Origin: Variovorax paradoxus B4
GTDB taxonomy: Bacteria > Pseudomonadota > Gammaproteobacteria > Burkholderiales > Burkholderiaceae_C
Direction: 5' to 3'
Assembly (NCBI RefSeq): GCF_000463015.1
Contig: NC_022234.1
Location: 496,001-560,000, forward strand
Length of the DNA: 64,000 nucleotides
The notes under the pieces were generated by a model. The model was not told the DNA's origin. It saw nothing but the letters and a program-made list of their open reading frames with translations, and searched no databases. A program made the position numbers and the translations under genes. This document shows, one piece after another, positions 1 to 64,000 of the stretch. Positions within the stretch are counted from its first letter, which is position 1, and each line of letters opens with the position of its first letter.

Positions 1-482
1 CCGGCGGCGGCAGCCCGATCGCGGTCGCGTCTCCCGATCCGGGCGGCGTCAAGCGTGCCCTGCTGTGGCGCGAGGCGCTCGAGGAGCACCTGCGCGAGCC
101 GGTGCGTTTCGCGATGATCGACAAGCGCCGCAGCGCTGGAATCCTGAGTGGAGGGGAGCTGGTCGCAGGCGAAGTGGCGGGCACGAACGTGCTGCTGCTG
201 GACGACCTGGTCGCCAGCGGCGAGACCCTGCTGCGCGGCGCCCGGGCGCTGCGCCTCTCGGGCGCCAAGAGCGTCACGGCCTTTGCCGCCCATGGGCTTT
301 TCGTGGGAAACGCGCCGCAGACGCTGGCGGACGATGCGATTTCGAGGCTGGTCGTCAGCGACAGCATGACGCCGTTCCGGCTGCCGGAGCAGGGACCGTC
401 CAGGGAGAAGCTGAGGGTCGTGTCGGCGGTGCCGCTGTTTGCGGAGGCGGTCCGCGCCAGCCACGTTGGCTGGCATCGGTAG
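1..482 (+). CDS. PRPP synthetase-like protein, C-terminal part
   Basis: The gene enters from outside the window, and reading frame 3 stays open to the TAG at 480-482. The visible part resembles the second phosphoribosyltransferase-like domain of ribose-phosphate pyrophosphokinases. It starts with a VASPDPGGVKRA stretch, the counterpart of the conserved VSPDxGGVxRA segment. It then has DKRR and a PRPP-binding loop, VLLLDDLVASGETLL, corresponding to the usual VDDxxxTGGT. The loop departs from the classical wording (VASGET), so this may be a PRPP-synthase paralogue rather than the housekeeping Prs. I cannot see the N-terminal half, so I cannot say whether the ATP-binding residues are intact. Confidence 0.75.
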   Translation, partial: GGGSPIAVASPDPGGVKRALLWREALEEHLREPVRFAMIDKRRSAGILSGGELVAGEVAGTNVLLLDDLVASGETLLRGARALRLSGAKSVTAFAAHGLFVGNAPQTLADDAISRLVVSDSMTPFRLPEQGPSREKLRVVSAVPLFAEAVRASHVGWHR

Positions 483-558
483 AAGACCGGCCGCCCGTGT
501 GCCTTGGACGCAGGCCGCTCGATGGCGGCCTCCTTCGAAGGCCCCACGGAGGGCGGGA

Positions 559-1212
559 TCACTTCTTTCCGGTGTCTGCGGGGCGGGTGGCGCGCTTCAT
601 GGCTTCGGCAGTGCGCCGGGACAGGTCCGCTGCGGCGCGAGCTGCGTTGCGGGTTGCTTCTTCCGCCTTGTCGAGTGCTTCGCGCGTCGCCTGTGCGGCC
701 TTCTCGGCCTCTTCCTTGCCCGACTGCGCGGCGCGCTGGACCGATTCCTCGGCCCTGGCGACTGCCTCCCTGGTGGCCGCCGCCGCCTTGGCGCTTTCCT
801 CCTGGGCGGCGCGCGCGGCATCCCTGGTTTCCTCGAGCGCCTTGCCGCTGGATGCCGCGGTCTTTTCTTCCAGCCGCCTGGCCGCTTCGGCCGCCTTCTG
901 CGCGGCGCGGCGGATGCCTTCGGCCAGCGCCTTCGACACCTTGCCCGCAGCGACCTTGCTCCTTTGCGCTGCGGCCTCGGCGGCATCGGCCGCCTTGCGG
1001 GCCGCCTTCTCCGCATCGTGCGCGGTCCGGGCGGCGGCATCGCGAGCCTTTTGGGCGCCGCCTTCCGGCGGGCTCAGCTGGGCTGGGGCGGTGTAGTCCT
1101 GGGCAAGCGCGGCGGGGGCGAACGCCGCGGCCCCCATGGCGATCGCGACCGGTGCGATCAGGGCGCGAACGACGCGATCCGTGGGAAAGAGGGGTAGGGT
1201 GTGGTGGGTCAT
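559..1212 (-). CDS. Secreted Ala-rich coiled-coil protein
   Basis: The protein starts at ATG 1212 (MTHHTLPLF), because a signal peptide ending in AALAQ follows within about 40 residues. The open frame extends further upstream to 1308, but that adds only Arg-rich non-coding-like sequence. The mature part is almost wholly Ala, Lys, Glu and Arg with a regular heptad-like rhythm from about residue 45 to the end, so it should form one long helix or coiled coil in the periplasm. No catalytic motif is visible. Proteins of this look are usually called apolipoprotein A1/A4/E-like or TolA-like, but composition alone drives such matches. Function is unknown. Confidence 0.6.
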   Translation of the reverse strand: MTHHTLPLFPTDRVVRALIAPVAIAMGAAAFAPAALAQDYTAPAQLSPPEGGAQKARDAAARTAHDAEKAARKAADAAEAAAQRSKVAAGKVSKALAEGIRRAAQKAAEAARRLEEKTAASSGKALEETRDAARAAQEESAKAAAATREAVARAEESVQRAAQSGKEEAEKAAQATREALDKAEEATRNAARAAADLSRRTAEAMKRATRPADTGKK

Positions 1213-1412
1213 GGGATTCTCGGTGAAGTGATGCGATCCAGGCGGGCCGGTGCGGCGTTCATGGGGAGTGCTCCAGAAGCGGGTTCGAGGAATTTCCACT
1301 CTAGGCACCCGATCGCGGGCTTCGGTTGCGCTGGATCAAGCGGCGATCCTCGGCGGCGCGGAGGATGGCGTCTCGCTGCTGACGGTCGAACAGATAGACA
1401 GAGGAGTCCCCG

Positions 1413-1817
1413 ATGCGCCCCATGCTCGTTCCCGCGGATGGCTGCCTTGCGCAGCGCTTGCGGACATTGGCAGCGATTGCCATGGCCCTCGTGTTCCTGC
1501 ACGGCAGCCCGGCCCGGGCCCAATCCCGCGGCGAGCTGCTCTACGACACGAACTGCATCGCCTGCCACAGCGAGAAGATGCACTGGCGCAGCGGGAAGCT
1601 GGTCAACGACTGGGCCAGCCTCGAAGCGCAGGTGCGGCACTGGCAGCAGGCCGCCTCGCTCGGATGGAGCGATGAGGATGTCCTGGAGGTCGCCCGCCAT
1701 CTCAATGAGCGCTTCTACGGCTTCGCGCCGAGGAGCACGACGGGTGCGCTGGAGTTCCCGGTGCCAGCGCCATCCGCCGCGGGACCGACGCGGCTTGCCC
1801 GGCCAGGCCGGCCATGA
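1413..1817 (+). CDS. Small c-type cytochrome, periplasmic
   Basis: This 134-residue protein has a signal peptide ending near ARAQ (residue 36) and one haem-c attachment site, C48-I-A-C51-H52, so it should be a soluble monohaem cytochrome in the periplasm. The segments ELLYDTNCIACHSEKMHW and WSDEDVLEVARHLNERFYGF match a family of short Burkholderiales cytochromes in which the second helix packs near the C-terminus. An AGAGG-like ribosome site (gaggag) lies about 10 nt before the ATG at 1413. The redox partner is not evident. The neighbouring secreted proteins on both strands do not form an obvious pathway with it. Confidence 0.85.
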   Translation: MRPMLVPADGCLAQRLRTLAAIAMALVFLHGSPARAQSRGELLYDTNCIACHSEKMHWRSGKLVNDWASLEAQVRHWQQAASLGWSDEDVLEVARHLNERFYGFAPRSTTGALEFPVPAPSAAGPTRLARPGRP

Positions 1818-1861
1818 GGCCCGTCCTTCGCGGCCGATCGAGGCGCCACCTGGAGATGCGA

Positions 1862-2164
1862 ATGAAGCGCGCAGCGACCCTTGCCGTTCCCTTGCTGGCT
1901 TTCTTGCTGGGTGGCTGCGCCGGCATGCATGCGCGCGATCGGGACGCCACGCTCGTCGGCGCGTTTGCGGGCGCGGGCCTCGGCAGCGTGGCCGCCCGCG
2001 CCATGGACGAGACCGATCGCCGCCAGGCAGCGCGCGCGCTCGAATCGCTGCCATTGGGCCAATCCGCGAACTGGCGCAACCGCGAGACGGGCGACAGCTT
2101 CGTGCTCACGCCCACGCGCACTTTCGAGCAGCTCGGCACCCTCTGCCGTGAGTTCACCGTGTAA
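1862..2164 (+). pseudogene. Glycine-zipper outer-membrane lipoprotein with early stop
   Basis: The start chosen is ATG 1862 (MKRAATLAV), 5-10 nt after a GGAG, since a lipobox (LLGGC, Cys19) follows at the right distance. A Gly/Ala-rich zipper (LVGAFAGAGLGSVAARAMD) and the segment NWRNRETGDSFVLTP are typical of 17-kDa surface-antigen-like lipoproteins. Reading stops at TAA 2162-2164 after CREFTV. The same frame continues past the stop as AVVGGRADTALGSACRQDGG, then SWRMSG and TGA at 2243-2245, which is the expected C-terminus of the family (usually CREYxTT...GTACRQxDGSW). The gene therefore looks interrupted by a single nonsense codon. Part of the same 3' end is found again at 10597-10639. Confidence 0.7.
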
Positions 2165-2317
2165 GCCGTGGTCGGCGGCCGTGCCGACACCGCGCTCGGC
2201 AGCGCCTGCCGCCAGGACGGCGGCAGCTGGCGCATGTCCGGCTGACAGCAAGCCCGACGCCCAGATGGCCGCGCCGCTTCCGGCGAGACACCGAGCAGGC
2301 CACTCGATCGACCGACG

Positions 2318-5030
<2,713 letters not shown>

Positions 5031-5032
5031 GG

Positions 5033-5242
5033 TCAGCAGCCCGGGCGCGCGCCGAGCTTGCGCATGATGGTCTCCATCAGGCACCACTTGGTCAGCGCGC
5101 TCTGCAGCAGGTTGGCGCCGACGAAGGCGGTGAAGGCCAGCCACCAGGTGCTGACGTAGATCGGGCTGCCCGGCACGCCCAGGGCGAGCGAGAGCAGGAT
5201 GAGGGTGCCGGCGACGAGCCGCACGAGTTGCCAGGAAGTCAT
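5033..5242 (-). CDS. DUF2892 (YgaP-type) small inner-membrane protein
   Basis: This 69-residue protein starts at ATG 5242 (MTSWQLVRLVAG) and holds two hydrophobic helices (LVRLVAGTLILLSLAL and WWLAFTAFVGANLLQSAL). The C-terminal KWCLMETIMRKLG fits the DUF2892 family, which is also the membrane anchor of the YgaP rhodanese. Family members often sit beside sulfur-transfer or sulfide-oxidation genes. Its place between an RND pump and a TolC/SQR pair supports a link to persulfide handling, but no catalytic rhodanese domain is present here. The single Cys in KWC could matter. Function is inferred from context only. Confidence 0.85.
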   Translation of the reverse strand: MTSWQLVRLVAGTLILLSLALGVPGSPIYVSTWWLAFTAFVGANLLQSALTKWCLMETIMRKLGARPGC

Positions 5243-8200
5243 GTGGAAGCTCCTTGAGGTGGTGGGACGGTGAAAGAGGCCGGGTCCGGCTCCGCGGACC
5301 CCGCCGTGATCGCGCCCAGCCGGTGGCGGTAGGCGACGTAGTAGAGGATCGGGATGACGACCAGCGTCAGCACGGTGGAGACGAAGATGCCGAAGATCAG
5401 CGAGATCGCCAGGCCGTTGAAGATCGGGTCGTCGAGGATGAAGAAGGCGCCGAGCATGGCCGACAGGCCCGTCAGCATGATCGGCTGCGCGCGCGTGACG
5501 GCCGAGTGCACGATGGCGTCCTTGAACGGCATTCCCTCGCGCACCTGCAGGTTGATGAAGTCCACCAGCAGGATCGAATTGCGCACGATGATCCCGGCCA
5601 GCGCGATCATCCCGATCATGCTGGTCGCGGTGTACTGCGCGCCCAGCAGCGCGTGGCCCGGCATCACACCGATGATCGTCAGCGGGATCGGCGCCATGAT
5701 GATCAGCGGCGTCAGGTAGGAGCCGAACTGCGCCACCACCAGCAGGTAGATCAGCACCAGGCCCACCGCGTAGGCGGCGCCCATGTCGCGGAAGGTCTCG
5801 TAGGTGATCTGCCACTCGCCGTCCCACTTGAGCGCGTAGTCGCGCCAGGCGTCCTCGGGCTGGCGGATGAAGTATTCCACGAGCGTGCCGCCGCCCGGCG
5901 TCGCGATCCGGGCCAGTTCGCCGCGCATCGCGAACACGCCGTACAGCGGGCTGTCGAGCTTTCCGGCCATGTCGGCGACGACGTAGTTCACCGGCAGCAG
6001 GTCCTTGTGATGGAGCGGCTGCTCGCGCACCGTGTCCGTCACCCTGACCAGTTCGCGAATGGGCACCAGGTGGCCCGCGGCGCTGCGCACCGTGAGCTGC
6101 AGCAGCGCGTTCAGGTCGCCCTGGCGTTCGGCCGGCAGCTGCAGGGTCGCGGCGGCGGGGTACTTGCTCTGGTCGTGCAGATAGGCCGTGGCCTCGCCGG
6201 CCAGGCCCGCCCGCAGCGTGGTCACGATGGCCTGCTGCGGCACGCCCAGCATCGCCGCCTTCTGGCGATCGACCAGCAGCAGGGTCTTGGGCGCGGTGGC
6301 GATGCTGCTGTCGTCCACGTCGACCAGCCCTGCGGTCTTCTCGAACACCGCGCGCACCGCCTTGGCGACCTGCTGCCGCCCTTCGGCCTCGGGCCCGTAG
6401 ATCTCGGCCACGATGGGCGACAGCACCGGCGGGCCCGGCGGCACTTCCACCACCTTGACGTTGGCGCCGAATCGCTGGCCGATCTTCTGCAGGGCGGGGC
6501 GCACGCGGGTGGCGATCGCGTGGCTCTGCGCCTTGCGCTGGTGCTTGTCGACGAGATTGACCTGCAGGTCGCCGACCTCGCCGCCGGCGCGCAGGTAGTA
6601 CTGGCGCACCAGCCCGTTGAAATTGATCGGCGCGGCCGTGCCGGCATAGGCCTGGTAGTCGGTGACCTCGGGCACCGTGGCCAGGTATGCGCCCAGCTCC
6701 TGCAGCACCGCGGCGGTCTGTTCGACCGGGGTTCCGGCCGGCATGTCGACGATGACCTGGAATTCCGACTTGTTGTCGAAGGGCAGCATCTTCAGCAGGA
6801 CCAGGCCGCTCGCCGGCAGCGCGAGCGAGACCGCGATCAGGAGGCCGATGCCCAGGCCCAGGAAGCGGCGGTTGCGCACGCCGCGCCGCTCGTCGAGCAG
6901 CGGACGGAACACGCGCTCGAACAGCGGCGCGAGCTTGCCCGCCAGGCCGTGCGCTGCCGTGCGGCCGTCCGGCTCGGCGGCGTGGGCCGGCGCGGCCCTC
7001 ATCCAGAGCCGCGCCAGCCAGGGCGTGACCACGAAGGCGATCGCCAGCGACAGCAGCATGCCCATGCTCGCGTTGATCGGGATCGGGCTCATGTAGGGCC
7101 CCATCAGGCCGGACACGAAGGCCATCGGCAGCAGCGCGGCGATCACCGTCAGCGTGGCCAGGATGGTCGGGCCGCCCACCTCGTCGACCGCGCCGGGAAT
7201 GATCTGCGCCAGCGTGCGCCCGGGGTGCAGCTGCTGGTGGCGGTGGATGTTCTCGACCACCACGATCGCGTCGTCGACCAGGATGCCGATCGAGAAGATC
7301 AGCGCGAACAGCGACACCCGGTTCAGCGTGAAACCCCAGGCCCAGGAGGCGAACAGCGTGACCGTCAGCGTCAGCACCACCGCGGCGCCGACGATCGCCG
7401 CCTCGCGCCGGCCCAGCGCCACGAACACCAGCGCCACCACCGAGGCGGTGGCGAACAGCAGCTTCTGGATCAGCTTCTGCGCCTTGTCGTTGGCCGTGGC
7501 GCCGTAGTTGCGGGTCTCGGCCACCCGCACGTCGGCGGGAATCACGGTGTTGCGCAGCACGTTGACCCGCCGCATCACCGCGTCGGCGACGTCGATGGCG
7601 TTCTCGCCCGGCTTCTTGGTGATCGAGAGCGTGACCGCCGGATATTCGGCCGGGCCGGCACCGTCCCTGCCGGCCTCGCCATGCCAGACGTAGCGGCTGG
7701 GCGGCAGCGGCCCGTCGCGCACGGTGGCCACGTCGCGCAGGAACACCGGCTTGCCGCCGCGCACGCCGACCACCAGTTCGCCGACCTCGCTGGCCTGCCG
7801 CAGGAACGGACCGGATTCGATGGCCACGGCCTGGTTGCCCGAGATCAGCTCCCCGACCGGCAGCCCGAGGTTGGCGGACTGCAGCGCCGTGCGCAGGTCG
7901 GCCACGGTGGCGCCGGCGCCGGCCATGCGCGCAGGGTCGAGCTCGACCAGCACCGCGCGGCCCGCGCCGGCGATGGTGTTCACCTCGCGGGTGCCCGCCA
8001 CGCGCTTCAGGTCGGCCTCGATGCTGTGGGCCACGCGCTCCAGGTCGAAGGGGCCGACCGCGGTGTTCTTGCTGAAGAGCGTCAGCGTCACGATGGGCAC
8101 GTCGTCGATGCCCTTGGGCTTGACGATCGGGTCGAGCACACCCAGGCCCCGGGGCAGCCAGTCGGCGTTCGCGTTGACCGTGTCGTACAGGCGCACCAGC

Positions 8201-8547
8201 GCCTCGGTGCGCGGCACCCCGACCTTGAACTGCACCGTGATCACGGCCATGCCCGGGCGCGACACGGACATCACATGCTCGACCCCCGCGATCTGCGCCA
8301 GCACCTGCTCGGCCGGTCCGGCCACCATCTGCTCCACGTCCCGCACGCTGGCGCCCGGGAAGGGGATCAGCACGTTGGCCATGGTGACGTTGATCTGCGG
8401 CTCTTCCTCCCGCGGCGTCACCATCACCGCGAAAGCGCCCAGCAGCAGCGCCATCAGCGCCAGCAGCGGCGTGATCCGGGCGCCCTGGAAGAACGCCGCG
8501 ATGCGCCCCGAGATGCCCAGCGACGAAGACCGGCCTTGCTGCGTCAT
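5239..8547 (-). CDS. RND-family efflux pump, inner-membrane subunit
   Basis: The protein is 1102 residues from ATG 8547 (MTQQGRSSS), whose ATGA overlaps the stop of the adaptor gene. Longer frames to 9642 are just the adaptor gene read out of phase. The N-terminal helix (ITPLLALMALLLGAF) precedes the EEEPQINV motif, and the conserved GILVDDAIVVVENIHRH segment of helix 4 is intact. It has the duplicated topology of 12 helices and two large periplasmic loops. It resembles the AcrB-like hydrophobe pumps of the short-named 'MMPL/ACR' class and lacks the heavy-metal-pump DxxxDE signature in that helix, so metal export is less likely. The substrate is unknown; the linked sqr suggests a sulfur-related compound. 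Confidence 0.93.
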   Translation of the reverse strand: MTQQGRSSSLGISGRIAAFFQGARITPLLALMALLLGAFAVMVTPREEEPQINVTMANVLIPFPGASVRDVEQMVAGPAEQVLAQIAGVEHVMSVSRPGMAVITVQFKVGVPRTEALVRLYDTVNANADWLPRGLGVLDPIVKPKGIDDVPIVTLTLFSKNTAVGPFDLERVAHSIEADLKRVAGTREVNTIAGAGRAVLVELDPARMAGAGATVADLRTALQSANLGLPVGELISGNQAVAIESGPFLRQASEVGELVVGVRGGKPVFLRDVATVRDGPLPPSRYVWHGEAGRDGAGPAEYPAVTLSITKKPGENAIDVADAVMRRVNVLRNTVIPADVRVAETRNYGATANDKAQKLIQKLLFATASVVALVFVALGRREAAIVGAAVVLTLTVTLFASWAWGFTLNRVSLFALIFSIGILVDDAIVVVENIHRHQQLHPGRTLAQIIPGAVDEVGGPTILATLTVIAALLPMAFVSGLMGPYMSPIPINASMGMLLSLAIAFVVTPWLARLWMRAAPAHAAEPDGRTAAHGLAGKLAPLFERVFRPLLDERRGVRNRRFLGLGIGLLIAVSLALPASGLVLLKMLPFDNKSEFQVIVDMPAGTPVEQTAAVLQELGAYLATVPEVTDYQAYAGTAAPINFNGLVRQYYLRAGGEVGDLQVNLVDKHQRKAQSHAIATRVRPALQKIGQRFGANVKVVEVPPGPPVLSPIVAEIYGPEAEGRQQVAKAVRAVFEKTAGLVDVDDSSIATAPKTLLLVDRQKAAMLGVPQQAIVTTLRAGLAGEATAYLHDQSKYPAAATLQLPAERQGDLNALLQLTVRSAAGHLVPIRELVRVTDTVREQPLHHKDLLPVNYVVADMAGKLDSPLYGVFAMRGELARIATPGGGTLVEYFIRQPEDAWRDYALKWDGEWQITYETFRDMGAAYAVGLVLIYLLVVAQFGSYLTPLIIMAPIPLTIIGVMPGHALLGAQYTATSMIGMIALAGIIVRNSILLVDFINLQVREGMPFKDAIVHSAVTRAQPIMLTGLSAMLGAFFILDDPIFNGLAISLIFGIFVSTVLTLVVIPILYYVAYRHRLGAITAGSAEPDPASFTVPPPQGAST

Positions 8548-9605
8548 GGCGTGGTCTGGCGAAAGCGGGCGGCGGCCTGCGGGTCGGTGGCCACCCGCTC
8601 GCCGGGCATCAGGCCCGAGAGGATCTCGACCTTGTCGCCGTCGACGCGGCCCGGCCGCACCTGCCGAAGCAGCGGCCGGCCCTGCGGATCGAGCACGTAG
8701 AGCCCGGTCAGTTCGGCGCGGCGCACGATCGCCGAGAGCGGGACCGACAGGCTCGGCCTCACGCTGGAACCCTCGCTGGCCGAAGGCAGCCACAGCCGCG
8801 CGAACATGCCCGGCACGACGCCGTCCAGGCCCGCCGGGAGGTCGGCGCGCAGCTGCACCGTGTGCGTGGCCGCGTCGACCGTGGGCAGCAGCTGCATGCG
8901 GGCCGGCGTGACCCACTGGCGCTGTGCAGCCAGGCCCGGCAGTTCGGCCCGGGGCAGCTGGCCCGCCGCCATCTGCGCTGCCACGGTCTGCGGGATCGCC
9001 GCGGTGATCCGCAGCGCGGACGGGTCGTAGACGGTGACCAGGGGCCGGCCCGGCATGGCCATGTCGCCCAGCGACACCGGCACGTCCGCGACCATGCCCG
9101 CGTAGGGTGCGCGGATGACGTGCAGCCCGCTCTGCGTGCGCGCCGCGCCGGCCTGGGCGCCCTGCGCGGCGACCTGCGCCCGGGTCGCCTTGAACTCGGA
9201 TTCGGCGCGTTCGAGCGCCGCCCGGCTGATGTAGTTCTTCTTGAACAGCTGCTGCTGGCGTTCGTATTCCCTGGTGGCGACCTCCAGCGATGCGCGTGCG
9301 GCCTGGACCTGCGCGTCGCTGGCGGCGGCAGTCTGGTCGGCGGCCCTGGCATCGATCTGCAGCAGCACCTGGCCGGCCTTGACGGCGTCGCCCGCCTTGG
9401 CGTCGAGCCGGACCACCGCCCCGGACACCTGCGCGGCGATCACGGTCTGGCGCACCGCCTCGACGACGCCGTCGAAGCCCGATGCGGCGGCCGCGGCGGG
9501 CTGCGCCGTCACTGCGTTCAACGTCTCGGGGGCGGCCCGTGCGGGCGCGGCCAGCGCGAGCGAAGCGACCAGGGCGGCGAGGGTCAGTGGGCGGATTTTG
9601 GACAT
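8544..9605 (-). CDS. RND efflux periplasmic adaptor (HlyD/MFP family)
   Basis: This 353-residue protein opens with a signal peptide (MSKIRPLTLAALVASLALA, cut near PARAAP). It then has the biotinyl-lipoyl half-motif VVRLDAKAGDAVKAGQVLLQ, a helical hairpin rich in Ala, Gln and Glu (about residues 95-165), and the second lipoyl half VIRAPYAGMVADVPVSLGDM. The beta-barrel and membrane-proximal parts follow. It bridges the RND pump (overlapping ATGA at 8547) and the TolC-like channel. As first gene of the operon, it is transcribed from the intergenic region shared with the ArsR-type regulator. Confidence 0.92.
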   Translation of the reverse strand: MSKIRPLTLAALVASLALAAPARAAPETLNAVTAQPAAAAASGFDGVVEAVRQTVIAAQVSGAVVRLDAKAGDAVKAGQVLLQIDARAADQTAAASDAQVQAARASLEVATREYERQQQLFKKNYISRAALERAESEFKATRAQVAAQGAQAGAARTQSGLHVIRAPYAGMVADVPVSLGDMAMPGRPLVTVYDPSALRITAAIPQTVAAQMAAGQLPRAELPGLAAQRQWVTPARMQLLPTVDAATHTVQLRADLPAGLDGVVPGMFARLWLPSASEGSSVRPSLSVPLSAIVRRAELTGLYVLDPQGRPLLRQVRPGRVDGDKVEILSGLMPGERVATDPQAAARFRQTTP

Positions 9606-9676
9606 ACGGGCAATTCAAAAGGCCGATGCCCAGTCCGACCAACCCGGGACTGGAAACACATCGGCATTCCGTATAG

Positions 9677-9698
9677 TATTTGCGTACATAGCTAAATA
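9677..9698. promoter_or_regulatory. Candidate ArsR-type operator in divergent promoter
   Basis: This is the AT-rich imperfect inverted repeat TATTT-N12-AAATA between the divergent adaptor gene (start 9605) and the ArsR-type gene (start 9724). It lies in the only AT-rich part of the intergenic region and overlaps a plausible TATAGT -10 element at 9672-9677. ArsR repressors typically bind such 12-2-12-like AT-rich palindromes over the promoter. Assignment to this regulator is inference from position. Confidence 0.45.
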
Positions 9699-9723
9699 GT
9701 CAAGTAGGCAACATGAAGATTTC

Positions 9724-10191
9724 ATGAGGACCAGTATGAGAAGCGGGGGCTCAGGCATGATTGCGCCAGATCAACATCAGGCGTGTCCGAGCATGGAAGG
9801 ACTTTCCGACGATGCGTTGGTGCAGGTGGCAGCGTATTTCCAGGCGCTGGCCGAGCCGACGCGGCTGCAGATTCTCAATTTCCTGCGCCAGCAGGAGCGC
9901 AACGTGGGCGAGCTGGCGCAGTTGTGCGGCTACAGCTCGGCCAACATCTCCCGGCACCTGGCGCTGCTGACGCAGCACGGGCTGGTGTCGAGGCAGGCCC
10001 GGGGGAACAGCGCCTACTACCGGATCGCGGATCCGGCGGTCTACGAACTGTGCGACCTGGTGTGCGGCAACATCGCGCGGCAGCTCGAGCGCACGGCGCC
10101 CAAGCGCGCTGCATTCGCCGGGCCCGCCGTGCGGCGTGCAAGGCCGCGGCCGTCACCGGTCCGAGCGTCCTCATCCACCAAACGCGGATGA
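9724..10191 (+). CDS. ArsR/SmtB-family transcriptional regulator
   Basis: The winged-helix core runs from about residue 32 to 122: ALAEPTRLQILNFL, then the recognition region VGELAQLCGYSSANISRHLA, then the wing GNSAYYRI. Cysteines at 21, 68, 110 and 114 (numbering from 9724) could act as thiol switch or metal ligands; C68 sits next to the recognition helix and C110/C114 in the last helix. The pattern is not that of the BigR/SqrR persulfide sensors, whose first Cys lies earlier, so sulfide sensing is plausible but unproven. The Pro/Arg/Ser-rich tail after residue 125 is unusual. ATG 9757 is an alternative start with a GGGGG run before it. Divergent from the sqr/RND operon, it is likely its repressor. 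Confidence 0.88.
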   Translation: MRTSMRSGGSGMIAPDQHQACPSMEGLSDDALVQVAAYFQALAEPTRLQILNFLRQQERNVGELAQLCGYSSANISRHLALLTQHGLVSRQARGNSAYYRIADPAVYELCDLVCGNIARQLERTAPKRAAFAGPAVRRARPRPSPVRASSSTKRG

Positions 10192-10221
10192 ACGGGAGAC
10201 CTCAGCCGCGTGGAACCTGCT

Positions 10222-10575
10222 TCAGCGAAGCGGCAGCCAGTTCGACCCTCCGCTTGCCAAGCACCGAAGGTGCGAAGCCCCGTGCGTGAGCGCGAAGATG
10301 CCCAGCGATGGATTGCCGACGATGGGCCGGAAGTCCAGTTCGTCGCTGCGATAGGCGCGTGCCGTCAGGTCGTCCACGATCGCGACGCCGGCGCCGGCGC
10401 CCCAGGACGCCAGTGCACAGGCCATCTGCCCGGAGCGCACCTCGACCGATGACGCTGCCTCCACCTTGCTGCTGGTGCACCAGTCGGCAATGATGCGGCC
10501 CTGCGGCGTGTCCCGGCTGAACGAGATCAGGCACTCTTTCAGCACATCGCCGGCGTGCGCCCGCTGTTGCACGCT
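10222..10575 (-). pseudogene. LysR-type regulator remnant (C-terminal effector domain)
   Basis: On the minus strand the frame reads ECLISFSRDTPQGRIIADW, then SGQMACALASWGAGAGVAIV and DDLTARAYRSDELDFRPI. This is the end of a LysR-family substrate-binding domain. The DNA-binding half and most of the effector domain are missing. Upstream of this fragment the sequence changes abruptly into a copy of the lipoprotein 3' end (10597-10639, opposite strand). This looks like a recombination or deletion scar, not a functional regulator. Confidence 0.65.
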
Positions 10576-10596
10576 CGGATGGAACGATGAAGACAT

Positions 10597-10639
10597 CGCC
10601 TGCCGCCGGGACGACGGCAGTTGGCGCATGTCCGGCTGA
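10597..10639 (+). repeat. Duplicated 3' end of the lipoprotein gene
   Basis: These 43 nt match 2203-2245 with three mismatches and encode the same C-terminal residues (CRRDDGSWRMSG and TGA). A further shared string, acagcaagcccgac, follows at once in the first copy (2245-2258) and about 39 nt later in this one (10678-10691). No other part of the lipoprotein gene is present here. It marks an old duplication or exchange between the two loci. Confidence 0.75.
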
Positions 10640-10818
10640 ACGGCGTGTGGCCGGCAGTCCGGCCAACGCGTTCGCCGACAGCAAGCCCGACACCGCGCGG
10701 GTCACGCCAGGCGCGGGTCCTCGCTCAGACGGCTGTGCCGCTCCCGCCGCGGCACCGAGATGGCCAGTCGATCGGCCGCGCCGGACTTGATGACATCAAG
10801 GCAACATTGGTAACCCTT

Positions 10819-10843
10819 CTTTCAGATTCGATGTCCCTGAAAG
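10819..10843. promoter_or_regulatory. Inverted repeat upstream of the HATPase gene
   Basis: CTTTCAG-N11-CTGAAAG is a perfect 7-bp inverted repeat about 80 nt before the start at 10922. It has no T-run and could be an operator. No assigned regulator. Confidence 0.35.
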
Positions 10844-10921
10844 GAACGCCGAGAACACGCGGGCATTCGGCTCCCGGCGTAGCATTTCCAAGCCGATCGA
10901 ACCAGGAGAAAAGGAGCATCG

Positions 10922-11602
10922 ATGGCAACGCAGCCGGTGGATCCTGACCATGGTCTCGCGATGGGTGCTTCCGCAGCGCTGAGAGAGTTGCTTGCCTCCA
11001 TGCGGACGCTCCTGGCCAGCCGTGATGATTCGGGATCTTCGGAGGCATCCGGCCGACCGGCTCAGGTCGTGCGCAGGGGCGACGCACTGGCTGCGGCCCT
11101 GGTCGCCTATGCCCAATGTCAGACGCTGGCGCCCGAATCCCTCGAGGTGCTGCCATTCCTCAGTTCTTTCGCCAACCTCCTGTGGCATACCCTTGACCGT
11201 CGCATCACCGTCACGGTGGATGTCGAGAGAGACTGCCCGGCATTGTTCGTCGATGCCGCCGCTCTCGAGGAAGCGCTGATACAGACCGTGTTGAACGCCC
11301 AGGCGGCCATGCCTCAAGGCGGCAAACTGATGCTGCGGGGCGCCCACGATCGGCAGGACAGCCGCCTTCTGTGCCTGGACGTCACCGACAGCGGCACCGG
11401 TATGAGTCCGGCCGTTGCCGAAAAAGCTGCGAGTCCATTTTTCACGACCAAGGAAGCCTCTCCCTTCTCTGGCATGGGACTCTCGGCGGTGGCCGGCTTT
11501 GCGGCCCAGTCGGGCGGTCGCATGCGCATCTCCAGCGCCGTTGGACGGGGGACATCGATCCGCCTGTTCTTGCCGGCAGCCTTGGACTCTCGCCGCGGAT
11601 AG
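10922..11602 (+). CDS. Orphan histidine-kinase-like ATPase protein
   Basis: The C-terminal half is a HATPase_c domain: N-box LNAQAAM, G1 box DSGTGM, F-box ASPFFTTK and G2 box FSGMGLSAV, ending ISSAVGRGTSIRLFLP. It resembles the kinase core of PAS/hybrid sensor kinases, but the usual phospho-accepting His segment before LVAYAQCQTLAP is not recognisable. There is no sensor or receiver domain. A good ribosome site (AGGAGAAAAGGAG) precedes ATG 10922. It may be a truncated kinase, or an ATP-binding protein acting on another protein. No response regulator lies nearby. Confidence 0.7.
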   Translation: MATQPVDPDHGLAMGASAALRELLASMRTLLASRDDSGSSEASGRPAQVVRRGDALAAALVAYAQCQTLAPESLEVLPFLSSFANLLWHTLDRRITVTVDVERDCPALFVDAAALEEALIQTVLNAQAAMPQGGKLMLRGAHDRQDSRLLCLDVTDSGTGMSPAVAEKAASPFFTTKEASPFSGMGLSAVAGFAAQSGGRMRISSAVGRGTSIRLFLPAALDSRRG

Positions 11603-11737
11603 CGACCGAGCAGGCTGCACAGCTTGCAGTGGAATGCATGCTGCGCGATGGGGCTGTTCCAGAGTTTTTTGCTGCAGCAGGTGAGGAAGATCACAGCCTG
11701 CCGCGCGATTCGCAGCCATGTTGGCACGATGGCTTGC

Positions 11738-12031
11738 ATGAACTACAAGCGCCAACTGCAACACGGCAAGCCGAGGCATGCAACGGGGAATGTGGCGGAC
11801 TCGCAGGCGCTTGCGGACGCCGCCGCGAACGGTCCCTTGTTCAACTGTTCATGCGGGCTTGCGCATCTGGAGCGCATCCATCGGCATTGGTGGATGAAGC
11901 TTCTTCCCTGGTTGCGGTTCTATTGCTGCAGCAGGTGCGGGAAATCGCAGCTGGCTTCGAAGCGGGCGGTGAGCTTCGCGATCACGTCCCTCAGGAGTGG
12001 AGGAGAGGCGACTCGGATGCCTGCTCCTTGA
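11738..12031 (+). CDS. Small Cys-rich (zinc-ribbon-like) hypothetical protein
   Basis: From ATG 11738 (MNYKRQLQHGKPR) the frame holds a CxC (FNCSCGLAH), a Trp/His-rich segment (HRHWWMKLLPWLRFY) and CCSRCGKSQL, an arrangement that suggests a zinc-binding knuckle. ATG 11729 is an alternative start. No clear ribosome site is visible, so support is moderate. The segment around 11662-11715, in another frame, reads like a decayed copy of the same end (FFCCSR, stop, GRSQPAARFA), hinting at a partial tandem duplication. Function unknown. Confidence 0.4.
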   Translation: MNYKRQLQHGKPRHATGNVADSQALADAAANGPLFNCSCGLAHLERIHRHWWMKLLPWLRFYCCSRCGKSQLASKRAVSFAITSLRSGGEATRMPAP

Positions 12032-12061
12032 TCGGAGCGATGGGCGGTTCCGGCCTGGAAG

Positions 12062-12820
12062 TCAGATTGCCTTCGGTCCGGTCTTGCCCATGCCTTCCGG
12101 CGTGGCGAACAACTCGGGGTCAAACATCGGATGGGCCTCGTGGGCTTCGACGTCAGGCGTGTCCTGCGCGGCCGGCAGCAGGCTGCCGAAATCCGTCGAG
12201 GCGAAGTTCGGCGGGATGTGGATGCCTTTCTCGTCGCGGCGGACCAGGCCGCGGCTCTCCAGGTCGCGCATGGTCTTGTTGACCACCTCGCGCGACAGCC
12301 CCGAATACGATGCGATGACCGCCTGCGTGATGCGCTTGTCGTAGCCACCGGCGCCGGCAGGCGCCAGTTGAGTCAGCTCATGGAGCACGCGGCCCACCAG
12401 GTTCTCGGCCGACAGCGACGAGATCCGGCGGAGCTGGCCACGAATCATGGTGATGCGTTTCATCGCGACTTCGAGCAGGCCGATGGTCACCTCGGGATAC
12501 ACCGCACACAGCCTGCGGATCGCGGCGATCGGCATCAGGTAGACCGACGAGGGCAGCGCTGCAACCAGGGTCGACGTGGTCTGATAGCGGTCCTCGCTCA
12601 ACGAGGGGCCGAGGAAGAAATCGCCTCGGCGGATGAAATCGGTCGTGACGTCCCGATCGACGGCTCGCAGCAGCCCGCTGGCCACGCAGAAGATGCGATC
12701 GGTCCATGTGTCCGCAAGAAGCACCGTCTCGTTGCGCCGATAGGAACGAAGTTCGCTGCTGCGGATCAAGGCGGCCCGATCGGCGGGCGGCACGCTGGCA
12801 ATGAGGGGATGGAGGTACAT
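12062..12820 (-). CDS. Crp/Fnr-family transcriptional regulator
   Basis: The 252-residue protein begins at ATG 12820 (MYLHPLIASVPPADRAAL). A cyclic-nucleotide-binding-type beta barrel covers about residues 15-130. The long dimer helix (LLEVAMKRITMIRGQLRRI) and a winged helix-turn-helix (ITQAVIASYSGLSREVVNKT, MRDLESRGLV) follow. There is no N-terminal Cys cluster, so it is not an oxygen-sensing FNR. The recognition helix reads SREVVNKT rather than the E-SR motif of CRP/FNR, so its target site should differ. The effector is unknown. An unusual acidic/Pro tail of about 35 residues follows the HTH. Confidence 0.88.
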   Translation of the reverse strand: MYLHPLIASVPPADRAALIRSSELRSYRRNETVLLADTWTDRIFCVASGLLRAVDRDVTTDFIRRGDFFLGPSLSEDRYQTTSTLVAALPSSVYLMPIAAIRRLCAVYPEVTIGLLEVAMKRITMIRGQLRRISSLSAENLVGRVLHELTQLAPAGAGGYDKRITQAVIASYSGLSREVVNKTMRDLESRGLVRRDEKGIHIPPNFASTDFGSLLPAAQDTPDVEAHEAHPMFDPELFATPEGMGKTGPKAI

Positions 12821-12842
12821 GGCGAAGGTTATGTCGGCCACC

Positions 12843-13559
12843 TCATTTGCAGTCCGCCTGAAGCAGCCGGAACAGCGCCTCGATGCGGCTTCGTTCTTCG
12901 GCCTCGTGCAGGGCATGGCCCCGCAACCAGAGTCTTCCCGCCTTTTTCTCGACGTGCACGTCGTAGACGCGATCGACGCAGTCGACCACGACATCCGGCG
13001 CGAGCCGCTCCTGCGCAGCCCACAGCGCCAGCTCGATCTCTGCGGCGCCCATTCGCCTGGACGCACGCATCGCGATCCAGTCCGCATGCAGCCGCGGCAG
13101 TGCCGTCATGCCGCGCACCCTCAGCGGCTCGCTGCCGAGATTCGTCAGCAGTTCTTCGAGCTGTCCGCAGCTGGACTGCTCCGCAGGCGGTGAGCCGGCC
13201 GTGCAGACGACGCTGGCCCGCAGCAGGAAGCAGTCGTCGCGCAGGCACGTCAGGTCGGTGTCGGCCGAGGCCAGCAAGCTCGCGCGAATCCGGCGCCTGA
13301 TCTCGCGGCTGACGTCTGCGGCAACCTCCGGCCCGTCGGCATCGACCAACTGCGCGAAATTGGCGATGAAGAAGAGTGCGCACACCCTGGCGGGCAGCGC
13401 GTTGCGGTTTCGTTCCCTCGCCGCCGCAGCGGCGGGACCGCGATGTTTGGCGGGCAGGAAATGCGCCAGGGCCGCGCGCCATCGCGGCCCGAAGAGCCTG
13501 TTTTCCATTCGTGGCAGAGCGACCATTCCATCGCCTGCGTGACACCACTTTCTCTGCAT
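12843..13559 (-). CDS. Hypothetical protein, possibly degenerate GGDEF-like
   Basis: This 238-residue protein is not firmly recognised. The middle (VCALFFIANFAQLVDADGPE to RASLLASADTDLTCLRDDCF) has the rhythm of a nucleotide-cyclase fold, where GGDEF proteins read LFxDLDxFKxxND...RxGGDEF, but the catalytic motif itself is absent. C-terminal motifs YDVHVEKKAGRLWLRGHAL are unassigned. ATG 13559 is used; in-frame ATGs at 13526 and 13508 are alternatives. It lies 22 nt upstream of the Crp/Fnr-type gene on the same strand and is probably co-transcribed with it. Confidence 0.6.
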   Translation of the reverse strand: MQRKWCHAGDGMVALPRMENRLFGPRWRAALAHFLPAKHRGPAAAAARERNRNALPARVCALFFIANFAQLVDADGPEVAADVSREIRRRIRASLLASADTDLTCLRDDCFLLRASVVCTAGSPPAEQSSCGQLEELLTNLGSEPLRVRGMTALPRLHADWIAMRASRRMGAAEIELALWAAQERLAPDVVVDCVDRVYDVHVEKKAGRLWLRGHALHEAEERSRIEALFRLLQADCK

Positions 13560-13848
13560 TTGGCATGACCCTGAATCGTTGAACCATCTCTCAGACCAGC
13601 TCGTGAAGCAGTCTTCAGGGAATGCTACGGAGCAACATGTCGCTTGACATCGGGTTTCGAGTCGTGGATGTGTTCCGAATCACAATCAGACACAATTGGC
13701 CGCCGACCTCATGGGGCCGCGCAGTCGGAGATGGGCGGGGTCCTCTTCGGAGCGGGTTGCGGGCGGCTCACCCTTCGTGGCGATACAACCGCCGCGAAGG
13801 GAACACAGGCCCATCCACAGCTGCCGTGGGAGGCGTTTTCACATTCAT

Positions 13849-13887
13849 TGTGTGGCGGTGGCGCATGGGCGCCACTCCCACAAAATG
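13849..13887. repeat. Large imperfect hairpin in intergenic region
   Basis: GTGGCGC-atgg-GCGCCAC forms a perfect 7-bp stem extended outward by TTGTG/CACAA pairing with a few mismatches. There is no T-run, so it is not a canonical terminator. The whole 13560-14057 stretch otherwise contains no gene I can support. Confidence 0.4.
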
Positions 13888-13972
13888 GTGAGTGGCCGAT
13901 GCGCTACGCGGGTTCGGTCGAAGCGACCGTGGCGTACAAGACCGATCGACTTATTCCGACTTCGTCGGGTGT

Positions 13973-13999
13973 TTTGAATGTGACAAATTCACATTCAAA
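13973..13999. promoter_or_regulatory. Perfect 11-bp inverted repeat (TTTGAATGTGA/TCACATTCAAA)
   Basis: The two 11-bp arms are separated by caaat and centred about 72 nt before ATG 14058. The inner part TGTGA-N5-TCACA resembles a CRP-type site but has a five-base rather than six-base spacer. A 27-bp perfect palindrome is unlikely by chance in this GC-rich DNA, so it is a good operator candidate for the downstream small gene or for the divergent unknown gene at 13559. Confidence 0.6.
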
Positions 14000-14057
14000 C
14001 CCACCCCAAACGGCCGGCATTCGAGGCATCTGCTTGAGCCGGCCATCGGAGAACCGA

Positions 14058-14333
14058 ATGCCGCTCTTTCTTCTGTTGAGGCTGCAACGGGTGCAGCTGC
14101 CTGTCCGCGTCACCGATCCGGAGGAAGTCCGGCAGGTTTCGATGCTTCTGGCCACCGGCTTGATCGAGGCCGAGTTCGCCGCCATCAAGTCACGGGCGCG
14201 GCAAGCCGTCTGGCAGGTCGCAACGGTGACTCGCATCACGGAAGAGGGCTTCACCGAGATCGGCAAAGCGGGCAATGTGCCCGAATCAGCGCAGAGCTTC
14301 ATTCGATTCCCCAGGGGGTTGCGATTGCTGTGA
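14058..14333 (+). CDS. Small conserved-looking hypothetical protein
   Basis: From ATG 14058, preceded by GGAGAA, the 91-residue protein reads MPLFLLLRLQRVQLPVRV, then TDPEEVRQVSMLLATGLIEA and VTRITEEGFTEIGK. The composition and helix pattern look like a real small DNA-associated or cytosolic protein; TATVxxITxEGFxEI resembles the wing-like end of a winged-helix protein. The open frame extends back to 13644, but that part has no protein-like character. It is preceded by the perfect palindrome at 13973-13999. Function unknown. Confidence 0.55.
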   Translation: MPLFLLLRLQRVQLPVRVTDPEEVRQVSMLLATGLIEAEFAAIKSRARQAVWQVATVTRITEEGFTEIGKAGNVPESAQSFIRFPRGLRLL

Positions 14334-14422
14334 TCCGTGGACCACGCTGCGTGTGCCCGTTTCAGGCAGGCACCTCGCAGGATGATCCGGAACGCCTGCG
14401 CTCGGCGAAGCCCGCTCGAAGC

Positions 14423-15256
14423 TCAGCGTTCGGCGAACACCTCGATCTCGACGCGGCGGTTCGGCGCCAGGCAGTCGATCAGGTCTGCGCGCCCCGTCTG
14501 CGCGCATTGCACCTTCGGCTCGGATTCGCCCCTGCCTTGTACCTGGATCTTCTGCGCCGGCACGCCGGCCTGCACGAGGTAGTCGCGCACGGTGTTGGCG
14601 CGCGCCAGCGAGAGCGCGTTGTTGTAGGCCTGGCTGCCGAGCCGGTCGGTATGGCCGGTGACCTTGACGGTATCCGTCGCCTTGATGTCGCCGGCCAGGG
14701 CATCGAGCTTGCGGCGCCCCTCCGGCAGCAGGTCGGCCAGCGACCGGCCGTCGAAGCGGAACAGGCCATCGGCACCCAGCGTGGTCCGGCGCGGTGCCAC
14801 CGGGCTCGCGGCGGCCGGACGTTCGACCGCCGGCACCGCACGAGCCGCCAGCACGTCGCCGCAGCCGGCCGGCAGCCAATGGAAGGTCTGTGCCTTGTAG
14901 TCCTTGTCGAAGATCGCCTTGTACTGGCAGGTGGTCACCCCGCCGCCGGCCTTGCGGAAGTGGAAGATGTAGTCCCACTCGCGCGGGCTCGCGATGCCCT
15001 CCCTGAAATGCGGCCGGCCGAGCAGGTCGTACAGCTGGTCCTTCGTGACGCCGGGCGCCACGGCGCGCAGGTTGTCCAGGTTCGGGAAGGTGCCTTCCTT
15101 GAGCCACGCGTCGTTGTCGATGTTCGGGAAGACCACTTCCGTGGCCTTGCCATCGTCGGTGATACCCCGGCTCACATAGGAGCTGCAGCCCTGCAGCATC
15201 AGCAGTGCCGCGGCCCCCGCTGCGATGGCCGAGAAGCGATGGAATTGCGTTGTCAT
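14423..15256 (-). CDS. TpgA-like OmpA-family lipoprotein (adhesin partner)
   Basis: Starting at ATG 15256, the protein has a lipobox (LLMLQGC, Cys24). An SmpA/BamE-like domain follows at about residues 60-130 (VTKDQLYDLLGRPHFREG, EWDYIFHFRK). The C-terminal OmpA-like peptidoglycan-binding domain (VTGHTDRLGSQAYNNALSLA ... NRRVEIEV) spans about 175-270. This SmpA-OmpA architecture is that of TpgA, described in Acinetobacter as tethering the trimeric autotransporter AtaA to peptidoglycan. It lies 30 nt downstream of the adhesin's anchor fragment, the same arrangement as tpgA, so a partner role for the adhesin is well supported by context. Confidence 0.85.
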   Translation of the reverse strand: MTTQFHRFSAIAAGAAALLMLQGCSSYVSRGITDDGKATEVVFPNIDNDAWLKEGTFPNLDNLRAVAPGVTKDQLYDLLGRPHFREGIASPREWDYIFHFRKAGGGVTTCQYKAIFDKDYKAQTFHWLPAGCGDVLAARAVPAVERPAAASPVAPRRTTLGADGLFRFDGRSLADLLPEGRRKLDALAGDIKATDTVKVTGHTDRLGSQAYNNALSLARANTVRDYLVQAGVPAQKIQVQGRGESEPKVQCAQTGRADLIDCLAPNRRVEIEVFAER

Positions 15257-15285
15257 GATGTTGTTCCTCTTTTGATGCTGCCGGC

Positions 15286-15693
15286 TTACCAATGGAAGCC
15301 CGCACCGGCTGCCACGCCGACTTTGCCGCGCGAGTTGGCCGAGCCGCTGAACTTCACGACCCACCGGCCGTTGTCCGAGAGCTTCGACACGCCGATGGCG
15401 AGCGCGGCCTGGCCGTCGAAGCCCGCCACGCCCGCGGACACCATGCTCTTGCCCGGGATGTAGGCCTGCGGCATGTTGGCCATCGCCATCGCACCGGCAG
15501 CGCCCGCGCTGGCATCCTTGGCGATGCTGCGGATCTCGCTGCCCAGGGAATTGACGCGCGCATCGGTGTAGGCGTTGGCCCCCGCGATGCCGCTGTTGAG
15601 CTGGTTCACGTTGACCGCGTCGGTGCCCGCGACGCCGGGCGCCACGTTGTGCACCGTGACCGGACCGGTCGCGTTGCTGCCGCCCATCGACAC
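15286..15693 (-). pseudogene. YadA membrane anchor, cut off from the adhesin by a frameshift
   Basis: This frame encodes the end of a trimeric autotransporter: VNVNQLNSGIAGANAYTDAR (neck and coiled coil), then the YadA-type four-strand beta-barrel (GFDGQAALAIGVSKLSDN ... GVAAGAGFHW) ending in an aromatic Trp as needed for BAM insertion. It has no start of its own (GTG only). Joined to the upstream frame by one extra base near 15699-15701 it would continue the adhesin exactly (…GSIN Y NSVSMGGSN…). Without that base the passenger cannot be anchored. Confidence 0.85.
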
Positions 15694-15698
15694 GCTGT

Positions 15699-18600
15699 TT
15701 AGTTGATGGAGCCATCTGGGTTGGTGTCGTACTTGACCGTCGACTGGTCGATCACCGCCACCTGGCCCTGCACGCCGCGCAGCTGAGAGACGTTGACCGC
15801 ATCGCTGTCGGCCGAGCCCGCCGCCACGCCGGTGATCTGGCGGAACTGTCCGTTGGCCGCGTCGCCCACCGACACCGCCGCCAGCGTGCTGGTGGTGGCG
15901 CCGATGGCGATGCGCTGCGCCTCGGTGGCCGTGGGCGGCACGTAGCCGGCCACGCCCGCGGCGGTGGAGGCCACCGAGCCCGCGCCCAGCGCCACGCCGC
16001 CGGCCTGCGTCACGCTGCTGCCCGCACCCAGCGCCACGCCCTGCACGGCTGCAGCCGACGACTGCGTGCCCAGCGCGATGGAGTCGGCCATGTGCGAGAT
16101 CGCGCCCTGGCCGATCGCCACGCCGCCCGGCGCGCTCTGCTGCACCACGGCGCCGTTGCCGATGCCGATGCCGTTGTTGCCGTTGACCACCGTCTGCGGG
16201 CCCACCGCCACCGACTCCGCGCCGATGGCCAGCGAATCCGCCGCGCTCGAGTTGGCATGGAAGTACAGCGTCGGCGTGACCGCGAAGGACATCAGCGCGC
16301 CCGAGAGCTGGCGCACCGTGACCGCGTCCTGCGCCTGCGTGCCGTCGGCCACGTTGGTGATCTGGCGGTAGCTGGTGGCGCTGCCCAGGGACAGGGCGCC
16401 CAGCAGGGCGCGGTCGGTGGTGTTGTAGCTGATCAACGAGCTGCCCGCCGGAATGGTGCCGGTGGAGGGCGCCACGAAGCGGTCGGACACGGCGCCCGAG
16501 CCGATGGCCACCGCGCCGGCAACCGTTGCGCTGGCATCCTTGCCCGACGCGATGGCGTCGGCCCCCGTGGCGCCAAGGTTGTCCTCGTTGCCCCCGCCCG
16601 TGGAGTTGACGCTGTAGTACCTGATCTTGTTGGCCGTGACCGTGGTGCTGAGGTTCTCGATCGACTGGTTGGTGGCAAACAGCTGCGAGCCGTTGATGGC
16701 ATCGGTCGAACTGCCCGAGATCCTGCCCGCCGCCACGTTGGTGATGGTGCGCTCCGCGCCCACCGAACCGACGCTGACCGTGCTCGCCGGCGTGGTGCCG
16801 GCGAAGCTGTAGGTCGTGCCGTTGATCACCGTGCTGGCCGTGCCCACTGCGGCCACCGTGGTGGAGCCGGCGCCCAGCGCCACGTCGTTCGCGTTGGTGG
16901 CAACCGCATTCGGGCCGATGGCCACGGAATCGGTGCCCAGCGCCTGCGAGTCGGGCAGGGTCGAGTTGGCGTGGAAGTACTTGATGCCCCCGCCATTGTT
17001 GATGTCGCCGATCGTGTTGTTGATGTTGGTGATCTCGGTCGTGTCCGCCGTCACCTGCTGGTTGGTGGCAAAGAGCTGCGAACCGTTGATGGCATCGGTC
17101 GAGTTGGCGTCGAGCCGGCCCGCCGCCACGTTGGTGATGGTGCGCTCTGCGCCCACCGCACCGACGCTGACCGTGCTCACCGGCGTGGTGCCGGCAAAGT
17201 TGTGGGTCGTGCCACCGATCACGGCGTTGGCTGTGCCCACTGCCGTGGTGGTGGTGGAGCCGGCACCCAATGCCACGTCGTTGGCGTTGTTGGCGACCGC
17301 GTTCGGGCCGATGGCCACGGAGTCCGTGCCCAGTGCCTGCGAGTCGGGCAGCGTCGAGTTGGCGTGGAAGTACTTGATGCCCCCGCCATTGTTGATGTCG
17401 CCGATCGTGTTGTTGAGATTGGTGATCTCGGTCGTGTTCGCCGTGGTTTGCTGGTTGGTTGCGAAGAGCTGCGAACCGTTGATGGCATCGGTCGAGGTGT
17501 TGGAAAGTCGGCCCGCCGCCACGTTGGTGATGGTGCGCTCCGCGCCCACCGCACCGACGCTCACCGTGCTCACCGGCGTGGTGCCGGCAAAGTTGTAGGT
17601 CGTGCCGCCGATCACGGCATTGGCCGTGCCTACCGCCGCGGTCGTGGTGGAACCGGACCCCAGTGCAATGTCCCCGGGGTTGTTGGCGACCGCGTTCGGG
17701 CCGATGGCCACGGAATCGGTGCCCAGCGCCTGCGAGTCGGGCAGCGTCGAGTTGGCGTGGAAGTACTTGATGCCCCCGCCATTGTTGATGTCGCCGATCG
17801 TGTTGTTGATGTTGTCGATCTCGGTGGTGTTCGCCGTCACCTGCTGGTTGGTGGCGTGCAGCTGGCTGCCATTGACCGCATCGGTCGAGTTGGCATTGAG
17901 CCTGCCCGCCGCCACGTTGGTGATGGTGCGCTCGGCGCCCACCCCACCCACGCTCACCGTGCTCAATGGCGTTGTGCCGGCAAAGTTGTAGGTGGTGCCG
18001 CCGATCACGGCGTTGGCCGTGCCGACTGCCGTGATCGTCGTGGAGCCAGCGCCCAGCGCGATGTCGCCGGCATTGTTGGCGACCGCGTTCGGGCCGATGG
18101 CGACGGAGTCCGTCCCTATCGCTTGCGAGTCAGGCAGCGTCGAGTTCGCGTGGAAATACTTGATGCCCGCGCCGTTGTTGATGTCGCCGATGGTGTCGCC
18201 GAGGTTGGTGATCTGTGTGGTGTTCGCCGTCACCTGCTGGTTCGTCGCATACAGCTGCGAACCGTTGATGGCGTCGGTGGAAGTGTCCGAAAGCCGGCCC
18301 GCCGCCACGTTGGTGATGGTGCGCTCGGCGCCCACCGCGCCAACGCCGACCGTCGAGGTCGGCGTCGTGCCCGCGAAGTTGTAGGTGGTACCGTCGATCA
18401 CGGCGTTGGGTGTGCCGACCGCCGTGGTCGTCGTGGAGCCGGAGCCCAGCGCGATGTCACCAGCATTGTTAGCGACCGCGTCAGGTCCGATGGCCACGGA
18501 ATCCGTGCCCAGCGCCTGCGAGTCGGGCAGGGTCGAGTTGGCGTGGAAGTACTTGATGCCCCCGCCATTGTTGATGTTGGTGATCTCGGTCGTGTTCGCC

Positions 18601-21600
18601 GTTACCTGCTGGTTGGTGGCGTGCAGCTGGCTGCCATTGACCGCATCGGTCGAGGTGTCGGAAAGCCGGCCCGCTGCCACGTTGGTGATGGTGCGCTCCG
18701 CGCCGACCGCACCCACGCTCACCGTGCTCACCGGCGTGGTGCCCGCGAAGTTGTAGGTCGTGCCGCCGATCACGGCATTGGCCGTGCCTACCGCCGCGGT
18801 CGTGGTGGAACCGGACCCCAGCGCAATGTCGCCGGCGTTGTTGGCGACCGCGTTCGGGCCGATGGCGACGGAGTCCGTCCCTATCGCTTGCGAGTCGGGC
18901 AGCGTCGAGTTGGCATGGAAATACTTGATGCCCGCGCCGTTGTTGATGTCGTTGAGCGTGTCACCGATGGTGGTGATGTTGGCCGTGTTGGTCGCGATGT
19001 TGGTCGTGTTCGTCGTCACCTGCTGGTTGGTGGCGAACAGCTGCGAACCGTTGATGGCATCGGTCGAGGTGTCGGAAATCCGGCCGGCTGCCACGTTGGT
19101 GATGGTGCGCTCCGCACCCGCCGCGCCGACGCTCACCGTGCTCGTTGGCGTGGTGCCGGCGAAGTTGTAGGTTGTGCCGCCGATCACGGCGCTCGCGGTG
19201 CCGACCGTCGTGGTCGTCGTGGAGCCGGCGCCCAATGCAATGTCGCCGGCGTTGTTGGCGACCGCGTTCGGGCCGATGGCGACGGAGTCCGTGCCCAGCG
19301 CCTGTGAGTCGGGCAGCGTCGAGTTGGCGTGGAAGTACTTGATGCCCCCGCCGTTGTTGATGTCGCCGATCGTGTTGTTGATGTTGGTGATGCTGGCCGT
19401 GTTGGTCGCGATGTTGGTCGTGTTCGCCGTCACTTGCTGGTTGGTGGCGTACAGCTGCGAGCCGTTGATCGCGTCGGTCGACGTGTCGGAAAGCCGGCCC
19501 GCCGCCACGTTGGTGATGGTGCGCTCCGCACCCACGGCCCCCACGCTGACTGTCGAAGCCGGCGTCGTGCCGGCAAAGTTGTAGGTGACGCCGCCGATCA
19601 CGGCATTGGGCGTGCCGACCGCCGTGGTCGTCGTGGAGCCGGAACCCAGGGCCACGTCGTTCGCGTTGTTGGCCACCGCCGTGTCGCCGAACGCCACCGC
19701 GCCCGCGGCGAGCGCGCTGCTGGTGCTGCCGATCGCGACGCTGCCCTGGCCGATCACGGTGTTCTGGTAGCCGATGCCGACCGCGCCCTGCGCCGCGGTG
19801 CCGGGGGTGCTCACCGCTTGGCCGCCGCCGCCGACCATATTGGTGTTACCCATCGCCACCGAACCATTGCCGGTGGCGGTGTTGTCCAGGCCCGAGGCAA
19901 TCGCGCCGTTGCCGGTCGCAGTGTTGGGATCGCCGATGGCCACGGCGCCGTCACCGCTGGCGACGTTGCCCGAGCCGATCGAAACCGCGCGACCGCCGGT
20001 GGCGATGGAACCGTGACCGATGGCGACGGCGTCATCCGCGTCGGCGACGGACTCGCCGCCGATGGCGATCGCATTCGCACCCGATGCAAGGGCGCCGGCG
20101 GTGGCATTGCCGCCCAGCGCCACCGCGCCGATGCCGGTGGCGCGCACGGCCGTCGCGGCAGTGGTTCCGCCCGAACCGAGCGCGGTCGCGTAGTCGGCAG
20201 CCGCATTGGTCCGGGTACCAATCGCCACCGCGTCCACGCCGGTTGCCCGGCTTGTGCGTCCCATTGCGACAGCGCGTTCCTGGGATGCCGTCACATCCGT
20301 GCCAATGGCGATAACTTCCGCCGCGGTGGCGCCCGTTCCCGCCACCGTGCGTGCGCCAAGATTGATGGAGTTGATCTCCGAAGCGATCGCCTGGAAGCCG
20401 ATGGCGATGGCATTGCGGCCGGCTGCGCTGGTGTTGGTGCCTTGCGCGATGGCATCCAGTGCGGAAGCGTTTGCCTTGGAACCGATGGCTGTCGCCCTGT
20501 TCGCGCTCGCATTCGCGTTCAGGCCGATCGACGTCGTTGCATTGCCCGCGACGCCGATGCCTGCGTTGGTGCCGATGGCGACATTGTCGTCGCCGCTGAC
20601 CAGGTTGCCTGCCGAAGCCGCCAAGGTGGCATCGTAGGCGACCGTGCCATCGCCTGAGCCGAAGGCGACGTTGCGCGTTCCCGTGACGCCCGAACCCGCG
20701 CCCCGCATCACGCTCGCAATGCCTCCCCCCATGGCGGTGTTCAGCGCGCCGCTGACCAGCGTCCCGGCGGCAATGCCCACAGCGGCCGAACCCGTATTGG
20801 CGATGGTCGAGCCCGCGCCGGCACCCTGGCCGACCGCAACCGTGCTGGCCCCGACAGCGACCGCTTGCGCTCCGAGTGCAAGCGAACTGTTCCCAAGCGC
20901 CCGGGCGCTGTTGCCGAGGGCGACGGCTGCGTCGTCGCTTGCCGTTGCTCCGGCGCCAATGGCGACGCTGCGCAGCGCGGTCGCGGCCGCGTTGGTGCCA
21001 GCGGCGAAGGCATTGGTGTCCGTGGCATTTGCGCCGACCCCGATCGCTGTCGCGTTGACACCACTCGTGGTCGAGCGGGCGCCGATCGCAACCGCACCGG
21101 TCGAACCTGACGTGGTGGCTTCCAAACCAATGGCAACACTGTTCGCAGACTGGGCGTTCGCATCCTCACCCAGGGCGACTGCTGCCTGTCCGGTGGCGGT
21201 TGCCCTGATGCCGATCGCTGTGGCATAGAGCGCGCTGGATTTGGCCTGGGTGCCGATGGCGATGGCGCTGTCAGCACTGGAGGTCACATCCTGGCCAATC
21301 GCGATGGTGCTGTTGGCCAGCGCGCCTGTGCCGGCAATGCTGCGCGCGCCCAGGTAGATGGAGTTGATGCCTGCTGTATAGGCCTGGAAACCCACAGAGA
21401 TGGCATTCAGTTGGGCACTCAAGGAGTTGTACCCGACTGCAAGCCCGCCGCCGGTGGTGGCGGTCGCCAGAGCCCCCAGCGCGGTGGCTCCGGTCCCCGT
21501 GGCCGAGGAGTTGAGGCCCATGCAGGACGCCGTGCCGTTGTAGGCATTCCAAGGCGCCACATTGCAATTCACCGCCTGCGCCTGCGCCGAGATCGACAGC

Positions 21601-21734
21601 AATCCCAGCACGCCGGCCGCCGCGGCGATGGCCACGCGACTTGAACCACGCTTGCCGCGTGTTCGGGTGGTTTCGGACGCGGCCACCCAGGCGCCCAATG
21701 CCTCATTCCAGATGCTGCGGTACGACTTATTCAT
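15699..21734 (-). CDS. Trimeric autotransporter adhesin, passenger (frameshifted before anchor)
   Basis: The 2011-residue product begins with an extended ESPR signal peptide (MNKSYRSIWNEALGAWVAAS ... ISAQAQA). A long YadA-type head follows (AIGxxAxAxGxxAxAxG repeats, about residues 60-690). Then come about eight near-identical stalk modules of roughly 130 residues, each with KYFHANSTLPDSQ, SVAIGPNAVANN, TTYNFAGTTP and a neck ITNVAAGRLSDTSTDAINGS. A last head/neck group (KIRYYSVNSTGGGNEDNLG) precedes the stop. The frame ends at TAA 15699-15701 after DTNPDGSIN, where one base seems lost (TACAAC to TAAAC), so the YadA anchor is in another frame (15286-15693). It would act as a surface adhesin if the frame were restored. 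Confidence 0.9.
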   Translation of the reverse strand: MNKSYRSIWNEALGAWVAASETTRTRGKRGSSRVAIAAAAGVLGLLSISAQAQAVNCNVAPWNAYNGTASCMGLNSSATGTGATALGALATATTGGGLAVGYNSLSAQLNAISVGFQAYTAGINSIYLGARSIAGTGALANSTIAIGQDVTSSADSAIAIGTQAKSSALYATAIGIRATATGQAAVALGEDANAQSANSVAIGLEATTSGSTGAVAIGARSTTSGVNATAIGVGANATDTNAFAAGTNAAATALRSVAIGAGATASDDAAVALGNSARALGNSSLALGAQAVAVGASTVAVGQGAGAGSTIANTGSAAVGIAAGTLVSGALNTAMGGGIASVMRGAGSGVTGTRNVAFGSGDGTVAYDATLAASAGNLVSGDDNVAIGTNAGIGVAGNATTSIGLNANASANRATAIGSKANASALDAIAQGTNTSAAGRNAIAIGFQAIASEINSINLGARTVAGTGATAAEVIAIGTDVTASQERAVAMGRTSRATGVDAVAIGTRTNAAADYATALGSGGTTAATAVRATGIGAVALGGNATAGALASGANAIAIGGESVADADDAVAIGHGSIATGGRAVSIGSGNVASGDGAVAIGDPNTATGNGAIASGLDNTATGNGSVAMGNTNMVGGGGQAVSTPGTAAQGAVGIGYQNTVIGQGSVAIGSTSSALAAGAVAFGDTAVANNANDVALGSGSTTTTAVGTPNAVIGGVTYNFAGTTPASTVSVGAVGAERTITNVAAGRLSDTSTDAINGSQLYATNQQVTANTTNIATNTASITNINNTIGDINNGGGIKYFHANSTLPDSQALGTDSVAIGPNAVANNAGDIALGAGSTTTTTVGTASAVIGGTTYNFAGTTPTSTVSVGAAGAERTITNVAAGRISDTSTDAINGSQLFATNQQVTTNTTNIATNTANITTIGDTLNDINNGAGIKYFHANSTLPDSQAIGTDSVAIGPNAVANNAGDIALGSGSTTTAAVGTANAVIGGTTYNFAGTTPVSTVSVGAVGAERTITNVAAGRLSDTSTDAVNGSQLHATNQQVTANTTEITNINNGGGIKYFHANSTLPDSQALGTDSVAIGPDAVANNAGDIALGSGSTTTTAVGTPNAVIDGTTYNFAGTTPTSTVGVGAVGAERTITNVAAGRLSDTSTDAINGSQLYATNQQVTANTTQITNLGDTIGDINNGAGIKYFHANSTLPDSQAIGTDSVAIGPNAVANNAGDIALGAGSTTITAVGTANAVIGGTTYNFAGTTPLSTVSVGGVGAERTITNVAAGRLNANSTDAVNGSQLHATNQQVTANTTEIDNINNTIGDINNGGGIKYFHANSTLPDSQALGTDSVAIGPNAVANNPGDIALGSGSTTTAAVGTANAVIGGTTYNFAGTTPVSTVSVGAVGAERTITNVAAGRLSNTSTDAINGSQLFATNQQTTANTTEITNLNNTIGDINNGGGIKYFHANSTLPDSQALGTDSVAIGPNAVANNANDVALGAGSTTTTAVGTANAVIGGTTHNFAGTTPVSTVSVGAVGAERTITNVAAGRLDANSTDAINGSQLFATNQQVTADTTEITNINNTIGDINNGGGIKYFHANSTLPDSQALGTDSVAIGPNAVATNANDVALGAGSTTVAAVGTASTVINGTTYSFAGTTPASTVSVGSVGAERTITNVAAGRISGSSTDAINGSQLFATNQSIENLSTTVTANKIRYYSVNSTGGGNEDNLGATGADAIASGKDASATVAGAVAIGSGAVSDRFVAPSTGTIPAGSSLISYNTTDRALLGALSLGSATSYRQITNVADGTQAQDAVTVRQLSGALMSFAVTPTLYFHANSSAADSLAIGAESVAVGPQTVVNGNNGIGIGNGAVVQQSAPGGVAIGQGAISHMADSIALGTQSSAAAVQGVALGAGSSVTQAGGVALGAGSVASTAAGVAGYVPPTATEAQRIAIGATTSTLAAVSVGDAANGQFRQITGVAAGSADSDAVNVSQLRGVQGQVAVIDQSTVKYDTNPDGSIN
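16640..19690 (-). repeat. About eight tandem ~390-bp stalk modules in the adhesin gene
   Basis: The neck sequence ITNVAAGR recurs near 16730, 17120, 17512, 17905, 18300, 18672, 19090 and 19500, a spacing of about 372-417 bp. The head piece KYFHANSTLPDSQ recurs seven times. The units are nearly identical at DNA level, with small length differences in the TTNIATNT coiled-coil part. Such arrays recombine and vary in copy number. Confidence 0.9.
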
Positions 21735-22140
21735 GCATTTCTCCTCGATTGTTCAAGACGCCAAAAGCCTTGCTCCACGGCAAGCGGGATTCATGGGGCA
21801 TATGCCCTTAAACCTTTAGAAGTAATTGCAAAACTATTTGGTCAATTGCAATTAAACGGAAACATTTTTTTGGCGGATCTTAAGAGATTGCGGCGGAATG
21901 CAACTGGCGTGTGGCGGATTAGCGTCATTGCGGCATTATGGAAATTAAAGATTTTTATTGATTTGGCCTTATTAATAGTAATGTAAATTCATTATCAATT
22001 GAAATTACTTAGCATATATCTCCAGCGGATCTTGTTGGAAATTTCTATTGATTATTTATTGCAATAGTAATACTAAGTTTTTAAGTGCTGAATTAGTTGC
22101 CACGGATTTCCGTAGTAATCGATTGAAAATTTATATCAGT
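21735..22140. promoter_or_regulatory. AT-rich upstream region of the adhesin gene
   Basis: This stretch is far richer in A/T than anything nearby, with many AATT, TAAT and TTATT runs, and contains no convincing gene. It precedes the adhesin start (21734, minus strand), so it is a likely promoter region and a candidate for H-NS-like silencing. A TTCATTATCA string at 21988-21997 partly matches the 19-bp operator found elsewhere in the window, but one base is missing from its other half. Confidence 0.5.
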
Positions 22141-22161
22141 TGCTTGATGGCGTTATCGCAC

Positions 22162-22236
22162 CGAATTGGAGCGCCCCAAATTGGATGGCACCGAATTGAC
22201 GCACGACGAATTGATTTGCACCGAATTGGCGCGTCG
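22162..22236. repeat. Five tandem copies of a 15-bp repeat (core CGAATTG)
   Basis: Units begin at 22162, 22177, 22192, 22207 and 22222, each starting CGAATTG (CAAATTG in the second) with variable following bases. In the plus-strand frame they read RIGAP-QIGWH-RIDAR-RIDLH-RIGAS, a five-residue periodicity like pentapeptide-repeat proteins. The open frame (22048-22314) is short and has no ribosome site, so this is more likely a gene remnant or a DNA element. The region 22237-22509 holds nothing else I can support. Confidence 0.6.
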
Positions 22237-22509
22237 ACGGGTGTCGGCCGATGCCGTTGCTGTGCGCAGGGGTGGCCGAGGCCGGGGAGGAGGGGCGTTG
22301 CCGGAAGACGGTGAACCATCTGGCTCGCGAGGCGCCTCGGTGCGAGCTGCTGCGGATGGCTACGACCCGCGCTCAGGAGGCGGTGCGACGATCCGTCGGG
22401 CGGGAAGGGGAGATTGCTGCTGCGAACGCCTGCCGCCATGGGGCATTCGCCAGGCAGATGCGCCGCGGGAACCGCGGCGCATCGAAGGGAGCGGCTTGGC
22501 GGGAGTGGC

Positions 22510-22977
22510 CTAACGCAGCACGTAGCCGCTCAGGCGCCACGTGCCGCTGGGGTCGAGGCGAAAACTCGTCATCTCGCGCACCACCCGGTTGCCGGCGTTG
22601 GCAAAACGGGTTTCGTATTCGACGTTGATGTACTGGCCGGCAACGTCGGGATCTTCGTTCGCAACCAGTTGGCGATTGACCGAGATCCACGTGCGCTGCT
22701 GCGCCGCACCGAGCGGTGACCGCGACGCCTCGACCTGGCGAACGAACTCGGGACGTGCGACCCGCTTTTTGGTGGCGGGACCCGAGCCGTCCCAGAGTTC
22801 GCCGATCTTGCCCTGGTCCACCAGCTGGATGGCCTGCAGGCCGCCGCGAACCATGTTCGTCGGGTCGGCGTCCTGGGCCGCGGCCAGGCCTATCCAACCC
22901 GCCAGGAGTGCGGCGCCGAGAAGCAGTTTGCTTTTTGAGGTCATCTTCGGTTCGAGGAGTGTTTTGAATTTCAACAT
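22510..22977 (-). CDS. DUF4019-family periplasmic protein
   Basis: The product has a signal peptide (MTSKSKLLLGAALLAGWIGL, cut near AAAQDA) beginning at residue 12, so ATG 22944 may be the true start. The mature part reads LQAIQLVDQGKIGELWDGSG, RTWISVNRQLVAN, and then QYINVEYETRFANAGNRVVR and EMTSFRLDPSGTWRLSGYVL. This is the layout of the DUF4019 family, small secreted proteins with a cystatin/NTF2-like fold and no known activity. It is a monocistronic gene in an AT-richer neighbourhood between the adhesin and the glycosyltransferase gene. Confidence 0.8.
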   Translation of the reverse strand: MLKFKTLLEPKMTSKSKLLLGAALLAGWIGLAAAQDADPTNMVRGGLQAIQLVDQGKIGELWDGSGPATKKRVARPEFVRQVEASRSPLGAAQQRTWISVNRQLVANEDPDVAGQYINVEYETRFANAGNRVVREMTSFRLDPSGTWRLSGYVLR

Positions 22978-23236
22978 GTAAGTAGGTCTGATGTTACATG
23001 TAGAACTTTAATAGTGCCGTCCGTTTATAGCACTCAATATTCTTCTCCACGAGAGTTGGCGGTGAAGCGCGATCCAATAGGCCAGCTGAGCCTTTGATTT
23101 TTGCGGACTTTTGACTGCATATAGCGGCCGGTGCGGTCACCCAAATGCAAAGGCCGTGCCACAAGGCGACAGCTGCACCGGCTTTCATTGATCGATGTGC
23201 GGATGCGGTGTAATTGCGCCAAAGCTGAAAGAGAAG

Positions 23237-25468
23237 ATGGAAAAGCCAGAAAGCGACGATGTTCATGCGTTCGATGCCGCCCTGCGCCTGCACCAGGACG
23301 GGCAATTGGAAAAGGCGGAAGCCGCCTACGAAGCGCTCCTGGCGCGCAGGCCCGAGCACTACTCGAGCCTCGCAATGCTCGGCATCCTGAATCTTCAACG
23401 GAATCGCCCCGAGATCGCGCTGCGCTACGCCGATTTTTCCATTGCCAGGGAAGCGCGAGTGCCCAATGCGCACGCGACGCGTGGCGATGCGCTGCATCGC
23501 CTGGAAAAGTACGAAGAAGCCGCGGATGCTTTTCAGGCAGCACTTGCCCTGAACCCGAACGCCTACGACGTGCTGACGAACTACGGCATCACGCTCGTGC
23601 GGCTGGGCCGGCATGATGAAGCGCTCGCTTGCTACAACCTGGCGCTGGAGAAGCAGCCTTCGTCGCCTGACACGCTCTACAACCGAGGCGTAGAACTGCT
23701 CAGGCGATCGCACCATGCAGAGGCGCTCGATGACTTCGATGCAGTCCTTCTTCATTCGGCGAACGACGTGGATGCGCAGATCAGGCGCATCTATACCCTG
23801 TGCGGCTTGCATCGCCACCAGGATGCATGGACTGCGAGCGAGAACGCGGTGGCGCGCGGAATGGTTTCCCCGGGCATCCACCAGGCGCGCGGCTATGTAT
23901 TGATGGGGATGGGCGAGCCGGCAGGGGCGGCCGAGGCATTTCGGCAAGCCATCGGCATGCGTGCGCCGTCCGAAGCGGGTGATGGCGGTGGCCTCGATCA
24001 TCTCCATGCGGGGCGAGCGTTGGTGTGCACGGGCCGATATGAAGAAGCGTTCCTGCACTTCCGGCAGGCCGCGACATCCGTTCCGATGCCGGCCTATGCG
24101 GCAGGCGACCATTTGCTGGCGATGCTCCAGACGGTCCAATGGGACGATTTCGAGCATGAACGCGCCAAGGTCCTCGCCGCCGTTGCGAGCGGCAAGCCGT
24201 CCGCGACTCCGTTCGTCATGGCTGTTTGCAGTGACGATCCCCAGAGGGTCAGGCAGGCTGGCGAGACCTTCGCCAAGGACATGTGCGCGAACGTGGTGTG
24301 CCTGCCCATGGCACAGCCCGAGCGCCGCGAGCGAATCCGGATCGGCTACTTCTCGGCGGATTTCCATGCGCACGCGACGGCCGTGCTCATGGCCGAGCTC
24401 ATCGAGCAGCACGACCGGACGCAGTTCGAGGTTTTCTTGTTCTCGTTCGGCGTGCGGCATCGCGACGACGTGGCGGCTCGCCTCGCCAAGGCAGCCGACC
24501 ACTTTCTCGATGTTGTCGACATTTCGGATGCGGCGATCTGCGCTCTTGCCCGCGAACTGGGCATCGACATAGCGATCGACCTGAAAGGCTATACGCAGAA
24601 CTGCCGCCTGGGAATCTTTGCGGGACGTGCGGCGCCGGTGCAGGTCAACTACCTGGGCTATCCGGGCAGCATGGGGGCGACGTTCATCGACTACATCATC
24701 GGGGACGCGATCGTCACGCCCATCGACCATGCGCCGTTCTACACGGAGAAGATCGTCACGCTGCCCGGCTGCTACCAGCCCAACAGCCCCGGCATGCGAC
24801 CCATCGCCACGACGATGGGCGACAGGGCCTCCGAGCGGCGTGCGGCCGGATTGCCGGCCGAGGCCTTCGTGTTCTGCTGCTTCAACAACACCTACAAGAT
24901 CACGCCATCCGTCTTCGAACTGTGGATGCGAATCCTGCGTTCGGTCAGCGGCAGCGTGCTGTGGCTCTACGAGCCGGACGGCCACATCGCACCGAGGCTG
25001 CGAGCGCATGCAGCGAAGCAGGGCGTTGCGGCGGAACGCCTGGTTTTCGCATCGAGGCAGCCATTGCCTCTTCATCTGGCCCGGCACGCCTTGGCCGATC
25101 TGTTCCTGGATACCTTTCCGTGCAATGCACACACCACGGGAAGCGATGCCCTGTGGGCGGGCTTGCCCATGCTCACATGCCTTGGCGACACCTTCTCCAG
25201 CCGTGTCGCCGCGAGCCTTCTCTGCGCTGTCGGCTTGCCGGGCATGGTGGCCAATTCGCTGCAGCAATACGAAGCGATGGCGTGCAGTCTGGCAGCCAAT
25301 CCCGGCGTTCTGGAACGCCAGAGAGAACAACTCCTGAAGGCAAGAACCGAGGCACCGCTTTTCGATGTCGATCGCTATCGGCGCGGGATCGAGGACGCGT
25401 ACCGCCGCATGTGGGACAGCCATCGGCGAGGCGATGCGCCGGCGCCCATCGCCTGGACGAGGCACTGA
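23237..25468 (+). CDS. TPR-domain O-GlcNAc-transferase-like glycosyltransferase (GT41)
   Basis: ATG 23237 follows GAAAGAGAAG and is preferred to the frame start at 23195. The N-terminal ~280 residues are TPR repeats (AEAAYEALLARRPEHYSSLA, YEEAADAFQAALALNPNAYD, HDEALACYNLALEKQPSSPD). The catalytic half follows the SPINDLY/OGT pattern: RIRIGYFSADFHAHATAVLM with the catalytic-type His, CCFNNTYKITPSVFELWMRI with the UDP-contacting Lys, and FLDTFPCNAHTTGSDALWAG. It should move GlcNAc or another sugar from a nucleotide donor to Ser/Thr or Cys of proteins in the cytosol. Target unknown; the nearby giant adhesin is a conceivable substrate. Confidence 0.9.
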   Translation: MEKPESDDVHAFDAALRLHQDGQLEKAEAAYEALLARRPEHYSSLAMLGILNLQRNRPEIALRYADFSIAREARVPNAHATRGDALHRLEKYEEAADAFQAALALNPNAYDVLTNYGITLVRLGRHDEALACYNLALEKQPSSPDTLYNRGVELLRRSHHAEALDDFDAVLLHSANDVDAQIRRIYTLCGLHRHQDAWTASENAVARGMVSPGIHQARGYVLMGMGEPAGAAEAFRQAIGMRAPSEAGDGGGLDHLHAGRALVCTGRYEEAFLHFRQAATSVPMPAYAAGDHLLAMLQTVQWDDFEHERAKVLAAVASGKPSATPFVMAVCSDDPQRVRQAGETFAKDMCANVVCLPMAQPERRERIRIGYFSADFHAHATAVLMAELIEQHDRTQFEVFLFSFGVRHRDDVAARLAKAADHFLDVVDISDAAICALARELGIDIAIDLKGYTQNCRLGIFAGRAAPVQVNYLGYPGSMGATFIDYIIGDAIVTPIDHAPFYTEKIVTLPGCYQPNSPGMRPIATTMGDRASERRAAGLPAEAFVFCCFNNTYKITPSVFELWMRILRSVSGSVLWLYEPDGHIAPRLRAHAAKQGVAAERLVFASRQPLPLHLARHALADLFLDTFPCNAHTTGSDALWAGLPMLTCLGDTFSSRVAASLLCAVGLPGMVANSLQQYEAMACSLAANPGVLERQREQLLKARTEAPLFDVDRYRRGIEDAYRRMWDSHRRGDAPAPIAWTRH

Positions 25469-25537
25469 GCATGCGAAGCTCCGAGCCCGCGTATTCGGCC
25501 TAAACTGCGGCCCGCACAACTTCTCTTCGGAGGACCG

Positions 25538-25891
25538 ATGACGACGAATTACCAAGGCAGCTGTCACTGTGGTCGGATCGCCTTCGAAGTCGAGGGCGAC
25601 ATCCAGGGGGCGATGGCATGCAACTGCTCGATGTGCCAGCGCAAGGGATCGCTGCTGTGGTTCGTGCCGCACGACCGGCTCAGGCTGAAGACACCGCCCG
25701 AGGACATGAGCACCTACATGTTCAACAAGCACGTGATCTCGCACCGTTTCTGCGCGGTCTGCGGCATCCATCCCTTCGGCGAGGGCACCGATCCCAAGGG
25801 CAACAGGATGGCGGCCGTCAACATCCGCTGCCTCGAGGGCATCGACCTCGATGCGGTGCCGGTGCAGCATTTCGACGGGCGTTCGAAGTAG
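25538..25891 (+). CDS. GFA/CENP-V-family zinc protein
   Basis: This 117-residue protein has the full zinc-ligand set of the glutathione-dependent formaldehyde-activating (GFA) fold: CHCGRIAFEVEG near residue 9, ACNCSMCQRKG near 28-33 and FCAVCGIHPFGEG near 72-75. An excellent GGAGGA ribosome site precedes the ATG. The length is normal for the single-domain family. Actual formaldehyde or glutathione chemistry is not established for most members. It stands alone upstream of the EF-G-like gene. Confidence 0.9.
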   Translation: MTTNYQGSCHCGRIAFEVEGDIQGAMACNCSMCQRKGSLLWFVPHDRLRLKTPPEDMSTYMFNKHVISHRFCAVCGIHPFGEGTDPKGNRMAAVNIRCLEGIDLDAVPVQHFDGRSK

Positions 25892-26010
25892 GCAGCAACC
25901 AGCTTGCATCGGCGCGGCCAATCCCGTACGCTGGCCCGGCGTCCACGCGCAGCACCCGAGCCTTGCGGGCCGCCGGGCCGCCCCTGCGGACGCGCAAAGG
26001 AGTCCCTGCC

Positions 26011-28071
26011 ATGCCAAGCCGATCGAACGGGTTCGCGGCCGAGATGAAGGCGGTACGAACGCTGGCGCTCGTGGGTGCCGCGGCCGCCGGCAAGAGTTCG
26101 CTCGCCGAGAGCCTGCTGCACAAGGCGGGCGCCATCGCAGCGTGCGGCAGCATCGAGCGCGGCAGCACCGTCAGCGACCACGACCCGCTGGAGCGCCGCA
26201 TGCAGCACTCGCTCAACGCATCGGTGATGCACCTCACGCATGCCGGCACGCGCATCCACTTCATCGACACGCCCGGCGGCCCCGACTTCCTCGGCCAGAG
26301 CCTGCCGGCGCTGGAGGCGGTCGAGACGGCGGCGGTGGTCATCAACGCCGCCACCGGCATCGAGCCGATGACGGTGCGCATGATGGAGTACGCGGCCTCG
26401 CGCCACCTCGCGCGCATGATCATCGTCAACAAGATCGACTCGCAGGGCGTCTCGCTGGCAGGCCTGCTGGCCGACATCCAGGCCACCTTCGGCCGCGAAT
26501 GCCTGCCGCTGAACCTGCCTGACGGGGTCGGCAGGCAGGTGGTGGACTGCTTCTTCAACCGCTTCGGGCAGTCCGACTTCGGTCCCGTCGAAGCGGCGCA
26601 CCGCGCGCTGGTGGAGCAGGTGGTCGAAGTCGACGCGGCCTTCGTCGACCGCTACCTCGAGGAGGGCGACGTGGATCCGGCCGAGCTGCACGCGCCGCTC
26701 GAGCAGGCGCTGCGCGAGGGCCACCTGATCCCGGTGTGCTTCGTCTCGTCGCGCAGCGGCGCCGGCGTGGCCGAGCTGCTGGACGTGATCGTCAAGCTCC
26801 TGCCCGACCCGAGCGAGGCCAACCCGCCGGACTTCATCGTCGGCGAGGGCGCGCAGGCCAAGCCCATGGAGGCCAGGCCCGACCCGTCGCTGCACGTGCT
26901 GGCGCACGTGTTCAAGGTCACGATCGACCCCTATGTCGGCAAGATGGGCATCTTGCGCGTGCACCAGGGCACGCTCACGCGCGACAGCCAGCTCTACATC
27001 GGCGACGGCCGCAAGCCGTTCAAGGTGGGGCACCTGTTCATGCTCCAGGGCAAGGACCATGTGGAGGTGTCGCACGCGGTGCCGGGCGACATCGTGGCGG
27101 TGGCCAAGGTCGAGGAGATCCATTTCGATGCCGTGCTGCACGATGCGGCCGAAGACAGCCACGTGCATCTCGCGCCGCTGGCGTTCCCGGTGCCGGTGTA
27201 CGGCCTGGCCGTGGAGCCCAAGCGCCGTGGCGACGAGCAGCGCGCCTGGGAGATCCTCGGCAAGCTCGCGGCCGAGGATCCGTGCCTGCGCATCGAGCAT
27301 GTGGCCGCGACCAACGAGACGGTCCTCTACGGGCTCGGCGAGCTCCACCTGCGCATCGTGCTCGAGCGCTTGCGCGAGGTGTACCGCTTCGAGGTCCAGA
27401 CGCGGCCGCCGCGCATTGCCTACCGCGAGACCGTGACCGCACCGGCCGCGGGCCACCACCGCCACAAGAAGCAGACCGGCGGCGCCGGCCAGTTCGGCGA
27501 GGTCTTCCTGCGCATCGAGCCGCTGGCGCGCGGTGCCGGCTTTCAGTTTGCCGACGAAGTCAGGGGCGGCGCAATTCCGGGCCAGTTCATCCCCGCGGTC
27601 GAGAAGGGCGTGCGCGAGGTGCTCGCGTACGGCGCGATCGCCGGCTACCCCGTGGTCGATGTGCGTGTCGTGGTGCACGATGGCAAGCACCACAGCGTCG
27701 ACAGCAAGGACATCGCCTTCGCGACCGCCGGCCGCAAGGCCTTCATGGCCGCGATCCGCGAGGCCCGGCCGGTCGTGCTCGAGCCGATCGTCCAGATCGA
27801 GATCGCCGTGCCCGAGCATGCTGTCGGCGATGTCACGAGCGACCTGTCGTCGCGGCGCGGCCTGGTCACCGGCACGTCGGGCCTGGGGGGCGGCACGGTG
27901 GCCATCGGCGGGCAGGTGCCCGAGGCCGAGCTGGCCAACTACCAGTCGCGGCTCAATGCGATGACCAGCGGCCAGGGCCGCTACACCGTCGCGCTGTCGC
28001 ACTACGAAGCCGTGCCACCGGCCGTCCAGCAGACGCTGATGAGCCAATATCGGGTGCGCGACGAGGACTAA
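26011..28071 (+). CDS. Elongation factor G paralogue (EF-G-like GTPase)
   Basis: ATG 26011 (MPSRSNGFAAEMKAVRTLAL) is preceded by AAAGGAG. The 686-residue protein has all EF-G domains: a GTPase with P-loop GAAAAGKSS, a DTPGGPDF G3 box and NKID (VNKIDSQ), then domain II and domains III-V, including HHRHKKQTGGAGQFGEV and the C-terminal SDLSSRRGLVTGTSGLGGG. Two features set it apart from translational EF-G: the catalytic His of DTPGH is Gly, and the ERGITI switch is ERGSTVSDHDPLE. It belongs with EF-G-2-like proteins of unknown role, perhaps in ribosome rescue or recycling. No other translation gene is nearby. Confidence 0.9.
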   Translation: MPSRSNGFAAEMKAVRTLALVGAAAAGKSSLAESLLHKAGAIAACGSIERGSTVSDHDPLERRMQHSLNASVMHLTHAGTRIHFIDTPGGPDFLGQSLPALEAVETAAVVINAATGIEPMTVRMMEYAASRHLARMIIVNKIDSQGVSLAGLLADIQATFGRECLPLNLPDGVGRQVVDCFFNRFGQSDFGPVEAAHRALVEQVVEVDAAFVDRYLEEGDVDPAELHAPLEQALREGHLIPVCFVSSRSGAGVAELLDVIVKLLPDPSEANPPDFIVGEGAQAKPMEARPDPSLHVLAHVFKVTIDPYVGKMGILRVHQGTLTRDSQLYIGDGRKPFKVGHLFMLQGKDHVEVSHAVPGDIVAVAKVEEIHFDAVLHDAAEDSHVHLAPLAFPVPVYGLAVEPKRRGDEQRAWEILGKLAAEDPCLRIEHVAATNETVLYGLGELHLRIVLERLREVYRFEVQTRPPRIAYRETVTAPAAGHHRHKKQTGGAGQFGEVFLRIEPLARGAGFQFADEVRGGAIPGQFIPAVEKGVREVLAYGAIAGYPVVDVRVVVHDGKHHSVDSKDIAFATAGRKAFMAAIREARPVVLEPIVQIEIAVPEHAVGDVTSDLSSRRGLVTGTSGLGGGTVAIGGQVPEAELANYQSRLNAMTSGQGRYTVALSHYEAVPPAVQQTLMSQYRVRDED

Positions 28072-28112
28072 GGCCTGAAGCGTGCACGACAGACAACTGG
28101 CCAAGAAGATCG

Positions 28113-30416
28113 TCAGCGAGCGGGTGGAGGTTCAAAGGCGCGAATGGCCGGCAGGGCGCCGTTGTAGCGCTCGACCTGAACGGTCGACAGCTGGCCAGCG
28201 CAGCCCTGCGCAAGCGACGAAGTCCCGATGTCGCGCGTCAGCACGTTCGGGTTCCCATGCGCGCACATCGGACGGCCCAGTGCGTCGTATGCCGGGTCGT
28301 ACCAGGCGCCTGTGGGCAATTGCACCACACTCTCCAGCATGTCTTGCGAAAGGGTCGCGCTCGCAAGGCAGGCGCCCACCTCGTTGAATATCCGCACGAT
28401 GTCGCCTTCCCGGATCCCGCGAGCCCGTGCGGCTGCTGGGTGCATGGTGCAGACCTCCCGGTCCTGACGCTTGGTCGACCGGCTGTGGCCACCGAAATCG
28501 AGTTGGCTGTGAAGTTTCGAATGGGGCTGGTTGGCGATCAGCCACAGCGGGTGTTGCGCGTCGGGCTTGAAAGTCGGTGGCAACCAGGCGGGGTGCCCCG
28601 GGCAGTCGGCATAACCGAATCCCGCAATGACTGCTGAACTGATCTGGACCTTTCCGCTGGGCGTGGGCAATGGCGACCTGGTCGGATTGACGCGAAAGGC
28701 GCGCAGCATGCCGCCGTCGTCGTCCTTCTGCGGCACCCGCATTTCTTCGCGCTTCCAGAATGTTTCGAAATCCGGCGCCTCCAGGCCAAGATCGAGCAAC
28801 CCCTTGCGCGTCCGCTCGTAAAGGTGGGCCAGCCACTGCCGCGTATCGCGGCCCTCGCTGAACGCGTCCCAGGTGCCGATGCGCCGGGCCAGGTCGCAGA
28901 AGATGTCGTAGTCGTCTCTCGCCAGACCGTGCGGTTCGGCGATGCGGTGCATGGCCACGAACAGCGGATCGGTCGGCGTTGCACCGATGTCCTCGCGCTC
29001 GAGCGTCATGGTGCACGGAAGCACGATGTCCGCATGGCGCGCGGTGGCCGTCCAGGCGATTTCGTGCACCACGAATGTGTCGAGCGTGCGAAACGCCGCG
29101 GCCAGCTGCTTGAGATCCTGGTGATGGTGAAAGGGATTGCCCCCCGCCCAGTAGGCGAGCCGGATGTGCGGGTAGATGCGCCGCTGGCCGTTGTAGTCGT
29201 ACGGTTGGCCAGGATTCAGCAGCATGTCGCTGATGCGCGCCACCGGGATGAAATCCTCCACTCCATTGGTGCCTTGCGGGAGAGCGGCCACCGAGACCGC
29301 ATTGTTTCGCTTGCCATAGTGGGCCAGCGTTCCCAGGGCGTAGTTGTAGCCACCTCCCGGCAACCCCAGTTGGCCCAGCACGGCTGCGAGCACTGCACCC
29401 ATCCAGACAGGCTGCTCGCCATGTTCCGAGCGCTGCAGCGAATGCGCGATGACGACGAGCGTGCGCTTGCCGGCGAGCGATCGCGCGAGTTCGATGAGAG
29501 CTGTCTCGGCGATGCCGCAAATTGATGCGGCCCATGCGCAGCTCTTTGGCACGCCGTCGCTACGGCCCATGAGGTAGTTCTCGAAAATCTCCCAACCGTC
29601 GCAGCAGGTGTCAATGAAGCTTCGGTCGTGCAGGCCCTCGCTCACCAGCCGGTGCACCAGCCCCAGCATCAGTGCGGTATCAGTCCCCGGCGTGGGCGCG
29701 AGCCATTCGAACGCCGCCTCGCTGGGCATGTCGCTCTTGAGGGGGCTGATGGATATGAACCTGCAGCCGCGTCGAGCCGCAGCCTGCATGGATTCGCGTT
29801 CAACGTGTCGGCTGACGCCGCCGGACGCCACGCGCGAATTCTTCAGTGCCATGCCGCCAAAGGCGAGCACCACGTCGGTGTGCTCGACGATCTGCTCCCA
29901 AGTGACGTTGCGCCTGGACACATCGTCGAGCGCGCCGAGGATGTGCGGCATGAGCGGGCCCGATGCGCCGGCGCTGTAGCTGTTGACGGAACGCACGTAG
30001 CCGCCCACGGTCGTGTTCAGAAAGCGATGCACCTGGCTTTGGGCGTGATGAAAGCGTCCCGCACTCGACCACCCGTATGAACCGCCAAAGATGGAACCCG
30101 GGCCGTGCGCATCCCGCACTCTCTCGAGCTCCTTGGCGAGCAGGTCCAGCACTTCGTCCCATCCCACGGCAACGAATTCGTCGACCCCGCGCCGGAGGTC
30201 CGGGCCGGGGCCGTTCTCCAACCAGCCGCGGCGCAACATGGGCGTCGTCACGCGTGCCCTGTGGTGGATCGCCTCGGGAAAGTTCTCGATCAGGGGATTC
30301 GGATCGGGATCGTTGGGGTGGGGCCGCACCTGGAGACGGCCGTCCTTCCATCCGGCAGAGAAGGCTCCCCAGTGTGATGTATGGGGAAGCATCGGGATCG
30401 TGTCGGTACTGCTCAT
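28113..30416 (-). CDS. Molybdopterin oxidoreductase, BisC/TorZ-like
   Basis: The 767-residue protein resembles cytosolic bis-MGD enzymes of the DMSO-reductase family close to biotin/methionine sulfoxide reductase (BisC). Motifs are GWDEVLDLLAKELERVRDAH, SIFGGSYGWSSAGRFHHAQS (with the Ser-type molybdenum ligand position), PGGGYNYALG and HARGIREGDIVRIFNE-like (RARGIREGDIVRIFNEVGAC) for the C-terminal cofactor domain. It has no N-terminal Fe-S cysteines and no Tat signal, so it should act in the cytosol as a sulfoxide or N-oxide reductase. It is the last gene of a minus-strand unit with a Bug receptor and an aspartoacylase-like enzyme. Confidence 0.88.
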   Translation of the reverse strand: MSSTDTIPMLPHTSHWGAFSAGWKDGRLQVRPHPNDPDPNPLIENFPEAIHHRARVTTPMLRRGWLENGPGPDLRRGVDEFVAVGWDEVLDLLAKELERVRDAHGPGSIFGGSYGWSSAGRFHHAQSQVHRFLNTTVGGYVRSVNSYSAGASGPLMPHILGALDDVSRRNVTWEQIVEHTDVVLAFGGMALKNSRVASGGVSRHVERESMQAAARRGCRFISISPLKSDMPSEAAFEWLAPTPGTDTALMLGLVHRLVSEGLHDRSFIDTCCDGWEIFENYLMGRSDGVPKSCAWAASICGIAETALIELARSLAGKRTLVVIAHSLQRSEHGEQPVWMGAVLAAVLGQLGLPGGGYNYALGTLAHYGKRNNAVSVAALPQGTNGVEDFIPVARISDMLLNPGQPYDYNGQRRIYPHIRLAYWAGGNPFHHHQDLKQLAAAFRTLDTFVVHEIAWTATARHADIVLPCTMTLEREDIGATPTDPLFVAMHRIAEPHGLARDDYDIFCDLARRIGTWDAFSEGRDTRQWLAHLYERTRKGLLDLGLEAPDFETFWKREEMRVPQKDDDGGMLRAFRVNPTRSPLPTPSGKVQISSAVIAGFGYADCPGHPAWLPPTFKPDAQHPLWLIANQPHSKLHSQLDFGGHSRSTKRQDREVCTMHPAAARARGIREGDIVRIFNEVGACLASATLSQDMLESVVQLPTGAWYDPAYDALGRPMCAHGNPNVLTRDIGTSSLAQGCAGQLSTVQVERYNGALPAIRAFEPPPAR

Positions 30417-30446
30417 TGCTCAGTCTGCGGGAGGTGCACAAGCGCA

Positions 30447-31439
30447 TCACTCGGGTCGCATGCCGACTTTGGCAATCAGTGCACCCCACTTGGTGCGCTC
30501 GGTGTTCATCAGGTCCGTGAACTGGGTCGGCGAACTGGAGGTGGCTTCCATGCCGGCGCCCTCCAGGCGCTGCCTCACATCTGGCTGCGCCATGATCTTG
30601 ACGAGTGCGGCATTGAGCTTCGCGACGATGTCGGAGGGCGTGCCCGCTGGCGCGACCAGGCCATACCAGTTCTTGAGGTCATATCCCGGGACACCGGCCT
30701 CCGCCATCGTCGGCACGTTCGGAAAGAGACGGGAGCGCTGAGACGTGGTCACCGCCAGGACGCGCAGCTTGCCGCCATCGATCAGCGATTTGGCCGACGG
30801 GTCGGCGAATGTGATGGGGACCACGCCACCAATGACGTCGGACAGCAGCGGGGCTGTGCCCTTGTAGGGAACATGCGTCAGGCGCAGGCCGGCCATGAGA
30901 TTGAACTGCTCGGCGGCGATCTGGCCTATGGTGCCGACGCCGCCCGAGCCATAGTTGATCTGCGCGCCCGGCGCCTTGGCGGCCGCGATGAGTCCGGCGA
31001 CGTTCTGGTAGGGCGCGCTGGCGCTCGTCAGCAGCAGGTTGGGCATGGTCACCAGGGTGCTGATGGCGACGAAATCCTTGCGGGCGTCGTAATTGAGTTT
31101 TCGCAGACCGGGCCAGATCGTGAACGAGCCAGGGGTCGCGATGTAGAGCGTGTAGCCGTCGGCCGGCGACTTGGCCACGAACTCCGTTGCGGTCAGGCCG
31201 CCGGCGCCTGGGCGGTTCTCCACAATGACGGTGCCATTGATTTCATGCGCCAGTCCGATGGAGATGGCACGCGCCAGAACGTCCGCGCCGCCGCCGGGGG
31301 GAAATCCCACAATGATCCGCACGGGCTTCGAGGGCCAGTCCGACTGTGCTGCTGCAGGCACGCTGAAGGAAGATACGAGCGCCAGAGCGGCGCTGGCGAG
31401 GACGGCGCGGCGGCCGATGCAAGAGACGATGGATCGCAT
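30447..31439 (-). CDS. Bug/TctC-family tripartite tricarboxylate receptor
   Basis: This 330-residue periplasmic binding protein starts at ATG 31439 (MRSIVSCIGRRAVLASAALA) with a signal peptide cut near AAAQSDWP. Family motifs follow in order: WPSKPVRIIVGFPPGGGADV, VIVENRPGAGG, ADGYTLYIATPG, INYGSGGVGTIGQIAAEQFN, VPYKGTAPLLSDVIGG and VPTMAEAGVPGYDLKNWYGL. It is an orphan solute receptor, as is common in Burkholderiales, since no TctA/TctB permease genes lie here. Its neighbours suggest it captures the substrate processed by the aspartoacylase-like enzyme or the molybdoenzyme. Confidence 0.92.
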   Translation of the reverse strand: MRSIVSCIGRRAVLASAALALVSSFSVPAAAQSDWPSKPVRIIVGFPPGGGADVLARAISIGLAHEINGTVIVENRPGAGGLTATEFVAKSPADGYTLYIATPGSFTIWPGLRKLNYDARKDFVAISTLVTMPNLLLTSASAPYQNVAGLIAAAKAPGAQINYGSGGVGTIGQIAAEQFNLMAGLRLTHVPYKGTAPLLSDVIGGVVPITFADPSAKSLIDGGKLRVLAVTTSQRSRLFPNVPTMAEAGVPGYDLKNWYGLVAPAGTPSDIVAKLNAALVKIMAQPDVRQRLEGAGMEATSSSPTQFTDLMNTERTKWGALIAKVGMRPE

Positions 31440-31524
31440 TTGACTTCCTTGAGGAGGGCTGGCCTCGCGATGGGCGGGGCGATGAGTTGAAAACGGGGCG
31501 GAACGGGGGACGAGAAGAATGGGA

Positions 31525-32538
31525 TCAGGCCGCCACCGAGGCGTCTTGCCATTCCCAGGCGACGAATGCCAGGCGTTCGCCGGTGTGGACCACGGGATCG
31601 CTGCGAAGGCCAATCAGGATGCCCTCGCGCTCCAACGCGGCGACAGGCACCGAACTTCCGTCGAACCGCAGCATCTCGCCCAGCGAACCGCCCGCCGGGA
31701 CGCGATCGCCCGCCTTGAATGCGGGCACGAACAACCCCCCTTCGTCGGCGGTGATCCAGCCGCGGCGACTGACGGTGCGCAGGGTCGATGCACCCGCCTT
31801 TTTGCCTTCGAGGATTCCAAGTCGCTGAGCCAGCCCCGCAAAGCCGCGCTCGGCCAGCGCAACGTTGTCCGGCTGCAGGCGGCTCCCGCTGCCGAGTTCG
31901 AGCATGAAGGCGCAGATGCCGGCGGCGAGGCATTGATAGTCCAGGGCGCCGGCGATGTTGCCGGGCAACTCGCCCTTGCCGCTCACGTCCTGGCGACAAG
32001 CCAGGGCCGGGAAGAACGGCGCAATGGCGCCGAGCACGTCGGCTTCGGTCACGGTGCTGCCCGGATGCACCTTGTAGACGGCATACGGTGGCGCGTCGAA
32101 CAGCGGGTTCATCGTGTGCAGGTTGATCAACACGTCCGCCACGCCGCGAACTTCGGCGAACAGCGCGTGCGCCACGCGCTCCGTGATCAGGCCGCCCGCA
32201 TTGCCTGGATAGCTCTGGTCGAGATCCAGCTCGTCGTACGGGTTGCGCTTGCGCCGCGCGTCAAGTGCCTGGGGGTTGCCGGTGGGCGTGACGACCACGT
32301 TTCCCGCCATGGCCTGGGGATCGAGCTCGCGGACAAACCGGAGTGCGGCGACGATGCCGTTGATTTCGTCTCCATGCACCTGGCCGTGCAGCCACAGCGT
32401 GCGACCAGGCCGTGCGCCACGCACGGCCACCCACGGCAGCCCGACGTCGACACCCGACGCCATGGAGCCGACCCGCACCGTGCCGGATCTTCGTGCGGGC
32501 GACCTGTCCGCCGCGAGCCATTCACCAATTGAAGCCAT
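31525..32538 (-). CDS. Succinylglutamate desuccinylase/aspartoacylase-family amidohydrolase
   Basis: The 337-residue protein belongs to the M14-like AstE/AspA family. The zinc site is visible as HGQVHGDE (His55, Glu58) and NLHTMNP (His141), and the catalytic Glu should be in FMLELGSGS. The Arg/Asn substrate loop NPQALDARRKRNPYDELDLD is present. The C-terminal part (GWITADEGGLFVPAFKAGDR) is the biotinyl-lipoyl-like domain usual in this subfamily. It should hydrolyse an N-acyl amino acid or similar amide. It is first in the unit 32538-28113, with an 85-nt gap to the Bug receptor. Confidence 0.88.
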   Translation of the reverse strand: MASIGEWLAADRSPARRSGTVRVGSMASGVDVGLPWVAVRGARPGRTLWLHGQVHGDEINGIVAALRFVRELDPQAMAGNVVVTPTGNPQALDARRKRNPYDELDLDQSYPGNAGGLITERVAHALFAEVRGVADVLINLHTMNPLFDAPPYAVYKVHPGSTVTEADVLGAIAPFFPALACRQDVSGKGELPGNIAGALDYQCLAAGICAFMLELGSGSRLQPDNVALAERGFAGLAQRLGILEGKKAGASTLRTVSRRGWITADEGGLFVPAFKAGDRVPAGGSLGEMLRFDGSSVPVAALEREGILIGLRSDPVVHTGERLAFVAWEWQDASVAA

Positions 32539-32719
32539 TGAATATTCCCTTTAGAGCTGCGCGCCACCGGATGCATTGAGAGCCGCCCGCCTTGGATGAA
32601 CGGCCCGGGCCTCTGCAAACCAAGGTGCCCATCGTATGGCGTGGGCCTCTCGACACACAAATCAGCAAAGCCGAAAAAACCATCAGTGCTGTTAATGCTT
32701 TTGAGGGAATGCGTCCGAT

Positions 32720-32835
32720 CAGTGCAGGAAGTGCACTGGACTGGGGACGGAGATGTGCGAACTGGTGCGAATCCGGAAGCGCACGCGACGGGGCTCGCAG
32801 ACACCGCGCCGCCGCTGACCGAGACCCATGGACGC
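32720..32835 (+). promoter_or_regulatory. Cobalamin-riboswitch-like motif (possibly degenerate)
   Basis: The core GCGAACTGGTGCGAATCCGG (32757-32776), followed by AGCGCACGCGACGG (32777-32790), matches the conserved GGTGxxAATCC...CGCxACGG core of B12 riboswitches. GACCGAGACCCATGG (about 32817-32831) is similar to the 3' B12-box (CAGGAGACCTGC). A CAGTGCA-ggaag-TGCACTG hairpin (32720-32738) precedes it. Downstream on the plus strand is only an autotransporter remnant, so the element may be orphaned by a deletion. Not verified by folding. Confidence 0.3.
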
Positions 32836-32880
32836 GCACGCAATGTTCACCGGGGAAATATTAAAGAATGTGATGTCTTT

Positions 32881-33230
32881 TCAAGCCGAACCGGCGCCGG
32901 TTTTCGGGCTCGATGCGGCGGTCCGGTCGAGCCGCAACTGCAGTTGATCCATGAGCACATGGACCTCGGCGACGCAAGCATCCCAGGCGCGGTGGTGCAA
33001 GCGCGCGCCGGCGGAGGCGGGACCGCACGCGCTTCGTGAACGGCGCGACCCGTACCGACATCGCCGCGCCCACCGGCGGCACGAGCACCGAGCTCGCTGC
33101 GGGCTTCACATTCGCGGTGGGCCAGGCAACCGGCCTCCATGGCGAAATCGGCAGGCGCTGGGCCTCGGGCGGGAGTGCCAGGGTCAAGAGCTCGGTCAAC
33201 GGATCGATCCGCCTGCAGGTGAAACGGTAG
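32881..33230 (+). pseudogene. Autotransporter beta-barrel remnant
   Basis: Two adjacent frames give the end of a type V autotransporter barrel. The first reads PVEPQLQLIHEHMDLGDASI and PGAVVQARAGGG and stops. The second (from 33036) reads NGATRTDIAAPTGGTSTELA, then GLHGEIGRRWASGGSARVKS and SVNGSIRLQVKR, the usual final strands. A frameshift or internal deletion separates them, and the passenger is gone. It is not functional. Confidence 0.65.
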
Positions 33231-33296
33231 GCGACAGGCGCTGCGCTGGAGGACCGCCCTCTGGACAGCGCCCGCGCGCCTTGCCAAACTGCGCGC

Positions 33297-33632
33297 ATGG
33301 CACTCACGCATGCATCCTCCGGCCAGGTCGTGAACCTGGGCGCGCTCGACGGGCAGGCGACGGAAACCTGTGCACTGCTGAAGGCCCGCGACATCGAGAT
33401 CATGTGGCTGGTGCTGCCGGCCGGCAAGCAGGTTCCGTCGCATGCCGTCTCGACGTCGATGACCTTGCAGTGCATGCGCGGCAAGGTCGAGGTGCAGCTC
33501 GACGGCAATGTGAAGCTGCTGGAGGCCGATCAGGTCATGTACCTTGCGGGCGGCGTGCCGCACGGCCTGCACGCGCTGGAAGACGCCAGGCTGTTGATGA
33601 CCATCGTGCTGCCGGCCAGCCGCACCGACTGA
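33297..33632 (+). CDS. Small cupin-domain protein
   Basis: The 111-residue protein is a single cupin barrel: LPAGKQVPSHAVSTSMTLQC (motif 1, with one His), MRGKVEVQLDGNVKLLEADQ and MYLAGGVPHGLHALEDARLL (motif 2, PHGLHA). Only some of the usual metal-binding His residues are present. It may be a sensor or a small metal-binding enzyme. It is convergent with the enolase-superfamily gene, whose stop is 2 nt away. Confidence 0.82.
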   Translation: MALTHASSGQVVNLGALDGQATETCALLKARDIEIMWLVLPAGKQVPSHAVSTSMTLQCMRGKVEVQLDGNVKLLEADQVMYLAGGVPHGLHALEDARLLMTIVLPASRTD

Positions 33633-33633
33633 G

Positions 33634-34779
33634 TCAGCAGCCCGCCGCAGCCAGCTGCGCCACCGCGCGCAGATCGGGCTCGACACCGACGCCCGGCTGC
33701 TGGCCCAGGCGACTGCGGCCTTCGGTCACGCGCGACAGCGCAGGTGCGAGCGCGGTGCGCAGCGGGTTGGGGTTGGCATCGATCTCGAGGATTCCGCCGC
33801 CGCCGGCCGCGGCCAGCAGATGGGCGGAATGCAGCAGGCCGATGCCGCCGCCCAGGTAGTGCGGACAGTAGCGAAGGCCCGCCGCCTGGGCGCGCGCGAT
33901 CACGGGCCAGCAGCCGGAGATGCCGCCCCACTTGGCGCTGTCGGGCTGCAGCACGGACAGCACCCCTTGCCCGATCGCGGCATCGAATGCCGCCGGGCCT
34001 GCGATGTTCTCTCCGGCCGCCAGCGGAATGCCCGTGGCCTGCGACAGCTGCTGCCATTCGTGCCATGGCCGGTCGGCCCGCAGCGGCTCCTCGAGCCACC
34101 CGAGGCCGAAGGCTTCCAGTTGCGGCGCCATGCGGCAGGCTTCTTCCAGGCTCCAGGCCTGGTTGGCGTCGGTCATGAGCGGCAGGCCGGGGCCCAGCAC
34201 CTCGCGCATGGCCGCCAGGTTCGCGAGATCGCGCTCGCGACCGAAGCCGATCTTGAGCTTGAACGCGCGGTAGCCTTCGGCCAGCCGCGCCGCGGCCAGC
34301 TCCTGCGGACGGTCGGGATTGATGCCGCTGGCATACACGTCCACGCCGTCGTGCGCGCCGCCCAGGTAGTGCCACAGCGGCTGGCCGGCGCGGCGCGCGC
34401 ACAAGTCCCACAGCGCCAGGTCGATGCCGGCGATCACCTGCGCCATCGGGCCCGGCTCGCCGGACTGGATCGCCAGCACGGCGGTGCGCTGCGTCAGCCA
34501 GTCGAAGGCTTCGGCGGGGCCGTCGAAGGCGCGGCTCGTCAGCAGCGGCGCCATCACGGTGTCCACGAGCCGGGCCCGGTGCTCCGCGCCGCAGGAAGGG
34601 AAGTTGCACCAGATCTCGCCCCAGCCCGCGGCGCCGTCGTGGTCTTCCACGCGCACGAAGACGGCCGGCCGGTCGTGCATGGTGCCGAACGAGGTGCGCA
34701 CGGGCGTGGCGATCGGGCAGCGGAACACGAAGGCCTCGATGCGCGCGGCATGGAGGCTGGAAAGGGGCAGCGGTTTCAT
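33634..34779 (-). CDS. Mandelate racemase/muconate-lactonizing-family enzyme (enolase superfamily)
   Basis: From ATG 34779 (MKPLPLSSLHAARIEAFVFR) the 381-residue protein has the N-terminal capping domain and a barrel with YRAFKLKIGFG (KxK general base), LMTDANQAW (Asp metal ligand), GLGWLEEPL (Glu ligand), AAGENI (Glu ligand) and LQPDSAKWGGISG. A catalytic His in PHYLGGGIGLLHSAH is possible. It should abstract a proton alpha to a carboxylate in racemisation, dehydration or lactonisation. It overlaps the GntR gene by ATGA (34776-34779). With the divergent ABC importer it probably starts breakdown of an imported acid. Confidence 0.9.
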   Translation of the reverse strand: MKPLPLSSLHAARIEAFVFRCPIATPVRTSFGTMHDRPAVFVRVEDHDGAAGWGEIWCNFPSCGAEHRARLVDTVMAPLLTSRAFDGPAEAFDWLTQRTAVLAIQSGEPGPMAQVIAGIDLALWDLCARRAGQPLWHYLGGAHDGVDVYASGINPDRPQELAAARLAEGYRAFKLKIGFGRERDLANLAAMREVLGPGLPLMTDANQAWSLEEACRMAPQLEAFGLGWLEEPLRADRPWHEWQQLSQATGIPLAAGENIAGPAAFDAAIGQGVLSVLQPDSAKWGGISGCWPVIARAQAAGLRYCPHYLGGGIGLLHSAHLLAAAGGGGILEIDANPNPLRTALAPALSRVTEGRSRLGQQPGVGVEPDLRAVAQLAAAGC

Positions 34780-35501
34780 GGTTTCAGGTTCATTTCGACA
34801 CGGATGGCATCGCCGCGGTAGGTGACGTCGGCCAGGTAGATCACGGTGTCCTCCGCGTCCTTGAAGATGCGGCGCACCTCGGCCACCGGCGCATTCATCG
34901 GCAGCGCCAGCAGCCCGGCCACCTCCATGTCGGCCGTGCCGATGGTCAGCACCTGGTGCGCCTGGGCGATCTTCACGCTCTTCATCGCGATCAGCAGCGG
35001 GATCACCGTCTTGGTACGGAACTTCTCGGGCGCCTTGCGGAAGATGCGTTCGTCCAGGTAGATGTTGATCACGCAGTAGGCGCGGCCGTCGCGGAAGTGC
35101 ACGCGACGCATGAAGGCATAGCGCGCTGCCGGCTGGCCTTCGCCCGGCGCCAGCGGCGGGGAGGTCGCGGCCTCGTCGATGTTCATGATCTTCGGCTGCG
35201 TGTCCTCGTAGACGCGCGCCAGCTCGTCCAGGCTGGTGACCACACTGATGAACCGGTCGCGGTTGGGCATGCCGGTGACGAAGGTCCCGCGGCCCTGCTG
35301 CGGCGACACCAGGCCCTCGCGCGCGAGCAGGTCGATGGCCTGGCGCACCGTGACGCGCGCCACGCCGAATTCCGCCGTCAGTTCCTCGAGCGAGGGAAGC
35401 CGGTGCTCGCGCGGCCAGATGCCGCGCGCGATGCGCTGGCGCAGCAGGTCCGCCAGCTGGTGGTAGCGGGGCATCGGGCTGTCGAGAAACTTGGAAGACA
35501 T
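34776..35501 (-). CDS. GntR-family (HutC/UTRA type) transcriptional regulator
   Basis: The 241-residue protein has an N-terminal winged helix (PMPRYHQLADLLRQRIARGI, LPSLEELTAEFGVARVTVRQ, LLAREGLVSPQQGRGTFV). A UTRA effector domain follows from about residue 95 (MRRVHFRDGRAYCVINIYLD, DVTYRGDAIRVEMNLKP). The UTRA domain should bind a small metabolite, likely the substrate or product of the neighbouring catabolic genes. The gene is divergent from the ABC importer, and its promoter region carries a short inverted repeat. Confidence 0.92.
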   Translation of the reverse strand: MSSKFLDSPMPRYHQLADLLRQRIARGIWPREHRLPSLEELTAEFGVARVTVRQAIDLLAREGLVSPQQGRGTFVTGMPNRDRFISVVTSLDELARVYEDTQPKIMNIDEAATSPPLAPGEGQPAARYAFMRRVHFRDGRAYCVINIYLDERIFRKAPEKFRTKTVIPLLIAMKSVKIAQAHQVLTIGTADMEVAGLLALPMNAPVAEVRRIFKDAEDTVIYLADVTYRGDAIRVEMNLKP

Positions 35502-35521
35502 GTTTTATCAGGCAAACGTAT

Positions 35522-35541
35522 GGTCTATAGTATGACAGACC
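35522..35541. promoter_or_regulatory. Candidate GntR operator
   Basis: GGTCT-N10-AGACC is an inverted repeat in the 92-nt divergent region between the GntR gene (35501) and the ABC permease gene (35594). It overlaps a TATAGT -10-like element at 35526-35531, and CTATAG occurs twice (35525-35530, 35541-35546). Repression of both directions by the GntR protein is inferred from position. Confidence 0.5.
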
Positions 35542-35593
35542 TATAGAGACGCAAGCCTGCGGGCCGAAGTCCGCAACGAGAGACAAACCGCCG

Positions 35594-36364
35594 ATGAGAA
35601 GCTCCCCTTCCAGACTGACGCGCGCGCTGCTGATAGTGGCGCCGTGGCTGTTGATCCTGGCGCTCTGGTACGCCATCCGCGCCAGCGGCCTGGTCAATCC
35701 CGCGCTGGTGCCGGCGCCGCACATGGTGCTGGCCAAGTTCGTCGAGCTGTCGCGCGGCAGGCTCTGGGAAGACATCTACATGTCGACCCAGCGTGTCTTC
35801 ATCGGCGTCGCCCTGGGCGTGTCGCTGGCGGTGCCCGTGGGCTTCTGCCTCGGCTGGTACCGGGGCCTGCGCAGCTTCATGGACCCGGTCATCAACTTCT
35901 TTCGCGCGCTGCCGCCGATTGCGCTGATCCCGCTGGTGATCGTGTACTTCGGCATCGGCGAAGCGGCCAAGACCGCGATCCTTTTCTATGCGTCGTTCTT
36001 CGCGGGCGTGATCGTCATGTACGAGGGCATCGCGCAGATCAGCCCGATCTACATCAAGGTGGCGCGCACGCTGGGCGCCAGCGACGTCGAGATCTTCGGC
36101 AAGGTGATCGTGCCGCTCACCATCCCGCACATCCTCACGGCGGTGCGCGTGGCGCTCGGCGTGGCGTGGGCCACGCTGGTCGCGTCCGAGCTCATCGCGG
36201 CCCAGCAGGGCCTGGGGGCGCTGATCCAGAACGCCTCCTCGTTCTTCCAGCTCGACATCATCTACGTCGGCATCATCTGCATCGGCGTGATCGCGCTGGT
36301 CATGGACCTGCTGCTGCGCCTTGCCACGCGCCGGCTGGTGGCCTGGCAGGACCGCATCGCCTGA
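35594..36364 (+). CDS. ABC transporter permease (taurine/nitrate/sulfonate type)
   Basis: The 256-residue membrane protein has six predicted helices starting with LIVAPWLLILALWYAIRASG. The EAA loop of the SsuC/TauC family is present (YIKVARTLGASDVEIFGKVIVPLTIPHILTAV, of which GASDVEIFGKVIVP is the core). Length and motif order are typical. It forms an importer with the ATPase and the periplasmic protein that follow. Transcription should come from the GntR-controlled divergent promoter. Confidence 0.92.
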   Translation: MRSSPSRLTRALLIVAPWLLILALWYAIRASGLVNPALVPAPHMVLAKFVELSRGRLWEDIYMSTQRVFIGVALGVSLAVPVGFCLGWYRGLRSFMDPVINFFRALPPIALIPLVIVYFGIGEAAKTAILFYASFFAGVIVMYEGIAQISPIYIKVARTLGASDVEIFGKVIVPLTIPHILTAVRVALGVAWATLVASELIAAQQGLGALIQNASSFFQLDIIYVGIICIGVIALVMDLLLRLATRRLVAWQDRIA

Positions 36365-36380
36365 AGGAGGGCCGCTTGCC

Positions 36381-37196
36381 ATGACGCCACCGCAACCCAT
36401 CCGCATCAGCTTCGAGCACGTGTCGGTGGATTTCCCCACCGAGCATGGCCCCATGCGCGTGCTCGACGACGTGTCGTTCGACATCCGCAACGGCGAGTTC
36501 GTCTCCATCATCGGCCCGTCGGGCTGCGGCAAGACGACGATGATGAACATCGTCGGCGGCTTCGTCCAACCCACCAGCGGGCAGGTGCTGCTCGATGGCA
36601 AGCCGGTGGCCGCGCCGGGGCCCGACCGCGGCGTGATCTTCCAGGAATACGGCGTGTTCCCGTGGCTCACGGTGCGGCAGAACATCGAGTTCGGCCTGAA
36701 GCTCTCCGCCAGCCGGGTGCCGGCGGCCGAGCGCGAGGAGATCACGCAGCGCTACATGTTGCTGATGGGGCTTTCGGACTTCGCAGGGCATTTTCCGAAG
36801 CACCTGTCGGGCGGCATGCGCCAGCGGCTGGCGATCGCGCGGGCCTACGCGGTGCGGCCGGAATTCCTGCTGATGGACGAGCCCTTCGGCGCGCTCGACG
36901 CGCAGACCCGCTCGGCCATGCAGGACCTGCTGCTGCAGGTGCTGCAGAGCGACGGCAAGACCGTGATGCTGATCACCCACTCGGTGGAGGAGGCGATCTA
37001 CCTGTCGTCGCGCATCGTCGTGGTCACTGCGCGGCCGGCGCGCATCCGCACCGTCATCGACGTTCCCTTCGGCTACCCGCGCGCGGAGAACCTGCACGAG
37101 GCGCCGCGCTTCGCCGAACTGCGCGCCCACATCCGCGAGCTCGTCATGCAGGAATACGCCGCGCAGGCCCGGCAGGCCGTGCGCATGGCGGACTAG
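36381..37196 (+). CDS. ABC transporter ATP-binding subunit (taurine/nitrate/sulfonate type)
   Basis: ATG 36381 is preceded by AAGGAGG. The 271-residue ATPase has Walker A GPSGCGKTT, the Q-loop QEYGVFPWL, signature LSGGMRQR, Walker B LLMDEPFGALD and a switch His (LITHSVEEAIYLS). It is closest in layout to SsuB/TauB/NrtD. It starts 16 nt after the permease stop and drives the same importer. Confidence 0.93.
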   Translation: MTPPQPIRISFEHVSVDFPTEHGPMRVLDDVSFDIRNGEFVSIIGPSGCGKTTMMNIVGGFVQPTSGQVLLDGKPVAAPGPDRGVIFQEYGVFPWLTVRQNIEFGLKLSASRVPAAEREEITQRYMLLMGLSDFAGHFPKHLSGGMRQRLAIARAYAVRPEFLLMDEPFGALDAQTRSAMQDLLLQVLQSDGKTVMLITHSVEEAIYLSSRIVVVTARPARIRTVIDVPFGYPRAENLHEAPRFAELRAHIRELVMQEYAAQARQAVRMAD

Positions 37197-37247
37197 CCGC
37201 CTCGCTACCCTTCGCCGCTTTCACCACCCAGCCACAGGAGACACACC

Positions 37248-38246
37248 ATGGCCCTTCGACGCAGACAACTGATCCAGGCCGCCGGCGCGGCCGCACTGGC
37301 CGGCGGCATGCCCGCCTTCGCCCAGGCGAGGACCAAGGTCAAGGTGGGCTACCTGCACACCCCGGCCGTGGACGGCCACATCTGGATTGGGCAGGAGAGC
37401 GGCGCCTTTGCGAAGCAGGGGCTCGAGCTGGAGATGATCCAGTTCACCACCGGCCTGGAGCTGTTCCAGGCCATGATCGGCGGCAGCCTGGACATGCTGT
37501 CCACCGGCGCCGTGGTTTCCAACTTTCCGGCGCGCGGCCAGGGCAAGGTGTTCCTGATGAACAACATCGAGTACGCGACGGCCCAGCTGTGGGTGCGCGA
37601 GGACGCCGGCATCAAGACGGTGGCCGACCTCAAGGGCAAGCAGATCTCCACCACCACGGGCACCACGGCGCACGTGTTCCTGGACCGCGCGCTGCGTTCG
37701 GGCAACCTGGACCCGGCCAAGGACGTGAAGCTGGTCAACCAGCGCATGACCGAGGCCGTCACGTCCTTCATCTCCGGCGCGGTGCCGGCGGTGGCGCTGT
37801 GGGTGCCTTTCGATTCGGTGATCCGCCAGAAGTTGCCGGGCGCGCGCAAGCTGGTCGACGCCTCGGCCTTCTTCCCGGAGGCCGCCATCATGGGCGGCTG
37901 GGCCGCGCGCAACGACTACTACGACAAGAACCGCGCGGTCATCACCAAGCTGATCGCCGCGTGGGCCGAGGTCAACGACGTGGTCACCGGCAAGCCCGAC
38001 GCGGCGGCCGAGATGCTGCAGAAGACCCAGTACAAGGAGGTGCCGCTGGCCGACTTCAAGGAGCAGTTCAAGGCCTCCAAGTACTACACCAACGCCGAAT
38101 GGCGCACGCGCTACCAGGACGGCACGGTCACCAGGTGGCTGCAGCAGGTGACGGACTTCTTCGTCGCCAACGCCAACATCCAGGGCGCACTGAAGGCCGA
38201 GCAGTACTTCGACGCCAAGCCCTTCCTGGAGACCGTCAAGGCATGA
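37248..38246 (+). CDS. ABC transporter periplasmic substrate-binding protein (NMT1/SsuA-like)
   Basis: The 332-residue receptor starts with a signal peptide resembling a Tat signal without a clear twin-Arg-Phe motif (MALRRRQLIQAAGAAALAGG, cut near AFAQAR). The body matches the NMT1/SsuA fold: VGYLHTPAVDGHIWIGQESG, FTTGLELFQAMIGGSLDMLS, VADLKGKQISTTTGTTAHVF and FISGAVPAVALWVPF. It should bind a small organic acid or sulfonate-like compound. The last base pairs overlap the GMC gene (ATGA at 38243), so binding protein and oxidoreductase are translationally coupled. Confidence 0.9.
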   Translation: MALRRRQLIQAAGAAALAGGMPAFAQARTKVKVGYLHTPAVDGHIWIGQESGAFAKQGLELEMIQFTTGLELFQAMIGGSLDMLSTGAVVSNFPARGQGKVFLMNNIEYATAQLWVREDAGIKTVADLKGKQISTTTGTTAHVFLDRALRSGNLDPAKDVKLVNQRMTEAVTSFISGAVPAVALWVPFDSVIRQKLPGARKLVDASAFFPEAAIMGGWAARNDYYDKNRAVITKLIAAWAEVNDVVTGKPDAAAEMLQKTQYKEVPLADFKEQFKASKYYTNAEWRTRYQDGTVTRWLQQVTDFFVANANIQGALKAEQYFDAKPFLETVKA

Positions 38247-39856
38247 CGGCGGGCGCCGGCGGCTACGACTACATCATCGTCGGCGCCGGTTCGGCCGGTT
38301 GCGTGCTGGCCAACCGCCTGAGCGCCGATGCGCGCTGCCGCGTGCTGGTGCTCGAGGCGGGCGGCGAGGGCGGCGCCTTCTGGCTGCGCATGCCCATCGG
38401 CTACTTCCGCACCATCTACGACAAGCGCTATTCGTGGCAGTTCGCCGTGGAGCCGCAGGAGGCCACGGGCAACCGCGCCATCGTCTGGCCGCGCGGCAAG
38501 GTGCTGGGCGGCTCCAGTGCGATCAACGGGCTCCTGTACATCCGCGGCCAGCATGCCGACTTCGACGACTGGGCCGCCGTGGCCGGCGCCGGGGGCTGGA
38601 GCTTTCGCGAGGTGCTGCCGTACTTCAAGAAGTCCGAGCGCTACCGGGGCGGCGAGAGCGAGTACCACGGCGCCTCGGGCGAGCTGTGCGTGTCCGACCT
38701 GCGCAACGAGCACCCCTATTGCAACGCGTGGATCGAGGCGGGCGTGCAGGCCGGCCATGGCCGCAACCCGGACTTCAACGGCGCGCGCACCGAAGGACTG
38801 GGCGCCTATCAGCTGACGCTGCGCGGCCACTGGCGCTGCGATGCGGCCACGGCCTTCCTGGCGCCGGTGCGCGTCCGGCCAAACCTCACGGTACTGACCG
38901 GCGTGCACGTGACGCGCGTGCTGATCGAGCAGGGCCGCGCGGTCGGCGTGGAATGGCTGCAGGATGGCGAGCCGCGCAGCGCCCGCGCGGACGCCGAGGT
39001 GCTGCTGGCCGCGGGCGCGCTGCAGTCGCCGCAGCTGCTGCAGCTGTCGGGCGTGGGCCCGGCCGGCCTGCTGCGCGGCCACGGCATCGCCGTGCATGCC
39101 GATGCGCCGCAGGTCGGCGAGAACCTGCAGGACCACTACCAGGCGCGGGTGATCGTCAAGCTGAAGAAGCGCATGTCGCTGAACGACCAGGTGCGCAACC
39201 CGCTCGCCCTGGCCGCCATGGGTGCGCAGTGGCTGTTCCGCCAGCGGGGCCCGCTCACGGTGGGCGCGGGGCAGGTCGGCGGCATGGTCTGCAGCCCGCT
39301 CGCGCAGGGTGGCCGGCCCGACGTGCTGTTCAACGTGATGCCGCTGTCGGTGGACAAGCCGGGCGATCCGCTGCACCGCTTCTCGGGCTTCTCGGCCTCG
39401 GCCACCCAGTGCCGGCCGCTGTCGCGCGGCACGGTGCAGATCCGCTCGGCCGATCCGCTGACCCCGCCGCGCATCGTCTCCAATTACCTGAGCGATCCGC
39501 ACGACGCCAAGGTGCTGGTGGCGGGCCTCAGGATGCTGCGCGAGATCTACCGCCAGCCGGCCTTCTGCGACCTGGTCACGGACGAGGAATACCTGCCCGG
39601 GCGCGATGCGGCCGACGATGCCGCGCTCGAGGCCTTCGCGCGCCACAAGGGCGGCACCGTGTTCCATCCTGCGGGCACCTGCCGCATGGGCGGCGACGCG
39701 CGGTCGGTGGTGGACCCGCAGCTGCGCGTGCGCGGCATCGAGCGGCTGCGCGTGATCGACGCCGCCGTGATGCCGGCCATGGTGTCGACCAACACCAATG
39801 CCGCCTCGATCATGATTGCGGAGAAGGGGGCGGCGATGGTGCTGGAAGCGCGGTAG
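38243..39856 (+). CDS. GMC-family FAD-dependent alcohol oxidoreductase
   Basis: The 537-residue flavoprotein has the FAD-binding motif YIIVGAGSAGCVLANRLS at its N-terminus, the GMC signature 1 region GKVLGGSSAINGLLYIRGQH, signature 2 GALQSPQLLQLSGVGP, and a C-terminal catalytic segment FHPAGTCRMGGDARSVVDPQ with the active His, closed by NTNAASIMIAEKGA. It resembles choline-dehydrogenase-like enzymes without a membrane anchor. It should oxidise an alcohol group of the compound imported by the ABC system with which it overlaps by 4 nt. Substrate unknown. Confidence 0.92.
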   Translation: MTAGAGGYDYIIVGAGSAGCVLANRLSADARCRVLVLEAGGEGGAFWLRMPIGYFRTIYDKRYSWQFAVEPQEATGNRAIVWPRGKVLGGSSAINGLLYIRGQHADFDDWAAVAGAGGWSFREVLPYFKKSERYRGGESEYHGASGELCVSDLRNEHPYCNAWIEAGVQAGHGRNPDFNGARTEGLGAYQLTLRGHWRCDAATAFLAPVRVRPNLTVLTGVHVTRVLIEQGRAVGVEWLQDGEPRSARADAEVLLAAGALQSPQLLQLSGVGPAGLLRGHGIAVHADAPQVGENLQDHYQARVIVKLKKRMSLNDQVRNPLALAAMGAQWLFRQRGPLTVGAGQVGGMVCSPLAQGGRPDVLFNVMPLSVDKPGDPLHRFSGFSASATQCRPLSRGTVQIRSADPLTPPRIVSNYLSDPHDAKVLVAGLRMLREIYRQPAFCDLVTDEEYLPGRDAADDAALEAFARHKGGTVFHPAGTCRMGGDARSVVDPQLRVRGIERLRVIDAAVMPAMVSTNTNAASIMIAEKGAAMVLEAR

Positions 39857-39929
39857 GAATCGCTACCGTATGGAGACGCGTTTTGGGATCAGATCGATGT
39901 TCTTCATCCACGGCCCTCGCGGCACGCGA

Positions 39930-40940
39930 CTAGTTGCTGCCAAACCGCTTCAGGATGTCATCGGCGTCCGGCCCCACTTTCTCTTTCCATTGCCTGACCG
40001 CACCGACCGACGCCGCCTTCAGTGCACCGGTGACGCTCGGCGGTACATTCATTTCGATCACGACGCCATTGCTGTGCATGACCCTGTAGTTGTCTTCCAG
40101 GCGGCTGCGAATGCGCTGCCACTGTGCCGTCTCGGTTTCGGCAGCCGCCTGGTCAACGGCCGTCCTGCCGGCTGCGTCGAGGCTTTCGTAGGCCGCCAGG
40201 TTGATCGTTGCGATCGAGATCGGCATGGCGTAGTTGATCTCCGTGAACGCCGGCAGGTATTGCCAGAGCTTGCGGCCGGCGCCGCCGTCGCCGGAGGAGA
40301 GTACCGCGTCGACATCGCCGGCGGCGATGCGCGCCATCGCGTCGGCGAACGAGATGTTGGATGCCCAGGCGCCCGCCGCTGTCAGCGTCGCTTGCGACAT
40401 GTCGTCGTAAGTGCGGATGCGAAGCGCCCGCAGTCCATCGAGGGACGTCACCGGCTTCCTGGACCAGATTCCGGACGCGGGCCACGGCGTCGTGTACAGC
40501 AGCTTTTGCCCGTGCGCCTGAAGGAACCGCTCGTAAGCCGGGCGTGCAGCCTTGAGAAGCGCTTCTGCACGTGGCAGCGAATCCGCCAGGAAGGGCAGTG
40601 ACGACACGGCAAACAATGGGTACTTGTTCGCCACGCCGCCGGCAAAGGCATCGGCCGCATCGATCTTGCGCGCCTGGACCGCATCCACCATGTCGGCGGA
40701 CTTGAATCCGGCGGTGGCGTCGAAGCTGGTCTCGAACATCAGTCTGCCGCCCGTCTTCTGCGCCACCCGCTCCGCGAAAGATGAAACGCCGAGGCCGGGC
40801 ATCGAAGTGGCCGGATATTCTGTGGTGATGCGCAGTGTTGTCGTTGGCTGGGCGACGACGGTGAGGGCAAACAGTGCGGCAACGAGACCCAGAAGGGAGG
40901 ATTTCGTCGTCAAGGGATTTCGGAGCGCGAATCCAGACAT
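39930..40940 (-). CDS. TRAP-type solute-binding protein (DctP family)
   Basis: Starting at ATG 40940 (MSGFALRNPLTTKSSLLGLV), the protein has a signal peptide cut near VVAQ. DctP motifs follow: LRITTEYPATSMPGLGVSSF, FAERVAQKTGGRLMFETSFD, LYTTPWPASGIWSRKPVTSL, LRALRIRTYDDMSQATLTAA and NLAAYESLDAAGRTAVDQAA. No TRAP permease genes (DctQ/M) are nearby, so it is an orphan receptor. The 215 nt upstream (40941-41155) contain no gene I can support. It is convergent with the GMC gene. Confidence 0.88.
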   Translation of the reverse strand: MSGFALRNPLTTKSSLLGLVAALFALTVVAQPTTTLRITTEYPATSMPGLGVSSFAERVAQKTGGRLMFETSFDATAGFKSADMVDAVQARKIDAADAFAGGVANKYPLFAVSSLPFLADSLPRAEALLKAARPAYERFLQAHGQKLLYTTPWPASGIWSRKPVTSLDGLRALRIRTYDDMSQATLTAAGAWASNISFADAMARIAAGDVDAVLSSGDGGAGRKLWQYLPAFTEINYAMPISIATINLAAYESLDAAGRTAVDQAAAETETAQWQRIRSRLEDNYRVMHSNGVVIEMNVPPSVTGALKAASVGAVRQWKEKVGPDADDILKRFGSN

Positions 40941-41155
40941 GTTTGTTTTCAACCTCAGGTGAAGATGGCCGCTATGGCCGACATGAATGATGCCAGCGAT
41001 ATCGATCAAGGCGGTCGTCAAAGGGTGTGGCTGTTGCGGCGTCGGCATCGAGGAAGCCCTCGGGCAAAGTGATCCGGCACCTGAAGGCGTCCGCCAGGAA
41101 AATTTCAACGCGTCCAGCGAAACGTTCCAAGTCATCCGGATCAACGAGTCAACTC

Positions 41156-41935
41156 TCATCTGGTCGACCTGGATCCTGACTCGCCATGTTGCCGTCCGAA
41201 CTTCTTGATTCTGAAGAAACTGGGTTCCAGCTGGCGCCATGCTTCGGGCGCCAACGTCGATGCGCAGTGGTTCAGATTGTTTGGAAGGAGCGCCAATGGC
41301 GCAATTTCCTTAAAGGCAAATGCAATGACGTTGTTGTCCTCGAGGTCGCTCACGGCAATGACCTGGCCGGCAAAGCTCTTCCTTATTCGTTCCAGGTGCG
41401 TCGGAAAGTGCTCATGGCCGGCGTGGAGGTTGGCCACCAGAACCCCGTTGGGCTCCAGCTTTTCGCGGCAGTTGTCATAGAAGGATTGCGAGCAAAGATT
41501 CAGTGGTATTTGATTGGCATCGAATCCATCGGCCATGATCACGTCAAAGCGGTACGGGGCTGTACGAATGTAGTCGGCGGCATCTTCCTTCCTGATACTG
41601 AACCGATGATCATCGGCGGGAACTTCGAACTCATTGCGCAGTGCGATCACATAGGGGTTGATTTCAAGCACCTGGATGCGCGTATCGGGCAAATGCCGAT
41701 AGCAGAATTTCGCCAGTGATCCACCGCCCAAGCCGATCATCGCGAGATGCCGAGGATCGGGCGAGAACAGCAAGAACCCCATCATGAGCCGTGTGTATGC
41801 CAGCACGAGGTCGTTCGGCCGGTCGATGAGCATTCGACTCTGAACATCCCAGACCGAGAAGCGCAAGGTCTTCGAATTCAGTGATTTGTCAACAAGGGCA
41901 CGCGGATGCTTGTGGCACTCGAGGAGATCTGACAT
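41156..41935 (-). CDS. Spermidine-synthase-like methyltransferase-fold protein, copy 1
   Basis: The 259-residue protein has the Rossmann motif MIGLGGGSLAKFCYRHLPDT (motif I), IQVLEINPYVIALRNEFEVP and RFDVIMADGFDANQIP, as in SpeE-like aminopropyltransferases. The N-terminal beta domain of true spermidine synthases is reduced, and the putrescine-binding DxxD is altered (MADGFDA), so polyamine synthesis is doubtful. A close relative lies at 51309-52064, before the first hydrogenase-like operon. It is the last gene of a three-gene unit preceded by the 19-bp operator at 43148. Base composition is visibly less GC-rich than upstream genes. Confidence 0.82.
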   Translation of the reverse strand: MSDLLECHKHPRALVDKSLNSKTLRFSVWDVQSRMLIDRPNDLVLAYTRLMMGFLLFSPDPRHLAMIGLGGGSLAKFCYRHLPDTRIQVLEINPYVIALRNEFEVPADDHRFSIRKEDAADYIRTAPYRFDVIMADGFDANQIPLNLCSQSFYDNCREKLEPNGVLVANLHAGHEHFPTHLERIRKSFAGQVIAVSDLEDNNVIAFAFKEIAPLALLPNNLNHCASTLAPEAWRQLEPSFFRIKKFGRQHGESGSRSTR

Positions 41936-42007
41936 TGATGATTCTGTGAGTTGGCAGAGGCCGCAGATACGCCGCAGCCGGATGGAGGCGCAGAAGATGT
42001 CCCTGTT

Positions 42008-42790
42008 CTAGGCGAGCGGCGTGGACCAGACGAGGCGAACCAATCCATTGGCAATGTGCGGTTGCCGCATGCCGGTTGCGAGCACGCTGGCGTTGAGCCT
42101 GAGAGGCAAGGCACTTCTCAATTGGGCGAACACAAAAAAAGAAATCTCTGAATCCAGGCGCCGGTGAAATCGCCGGCCGCTCTCCGCGAGCAGTTGCGGA
42201 ACCACCTCGCTTGCATGCGTATCGCGATCAAGGTAGATGCGTACAAGCCTGCCGTCAGAAAGAGTCAAGCGCGCACATTCGGCAGAGTCTGCCGCCGCGA
42301 TTTCCAGTGCCAGGCCTCTCAGAACGGGGTGCACCTGGAGCAGATGCTTCAGGGTCAGGTTGACAATGGTCCGAAGCATTCCGATATCCGGCAACCGGGC
42401 CTGACTGCCTCCGTCCAGCAGGGCGGCGAGGTCCGCCCCGTCTTCCGGGCCCGCGTATTGAATGCAGTTCAAGCCCAGGGATTCTTCGGCTCTGCAAGCT
42501 TGTGCGACGTCCGGCAACTCTTGCACACGACTGCAAACCCACTGCAGCCAGGCAACGGCGGCCGCAAACTGGTCAAAATCGTAGATTGCCTCCGGAAACC
42601 AGTCGACAAAGAGCTTGGCATCCACTGCGTCGTCGTGCTCCCGGATGATCGGCGATATCCATCGGATACGGCCTTCCTGTTTCCAGATGGCCCCGAAGGG
42701 ACGGCTTCGCCCTCCGGACCGAGGTTGGTAGCGCAAGAGCTTGATGTGTCGATTGGATGCGAGGCCCGGCCTCTCCGCAGCTGCTGTCAT
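42008..42790 (-). CDS. Hypothetical protein
   Basis: This 260-residue protein matches nothing I recognise. It is a mixed alpha/beta sequence with Trp-rich segments near the N-terminus (RIRWISPIIREHDD, VDWFPEAIYDFDQFAAAVAW, LQWVCSRVQ) and a beta-rich middle (LALEIAAADSAECARLTLSD). There is no signal peptide or membrane helix. Its ATG overlaps the stop of the upstream gene (ATGA 42787-42790), so the two are translationally coupled. It lies 72 nt before the SpeE-like gene in the same unit. Confidence 0.7.
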   Translation of the reverse strand: MTAAAERPGLASNRHIKLLRYQPRSGGRSRPFGAIWKQEGRIRWISPIIREHDDAVDAKLFVDWFPEAIYDFDQFAAAVAWLQWVCSRVQELPDVAQACRAEESLGLNCIQYAGPEDGADLAALLDGGSQARLPDIGMLRTIVNLTLKHLLQVHPVLRGLALEIAAADSAECARLTLSDGRLVRIYLDRDTHASEVVPQLLAESGRRFHRRLDSEISFFVFAQLRSALPLRLNASVLATGMRQPHIANGLVRLVWSTPLA

Positions 42791-43071
42791 GGCACATCGG
42801 CCCGCGAATCGTTCTCCATGGCCCAGAGGTCTTGCAGCGTTGAAGGCACAGCCAATGCGAGACGCCCTGCGGCCAAGGGAAGCGTCGTCGCAAAGCCGAT
42901 GGCCAAGTCGTTAGAAATGGCAGACACAGTCTCGGCCATGTTGGATGCGCGCCGCCGCACTGCGCCCACGTTGATTGCCCCGCTCAAGAACGCGAGCATG
43001 CCTGCCAACTGGCGATCCGTCTTTCGGAAAAAGAGCCGGTGAACGAGTTCTCGAGGGAAATGCACGCGCAT
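42787..43071 (-). CDS. Short DUF1275-like membrane protein, truncated
   Basis: ATG 43071 (MRVHFPRELVHRLFFRKTDR) is chosen because the longer frame to 43263 runs through the AT-rich promoter. LAGMLAFLSGAINVGAV followed by MAETVSAISNDLAIGFATTL resembles the first part of DUF1275 (YoaK) membrane proteins, LAFxxGxINAxGF...SHMTGxVSxxADxLAxG. At 94 residues it is less than half their usual length, and the segment between the two motifs is short by several residues. It is first in the unit 43071-41156 behind the 19-bp operator. It may be degraded, although the coupling to the next gene suggests it is still translated. Confidence 0.5.
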   Translation of the reverse strand: MRVHFPRELVHRLFFRKTDRQLAGMLAFLSGAINVGAVRRRASNMAETVSAISNDLAIGFATTLPLAAGRLALAVPSTLQDLWAMENDSRADVP

Positions 43072-43147
43072 GAACAGTGGGCCGAGGTGAAGAACACTTG
43101 GTTCGATGGAGCTGACACAAATATAGTTTTCATTATATATATTTGCA

Positions 43148-43166
43148 ATTATCATTTCATTATCAT
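43148..43166. promoter_or_regulatory. Operator copy 1 of the 19-bp shared site
   Basis: ATTATCATTTCATTATCAT, preceded by TTGCA, matches the copy at 52384 at 17 of 19 positions. It lies in an AT-rich island between the minus-strand gene starting at 43071 and the plus-strand gene at 43531. It has Fur-box-like wording but not the exact Fur spacing. Confidence 0.65.
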
Positions 43167-43446
43167 AAAAAGCAAATGCAAGCGGCGCTTCCTGGCGGGC
43201 GGGTTGGGCGTGTCGCAGTCTGCGATCGAGGTCGTTTTCGGGCGCAAGAATGCCAACAGGCAACTGCGAATCAAGGCGCCGGCCAGGCTGCCGGCGTGCA
43301 TCGCGCTGCCCTTGGCGAGCGACGTCACATCCAGCGCCGCGCCATCACGCCGGTCTCGCTGACGGGTGTCAGGGAGCTTTGGTCGTCAGGCGACGTGCAG
43401 GCACAAAAGGGTCCGGGCCTTGGTTACGTGGCGGCCGCTGGCCTTG

Positions 43447-43460
43447 TTGATCCAAATCAA
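43447..43460. promoter_or_regulatory. Perfect FNR/ANR box
   Basis: TTGATCCAAATCAA fits the FNR consensus TTGAT-N4-ATCAA at every defined position. It is 71 nt before ATG 43531, a spacing that suits activation from about -41.5. It suggests anaerobic induction of the 43531 gene. The stretch 43167-43446 between the operator and this box holds no gene I can support. Confidence 0.7.
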
Positions 43461-43530
43461 GCGAAGGTCGCACGCAGCGCAGTACATGTTGTGCCGTCAA
43501 TGCCTATTCTGAACGGATACCCCGGAAGAC

Positions 43531-43920
43531 ATGAAACCGCTGCAGCGCATCGAAGAACCCAGCACCAATCCTTCACGCCTCGAGCTACTGATCGTCCATC
43601 GCCCCGAGGGAGCGGCATTTGTCCCGCCGCACATCGTGCATCTCTTTGCCGCTCTCGACTGCGTGCAGTTGGACAGATCCATCTATACCCTGCCTGCAGG
43701 CCCAGGGCGAGACGATGGGCTTCGCTGCCTCGCCAAGGATTTCGCTACGGTTGGCGGCTCCATCTGGTTGTTCGCGGAATTGGGTGACGCGGCCCAGGAT
43801 GATCAAACATATCGTCCCTTGCGGGATTGCAGCGAGCGATATGCCGAGGCAGTTGCGGCGTGGCGAGAAGGCCGTGGAGCCTTGCCCGGCCTGAAGCCCG
43901 GCGAACTTCTTCGGCTGTAG
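43531..43920 (+). CDS. Hypothetical protein with upstream FNR box
   Basis: The 129-residue soluble protein starts after GGAAG. The core reads LELLIVHRPEGAAFVPPHIV and HLFAALDCVQLDRSIYTLPA, then DDGLRCLAKDFATVGGSIWL and YAEAVAAWREGRGALPGLKP. No known family is recognised and there are no metal-binding Cys clusters. It is convergent with the small subunit of complex 1 (43962). The perfect FNR box upstream links it to low-oxygen conditions. Confidence 0.65.
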   Translation: MKPLQRIEEPSTNPSRLELLIVHRPEGAAFVPPHIVHLFAALDCVQLDRSIYTLPAGPGRDDGLRCLAKDFATVGGSIWLFAELGDAAQDDQTYRPLRDCSERYAEAVAAWREGRGALPGLKPGELLRL

Positions 43921-43961
43921 ACGCTTCGTCGGCATGGGAGCGACGAAGCGTCATGGCGGTC

Positions 43962-44483
43962 TCAGACGTCTGGCTGGCACCGTCTCACTGCACCGAGGAT
44001 CCCGCGCAGGATGTCGATCGGAGGCGGGGGGCAGCCGGGCACCACCGCGTCGACAGGAATCACATTCGCCACCCTGCCGCAGCTGGCATAGCTCTCGCCG
44101 AAGATGCCGCCGGTGCAGCCGCAATCGCCGACGGCAACCACCAGCCTGGGTTGCGGCGTGGCATCGTAAGTGCGCTTCAACGCCTCCTCCATATGGCGCG
44201 AGACCGGTCCGGTCACCAGCAGCATGTCGGCATGGCGCGGGCTGGCAACGAACTTGATGCCGAGCCCTTCGATGTTGTAGTAGGGGTTGTTGAGCGCATG
44301 GATCTCGAGCTCGCAGCCATTGCACGAGCCGGCATCGACGGCACGGATCGTCAGTGCCTGGCCAAGGATGGCGAGGATGTCGCGGTGGATGCGATCGACG
44401 GCGGCGTGTTCGGCATCGTCGGCCTGCGGCGCCGGCTCGGTGACGATGCCGGTGCGCACGATCTGCTTGAGGATGTGCCACAT
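43962..44483 (-). CDS. Complex 1 small Fe-S subunit (HyfI/NuoB-like)
   Basis: The 173-residue protein carries the proximal [4Fe-4S] ligand set of the complex I/hydrogenase small subunit: SCNGCELEIHALNNPYYNIE, VGDCGCTGG and VVPGCPPPPIDILRGIL. There is no attached ferredoxin domain, unlike the equivalent protein of complex 2. No HyfA/HyfH-like ferredoxin gene lies in this operon, so its electron donor is not encoded here. It overlaps the large-subunit gene by ATGA (44483) and ends the operon. Confidence 0.9.
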   Translation of the reverse strand: MWHILKQIVRTGIVTEPAPQADDAEHAAVDRIHRDILAILGQALTIRAVDAGSCNGCELEIHALNNPYYNIEGLGIKFVASPRHADMLLVTGPVSRHMEEALKRTYDATPQPRLVVAVGDCGCTGGIFGESYASCGRVANVIPVDAVVPGCPPPPIDILRGILGAVRRCQPDV

Positions 44484-46033
44484 CAGAGGTCGTGTCCCGA
44501 ATAGCTCAGGTTGAAGGACTTGTTGATCAGCGGAAAGTCCGGAACGATGTTGCCGATGATGGCGTGCTCCAGCACCGGCCAGTTCTGCCAGGATGGATCG
44601 TGGCAGTGGCATCGCACGATGCGGCCGTCGTCCGAGATTTCCAACGCAACGAACACCTCGCCGCGCCATCCTTCGACCCGGCCCGCACCCAGCGATGCCG
44701 AAGTCCGGTGCGCCACCTCGGCCCGGGCCGCGCCGCCCGGCAAGCCGGCGCAGATGGCACGGATGAGCCGCAACGACTCGAACGCCTCGTCGAACCGTAC
44801 CGCCACGCGCGCCGCGACGTCGCCGTCGTGCTGCGTCGCGATCTCGACCTTCAGCCCATCGTAGGGCGGCCGCGGGAAGTCGCAGCGCAGATCGGCCGCC
44901 TGCCCGCTCGCGCGTCCCGCCAGGCCCGTAAGGCCGAGTCGCGCGGCCAGCTCGGGCGTGACCTGTCCGGCCCCGGCAAATCGGTCCTGCAGACCCGCAT
45001 GCTCGTCGTATATGCGCCTCAACACGCGCACCTCCTGCTCGACCGCATCGCATTGCGCGCGCAGGCGATCCCGCATGGACGGCGTCGGATCGACCGCCAC
45101 GCCGCCAGGGATGACGGCGTCCATCATCAGGCGGTGGCCGAAGATCTGCCCGGACAGGCGCAACCAGTCTTCGCGCAGCCGGGAGAACTGCGCCAGGCCG
45201 AAGGCGAGCGCCGCGTCGTTGGCCAGCGCGCCAAGGTCGCCCAGGTGGTTGGCCACGCGTTCGCGCTCGAGCATCAGCGCACGCAGCCAGCTGGCGCGTT
45301 CCGGAATGTCGCAGCCCCAGGCCGACTCGAGCGCCATGCTGTAGGCCCAGGCGTAGGCCACCGTCGTGTCGCCGGAGATGCGGCCTGCAAGTCGGTGGCC
45401 CTCGAGCGGCGCCAGTTCCGTGAACCGGCGCTCCACGCCCTTGTGCGTGTACCCCAGGTGCTCCTCGAGCCTGAGCACTTTTTCGCCCACGACGGAAAAA
45501 CGAAAGTGGCCGGGCTCGATGATGCCGGCATGCACGGGTCCGACGGCGATCTCGTGCACCCCGTCGCCGTCGACGCGCACGAAAGGGTAGTCGGCGGGAA
45601 GCGCGCCCCGCGCGGCTCGCTCGAACCGGGCGGTTGATTGAAGGGGCGGCGGTCCGGGCGGCCATGCCCCGTGGTCGAGCCAGGGGCGATCGTCCTCCTG
45701 GCCTTCCGCGCGAATGCCCGACAGATCCGCGACGGCGCGTTGCATGCGTTGCGCACAGGGGAACAGGCCGGCCAGGTCGGGAAACCCCTGCGCAGCGTCT
45801 TCCAGGCGAAGTTCGAGCCAGACCAGCCCTTCGCGCACGGCATACGCGGCACACACCGCCGTCACGTCGCCGTGCGCGCGGCGATCGACGCCCCAGACCG
45901 AGACCAGGCGCCCGCCGGTGTCCGCGACGCGGCGCGCGGCGGTGCTCCAGGCGCTGCGCTGCACCCGTCCATGCCAGATGGGCATCGGCGAGGGCAGTCG
46001 CCGCAGATCGAGTCCGAGTTCCGGCGGCGCCAT
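44483..46033 (-). CDS. Complex 1 large subunit (HyfG/NuoCD-like) lacking NiFe ligands
   Basis: The 516-residue protein has an N-terminal NuoC-like part (about residues 20-110) fused to a NuoD/HycE-like domain (HEIAVGPVHAGIIEPGHFRF, HLGYTHKGVERRFTELAPLE, ALMLERERVANHLGDLGALA). Where hydrogenases have the first CxxC (RVCGIC), it reads GRISGDTTVAYAWAYSMALE (about 218-237). Its end, INKSFNLSYSGHDL, lacks the DPCxxC of the second pair. With no Ni ligands it cannot be a hydrogenase. It fits the energy-converting hydrogenase-related (Ehr) proteins. It lies 3 nt from the HyfF-like gene. Confidence 0.9.
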   Translation of the reverse strand: MAPPELGLDLRRLPSPMPIWHGRVQRSAWSTAARRVADTGGRLVSVWGVDRRAHGDVTAVCAAYAVREGLVWLELRLEDAAQGFPDLAGLFPCAQRMQRAVADLSGIRAEGQEDDRPWLDHGAWPPGPPPLQSTARFERAARGALPADYPFVRVDGDGVHEIAVGPVHAGIIEPGHFRFSVVGEKVLRLEEHLGYTHKGVERRFTELAPLEGHRLAGRISGDTTVAYAWAYSMALESAWGCDIPERASWLRALMLERERVANHLGDLGALANDAALAFGLAQFSRLREDWLRLSGQIFGHRLMMDAVIPGGVAVDPTPSMRDRLRAQCDAVEQEVRVLRRIYDEHAGLQDRFAGAGQVTPELAARLGLTGLAGRASGQAADLRCDFPRPPYDGLKVEIATQHDGDVAARVAVRFDEAFESLRLIRAICAGLPGGAARAEVAHRTSASLGAGRVEGWRGEVFVALEISDDGRIVRCHCHDPSWQNWPVLEHAIIGNIVPDFPLINKSFNLSYSGHDL

Positions 46034-46036
46034 CGG

Positions 46037-47491
46037 TCAGTTCCCCAGCATGGCCGCCGCCTGGACGTACCAGGCGTTCAGATAGGGCGGGATGTAGAGG
46101 CCGAGCATCAGGCCCAGCGCCAGATGCACGAACACCGGAACCAGGGCCGGAGGATGCGCCAGGGGCTTGACGTTGGTCTCCCCGAAGACCATGGGCTGGA
46201 TCCGGCTGAAGACGGACGCGAACGCCAATCCCAGGGCGACCAGCAGAAACGGGGTTGCCCAGGGCTGCTCGCGCATTGCGGTCGTGACGATCAGGAACTC
46301 GCTGGCGAAGACGCCGAACGGTGGCATGCCGAGGATGGCGAGCGATCCGAGCATCAGCCCCCAGGCAACCGTCGGGCTGACCTTGATGAGTCCGCGGATG
46401 TTTTCCATGACCTGGGTGCCGGCCTTCTGCGCCGCATGGCCGACGGCAAAGAAGATCGCCGACTTGATCAGCGAGTGCACCGTCATGTGCAGCAGCCCGG
46501 CGTAGTTGGCGATGGGGCCGCCCATGCCGAAGGCGAAGGTCATCATGCCCATGTGCTCGATCGACGAGTAGGCGAACATGCGCTTGACGTCCTTCTGCCG
46601 GATCAGGAAGAACACCGCCGCCACCACCGACAGCAGGCCGAACCCCATCATCAGCCGGCCGGCCAGGGGACTGCCCAGTGCGCCGTCGGTCAACACCTTG
46701 CAGCGCAGGATCGCATAGAGCGCGACGTTCAGCAGCAGGCCCGACAGCACCGCCGACACCGGTGTCGGACCCTCGGCATGCGCATCGGGCAGCCAGTTGT
46801 GGACCGGCACCAGGCCGACCTTGGTCCCGTATCCGATGAACAGGAACGCGAACGCCAGCGTGATGATGTTCGGATCGAGCTGCCCCTTCACCGCATCGAG
46901 GTTGGTCCAGAGCAGGGCGCCGCCTTCGGGGCCGATCACCTTTTCGGCCGCCATGTAGAGCAGCACCGTTCCGAACAATGCCTGGGCGATGCCCACGCCG
47001 CACAGGATGAAGTATTTCCACGCGGCCTCGAGGCTGGCCGCGGTGCGATAGACGCTGACCAGCAGCACGGTGGTCAATGTCGCGGCCTCCATGGCCACCC
47101 AGATGATGCCCATGTTGTTGGTCGTCAACGCGAGCAGCATCGTGAAGCTGAACAGCTGGTACATGCTGTGGTAGAGCCGCATGCGTGGCGGGGTCATCTT
47201 TCCATGGTCGCGCTCCACCCGCATGTAGGGGCGCGAGAAGATGGCGGTGGTCAGGCCGACGAACGCGGTCAGGGCGACGAGAAAGACATTCAGCGCATCG
47301 ATGTAGAACTCGCGATCCCACACCAGCGTCGGCCCGCTCTCGACGATCTGCGCCGTGAGCGCGCAGGCGGAAATGAAGGTACCCAGGCTGAAGGCGACAT
47401 TGACGTCGCGTGCGTTGTCGCGGTGGCCGACCAGCGCCAGCACCAACCCGCCGGCCAGCGGGGTTGCGAGGAGGAAGGCCAATGCAAGCAT
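46037..47491 (-). CDS. Complex 1 membrane subunit F (HyfF/NuoN-like antiporter)
   Basis: The 484-residue protein is a Mrp/NuoL-M-N-type proton-translocating subunit with about 14 helices. Characteristic segments are GIIWVAMEAATLTTVLLVSV (helix with Glu), KVGLVPVHNWLPDAHAEGPT, KRMFAYSSIEHMGMMTFAFG, VGHAAQKAGTQVMENIRGLI and GMPPFGVFASEFLIV. It is a little shorter than E. coli HyfF (about 526). It lies between the E-like subunit (start codon adjacent to that stop at 47492) and the large subunit. Confidence 0.92.
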   Translation of the reverse strand: MLALAFLLATPLAGGLVLALVGHRDNARDVNVAFSLGTFISACALTAQIVESGPTLVWDREFYIDALNVFLVALTAFVGLTTAIFSRPYMRVERDHGKMTPPRMRLYHSMYQLFSFTMLLALTTNNMGIIWVAMEAATLTTVLLVSVYRTAASLEAAWKYFILCGVGIAQALFGTVLLYMAAEKVIGPEGGALLWTNLDAVKGQLDPNIITLAFAFLFIGYGTKVGLVPVHNWLPDAHAEGPTPVSAVLSGLLLNVALYAILRCKVLTDGALGSPLAGRLMMGFGLLSVVAAVFFLIRQKDVKRMFAYSSIEHMGMMTFAFGMGGPIANYAGLLHMTVHSLIKSAIFFAVGHAAQKAGTQVMENIRGLIKVSPTVAWGLMLGSLAILGMPPFGVFASEFLIVTTAMREQPWATPFLLVALGLAFASVFSRIQPMVFGETNVKPLAHPPALVPVFVHLALGLMLGLYIPPYLNAWYVQAAAMLGN

Positions 47492-48154
47492 CTAGTCTTC
47501 CTTGAGCTTTTCCAGGTGGCGGATGTCCAGGCTGTCGAATTGCTCGCGGATCTGGAACATGAAGACGCCCAGGATCAGCACGCCGATCAGCACATCCAGC
47601 GCGATGCCGAACTCGACCACCATCGGCATGCCGTAGGTGGCCGACGTCGCGGCGAAGAACAGGCCGTTCTCCATCGCGAGAAAGCCGATCACCTGCGGAA
47701 TCGCCTTGGCGCGCGTGATCATCATCAGGAACGACAGCAGCACGCAGGCCAGCGCGATGCCCAGCGTGCCGCTGGCGAGCGCCGATGACAGTCGGGAGAT
47801 GGGAATGGCCAGATTGAAGGCGAAGATCACCACCGCGATGCCGATGAGCATCGTCGTCGGGATCTTGATCAGTGTCTCGACGTCCGAGCGGATGCCGAGC
47901 CGTCGGACGACCCGGTGCAGCAGGTACGGGATCAACAGCACCTTGAGCACCAGGGTCAGTCCGCCCGACAGGTACAGGTGGTGCTGGTGGGTCGCGTAGC
48001 CGACGACGACGGTGGCGAGCGCCAGCGTGGCGCCCTGCATCGTGAACAGGTGAATCAGCGTGAGGATGCGCCGCTGTGAGAGCATCGCAAAAGCGAGCAT
48101 CAGCAGCACTGCGCCGAGCAGGTTGACGAACTGGGTCAGGATGCCATTGTTCAT
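47492..48154 (-). CDS. Complex 1 membrane subunit E (HyfE-like)
   Basis: The 220-residue protein, almost the length of E. coli HyfE (216), has about seven helices. Its second half carries the NuoK-like part: GIALACVLLSFLMMITRAKA, IPQVIGFLAMENGLFFAATS and TYGMPMVVEFGIALDVLIGV. The Glu in AMEN corresponds to the membrane Glu of NuoK needed for proton transfer. The gene abuts the HyfF-like gene without a gap and ends 1 nt before the start of the C-like gene's stop region (48156). Confidence 0.92.
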   Translation of the reverse strand: MNNGILTQFVNLLGAVLLMLAFAMLSQRRILTLIHLFTMQGATLALATVVVGYATHQHHLYLSGGLTLVLKVLLIPYLLHRVVRRLGIRSDVETLIKIPTTMLIGIAVVIFAFNLAIPISRLSSALASGTLGIALACVLLSFLMMITRAKAIPQVIGFLAMENGLFFAATSATYGMPMVVEFGIALDVLIGVLILGVFMFQIREQFDSLDIRHLEKLKED

Positions 48155-48155
48155 G

Positions 48156-49103
48156 TCAGCGGTTGAGCAGCAGGTGCACGAGCATGCCGATCACCGCCAG
48201 CAGGAAGGCGGTGGCGAGGAATTCGGGGACGCGGAAGATGCGCATCTTGGCGCTCGCCGTTTCCAGAACGGCCAGCAGAAAGCCGCCAACGGCGAGTTTG
48301 CCCATCAGCGCGGGCAGGGCCAGCAGCATCTCCAGGGGGGCCTGGGCTTCGGCCACGCCCCATGGAAAAAACAGGGCCAAGCCGATACACGAGTACGCGA
48401 ACAGCTTCAGGCTGGACGCCCATTCGACCAGCGCCAGATGCCGGCCCGAGTACTCGAGAATGAGCGCCTCGTGGATCATGGTCAGCTCGAGGTGCGTGGC
48501 CGGGTTGTCCACCGGCACGCGAGCGTTCTCGGCGAGCGAGACCATCGTGAATGCAACCCCGGTGAAGGCCAGCCCGGGATAGATGGCCAGTTCCCGACGC
48601 GCCAGCGTCTCGACAATGGTCGTGAGGGACGTGGACTGGGAGATCAGCGAGGCCGAGAACAGCACCATCAGCAGCGCGGGTTCGGCAAGAAACCCGACCA
48701 GCATTTCGCGGCGCGCTCCCATGGTGCCGAACGCGGTGCCGATGTCCATGGCGGCCAGCGAGATGAACACCCGCGCCAGGGCGAACAGGCCGACCAGCGC
48801 GATCGCATCGGCCGCCGGCGCCAGCGGCAAGTCGGTCGACAGCGTCGGGATGATGGCGCAGGCCAGCACCATGCAGCCGAACATCACGTAGGGTGCGATG
48901 CGGAACAAGCGCGATGCGTGCTCGGCAATCACCGATTCCTTGTGAAACAGCTTGTGCAGCATGCGGTAGGGCTGCCAGAGGCTGGGTGCAGACTTGTTCT
49001 GGAGCCACGCGCGCCACAGGTTGATCCAGCCGGTCAACAGGGGCGCCAGCGCGATCGCGATGACGATCTCCAGCACTTGCGACATGACGCCGGTGAGACT
49101 CAT
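48156..49103 (-). CDS. Complex 1 membrane subunit C (HyfC/NuoH-like)
   Basis: The 315-residue protein matches HyfC in length and motifs: SAPSLWQPYRMLHKLFHKES, SLAAMDIGTAFGTMGARREM, LVGFLAEPALLMVLFSASLI and ENARVPVDNPATHLELTMIH, EALILEYSGRHLALVEW. This is the Q-module-contacting membrane subunit that links the hydrophilic arm to the antiporter subunits. The conserved acidic residues (AEPA, ENARVPVDNP, HLELTMIHEA) are retained, which argues the complex is still functional for ion coupling. Confidence 0.93.
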   Translation of the reverse strand: MSLTGVMSQVLEIVIAIALAPLLTGWINLWRAWLQNKSAPSLWQPYRMLHKLFHKESVIAEHASRLFRIAPYVMFGCMVLACAIIPTLSTDLPLAPAADAIALVGLFALARVFISLAAMDIGTAFGTMGARREMLVGFLAEPALLMVLFSASLISQSTSLTTIVETLARRELAIYPGLAFTGVAFTMVSLAENARVPVDNPATHLELTMIHEALILEYSGRHLALVEWASSLKLFAYSCIGLALFFPWGVAEAQAPLEMLLALPALMGKLAVGGFLLAVLETASAKMRIFRVPEFLATAFLLAVIGMLVHLLLNR

Positions 49104-49110
49104 GGCAGGC

Positions 49111-51135
49111 TCACCGCATGACCACGAGCAGCGTGGCCACGAGTGTCAGGAAGCTGTACAGCAGGTACACCGAGATGCGCCCCTGCTGCATCAGGCCGAC
49201 CAGCCGCGCGAGATACGCGGCCAGGTCGGCGATGGGCACATAGAGCCAGCGCCAGAAGCGGTCTTCCACCGTCACACGGTAGCGCGGCTTCGCATCGAAG
49301 GGGGTGGGCAGGTCGCGCCGCATCAGGAAGAACGGCTCGAAGATCTGGCGGATGGGCTGGCCGAAGCCCTCGGCGGTGTCCTGCATGCGTGCCGTGCCCC
49401 ACGCAAAGCCGCAAGCCCAGGGCGGGCTGCGCCGCATGCGTCCGTGGTACAGGCCGCGCACCAGCAGATAGGCGAGTGCAAAACTCCCGAGGATGCCGAG
49501 CAGCAGGATCACGGGCCCATAGCTGGCCTGCTCGAGGCTGTTCGGCGCCAACAGCCAGCGGTTGGCTGCCGGCTCGCCGCCCAGACCCGATGCGACGAGT
49601 TGCCGCGTCACCGGATCGATCAGCCGGATGAACTGCGTCGGCAGCAGCCCGAGCGCAACGCAGCCCAGCGCCAGCCAGGCCATGCCCACGCGCTCCCAGT
49701 GGCCGGCATCGTTGGCATGGGCGAGTTTCTCCTCGCGCGGCTGGCCGAGGAAGATCACGCCGAAGAACTTGACCATCGTGTAGCCGGCCAGGGCGGCCAC
49801 CAGCACGATGAGCGCGGCAACCACCGGGATGAGCATGGTCAGGAGCGGCACCGGCAGTCCCGGCGTGAAGAGGAAGCTCTGCAGCAGCAGCCATTCCGAG
49901 ACGAACCCGCCCAGCGGCGGCAGGCCTGCGCTGCTCAGCACGCCCAGCAGCGTGAGCCAGGCGACCCAGGGCATGGTCCGGATCAGTCCACCCAGCTTGC
50001 CCAGGTTTCTCTCGGAAGTGGCATGAAGCACGCTGCCGGCGCCAAGAAAGAGCAGGCTCTTGAAGAACGCGTGGCTTGCGACGTGATAGAGGGTCGCCGT
50101 CAACGCGAGTGCGGCCATCGGCTTCATGCCATAGGCTGAGAATATCAATGCCAGTCCCATGCCGGCGAACAGCAAGCCCATGTTCTCGATCGACGAATAG
50201 GCCAGCAGTCGCTTCATGTCGACCTGTACCGCCGCGAAGATCACGCCGAACAGCGCCGTCGCCAGGCCGATCGCCAGCAGCAGGCCGCCCCACCACCACA
50301 TGGGGGTGTTCAGCAGGTCCAGGGACACGCGCAGCAGGCCGTAGATGGCCGTGTTGAGCATGACCCCGCTCATCATGGCCGAGACGGGGGAGGGCGCCGC
50401 GGGGTGGGCTTCGGGCAGCCAGACATGCAGCGGCAGGATGCCGGCCTTGGCGCCGAACCCGAACACCGCAAGCAGGAAGCCGGCCGAGGCCCACAACGGG
50501 GGCAACGCCTGGGCGCGCATGTTGGCGAATGTGTAGTCGCCCGTATCGGCCTGCAGCACGCCGAAGCACAGCAGGACCGCAATGGCGCCGATTCTCGCCA
50601 TCGTGATGTAGAGATAGCCGGCGCTGCGCACCTCGGCCAGGCGGTGGTTCGCGGTCACCAGGAAGAACGACGACAGCGCCATCGTCTCCCACATCACCAT
50701 GAACGAATACGCGTCGTCGGCGAGGATCACGCCCACCATGCTGACCAGGAAGACGTGGTACTCCAGGCACAGCAGGCCGGGCGGCGTGCCTTCGCCTTTG
50801 CGGAAGTAGCCGGCTGCAAATGTGGAGATGCCTGCGGCCGAGCCTCCGACCACCATCAGGAAGTAGGCCGACAGGCTGTCCAGGCGAAGATGGAACGGCA
50901 ATGCGGGCAACCCGATGGGCAGCACGGCGACCTCGGGCGTGTCGAGCAATGCGCCCAGGGCCAGGCCGAAGAGTGCCAGCCCGAGCAGCGCGCCGGCAGG
51001 AAAGAACAGCCGGGACACCAGTGCCAATCGATGCAACGCCATGACGCCGGCGATGCCGATCAGAAGCCAGCCCAGCGCAACGACGAGTACCCAATCCAGC
51101 CAGAGCCAATGCGCGGGAGAGGGCAGGCTGGTCAT
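49111..51135 (-). CDS. Complex 1 membrane subunit B (HyfB/NuoL-like antiporter)
   Basis: The 674-residue protein is the large Mrp-type antiporter subunit, equal in length to HyfB (about 672). Motifs: YSFMVMWETMALSSFFLVTA (helix with Glu), GILPLHVWLPEAHPAAPSPV, KRLLAYSSIENMGLLFAGMG, HAFFKSLLFLGAGSVLHATS, GLPPLGGFVSEWLLLQS and the C-terminal PWACGFAWGTARMQDTAEGF segment usual in HyfB. It starts the complex-1 genes. The SpeE-like gene ends 173 nt upstream with a hairpin between, so read-through from the operator at 52384 is possible. Confidence 0.93.
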   Translation of the reverse strand: MTSLPSPAHWLWLDWVLVVALGWLLIGIAGVMALHRLALVSRLFFPAGALLGLALFGLALGALLDTPEVAVLPIGLPALPFHLRLDSLSAYFLMVVGGSAAGISTFAAGYFRKGEGTPPGLLCLEYHVFLVSMVGVILADDAYSFMVMWETMALSSFFLVTANHRLAEVRSAGYLYITMARIGAIAVLLCFGVLQADTGDYTFANMRAQALPPLWASAGFLLAVFGFGAKAGILPLHVWLPEAHPAAPSPVSAMMSGVMLNTAIYGLLRVSLDLLNTPMWWWGGLLLAIGLATALFGVIFAAVQVDMKRLLAYSSIENMGLLFAGMGLALIFSAYGMKPMAALALTATLYHVASHAFFKSLLFLGAGSVLHATSERNLGKLGGLIRTMPWVAWLTLLGVLSSAGLPPLGGFVSEWLLLQSFLFTPGLPVPLLTMLIPVVAALIVLVAALAGYTMVKFFGVIFLGQPREEKLAHANDAGHWERVGMAWLALGCVALGLLPTQFIRLIDPVTRQLVASGLGGEPAANRWLLAPNSLEQASYGPVILLLGILGSFALAYLLVRGLYHGRMRRSPPWACGFAWGTARMQDTAEGFGQPIRQIFEPFFLMRRDLPTPFDAKPRYRVTVEDRFWRWLYVPIADLAAYLARLVGLMQQGRISVYLLYSFLTLVATLLVVMR

Positions 51136-51274
51136 GGCTGGGCACTCTGGAGGTCAGCGCGCCACGAGAGGATGCCTTTCACCGACCGTGAGGTTCGGCG
51201 AACAGGGCCTGCGTACAACTTCGAGTTCCATGGATCCTCAGCATTGCGTTGAAATCCAAAGGGTATCTTCAGCA

Positions 51275-51294
51275 CATGGTATATGAATACCATG
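51275..51294. promoter_or_regulatory. Perfect 8-4-8 palindrome between SpeE-like and complex-1 genes
   Basis: CATGGTAT-atga-ATACCATG lies 15 nt after the SpeE-like stop (51309) and 139 nt before the HyfB-like start. It has no T-run, so an intrinsic terminator is unlikely. It could be an operator or an RNA hairpin setting the ratio of the two products. Confidence 0.5.
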
Positions 51295-51308
51295 CGATCC
51301 AGGAAGGA

Positions 51309-52064
51309 CTAGCTTCGCTGGTCTTTCAGCGCGGATGTGATCAGTGCAAACCCTGCCAGCAGCTGGCTGGCGGCGATGGGATCGAGGTCGGGCGGCTTGC
51401 GGATGGCTCCGAGCCGATACGTCTCGAGGGCATTGCCCTTGCAGGCGAACACGATGTTGTGGCTCTCCTCGCCATCTTCGACGACAAGAACGGACTCATT
51501 GAAGCTCTGGCGGATCCGGATCAGGTGGTCGACGCTTTCGGGGTCCCCGTGCTGCAGGTTGACCACCATGATCCCGTCGGGCCTGAGCGACTCGTAGCAG
51601 CCGTCATAGAAACCCTGGGAGCTCAGCTGGGCAGGCAGGCCTTCCAGGACATACCCGTCCACGATCAGGACATCGAAGCGGCTGGGATCGCGATGCACGA
51701 AGTCCGCGCCATCGGCCTGAAAGACCATGAACCGCGCATCATCAGGGGGGATGTGAAACTCATCGCGCAATGCGATGACATGCGGATTGATCTCGGCGAC
51801 CTGGATCCGGGTCCGGCTCAGATAGCGATAGCAGAACTTGGCCAGCGATCCGCCCCCCAAGCCGATCATCCCGATGCTCCGGGGGTCGGGCTTGAAGAGC
51901 AGGAAGCCCATCATCGTGCGCGTGTATTCGAGCGCCAAGGCGTTGGGATCATTGATGCGCATGCGGCTCTGGATGTCGCTGATGCAGAAATGAAGGAGCT
52001 TGGAAGTGGCGGTCTCGTAGATGAAGGGTTTGACGTGTCGCACGGAGGCTGGGCTGTCGGGCAT
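51309..52064 (-). CDS. Spermidine-synthase-like methyltransferase-fold protein, copy 2
   Basis: ATG 52064 (MPDSPASVRHVKPFIYETAT) aligns with the N-terminus of copy 1; a longer frame to 52151 overlaps another small ORF. It shares IQSRMRI...LEYTRTMMGFLLFKPD, MIGLGGGSLAKFCYRYLSRT, QVAEINPHVIALRDEFHIPP and FDVLIVDGYVLEGLPAQLSS with copy 1 (41156-41935), at roughly half identity by eye. The SAM-type fold is intact and the catalytic Asp region is VDGYV. It is the first large gene behind the operator at 52384 and is probably in one transcript with complex 1. Confidence 0.83.
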   Translation of the reverse strand: MPDSPASVRHVKPFIYETATSKLLHFCISDIQSRMRINDPNALALEYTRTMMGFLLFKPDPRSIGMIGLGGGSLAKFCYRYLSRTRIQVAEINPHVIALRDEFHIPPDDARFMVFQADGADFVHRDPSRFDVLIVDGYVLEGLPAQLSSQGFYDGCYESLRPDGIMVVNLQHGDPESVDHLIRIRQSFNESVLVVEDGEESHNIVFACKGNALETYRLGAIRKPPDLDPIAASQLLAGFALITSALKDQRS

Positions 52065-52104
52065 GAGCAAGAACGGTTCTTGGTTTCTGATGGGGGAATC
52101 GGGT

Positions 52105-52239
52105 TCAGCGCCGGGCCATGCGCGCCAGCGAAGCGCGGATGTGGGCAACATCCATGTTCGTGATCACCACGCGCGGGGTGAGAAACATCGGCGCGTCGAG
52201 TTCAAGGTCCGGCATCACAAGCAGGCATTGGCTGCGCAT
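52105..52239 (-). CDS. Possible 44-residue peptide upstream of SpeE-like copy 2
   Basis: ATG 52239 to TGA 52105 encodes MRSQCLLVMPDLELDAPMFL, then TPRVVITNMDVAHIRASLAR. It has a protein-like composition and lies 40 nt before the SpeE-like start. The upstream frame (NIVSTDVVREGVLAHHRMTA) also looks protein-like, so this may be the tail of a gene broken by a frameshift. Weak support: there is no clear ribosome site. Confidence 0.25.
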   Translation of the reverse strand: MRSQCLLVMPDLELDAPMFLTPRVVITNMDVAHIRASLARMARR

Positions 52240-52383
52240 CGTTCAGTGCCGTCATCCGGTGGTGCGCGAGAACGCCCTCGCGTACGACGTCCGTGGACAC
52301 GATGTTCCTGAGCAGGGAAACGCCACATGCTCCAAGTTCTGTGCGATAGAAATCGAATGTAATGCGTCTGATGTTTCATTGCA

Positions 52384-52402
52384 ATGATAATTTCATTATC
52401 AT
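52384..52402. promoter_or_regulatory. Operator copy 2 of the 19-bp shared site
   Basis: ATGATAATTTCATTATCAT is a palindrome with 8-bp arms (ATGATAAT/ATTATCAT) around TTC, preceded by TTGCA as in copy 1. It lies between the SpeE-like gene (minus) and the glutathione transferase gene (plus, 52510). It resembles a Fur box but has three central bases instead of one. Confidence 0.7.
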
Positions 52403-52509
52403 ATCTTCGCATCTGCCGATGCTTGCCACGGAGCGCCTGACCTCGACCTGGCTGGCGTGCCCGGAGAAGCGGGGCCAATTTTCTTTACCGACACCGCACG
52501 AAGGCACGC

Positions 52510-53133
52510 ATGCTGCTCTATGGAAGTACCGACTCTGGTCACTCGTACAAAGTCAGATCTTTTCTCCTGCTGTCAGGGACAGCCCACAGTTATCAGTGGA
52601 TTGATCTCGGCACGCCAAGATCGGAACGCCTCGCGGCATTCGTTGCGGCCAGCAAGTTCGGCGAAGTTCCCGTTCTGATCGATGACGGCATCGCGCATTG
52701 CCAGTCGAACGCCATCCTGATGCATCTCGCCCAGCGCACGAACGCTTTCCGCGGTCATGGAGCCGAATGGCGTTCGATCCTCGAGTGGCTTTCCTGGGAG
52801 GCGAACCGCATCGGCTTCAGCGCGCCCAATCTGCGCTTTTCGTCGTTGTGGGAGCCTCAGCCGCCCGATGTTCTTGCGTACCTGCGCAAACGGGTGCTCG
52901 CAGACTTGCAGACGCTCGACGAAGCGCTCTCAAGAACCGAGTTCCTCCTGCCTTCGGGTCCGACGATTGCGGACATCTCATGTTCCGCCTACCTCTTCTG
53001 GTTGTCTCAGACCGGTTTTGCGGAAGCCGACTACCCTCATATCGAGCGCTGGCTGGGTCTGCTGCGCGCGCTGCCTGGGTGGATGCATCCGGACGAAGCA
53101 ATGAGGCCGGCACCACTGGCGGCCGGCACCTGA
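52510..53133 (+). CDS. Glutathione S-transferase-family protein
   Basis: The 207-residue protein has the thioredoxin-like N-terminal domain (MLLYGSTDSGHSYKVRSFLL; FGEVPVLIDDGIAHCQSNAI with the cis-Pro and the glutathione-binding QSNAI in place of ESxAI). An all-helical C-terminal domain follows (LEWLSWEANRIGF, LPSGPTIADISCSAYLFWLS). The catalytic Ser/Tyr may be in TDSGHS. It is divergent from the SpeE-like gene behind the shared operator and convergent with complex 2. Role in the cluster unknown; it may protect or repair Fe-S or thiol groups. Confidence 0.88.
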   Translation: MLLYGSTDSGHSYKVRSFLLLSGTAHSYQWIDLGTPRSERLAAFVAASKFGEVPVLIDDGIAHCQSNAILMHLAQRTNAFRGHGAEWRSILEWLSWEANRIGFSAPNLRFSSLWEPQPPDVLAYLRKRVLADLQTLDEALSRTEFLLPSGPTIADISCSAYLFWLSQTGFAEADYPHIERWLGLLRALPGWMHPDEAMRPAPLAAGT

Positions 53134-53158
53134 AGGCGTCCAACTGCAGGGAGTTGAC

Positions 53159-53908
53159 TCAACTGCTGATGCCAAGCAGATCGAGCACGCCGCAGACGAA
53201 GGTGAGCGGATGCGGCGGACACCCGGGCACATAGAGCGCCGGCTTGAATCGCTGCAGGAAACTCCGGTCCAGCGTGGACGCGCCTTCGAACGGGCTCCCC
53301 GAGATCGCGCAGGCGCCGACCGCAATCACGAGCTTGGGGTCAGGCATGCCGTCCCAGCACAGTTCCAATGCCGCGGCCATGTTGCGGGTGATCGGTCCCG
53401 TCAGCACCAGGCCGTCCGCATGCCGCGGAGATGCCACGATGTCGATGCCATAACGCGCGATGTCGAAGTTGACGTTGGTGAGTGCATTGACCTCGAGCTC
53501 GCAGCCGTTGCAGCCACCGGCCGAGACGGATCTCAGCTTGAGGGAGCGGCCAAAGCGCTTGCGCAGCGCGTCGGACACCTTCACGGGATCGGGCATCGGT
53601 CGCGACGCGCTCAAGGTCAACCCCTCTCGATCGGTCGCGGCCAGCTTGAAGTCGTTCGTGAACGAGAGCTTTCCGCTGGGGCATGCGGGAACGCAGTCGC
53701 CGCACATCACGCAGCGCCCCAGGTCGATCTGCACCGGGTCGAGCGCGATCGCCCCGGTCGGGCATGCGGCCGCGCAGGCGTCGCAGCCCGTGTCGCAAGC
53801 GGCATTGCCGATGTCGGGCTTGCCGCGGAATCCGACTGGATTCGCCTGCCGGGGATCCTTGATGTACTGAGTCCCTTGCGAGATTCTCACGCTGATCGAC
53901 TTGAGCAC
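53159..53908 (-). CDS. Complex 2 Fe-S subunit: ferredoxin domain fused to NuoB-like domain
   Basis: The 249-residue protein joins two subunits normally encoded separately. Residues about 35-85 hold two [4Fe-4S] motifs (CDTGCDACAAACP and CVMCGDCVPACP), like NuoI/HyfH. Residues 125-249 are NuoB/HyfI-like with SAGGCNGCELEVNALTNVNF, IAVGACAISGSPFEG and YVPGCPPHPLTFVCGVLDLL. This gives a wired path from an external donor to the proximal cluster in one chain. It is the last gene of the complex-2 operon, 8 nt after the large subunit. Confidence 0.9.
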   Translation of the reverse strand: MLKSISVRISQGTQYIKDPRQANPVGFRGKPDIGNAACDTGCDACAAACPTGAIALDPVQIDLGRCVMCGDCVPACPSGKLSFTNDFKLAATDREGLTLSASRPMPDPVKVSDALRKRFGRSLKLRSVSAGGCNGCELEVNALTNVNFDIARYGIDIVASPRHADGLVLTGPITRNMAAALELCWDGMPDPKLVIAVGACAISGSPFEGASTLDRSFLQRFKPALYVPGCPPHPLTFVCGVLDLLGISS

Positions 53909-53916
53909 CGATGTTC

Positions 53917-55389
53917 CTAGAGATCGTTCCCGCAGTAGGAAAGATCAAAACTCTTGTTGCAGATGGGAAAGTCCGAGATCTCGTTGCCGCGCAGGGCGAA
54001 TGCAAGGCCGAACCAGTTCAGCAGCGATGGATCCTGAACCTTGTAGTGGATCAAGCGCCCGTCGGGACCCGTCTCCAACGACTGGACCACGGGGCCTCGG
54101 AATCCTTCGCGCACCGAGACACAGAGCGTGTCGGGCGAAAGCGGCCCGGGCAACGCGGGCGCGACGCTTGCCAGGTCGAGTTCCGGCGTTTCGAGTACGC
54201 GGGTCAGCCAGCGGACCGATTCGTCGATCTCGCGCATGCGCAACTTCAGGCGCGCCCAGCAGTCGCCCGTTTCTTCCGTCAGGAGCGTGATCGGATCGCG
54301 GGTGTACAGCCGCCCAGGCAGGCTGACGCGCATGTCGACCGCCATGCCGCTGGCGCGCCCCGCCAGTCCCACGAGTCCGAGGTCCCGTGCCGCCTCGCTG
54401 CCGACAACACCCACCCCCCGGAAACGTGACCGGACGCTGCGTGCGTCGAGCATCAGATCGTTGACTTCGGCGAAGTCTTTCGCGAAGGCCGCGATGGTGG
54501 CGAGCAGGTCCTGCCGCTGTTCTTCGGAAATTCCGTATCGCACGCCGCCGGGGCGCAGCCACCCGCGGCCGAAGCGGCTGCCGCAGATCCGCATGCATGC
54601 ATTGATGATCGCCGTGCGCAGGCGCCCATAGGTGGCCCCGCCCTGCAGGAATGCAATGTCGGTCGCCAGCCCCGTGAGGCTGGCCAGGTGCATGGCCACG
54701 CGCTCCAGTTCCAGTGCAACGCCACGCACCAGATCGGTCTCGATGCGGATCCGGGTGCCGGACAACGCCTCCACGGCGGCACAGTAGCCCCAGGCGTACG
54801 CGATGCTGCTGTCGCCGGCGATGGACTCGACCAGCGAGGCGAGTGCAAGCGGCGGGCGGCGCAAGAGCAACGCCTCGACGCCGCGGTGCTGGTAGCCGAG
54901 CTGGATCTCCAGGTGGTGCACCTGCTCGCCATGGCACATGAACCGGAAATGACCCGGCTCGATCACGCTGGCATGAATCGGCCCGACCCCCACTTCGTGA
55001 ATCTCCTGGCCGCGTACCTTGAAGAACGGGTAGTCGGTCATGTGCTGCTGGTGCTCGCCCTCGTAGCGCACCGGCTTGAGCCAGGGATGCCCGGCAGGGA
55101 TCAGCCCGGTCTGCTCCCACAGCTCCCGTTCGAACATCTGCGCGGCGGGATGCCGGGGCGTGAGCGACGGGAACGATTCATGGCGCCGCCCGCGTCCGCG
55201 CAGGATGCGCAGGCCCCCCTCACCGCCCATCACAACGGCCGTGACCACGGTGTCGCCGCCCGCATCGGGACGCCCGAAAAGCGTGATCAGCCGATCGCCG
55301 GCATCGAGCGCCTGCGCGCACCGGTCCACCCACGTCGCCAGATCGTCGGTCACGATCTCGCGGGTCTGCATCATGGCCAATGGTTCCAT
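53917..55389 (-). CDS. Complex 2 large subunit (HyfG/NuoCD-like) lacking NiFe ligands
   Basis: ATG 55389 (MEPLAMMQTREIVTDDLATW) overlaps the stop of the HyfF-like gene (ATGA). The 490-residue protein has a short NuoC-like part and a NuoD/HycE-like domain (HEVGVGPIHASVIEPGHFRF, QLGYQHRGVEALLLRRPPLA, ALELERVAMHLASLTGLATD). The first hydrogenase CxxC is replaced by VESIAGDSSIAYAWGYCAAV and the C-terminus reads ICNKSFDLSYCGNDL, with a single Cys in place of DPCxxC. It is clearly different from, though homologous to, the complex-1 large subunit, and likewise is not a NiFe hydrogenase. Confidence 0.9.
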   Translation of the reverse strand: MEPLAMMQTREIVTDDLATWVDRCAQALDAGDRLITLFGRPDAGGDTVVTAVVMGGEGGLRILRGRGRRHESFPSLTPRHPAAQMFERELWEQTGLIPAGHPWLKPVRYEGEHQQHMTDYPFFKVRGQEIHEVGVGPIHASVIEPGHFRFMCHGEQVHHLEIQLGYQHRGVEALLLRRPPLALASLVESIAGDSSIAYAWGYCAAVEALSGTRIRIETDLVRGVALELERVAMHLASLTGLATDIAFLQGGATYGRLRTAIINACMRICGSRFGRGWLRPGGVRYGISEEQRQDLLATIAAFAKDFAEVNDLMLDARSVRSRFRGVGVVGSEAARDLGLVGLAGRASGMAVDMRVSLPGRLYTRDPITLLTEETGDCWARLKLRMREIDESVRWLTRVLETPELDLASVAPALPGPLSPDTLCVSVREGFRGPVVQSLETGPDGRLIHYKVQDPSLLNWFGLAFALRGNEISDFPICNKSFDLSYCGNDL

Positions 55390-56870
55390 CACTGCCCGCC
55401 GATCGATTGCGCCACCTGGCGCAGGAGCTGGCTGATGGGCGCCGGGGTGTAGACGCCCAGCATGACCAGGGCCACGACGAACCCGAGCTTGGGTGCCGCG
55501 GTCACCCAGCTCCCGTCGGCCGGCGGAACCTGCCGGTCGGAGGGGCCCCACAGCATCGGGAAGATCGAGCGTCCCGTCGCGACAAAGATGATGGTCAGCA
55601 TCGTGCACATCACGGTGAACGCGATCAGGTTGCCCGACTGCACGATGCCTGACAGGATCAGCATTTCCGCCATGAAGCCGCCGAACGGGGGAAACCCCAG
55701 CAGTGCGAATGTGCCCACGGCGAACAGCATTCCAGAGAATGGCAGCACCCGGATCACACCGCTCAGTGCCTTGATTTCATTGGTGCCATAGACCGCGCGC
55801 AGCCGTCCCGCGGTGAGGAACAGCAGGGCTTTCACGAAGGCGTTGCTGACGATGTAGAGCAGAACCCCGTACGCGGCAGCCCGCCCCACCGACAGGCCGA
55901 TGGCGATCACGCCGGAAGAACTCACGCAGGCATAGGCAATCAGCCGCTTGTAGCTGCGCGCGGCCATCACCTGGATCGCAGCGACGGCCAGCGACAGGCA
56001 GCCCATGATCAGCAGCTGGTAGGCCACGAAGCCCGTGTCCCTGGCCTGGAACACCTGGAGAATTCGAAAGACGGCGACCACGCTGATGTTGAATTGCACG
56101 GCCGCGAGCAGCGCGCTCGTGCTGGTCGGCGCAGCCTCGTAGGTCTCCGGCATCCAGCTGTACAGCGGCGCGAGGCCGAGTTTGCTGCCCAGGCCGAACA
56201 GCATCAGCCCGAGCCCGAGGTGCCGCCAGGAATCGCCCACGGGCGGCACGGCGGCCGCCATCTGGTCGAGCGCGAAATGGATCTCCACCCCTTGCAGGTA
56301 GGCCGAGCGCGTGAGGCACATGATGCCCAGGAAAGTCAGCGCCAGCGACATGCTGGAGTACAGCAGGTAGCGCCAGGCGACCCGGTGCGGCGCCTTCGCG
56401 CTGCCTTGCGCGACCAGGGGGGCCGCGCACAGCGCGGTCAGTTCGATGAACGCCCACAACAACAGCAGGTTGTTGGCCATCACGCCGAAATTCATGGCCA
56501 CCATGAAGGCCAGCGTGAGGGAGGCCCGGGACGGCATGTGCCTGGCCAGCGCAACCGATGTGTGGACCCGGGAGGCCATGTAGACGCTGATGCCCAGGAA
56601 CACGATGTTGATCAGCAGCAGGAACAGCAGCGAGGTGGCATCGAGAACGAAATAGCGCTGCGCGAAGTAGAGCGGAAGCTGCGCCAGCGGCGTGCGTATG
56701 AAGACGGTGACCCACAGCCCCAGGATGGCCAGCGCCGCAGCGACCAGCGCCGGGCCGATCCACGGATGGCGTGTCTGCGGGAGCCGGCTGCCGGAACCGG
56801 CGGGCTCCACGGACCCGGGAGCACCCGGGGCGGCCGCGCCGGATTCGAGGGCGACGAGCCGGGTATTCAT
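55389..56870 (-). CDS. Complex 2 membrane subunit F (HyfF/NuoN-like antiporter)
   Basis: The 493-residue protein has Mrp/NuoN-type motifs: NNLLLLWAFIELTALCAAPL, SKLGLAPLYSWMPETYEAAP, KRLIAYACVSSSGVIAIGLS, SNAFVKALLFLTAGRLRAVY and LGFPPFGGFMAEMLILSGIV. An extra Pro/Gly-rich N-terminal tail of about 35 residues precedes the first helix. Start and stop overlap both neighbours by a few bases, which shows a tightly coupled operon. Confidence 0.92.
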   Translation of the reverse strand: MNTRLVALESGAAAPGAPGSVEPAGSGSRLPQTRHPWIGPALVAAALAILGLWVTVFIRTPLAQLPLYFAQRYFVLDATSLLFLLLINIVFLGISVYMASRVHTSVALARHMPSRASLTLAFMVAMNFGVMANNLLLLWAFIELTALCAAPLVAQGSAKAPHRVAWRYLLYSSMSLALTFLGIMCLTRSAYLQGVEIHFALDQMAAAVPPVGDSWRHLGLGLMLFGLGSKLGLAPLYSWMPETYEAAPTSTSALLAAVQFNISVVAVFRILQVFQARDTGFVAYQLLIMGCLSLAVAAIQVMAARSYKRLIAYACVSSSGVIAIGLSVGRAAAYGVLLYIVSNAFVKALLFLTAGRLRAVYGTNEIKALSGVIRVLPFSGMLFAVGTFALLGFPPFGGFMAEMLILSGIVQSGNLIAFTVMCTMLTIIFVATGRSIFPMLWGPSDRQVPPADGSWVTAAPKLGFVVALVMLGVYTPAPISQLLRQVAQSIGGQ

Positions 56871-57481
56871 GTGCGCTCCTCCGCGGCATGCAGCGGATCA
56901 TCCGCCTCGCCCGGCTCCCGCACGCCGACCAGCCAGCTGCCGACACCGGCCGTGAGCAGGTAGATGGCGCTCAGCGTTGCATGAACAGGCCATGGCCAAG
57001 GCTCGGGAAGCAGCGACTCGAACAGCGCCAGCGCGTTCTCCATGAAGAGGACGGCCACCAGCTGCGCGGGCGGCGAGTTGTTGGTGGCAAGCACCAGCAA
57101 GGCCACGGCCACGGTGGCGCCGACGACGCCGAGCGTGAAAGCCTGCCGATCGGACATGGCCGGTGCACCGAACTCGAATGCCAGCACGATGAGCGCGACG
57201 GCAGTGGCCCAGGTGAAAAGGTTCGACGGCATCAGGTCCATGTTCGGTTCGATGCGCAGACGGATGGCGCGGCGCAGCAGCAGCGGGGCGACGGCGCCGC
57301 GCACCACAAGAACCTCCAGCAGTGCCACGAGGACGTGGGGTGAGAGCTGTGCCTGCTGCGAGGTGCCGCTCCAGCCCAGAGCCAGTGCCTGCACGGCAAG
57401 CCAGACCGGGATGGACTGAATCTTGCTGAAGAAGACCGGGACGACCGTGGCGGCCAGAAAGATAACCAGTGGCAGTGTCAT
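56867..57481 (-). CDS. Complex 2 membrane subunit E (HyfE/NuoK-like)
   Basis: ATG 57481 (MTLPLVIFLAATVVPVFFSK) overlaps the C-like gene's stop by ATGA. The 204-residue protein has about six helices. It carries a NuoK-like segment, VVGATVAVALLVLATNNSPP, AQLVAVLFMENALALFESLL, with the conserved membrane Glu in MEN. The longer open frame to 58315 is the C-like gene read out of phase. It is shorter and more diverged than the complex-1 counterpart. Confidence 0.88.
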   Translation of the reverse strand: MTLPLVIFLAATVVPVFFSKIQSIPVWLAVQALALGWSGTSQQAQLSPHVLVALLEVLVVRGAVAPLLLRRAIRLRIEPNMDLMPSNLFTWATAVALIVLAFEFGAPAMSDRQAFTLGVVGATVAVALLVLATNNSPPAQLVAVLFMENALALFESLLPEPWPWPVHATLSAIYLLTAGVGSWLVGVREPGEADDPLHAAEERT

Positions 57482-58404
57482 CAGGGCCTCGTCAGCCAGC
57501 CGGCGCCGGCCAGGCACAGGGCCGCGAGAGCCGATGCCAGCATCAGGTATCGCGGCACCAGCCGCATGCGCAGCCGTGCGACCAGCGACTCGGTGCACCC
57601 GACCACCACGGCAACACCGGCCATGGCGCATGCCGAGAAGAGAACGCAGGCCAGCGGTGCGGCCAGGGGGTCGAAGGGATTGAGCAGGGCTGCCACCAGG
57701 CCGGCATAGATGGTCATCTTCAGGGCCGCGGCGTATTGCATCGCCGCCAGTTCCGGGCCACTGTGGTCGAGGATCATCACCTCGTGAATCATGGTCAGTT
57801 CGAGGTGTGTCGACGGATCGTCCACGGGCACCCGCGAAGCCTCGGCCTGCAGCAGGATGAACAGGACCACGATCAGCGCTGGCGCCAGCCAGCGGAACGA
57901 TTCGGCCTGGTGCAAATGGCCGATGAGGCCGGCGAAGCTGGCGTGGCCGGTGACGACACCGGCAGTGCCGACGAGCAGGAACAGCGCGGGTTCGACGAAG
58001 GCGGTGAACGATGCCTCGCGGGCCGCACCCATTGCCTCGAAGGCACTGCCGACGTCCATGGCCGACAGCATGAGAAAGATGCGCGCGAGCGCGAGCGTGT
58101 AAGCAAAGAAGACGAAGTCGTGGTTGAACTCCAGTGGTGCGAATCGGCCGAGATTCGGCGCGATCATCGCGGCGAGCATGGATGCGGCCAGGACCACCCA
58201 GGCGCCCGTGCGAAACAGCGGCGTGGCCACGCCGCTGAGCACCGGTCGCTTCCTCATGAGGCGCAGCAGGTCCCAACCCAACTGCATCAGCGGCGGACCC
58301 TTGCGCCCCGCCCACATCGCCTTGGTCCGGTTCACGAGGCCGACCATCAGCACCGGCATGCCGAGCGCCAGCAGCACATGCGCGAATCCCGCTGGAAGCG
58401 TCAT
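57481..58404 (-). CDS. Complex 2 membrane subunit C (HyfC/NuoH-like)
   Basis: The 307-residue protein has the HyfC pattern: GPPLMQLGWDLLRLMRKRPV, LSAMDVGSAFEAMGAAREAS, FTAFVEPALFLLVGTAGVVT and EASRVPVDDPSTHLELTMIH, EVMILDHSGPELAAMQYAAA. The conserved acidic positions of the Q-chamber/E-channel region are kept. Its start overlaps the stop of the HyfB-like gene (58401-58404). Confidence 0.93.
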   Translation of the reverse strand: MTLPAGFAHVLLALGMPVLMVGLVNRTKAMWAGRKGPPLMQLGWDLLRLMRKRPVLSGVATPLFRTGAWVVLAASMLAAMIAPNLGRFAPLEFNHDFVFFAYTLALARIFLMLSAMDVGSAFEAMGAAREASFTAFVEPALFLLVGTAGVVTGHASFAGLIGHLHQAESFRWLAPALIVVLFILLQAEASRVPVDDPSTHLELTMIHEVMILDHSGPELAAMQYAAALKMTIYAGLVAALLNPFDPLAAPLACVLFSACAMAGVAVVVGCTESLVARLRMRLVPRYLMLASALAALCLAGAGWLTRP

Positions 58405-60404
58405 CGCAGCGGCCCGCTCACCAGCATCAGCACGCCTGCGATCACGACGATGCCGATCAAGGCCGCGGCGAAGGCAACGCGCGGATCATCTTCATGCAAC
58501 CGCTTGGAGAGATCGCTCGCCGAGGCATCGCCGTGGCCGATCACCGAGAAGAGGCGCCGTTCCACCGCGTCCACGCAATCGGTGATCAGGTAGCTTTCGG
58601 CCGGGAAATAGCCCGTGGGCAGCTTCTGCCGCCGCAGCATCACCATCACGCCGCGAAATCGCGCACTGAAATCCGAGGAGAAGCTGGACCCGGTGTACTG
58701 CATGCGCGAGTTCGGCGCACCGTAGCCGCATCCCCAGGTGACATGGCTCGAAGCGGTGGGGGATGCCACTCTGGAGCGCAGCCAGATGAGCACCTCGATC
58801 AGCAGCACGAGCCCTCCGGAAACCATGCCGATCCAGGTCAGCGTGGTGGCGATGGGTTGCAGCACATCGCCTGCGGGGCCGGGCAGGGTTCTCAGTGCGA
58901 TGCTGGCGGGGCCCTGTACCAGCTTGAAGCCCAGCACCGGAATCACGCCCAGCGCGACAACGCCGATTCCGTGCACGCCCATGGGGGCCAGCATCCAGCG
59001 GCTCACCTCGGTCGGCCGCGCCACGCTGCGGTCTCGCGGTGTGCCGAGAAAGACCACGCCGAAGGCGCGCGTGATGCTCAACGCGGACACGGCACCCACA
59101 AAGGCCAGCAATGCGCCCGTGGCGCAGAACGCCACCTTCGCCCAGACGCCGATCGGCGCACTGGTGAACAAGCCCGAATAGATGACGAACTCGCTGGTGA
59201 AGCCGTTGAGCGGCGGCATCGCCGCAATCGCGACGCCGCCGAGGATGAAGCTCAGCGACGTCCATGGCATCAAGCGGGACAGCCCGCCCAGCTTCTCCAT
59301 GTCGACGGTGTGCGTGGCCTGGTAGACCGCGCCGGCCGCGTAGAACAGCTGGCACTTGAAGAACGCGTGGTTCAGCACGTGCAGCAATCCCCCCGCGAAT
59401 CCGATGGCGACCAAGGAGGCGTTGCCCCAGCTCAACCCCAGGCAGCCGACGCCGAAGCCGATGCCGGCAATGCCGACGTTCTCGGTCGAGGAGTAGCCCA
59501 GCAGGCGTTTCAGGTCGCGCTGGCCGACCGTGTACAGGGCACCGATCAGCGCGGACAGCGCGGAGAAGCCGATCAGGAACCAGCCCATCCACTCGTCGGG
59601 CTTGCCGATCAGGAAGACGAAGCGCACCAGTGCGTAGAGTCCGGCCTTGTGGATGACACCCGACATCAGCGCGGAGACATGCGCAGGCGCCGCGGCATGG
59701 GCACGCGGCAACCAGGAATGAAAAGGGAAGAACGCCGACTTCAGGCCGAAGCTCGCGATCAGCAGGAGGAAGACCAGGTTGCGCTCCGCGCCGGCATTGT
59801 TTCGCAGCCATTGCCCGAAGCTGCCGAGATCCCAGGAACCCGAATGGGTGTAGAGGATCATGAAGGCGGCGACCAGGAAGATCAGGCCGATGTGCGTCGA
59901 CACCAGGTAGTTGAAGCCGGCGAAGCGGACCTTCTGGTTCGTGTAGTCCCAGATGACGAGAAGCCAGGCCGCCAGCGCCGCGGTCTCCCAGCCCAGCAGG
60001 AAAATCAGCGCATGGTCCGCGGTATAGACCAGAACGAACGACAGGGAGGTCAGGTTCAGCAGCGCATAGTGCAATCCCACGTGCCGCGTCGACTTGAAGT
60101 AGGGCCTGAGGTAGCCCACGGCGTAGATGCCGCCCAGCATGGTCATCGGAAGCGACCAGACGAGAAAGAACGCACCGAGCGCATCCAGCCGCACCTTGAG
60201 CGTGCCCACCGGATAGGCCCATGCCAATTCGCCGACAACCGGCGCACCTCCGGCCAGGATGGGGATCGCCGCCGCCCAGACCAGCGCCACGGCCATCAGC
60301 TGCGAAAGGATTCCAACACCGGCATGCACGGCATTGCGCATGGGCAGCAGGCAAACAGCAGCGCCCAGCAGCAAGACGAAGACGGCGGCATTGAGAGCCG
60401 TCAT
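58401..60404 (-). CDS. Complex 2 membrane subunit B (HyfB/NuoL-like antiporter)
   Basis: The 667-residue antiporter-like subunit has HALIFLLGWETAALAAWLLV, KSAFFPFHSWLPRAHAAAPA, KRLLGYSSTENVGIAGIGFG, HAFFKCQLFYAAGAVYQATH and AMPPLNGFTSEFVIYSGLF. The HyfB-type C-terminal segment TWGCGYGAPNSRMQYTGSSF is also present. It is the first gene of the complex-2 operon, so the promoter should lie in 60405-60646, which contains the GGCCCG palindrome and operator copy 3. Confidence 0.93.
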   Translation of the reverse strand: MTALNAAVFVLLLGAAVCLLPMRNAVHAGVGILSQLMAVALVWAAAIPILAGGAPVVGELAWAYPVGTLKVRLDALGAFFLVWSLPMTMLGGIYAVGYLRPYFKSTRHVGLHYALLNLTSLSFVLVYTADHALIFLLGWETAALAAWLLVIWDYTNQKVRFAGFNYLVSTHIGLIFLVAAFMILYTHSGSWDLGSFGQWLRNNAGAERNLVFLLLIASFGLKSAFFPFHSWLPRAHAAAPAHVSALMSGVIHKAGLYALVRFVFLIGKPDEWMGWFLIGFSALSALIGALYTVGQRDLKRLLGYSSTENVGIAGIGFGVGCLGLSWGNASLVAIGFAGGLLHVLNHAFFKCQLFYAAGAVYQATHTVDMEKLGGLSRLMPWTSLSFILGGVAIAAMPPLNGFTSEFVIYSGLFTSAPIGVWAKVAFCATGALLAFVGAVSALSITRAFGVVFLGTPRDRSVARPTEVSRWMLAPMGVHGIGVVALGVIPVLGFKLVQGPASIALRTLPGPAGDVLQPIATTLTWIGMVSGGLVLLIEVLIWLRSRVASPTASSHVTWGCGYGAPNSRMQYTGSSFSSDFSARFRGVMVMLRRQKLPTGYFPAESYLITDCVDAVERRLFSVIGHGDASASDLSKRLHEDDPRVAFAAALIGIVVIAGVLMLVSGPLR

Positions 60405-60482
60405 GGGTGTCCCCGGACTGTGGGCGCCGAAAGGTACGACGCCGTCCTGCTGCCTCGAAGGTGCCCAGCCGAGCGCTTCAGC

Positions 60483-60500
60483 GGCCCGAATTTACGGGCC
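60483..60500. promoter_or_regulatory. GGCCCG-N6-CGGGCC palindrome upstream of complex 2
   Basis: A perfect 6-bp inverted repeat about 80-96 nt before the HyfB-like start. It could be a second operator, or a small hairpin in the 5' leader of the operon. Confidence 0.35.
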
Positions 60501-60605
60501 ACGTGCGCCATGCATGAATCGACGAAACAATGCAAATGAAGAGCTCCAGGATCTCGGCCAAGCAGGCGCTCAGAATGCCCGCAGGTTGCAATTCGATTGC
60601 ACTGG

Positions 60606-60624
60606 ATGATACTATCATTATCAT
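60606..60624. promoter_or_regulatory. Operator copy 3 of the 19-bp shared site
   Basis: ATGATACTATCATTATCAT differs from copy 2 at two of 19 positions. It lies 22 nt before the start of the ribbon-helix-helix gene and overlaps its likely -10 region, and it faces the complex-2 operon on the other side. GCA again precedes it, five bases further away. Confidence 0.7.
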
Positions 60625-60646
60625 GAAACTAGCATAGGGATACCTC

Positions 60647-60844
60647 ATGGAACTCAAGACGGCGCGCCTGACGGTGCTGGTTGATCCCTCGAAGAAGAAG
60701 GCTTTTGAAGCGCTTTGCGCGCGGCAGGACGTCACGCCCTCGCAGGTGGTCCGACGCCTGATCCGCGACTATCTGGCTCATCACGGTGTGACCTTTGTTC
60801 CCAGTGGGATGGAGCAGGAAGAAGAGCTGGTTGAAAAACCGTGA
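60647..60844 (+). CDS. Ribbon-helix-helix (CopG/MetJ-like) DNA-binding protein
   Basis: The 65-residue protein has the RHH fold: a beta strand TARLTVLVDPSKKKAFEALC followed by helices VTPSQVVRRLIRDYLAHHGV. It has an acidic tail and no C-terminal ligand domain, so it is not a NikR. The operator at 60606-60624 lies over its own promoter, which suggests autoregulation, and the same site precedes the other two units of the cluster. It is the best candidate regulator of the whole region, although Fur-type control of the same sites cannot be excluded. Confidence 0.85.
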   Translation: MELKTARLTVLVDPSKKKAFEALCARQDVTPSQVVRRLIRDYLAHHGVTFVPSGMEQEEELVEKP

Positions 60845-60927
60845 GCGCGCCCTCGCTCGACAGGCCCGCCTGCCCCGCTTCGCCGTAGGCAACGCCCTTT
60901 GGGCGGGAACCCTCGAAAGGGCCGGAC

Positions 60928-61188
60928 GTGCTTGCGCATGACGCCAAAGGCGGAGAACACAAGCCGGACAACGGCGTCCCTTCCGGGGCGCTTGATGATG
61001 TGCGCCTGGGTCGCCTGGCTCGTGAATGGCGCGATCGCGCGCAGCTGGGAGATCAGATCGCCCACGGCGTTGCCGATGCTTTCGAGGCGGAAATACAGCG
61101 TCGCGAACGGCGAATGGAAGGCGCTTCCGAGGTGAAGCGGGTCCGAAAGGAAAGCGCAGCTTCACGGCGCTGGTGGAAATTCTGGTAG
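60928..61188 (+). CDS. Possible small basic protein (GTG start)
   Basis: From GTG 60928 the frame reads DDVRLGRLAREWRDRAQLGD, then QIAHGVADAFEAEIQRRERR and a Trp-rich end RRWWKFW. The helical, charged pattern looks protein-like, but there is no good ribosome site and the opposite strand also has long open frames here. It may be a gene remnant. The remaining sequence up to 61319 shows nothing further. Confidence 0.3.
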   Translation: MLAHDAKGGEHKPDNGVPSGALDDVRLGRLAREWRDRAQLGDQIAHGVADAFEAEIQRRERRMEGASEVKRVRKESAASRRWWKFW

Positions 61189-61319
61189 GCCGCAAGATCG
61201 TGCGCTGGATCTCTCATGGATTGCGCTGCCTGCTGCAACGTTTGGGCGCCGCCCCCGAGCATCGGGTTTGTAGCCCGGCATCAAGAAATGATTCGTCCAT
61301 CAAAACTACGGAGACCGTG

Positions 61320-61541
61320 ATGTTCGCGATAGGAAAATGGGAACTCGAGAGCCGTGGGGTCAAGCTTCCCAACGGCCATTTTGCGCCGGCGGCATCTGCG
61401 ACTTATCGTTCGGAGCCGCGCCCGGATGAGCATCGCATGCAATGGTTGGAGCCGACATTTGCGACCGAGGTCGAGGCCGCCGAATGGGGCATGAAAGAGA
61501 TCAGGGCTTGGCTCGAGGCCCGCTTGGATTCGGGCGAATAG
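61320..61541 (+). CDS. Small hypothetical protein
   Basis: ATG 61320 follows CGGAGACC. The 73-residue product reads MFAIGKWELESRGVKLPNGH, then YRSEPRPDEHRMQWLEPTFA and EAAEWGMKEIRAWLEARLDS. It has the look of a small alpha/beta protein with an exposed C-terminal helix. No family recognised. The following 61542-61710 shows no gene. Confidence 0.6.
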   Translation: MFAIGKWELESRGVKLPNGHFAPAASATYRSEPRPDEHRMQWLEPTFATEVEAAEWGMKEIRAWLEARLDSGE

Positions 61542-61710
61542 GTGCTCGCTGGCATTTCGGACGATGGCTGCTTGGCTGTCGATCTTCGCCCCGGAGATCG
61601 CCGAGCCTGTCTCGACATGAGAGGCGCAGAACGGGTAAGTGATTGAAGGCTGAAGGCTGAAGGCGAGGGCGCTGCATCGCAGGGCGCCGGCGTGGATCAT
61701 TTGCACGCCG

Positions 61711-61735
61711 AAAATATACGCATTGAGTATATTTT
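61711..61735. promoter_or_regulatory. AT-rich palindrome upstream of the HTH/ATCase fusion gene
   Basis: AAAATATAC-N7-GTATATTTT has perfect 9-bp arms. A third half-site GTATATTT occurs at 61759-61766, just before the chosen start. It is a likely operator. Because the downstream protein carries its own helix-turn-helix, autoregulation is a reasonable guess. Confidence 0.65.
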
Positions 61736-61771
61736 CTTTTGAGATCTCTGCGCATGGCGTATATTTCACGC

Positions 61772-63061
61772 ATGAGCCAGCAACAAGACCTCCTGCGCGA
61801 CGCGATGCGCCGCCTCAATCTCACGCGCGATGCTTTTTCCGAACGGCTGGGCGTGCGCCGCCGCGCGCTGGACACCTGGCTGCTGCCGTCCGACTCGAGC
61901 GAGTCGCGGGCAATGCCGGAGATGGTCGGCAAGTTCGTGGCCGAGATTCTTCAGCGCGAGGCGCTCGACGCCGGCTCGGTGGGCACAGGGCAGCGCCCGC
62001 TCGCGCAGCGCATCGCGGCCGAAGGCAAGCCGCAGCTGCTGTCGGTTGCGCAGTTCGACCGCGGCAGCCTCGAGGACCTGTTCCACGTCGCCGACGTGAT
62101 GCAGCCGATTGCGCGCCGGCAGAAGGTCACGCGCATCCTCGAAGGCGCCGTGCTCGGCAGCCTGTTCTTCGAAGCCAGCACGCGCACGCGCGTGAGCTTC
62201 GGCGCCGCCTTCTGCCGGCTCGGCGGCACGGTGTGCGACACCACGGGCTTCACCTTCTCGTCGATGGCCAAGGGGGAGTCGATCTACGACACCAGCCGCG
62301 TGATGAGCGGCTATGTCGACGCACTGGTGGTGCGCCATCCCGAGCAGGGCTCGGTGGCCGAGTTCGCACGTGCCACCAACATTCCGGTCATCAATGCCGG
62401 CGACGGTCCCGGCGAACACCCGAGCCAGGCCATCCTCGACCTGTACACCATCCAGCGCGAGTTCTCGCGCATGGGCAAGCTGGTCGACGGCACGCACGTG
62501 GCGATGGTCGGCGACCTCAAGTACGGCCGCACCGTGCATTCGCTGATCCGGCTGCTGTCGCTCTACCGCGGGCTGAAGTTCACGCTGGTTGCGCCACCGT
62601 CGCTGGAGATGCCGGCCTACCTGGTCGAGCTGGTCGCGCGCAACGGCCATGTCATCGAGCAGACCTCATCGCTGGCGCAGGGGCTGCGCGGGGCCGACGT
62701 GGTCTATGCGACACGCGTGCAGAAGGAACGGTTCGCGAATGGAGAAACGCTGGAGGGCTACACGCCCGAGTTCCAGGTGTGCAAGGCCCTGGTGGATGCG
62801 GCCTGCAAGCCCGACACGATCCTCATGCACCCCTTGCCGCGCGACGGGCGCCCGGGCGCGAACGACCTGAGCGTGGACCTCAACCACGATCCGCGGCTGG
62901 CGATCTTCAGGCAGACCGACAACGGCATCCCGGTGCGCATGGCGCTCTTTGCAGTGCTGATGGGCGTGGACCAGCAGGTGGCGCGCTCGATGCGCGATGC
63001 AGGCTGGCGTTCGCCCGCGCACATCGGGCCGGACGATGCGGACTTCGACGGGCTCGACTGA
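61772..63061 (+). CDS. Aspartate carbamoyltransferase with N-terminal helix-turn-helix
   Basis: From ATG 61772 (MSQQQDLLRDAMRRLNLTRD) the first ~60 residues form an XRE-like helix-turn-helix (LNLTRDAFSERLGVRRRALD, TWLLPSDSSESRAMPEM). The rest is a full ATCase/OTCase-type chain with the carbamoyl-phosphate motif FFEASTRTRVSF, DGPGEHPSQAILDLYTI, VGDLKYGRTVHSLIRLLSLY, MHPLPR and ARSM. It should condense carbamoyl phosphate with aspartate or a related amine. ATG 61754 is an alternative start. The regulatory-domain fusion and palindromic promoter suggest a DNA-binding enzyme. Confidence 0.88.
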   Translation: MSQQQDLLRDAMRRLNLTRDAFSERLGVRRRALDTWLLPSDSSESRAMPEMVGKFVAEILQREALDAGSVGTGQRPLAQRIAAEGKPQLLSVAQFDRGSLEDLFHVADVMQPIARRQKVTRILEGAVLGSLFFEASTRTRVSFGAAFCRLGGTVCDTTGFTFSSMAKGESIYDTSRVMSGYVDALVVRHPEQGSVAEFARATNIPVINAGDGPGEHPSQAILDLYTIQREFSRMGKLVDGTHVAMVGDLKYGRTVHSLIRLLSLYRGLKFTLVAPPSLEMPAYLVELVARNGHVIEQTSSLAQGLRGADVVYATRVQKERFANGETLEGYTPEFQVCKALVDAACKPDTILMHPLPRDGRPGANDLSVDLNHDPRLAIFRQTDNGIPVRMALFAVLMGVDQQVARSMRDAGWRSPAHIGPDDADFDGLD

Positions 63062-63159
63062 AACTACAAAGCACCTTTTCATGCGCCGGTGCATGACGGG
63101 AGGGGTGCGCTCCTAGACTGGGTGTTCTGGCGTCCGGGCGGGCGCCTCGAGGACATCGA

Positions 63160-64000
63160 ATGAAGAACCACCTTTCCATGCAACCCCTGGCCGGCGTGCG
63201 CGTGCTCGACCTGTCGCGCGTGATGGCGGGCCCGCTGTGCGGCATGGCACTGGCCGATCTGGGCGCCGACGTGATCAAGGTCGAGCATCCCGAGCGCGGC
63301 GACGACACGCGCGACTGGGGCGTGCGCATCGGCCGCCACAACACCTCCTACTTCAACAGCTGCAACCGCAACAAGCGCTCCATCTGCGTGGACCTGCAGG
63401 ACGAGGATGGCCGGGCGCTCGTGCGCAAGCTCGCGGCGCAGTGCGACGTGGTGATCCAGAACTTCAAGTACGGCGGTGCGCAGAAGATGGGCCTGGGCTA
63501 CGAGGACCTGCGCAGGATCAACCCGAAGATCATCTACTGCTCGATCTCGGGCTACTCGGTGCTGAGCCAGGAGAAGGCGCGGCCGGGCTACGACCTGGTG
63601 ATCCAGGGCGAGACCGGCCTCATGGCCATGAACGGCGAGGAGGGCCAGGGTCCGCTGAAGTTCGGCATCGCCGCGGTCGACATGTTCACCGGCATGTACT
63701 CGGCCCAGGCCATCCTGGCCGTGCTGTACGAGCGCACGCGCACCGGCGAGGGCCGCCACATCCAGATGTCGCTCTACGACAGCGGGATGATGATCACGTC
63801 CTACTACGGGCTGACCGCCTGGCTGAACAAGGGCGATCCCGCGAAGTTCGGCAACTCGCATCCGTCCATCGTGCCCTACGGCGTGTTCGAGGCCGCGGAC
63901 GGCCCGCTGGTGATTGCCGTCGGCAACAACGGCCAGTTCAGGAAGTTCTGCGACGAGGTGATCCTCTGCCCGGAGCTGCCCGTCGATCCGAAGTTCGCCA
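63160..64000 (+). CDS. Class III (CaiB/BaiF) CoA-transferase, N-terminal part
   Basis: The gene starts at ATG 63160 after GAGGACAT and runs off the window, so 280 residues are visible. Motifs: MQPLAGVRVLDLSRVMAGPL, ADLGADVIKVEHPERGDDTR, FNSCNRNKRSICVDLQDEDG, CDVVIQNFKYGGAQKMGLGY, IYCSISGYSV and GYDLVIQGETGLMAMNGEEG, where the catalytic Asp of the family is the D of GYD. It should transfer CoA between carboxylic acids. Downstream genes that might name the substrate are outside the window. Confidence 0.92.
   Translation, partial: MKNHLSMQPLAGVRVLDLSRVMAGPLCGMALADLGADVIKVEHPERGDDTRDWGVRIGRHNTSYFNSCNRNKRSICVDLQDEDGRALVRKLAAQCDVVIQNFKYGGAQKMGLGYEDLRRINPKIIYCSISGYSVLSQEKARPGYDLVIQGETGLMAMNGEEGQGPLKFGIAAVDMFTGMYSAQAILAVLYERTRTGEGRHIQMSLYDSGMMITSYYGLTAWLNKGDPAKFGNSHPSIVPYGVFEAADGPLVIAVGNNGQFRKFCDEVILCPELPVDPKFA

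Follow-up and report, generated by a model that had tools for sequence, protein, structure and literature searches.

In the MetJ operator, 8-bp boxes follow one another head to tail with an 8-bp period, and in Arc the subsites are spaced by about one helical turn. AmrZ of Pseudomonas aeruginosa, an RHH protein of 108 aa, binds several targets in addition to its own promoter and controls virulence genes, according to the available text of PMC3325190. Ehr complexes are described, in the excerpts available from PMC10284858 and PMC6349859, as having complex-I-like membrane subunits and a large subunit without Ni-binding Cys motifs; the same excerpts call their function unknown or merely suspected. 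In Cupriavidus metallidurans CH34, the genes hyfBCEFGI correspond to Rmet_4666-4671, and the accessible part of PMC2864759 calls a role of these hyf genes in lithotrophic growth very unlikely.

The window (the whole 64,000-nucleotide stretch of DNA analyzed here) carries two complexes of this kind, with SpeE-like genes, three copies of a putative operator, and a small RHH gene, as follows.

39930..42790, minus strand: unit 1, left of operator copy 1
42008-42790, minus strand: p260, conserved protein, unit 1
41156-41935, minus strand: SpeE-like protein, unit 1
39930-41240, minus strand: DctP-type binding protein, unit 1 (shared transcript assumed)
43148..43166, no strand: operator copy 1, two boxes ATTATCAT-N3-ATTATCAT
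43962..52151, minus strand: unit 2, SpeE-like gene plus complex 1
51309-52151, minus strand: SpeE-like protein, unit 2
51136..51308, minus strand: gap from the SpeE-like gene to complex 1, with an RHH-like leader and first codons but no RHH body
49111-51135, minus strand: HyfB/NuoL-like, complex 1
48156-49103, minus strand: NuoH-like, complex 1
47492-48154, minus strand: HyfE-like, complex 1 (named from position and relatives, no Pfam match)
46037-47491, minus strand: HyfF-like antiporter, complex 1
44483-46033, minus strand: fused 30/49-kDa subunit, complex 1
43962-44480, minus strand: NuoB-like, complex 1
52384..52402, no strand: operator copy 2, ATGATAAT-N3-ATTATCAT
53159..60404, minus strand: unit 3, complex 2
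58401-60404, minus strand: NuoL-like, complex 2
57481-58404, minus strand: NuoH-like, complex 2
about 56867-57505, minus strand: HyfE-like, complex 2
55389-56870, minus strand: antiporter, complex 2
frame 53917-55608, minus strand: fused 30/49-kDa subunit, complex 2
53159-53908, minus strand: ferredoxin/NuoB-like, complex 2
60606..60635, no strand: operator copy 3, boxes at 60606 (5/6), 60617 (6/6), and 60628 (5/6)
60647..60844, plus strand: RHH_9 protein, 65 aa, proposed regulator, ATG 11 bp past the third box of copy 3

The large subunits lack the Ni-binding Cys pairs of [NiFe] hydrogenase; the two places that we take to be the sites of these motifs read RISGDTT/DPSWQNW and SIAGDSS/DPSLLNW. 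Having complex-I-like subunits and no Ni ligands, the complexes are Ehr complexes as defined in the excerpted text of PMC10284858 and PMC6349859. In Variovorax sp. PBL-E5, a second RHH relative occupies the place matching the 51136..51308 gap.

The preliminary description had placed a 19-bp operator at 43148, 52384, and 60606, each time in a divergent intergenic region. All three copies were recovered at these coordinates; relative to the 19 bases of copy 2, copy 1 has two mismatches, as does copy 3. The divergent setting holds for copies 2 and 3 but not for copy 1, which has unit 1 on one side and, on the other, the 3′ end of the complex-1 operon; the sole match found right of copy 1 was to part of a DUF167 protein of the Variovorax sp. 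PBL-E5 plasmid (43186-43311, plus strand). The 19-mer had no match at up to three mismatches in 100 shuffled versions of the window. Across the whole genome (7,148,516 bases, two contigs), the copy 2 pattern occurred, at the same tolerance, at three places only, namely, copies 1 to 3, and the reversed control pattern at none; wide occurrence of the 19-mer at unrelated genes was thus not seen in its own genome. A motif model built from other organisms alone also gave copies 1 to 3 the top genome-wide ranks, copy 3 weakly (E of 0.26 on its own in the genome-wide profile search).

The unit of the operator is an 8-bp palindromic box, ATKNNMAT, repeated every 11 bp, sometimes in more than two boxes. 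Copy 2 forms a perfect 8-3-8 inverted repeat, and in copy 1 ATTATCAT is repeated exactly in direct orientation; the near-palindromic nature of the box itself explains both arrangements. Copy 3 has a third box in phase at 60628-60635 (5/6 matches), and copy 1 has extra in-phase boxes at 43126-43133 and 43170-43177 (both 5/6), with just 3/6 at position 43137. Boxes with at least 5/6 matches recur at 11-bp steps across the loci of relatives; a minority of these loci, 0.16 to 0.36, have further in-phase boxes past the core. Within the window alone, a count of loose box pairs does not single out the 11-bp spacing (11 pairs at 11 bp versus 10 at 10 bp and 13 at 15 bp).

A de novo motif built from the DNA upstream of RHH genes in other genomes, with the window excluded, reached a log-likelihood of 357 (120 starts) versus 134 to 155 in five shuffled sets (60 starts each). 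Among held-out named loci, 52/69 had a site of >18 bits in the 200 bp preceding the RHH gene and 17/69 did not; the backgrounds were 4/405 for other 200-bp windows, which are mostly coding DNA because they were taken at fixed distances, and 97/1380 for shuffles (7%). The strict operator pattern was present in 15/40 RHH-positive versus 1/40 RHH-negative genomes (P = 1.2e-4); in the RHH-negative genome G064, the strict site is not beside any of the window's genes. The RHH gene itself was found in 21/32 genomes with the complex-1 antiporter versus 29/267 without it (P = 2.9e-11, kinship ignored), with complex 1 standing without an RHH gene in 11/32. In 7 of these 11 RHH-free genomes, the complex-1 operons (seven examined) had no site of >16.5 bits, nor had the complex-1 operons of two genomes with an unlinked RHH gene; a 15.6-bit match lies shortly 5′ of complex 1 in RHH-free L175. 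The 118 RHH loci contained 128 site clusters, none inside a mapped gene and 117 at most 400 bp upstream of one.

In the PBL-E5 plasmid, the three corresponding units carry one site each, with no further site of >15 bits in 34 kb; the bases of these copies differ from those in the window, and the box pattern is kept. C. metallidurans CH34 has RHH_9 relatives and sites beside a complex-1 homologue. In relatives, the operator is also found 5′ of YoaK and SulP transporter genes, and the regulon therefore varies. The motif, the co-occurrence, the PBL-E5 sites, and the genome-wide ranks together support the view, put forward at the outset, that the three promoters form one regulon. They also favor the RHH protein as its candidate regulator, since the operator is conserved 5′ of the RHH genes of relatives and tracks the RHH gene.

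The protein scored 77.8 bits with the RHH_9 profile (PF19839; curated cutoff, 23.4) and 23.5 with RHH_1 (cutoff, 20.5). R7, T9, and L11 of the putative DNA-reading strand did not vary among 117 distinct sequences, which the search threshold restricted to close relatives; in CopG, R and T at the places matching R7 and T9 read DNA. Cys24 is also invariant. The monomer model (mean pLDDT 81, pTM 0.58) has two helices in RHH order with no strand assigned. Compared with the PDB, it had no match at E ≤ 0.001 (best, 0.35), and RHH proteins, e.g., CopG and Arc, account for many of its weak matches. When PDB sequences were searched using the RHH profile, ParG and a ParD-type antitoxin matched only weakly; the top 28 rows, TALE repeats reached via a 14-residue piece, were discarded as a repetition artifact. 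No toxin family was detected beside the RHH gene among the window ORFs scanned (which included part of the small ORFs), nor any toxin by name among the annotated genes directly flanking the RHH gene in two plasmids.

Judged from sequence, the three copies are probably the operators of one dedicated RHH_9 regulator. One RHH dimer would read each 8-bp box, dimers would stack side by side, perhaps cooperatively, on boxes every 11 bp, and the protein would repress units 1, 2, and 3 as well as the gene that encodes it until some signal lifts repression. The TTGCA previously noted beside two of the copies does adjoin copies 1 and 2; at copy 3 it stands four bases off. At copies 1 and 2 it would be part of TTGCAA, read as the −35 of a promoter pointing left.

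43120..43148, minus strand: putative promoter of unit 1, −35 TTGCAA at 43148-43143, 17-bp spacer, −10 TATATT at 43125-43120
52356..52384, minus strand: putative promoter of unit 2, −35 TTGCAA at 52384-52379, 17-bp spacer, −10 TACATT at 52361-52356

The −35 hexamer of unit 1 shares one base with operator copy 1, and the same promoter layout is present in PBL-E5. The promoter scan at copy 1 also gave a second leftward match (43160-43132, 10/12) and one rightward promoter-like match; a standard consensus scan listed none at copy 2 or copy 3, and a search around copy 3 revealed no complex-2 promoter. The operator at the RHH gene ends 11 bp 5′ of the ATG, which fits autorepression. This box geometry, together with the operator abutting TTGCAA at units 1 and 2, makes repression the most likely mode, and we favor a self-limiting repression.

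An activator would fit the fixed operator-to-−35 spacing of units 1 and 2 as well. RHH_9 might bind the three operators, activate units 1 and 2 from beside the −35, and repress its own gene alone, an arrangement that we consider unlikely. A single fixed offset separates the operator from the −35 TTG in 0.75 of 8 p260-type and 0.44 of 18 YoaK promoters, and TA...T follows 17 bp on in 0.62 and 0.44, respectively (means at other offsets, 0.03 and 0.02). The −35 and −10 hexamers match the consensus imperfectly, and AmrZ is described in the accessible text of PMC3325190 as both activator and repressor. However, this layout is rare in the SpeE2 group (0.25 and 0.12; n = 8) and was not seen in the cx1, cx2, SulP, and RHH promoter groups, and the in-phase boxes that a minority of loci have past the core suit occlusion.

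A Fur-family metalloregulator binding the three sites, the alternative raised earlier on account of a "Fur box with wrong central spacing," is highly improbable: although the boxes have the words GATAAT/ATTATC in common with Fur boxes, the operator consists instead of 8-bp palindromic boxes every 11 bp, and none of the three copies fits the 7-1-7 Fur-type palindrome (TGATAATNATTATCA) at up to three mismatches, a pattern matched elsewhere in the genome with one or two. Moreover, no more than three sites are prominent across the genome, and operator and RHH gene occur together. Fur was rejected for box geometry and number of sites. There is equally little chance that the likeness reflects a duplicated AT-rich promoter element and no regulator site. 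In favor of such an element, the box words hold −10-like hexamers and all three places are promoter regions; against it, the motif and its 11-bp steps recur in many genera, mostly with the RHH gene, the seven RHH-free complex-1 operons examined lack a site of >16.5 bits, and in PBL-E5 the box pattern persists despite base changes. A generic element was rejected on the 11-bp steps and the dependence on the RHH gene.

With repression by RHH_9 as the preferred reading, a defined candidate regulator and its operator make the conditions under which the Ehr complexes are made directly testable via one small gene. The target set (SulP, YoaK, SpeE-like proteins, and two Ehr complexes) suggests which partners may be active under a common condition. 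No published description of such a regulon was found in the open-license literature searched. More speculatively, and with low probability, RHH_9 could be a sensing regulator, possibly via Cys24, of a modular ion-transport and energy-conversion regulon widespread in Burkholderiales and their neighbors, one operator serving Ehr, SulP, YoaK, or SpeE-like genes depending on the genome. If true, orphan Ehr complexes would gain their first physiological context, in common with anion transport (e.g., of bicarbonate or C4-dicarboxylates).

Compared with known systems, the window's complexes resemble Ehr by their subunits and missing Ni-binding Cys (PMC10284858 and PMC6349859, excerpted text). Complex 1 has the same six-gene content as CH34 hyfBCEFGI, for which the available portion of PMC2864759 names no regulator. 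Unlike AmrZ, as portrayed in the excerpt of PMC3325190, RHH_9 is about 65 aa long and adjoins membrane-complex and transporter genes. With MetJ, Arc, and CopG the proposed system shares a small RHH protein, short subsites and, as proposed here, a row of dimers and the regulator's own gene as a target, and with Arc a box spacing of about one helical turn. It differs from MetJ in an operator period of 11 bp, not an 8-bp head-to-tail arrangement, and from all three in its box sequence and its target genes.

The three 19-mers on which the preliminary description based a single regulon are present in the window at 43148, 52384, and 60606 (copies 1 to 3). A search of the whole V. paradoxus B4 genome with copy 2, allowing up to three mismatches, returned just these three copies, and a reversed control pattern gave no match across the same genome. 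The wider symmetric pattern ATKNNMATNNNATKNNMAT found copies 1 and 2 plus one further place on contig 2, copy 3 differing from it by one mismatch. A sequence-only profile of 34 sites from other organisms, window sites excluded, ranked the three copies first to third over 7.15 Mb (21.4, 20.0, and 15.0 bits; E values 0.002, 0.006, and 0.26), the fourth row being copy 2 on the opposite strand and the next place scoring 11.7 bits (E = 3.15). These searches answer the first check proposed at the outset: the site is not widespread in this genome. The sequence comparisons support the proposed regulon as real, and the RHH protein named as its regulator is the likely one. The genes concerned are as follows.

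39930-42790, leftward (unit 1): conserved 260-residue protein (p260), SpeE-like protein, DctP-type protein
43962-52151, leftward (unit 2): second SpeE-like protein, then a six-gene complex of the HyfB, HyfC, HyfE, HyfF, HyfG, HyfI type (complex 1)
53159-60404, leftward (unit 3): second complex of the HyfB/C/E/F/G/I kind (complex 2)
60647-60844, rightward (RHH gene): RHH_9 protein of 65 residues, starting on the opposite side of copy 3 from unit 3

Neither large subunit, as read from its sequence, has the Cys pairs that characterize [NiFe] hydrogenases; the two complexes are therefore Ehr-type and hydrogenase-like rather than true hydrogenases. Copy 1 is flanked by a short ORF (42787-43071; no Pfam match) resembling the N-terminal part of relatives' genes that match a YoaK (DUF1275) protein, and a fragment (43186-43311) similar to a DUF167 protein of Variovorax sp. 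PBL-E5. Upstream of the second SpeE-like gene, pieces at 52108-52321 resemble the C-terminal part of a p260-like protein of PBL-E5, and the gene at the head of unit 2 looks truncated; a GST gene lies beyond the operator upstream of this unit. The gap that separates complex 1 from the SpeE-like gene (51136-51308) retains a leader like that of RHH genes, GAGGATCC-ATGGAACTC, and has no RHH body; in PBL-E5 the matching place is occupied by a second RHH relative.

RHH relatives were detected in 50 of 299 genomes from the family; in G184 and G220 the match is weak, at 33-35% identity. De novo motif discovery in the 200 bp upstream of RHH genes, with the window left out, yielded ATKNNMAT-N3-ATTAACAT at a log-likelihood of 357 versus 134 to 155 in five shuffled sets (120 starts for the real set, 60 for each shuffled set). 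At >16.5 bits, the resulting matrix found only the three copies in a 28-kb piece of the window; it also found a site in 33 of 36 loci (L037-L072) that overlap the training set, somewhere in the locus and not always before RHH. An independent test drew on a different collection: of 79 named loci, taken from the best 80 matches listed, 69 had no 30-mer in common with the training upstream regions, although some may still be close relatives of training sequences. In these held-out loci from the best matches listed, the 200 bp preceding the RHH gene contained a site of >18 bits in 52 and none in 17, compared to 4/405 other 200-bp windows (at fixed distances in the same loci, mostly coding) and 97/1380 dinucleotide shuffles. 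The strict pattern ATKNNMATNNNATTANCAT occurred in 15/40 RHH-positive versus 1/40 RHH-negative genomes (Fisher p = 1.2e-4), its reversed control in 0/80. In the 14 positive genomes besides our own, no match was farther than about 0.9 kb from an RHH gene; the lone RHH-negative match (G064; locus L183, about position 7158) had none of the window's genes in the 13 kb fetched. An earlier, looser pattern search had given matches in 4/299 genomes, two of them (G112 and G245) without a detected RHH gene.

The complex-1 antiporter gene (E <= 1e-100) was present in 32/299 genomes, 21 of which also had the RHH gene (p = 2.9e-11, with counts made by hand and kinship not corrected for). Of the 11 complex-1 genomes lacking RHH, loci from seven were examined (11-12 kb each), and these contained no site >16.5 bits. 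Below that threshold, a match of 15.6 bits precedes the complex by roughly 0.1 kb in L175, and L179 has one of 15.5 bits elsewhere. In G007 and G214, where the RHH gene is elsewhere in the genome, complex 1 also lacks the site. In the loci examined, the operator thus follows the RHH gene and not the complex.

A site of >=18 bits was present in 87 of 117 distinct RHH upstream regions, at a median of 14 nt from the RHH start codon. Boxes (8-bp ATKNNMAT, >=5/6 matches) occurred at offsets -33, -22, -11, 0, +11, and +22 in fractions of 0.16, 0.26, 0.36, 1.00, 0.99, and 0.27, offsets 0 and +11 being the site itself; at +33 there were none (0/28). The remaining offsets were mostly near zero except +6, +5, and -6 (0.31, 0.24, and 0.23) and, lower, +17, -17, -28, and -5 (0.12, 0.11, 0.11, and 0.10), all of which we take to be overlapping box words. 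Since each box is palindromic in consensus, copy 1 resembles a direct repeat and copy 2 an inverted repeat; copy 3 contains three in-phase boxes. Counted within the window alone, loose box pairs were not commoner at 11 bp than at 10 or 15 bp.

Plasmid 3 of PBL-E5 (NZ_LR594673.1), the closest named relative among the matches listed, carries the same genes as the window, with three sites of >15 bits in 34 kb:

between RHH and complex 2
before a p260-like/SpeE/RHH/complex-1 operon
before a p260/SpeE unit

These sites differ in bases from those of the window but preserve the arrangement of boxes and a TTGCAA or TTGC close by. The direction of unit 1 with respect to complex 1 is reversed between the two replicons, and its operator is on its upstream side in both, indicating that the operator belongs to unit 1.

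The 118 RHH loci (some genomes included twice) contained 128 site clusters of >=18 bits, none of them inside genes mapped with the query set, i.e., the window's proteins and a few relatives'. Of the clusters, 117 were within 400 bp upstream of a mapped gene: RHH 97, HyfB/NuoL-type complex-1 27, YoaK 23, SulP 19, complex-2 9, p260 7, SpeE-like 7, and universal-stress 1, a single cluster often being upstream of two genes. The other 11 clusters were unassigned. Of the 118 loci, 39 contain SulP genes and 28 contain YoaK genes; examples matched Pfam DUF1275 (YoaK) and Sulfate_transp plus STAS (SulP). Two SulP examples were under the cut-offs of the NCBIfam DauA and BicA models, and one of the two passed the general sulP model. 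A SulP permease gene, in many cases with an operator in the promoter of the permease gene itself, is near the RHH gene in Pusillimonas-type, Thiobacillus, and other loci (L119, L124, L136, L140, L141, L144, L147, L153, L162, and L169; Pfam checked in L124, L136, L147, L153, and L162). The gene of a conserved protein of ~381 residues separates the RHH gene from a second SulP-like gene in two loci (L136:8201-9346, without a Pfam match, and L141:8269-9417).

Towards the structural genes, many p260 and YoaK promoters present the operator, then at a fixed offset TTGCAA, and 17 bp on a TANATT-like hexamer, with the -10 at that layout in 0.62 of 8 distinct p260 and 0.44 of 18 distinct YoaK promoters. 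In the window, the promoters of units 1 and 2 show this layout, as do their two PBL-E5 counterparts; it is rare among SpeE2-group promoters and was not seen in the complex-1, complex-2, SulP, and RHH promoter groups. At the RHH gene, the boxes directly precede the start codon. A simple promoter scan recovered the unit-1 promoter and two other promoter-like matches at copy 1 and listed none at copies 2 and 3. The bound operator would occlude these promoters. Activation of units 1 and 2, with which their fixed operator/-35 spacing is compatible, is a less likely alternative to occlusion.

Invariant residues in the 117 distinct RHH sequences, which are rather close relatives, include Cys24, Arg7, Thr9, Leu11, and Arg36; Cys24 may have a sensing role or may serve only as part of the core. 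In a large database, at least 7,998 related proteins scored. To the preliminary description, these data add the unit of the operator, the promoter geometry, and a wider set of targets. Judged by its sequence, the candidate regulator would be a further member of the RHH autoregulators, one whose targets are genes without known function.
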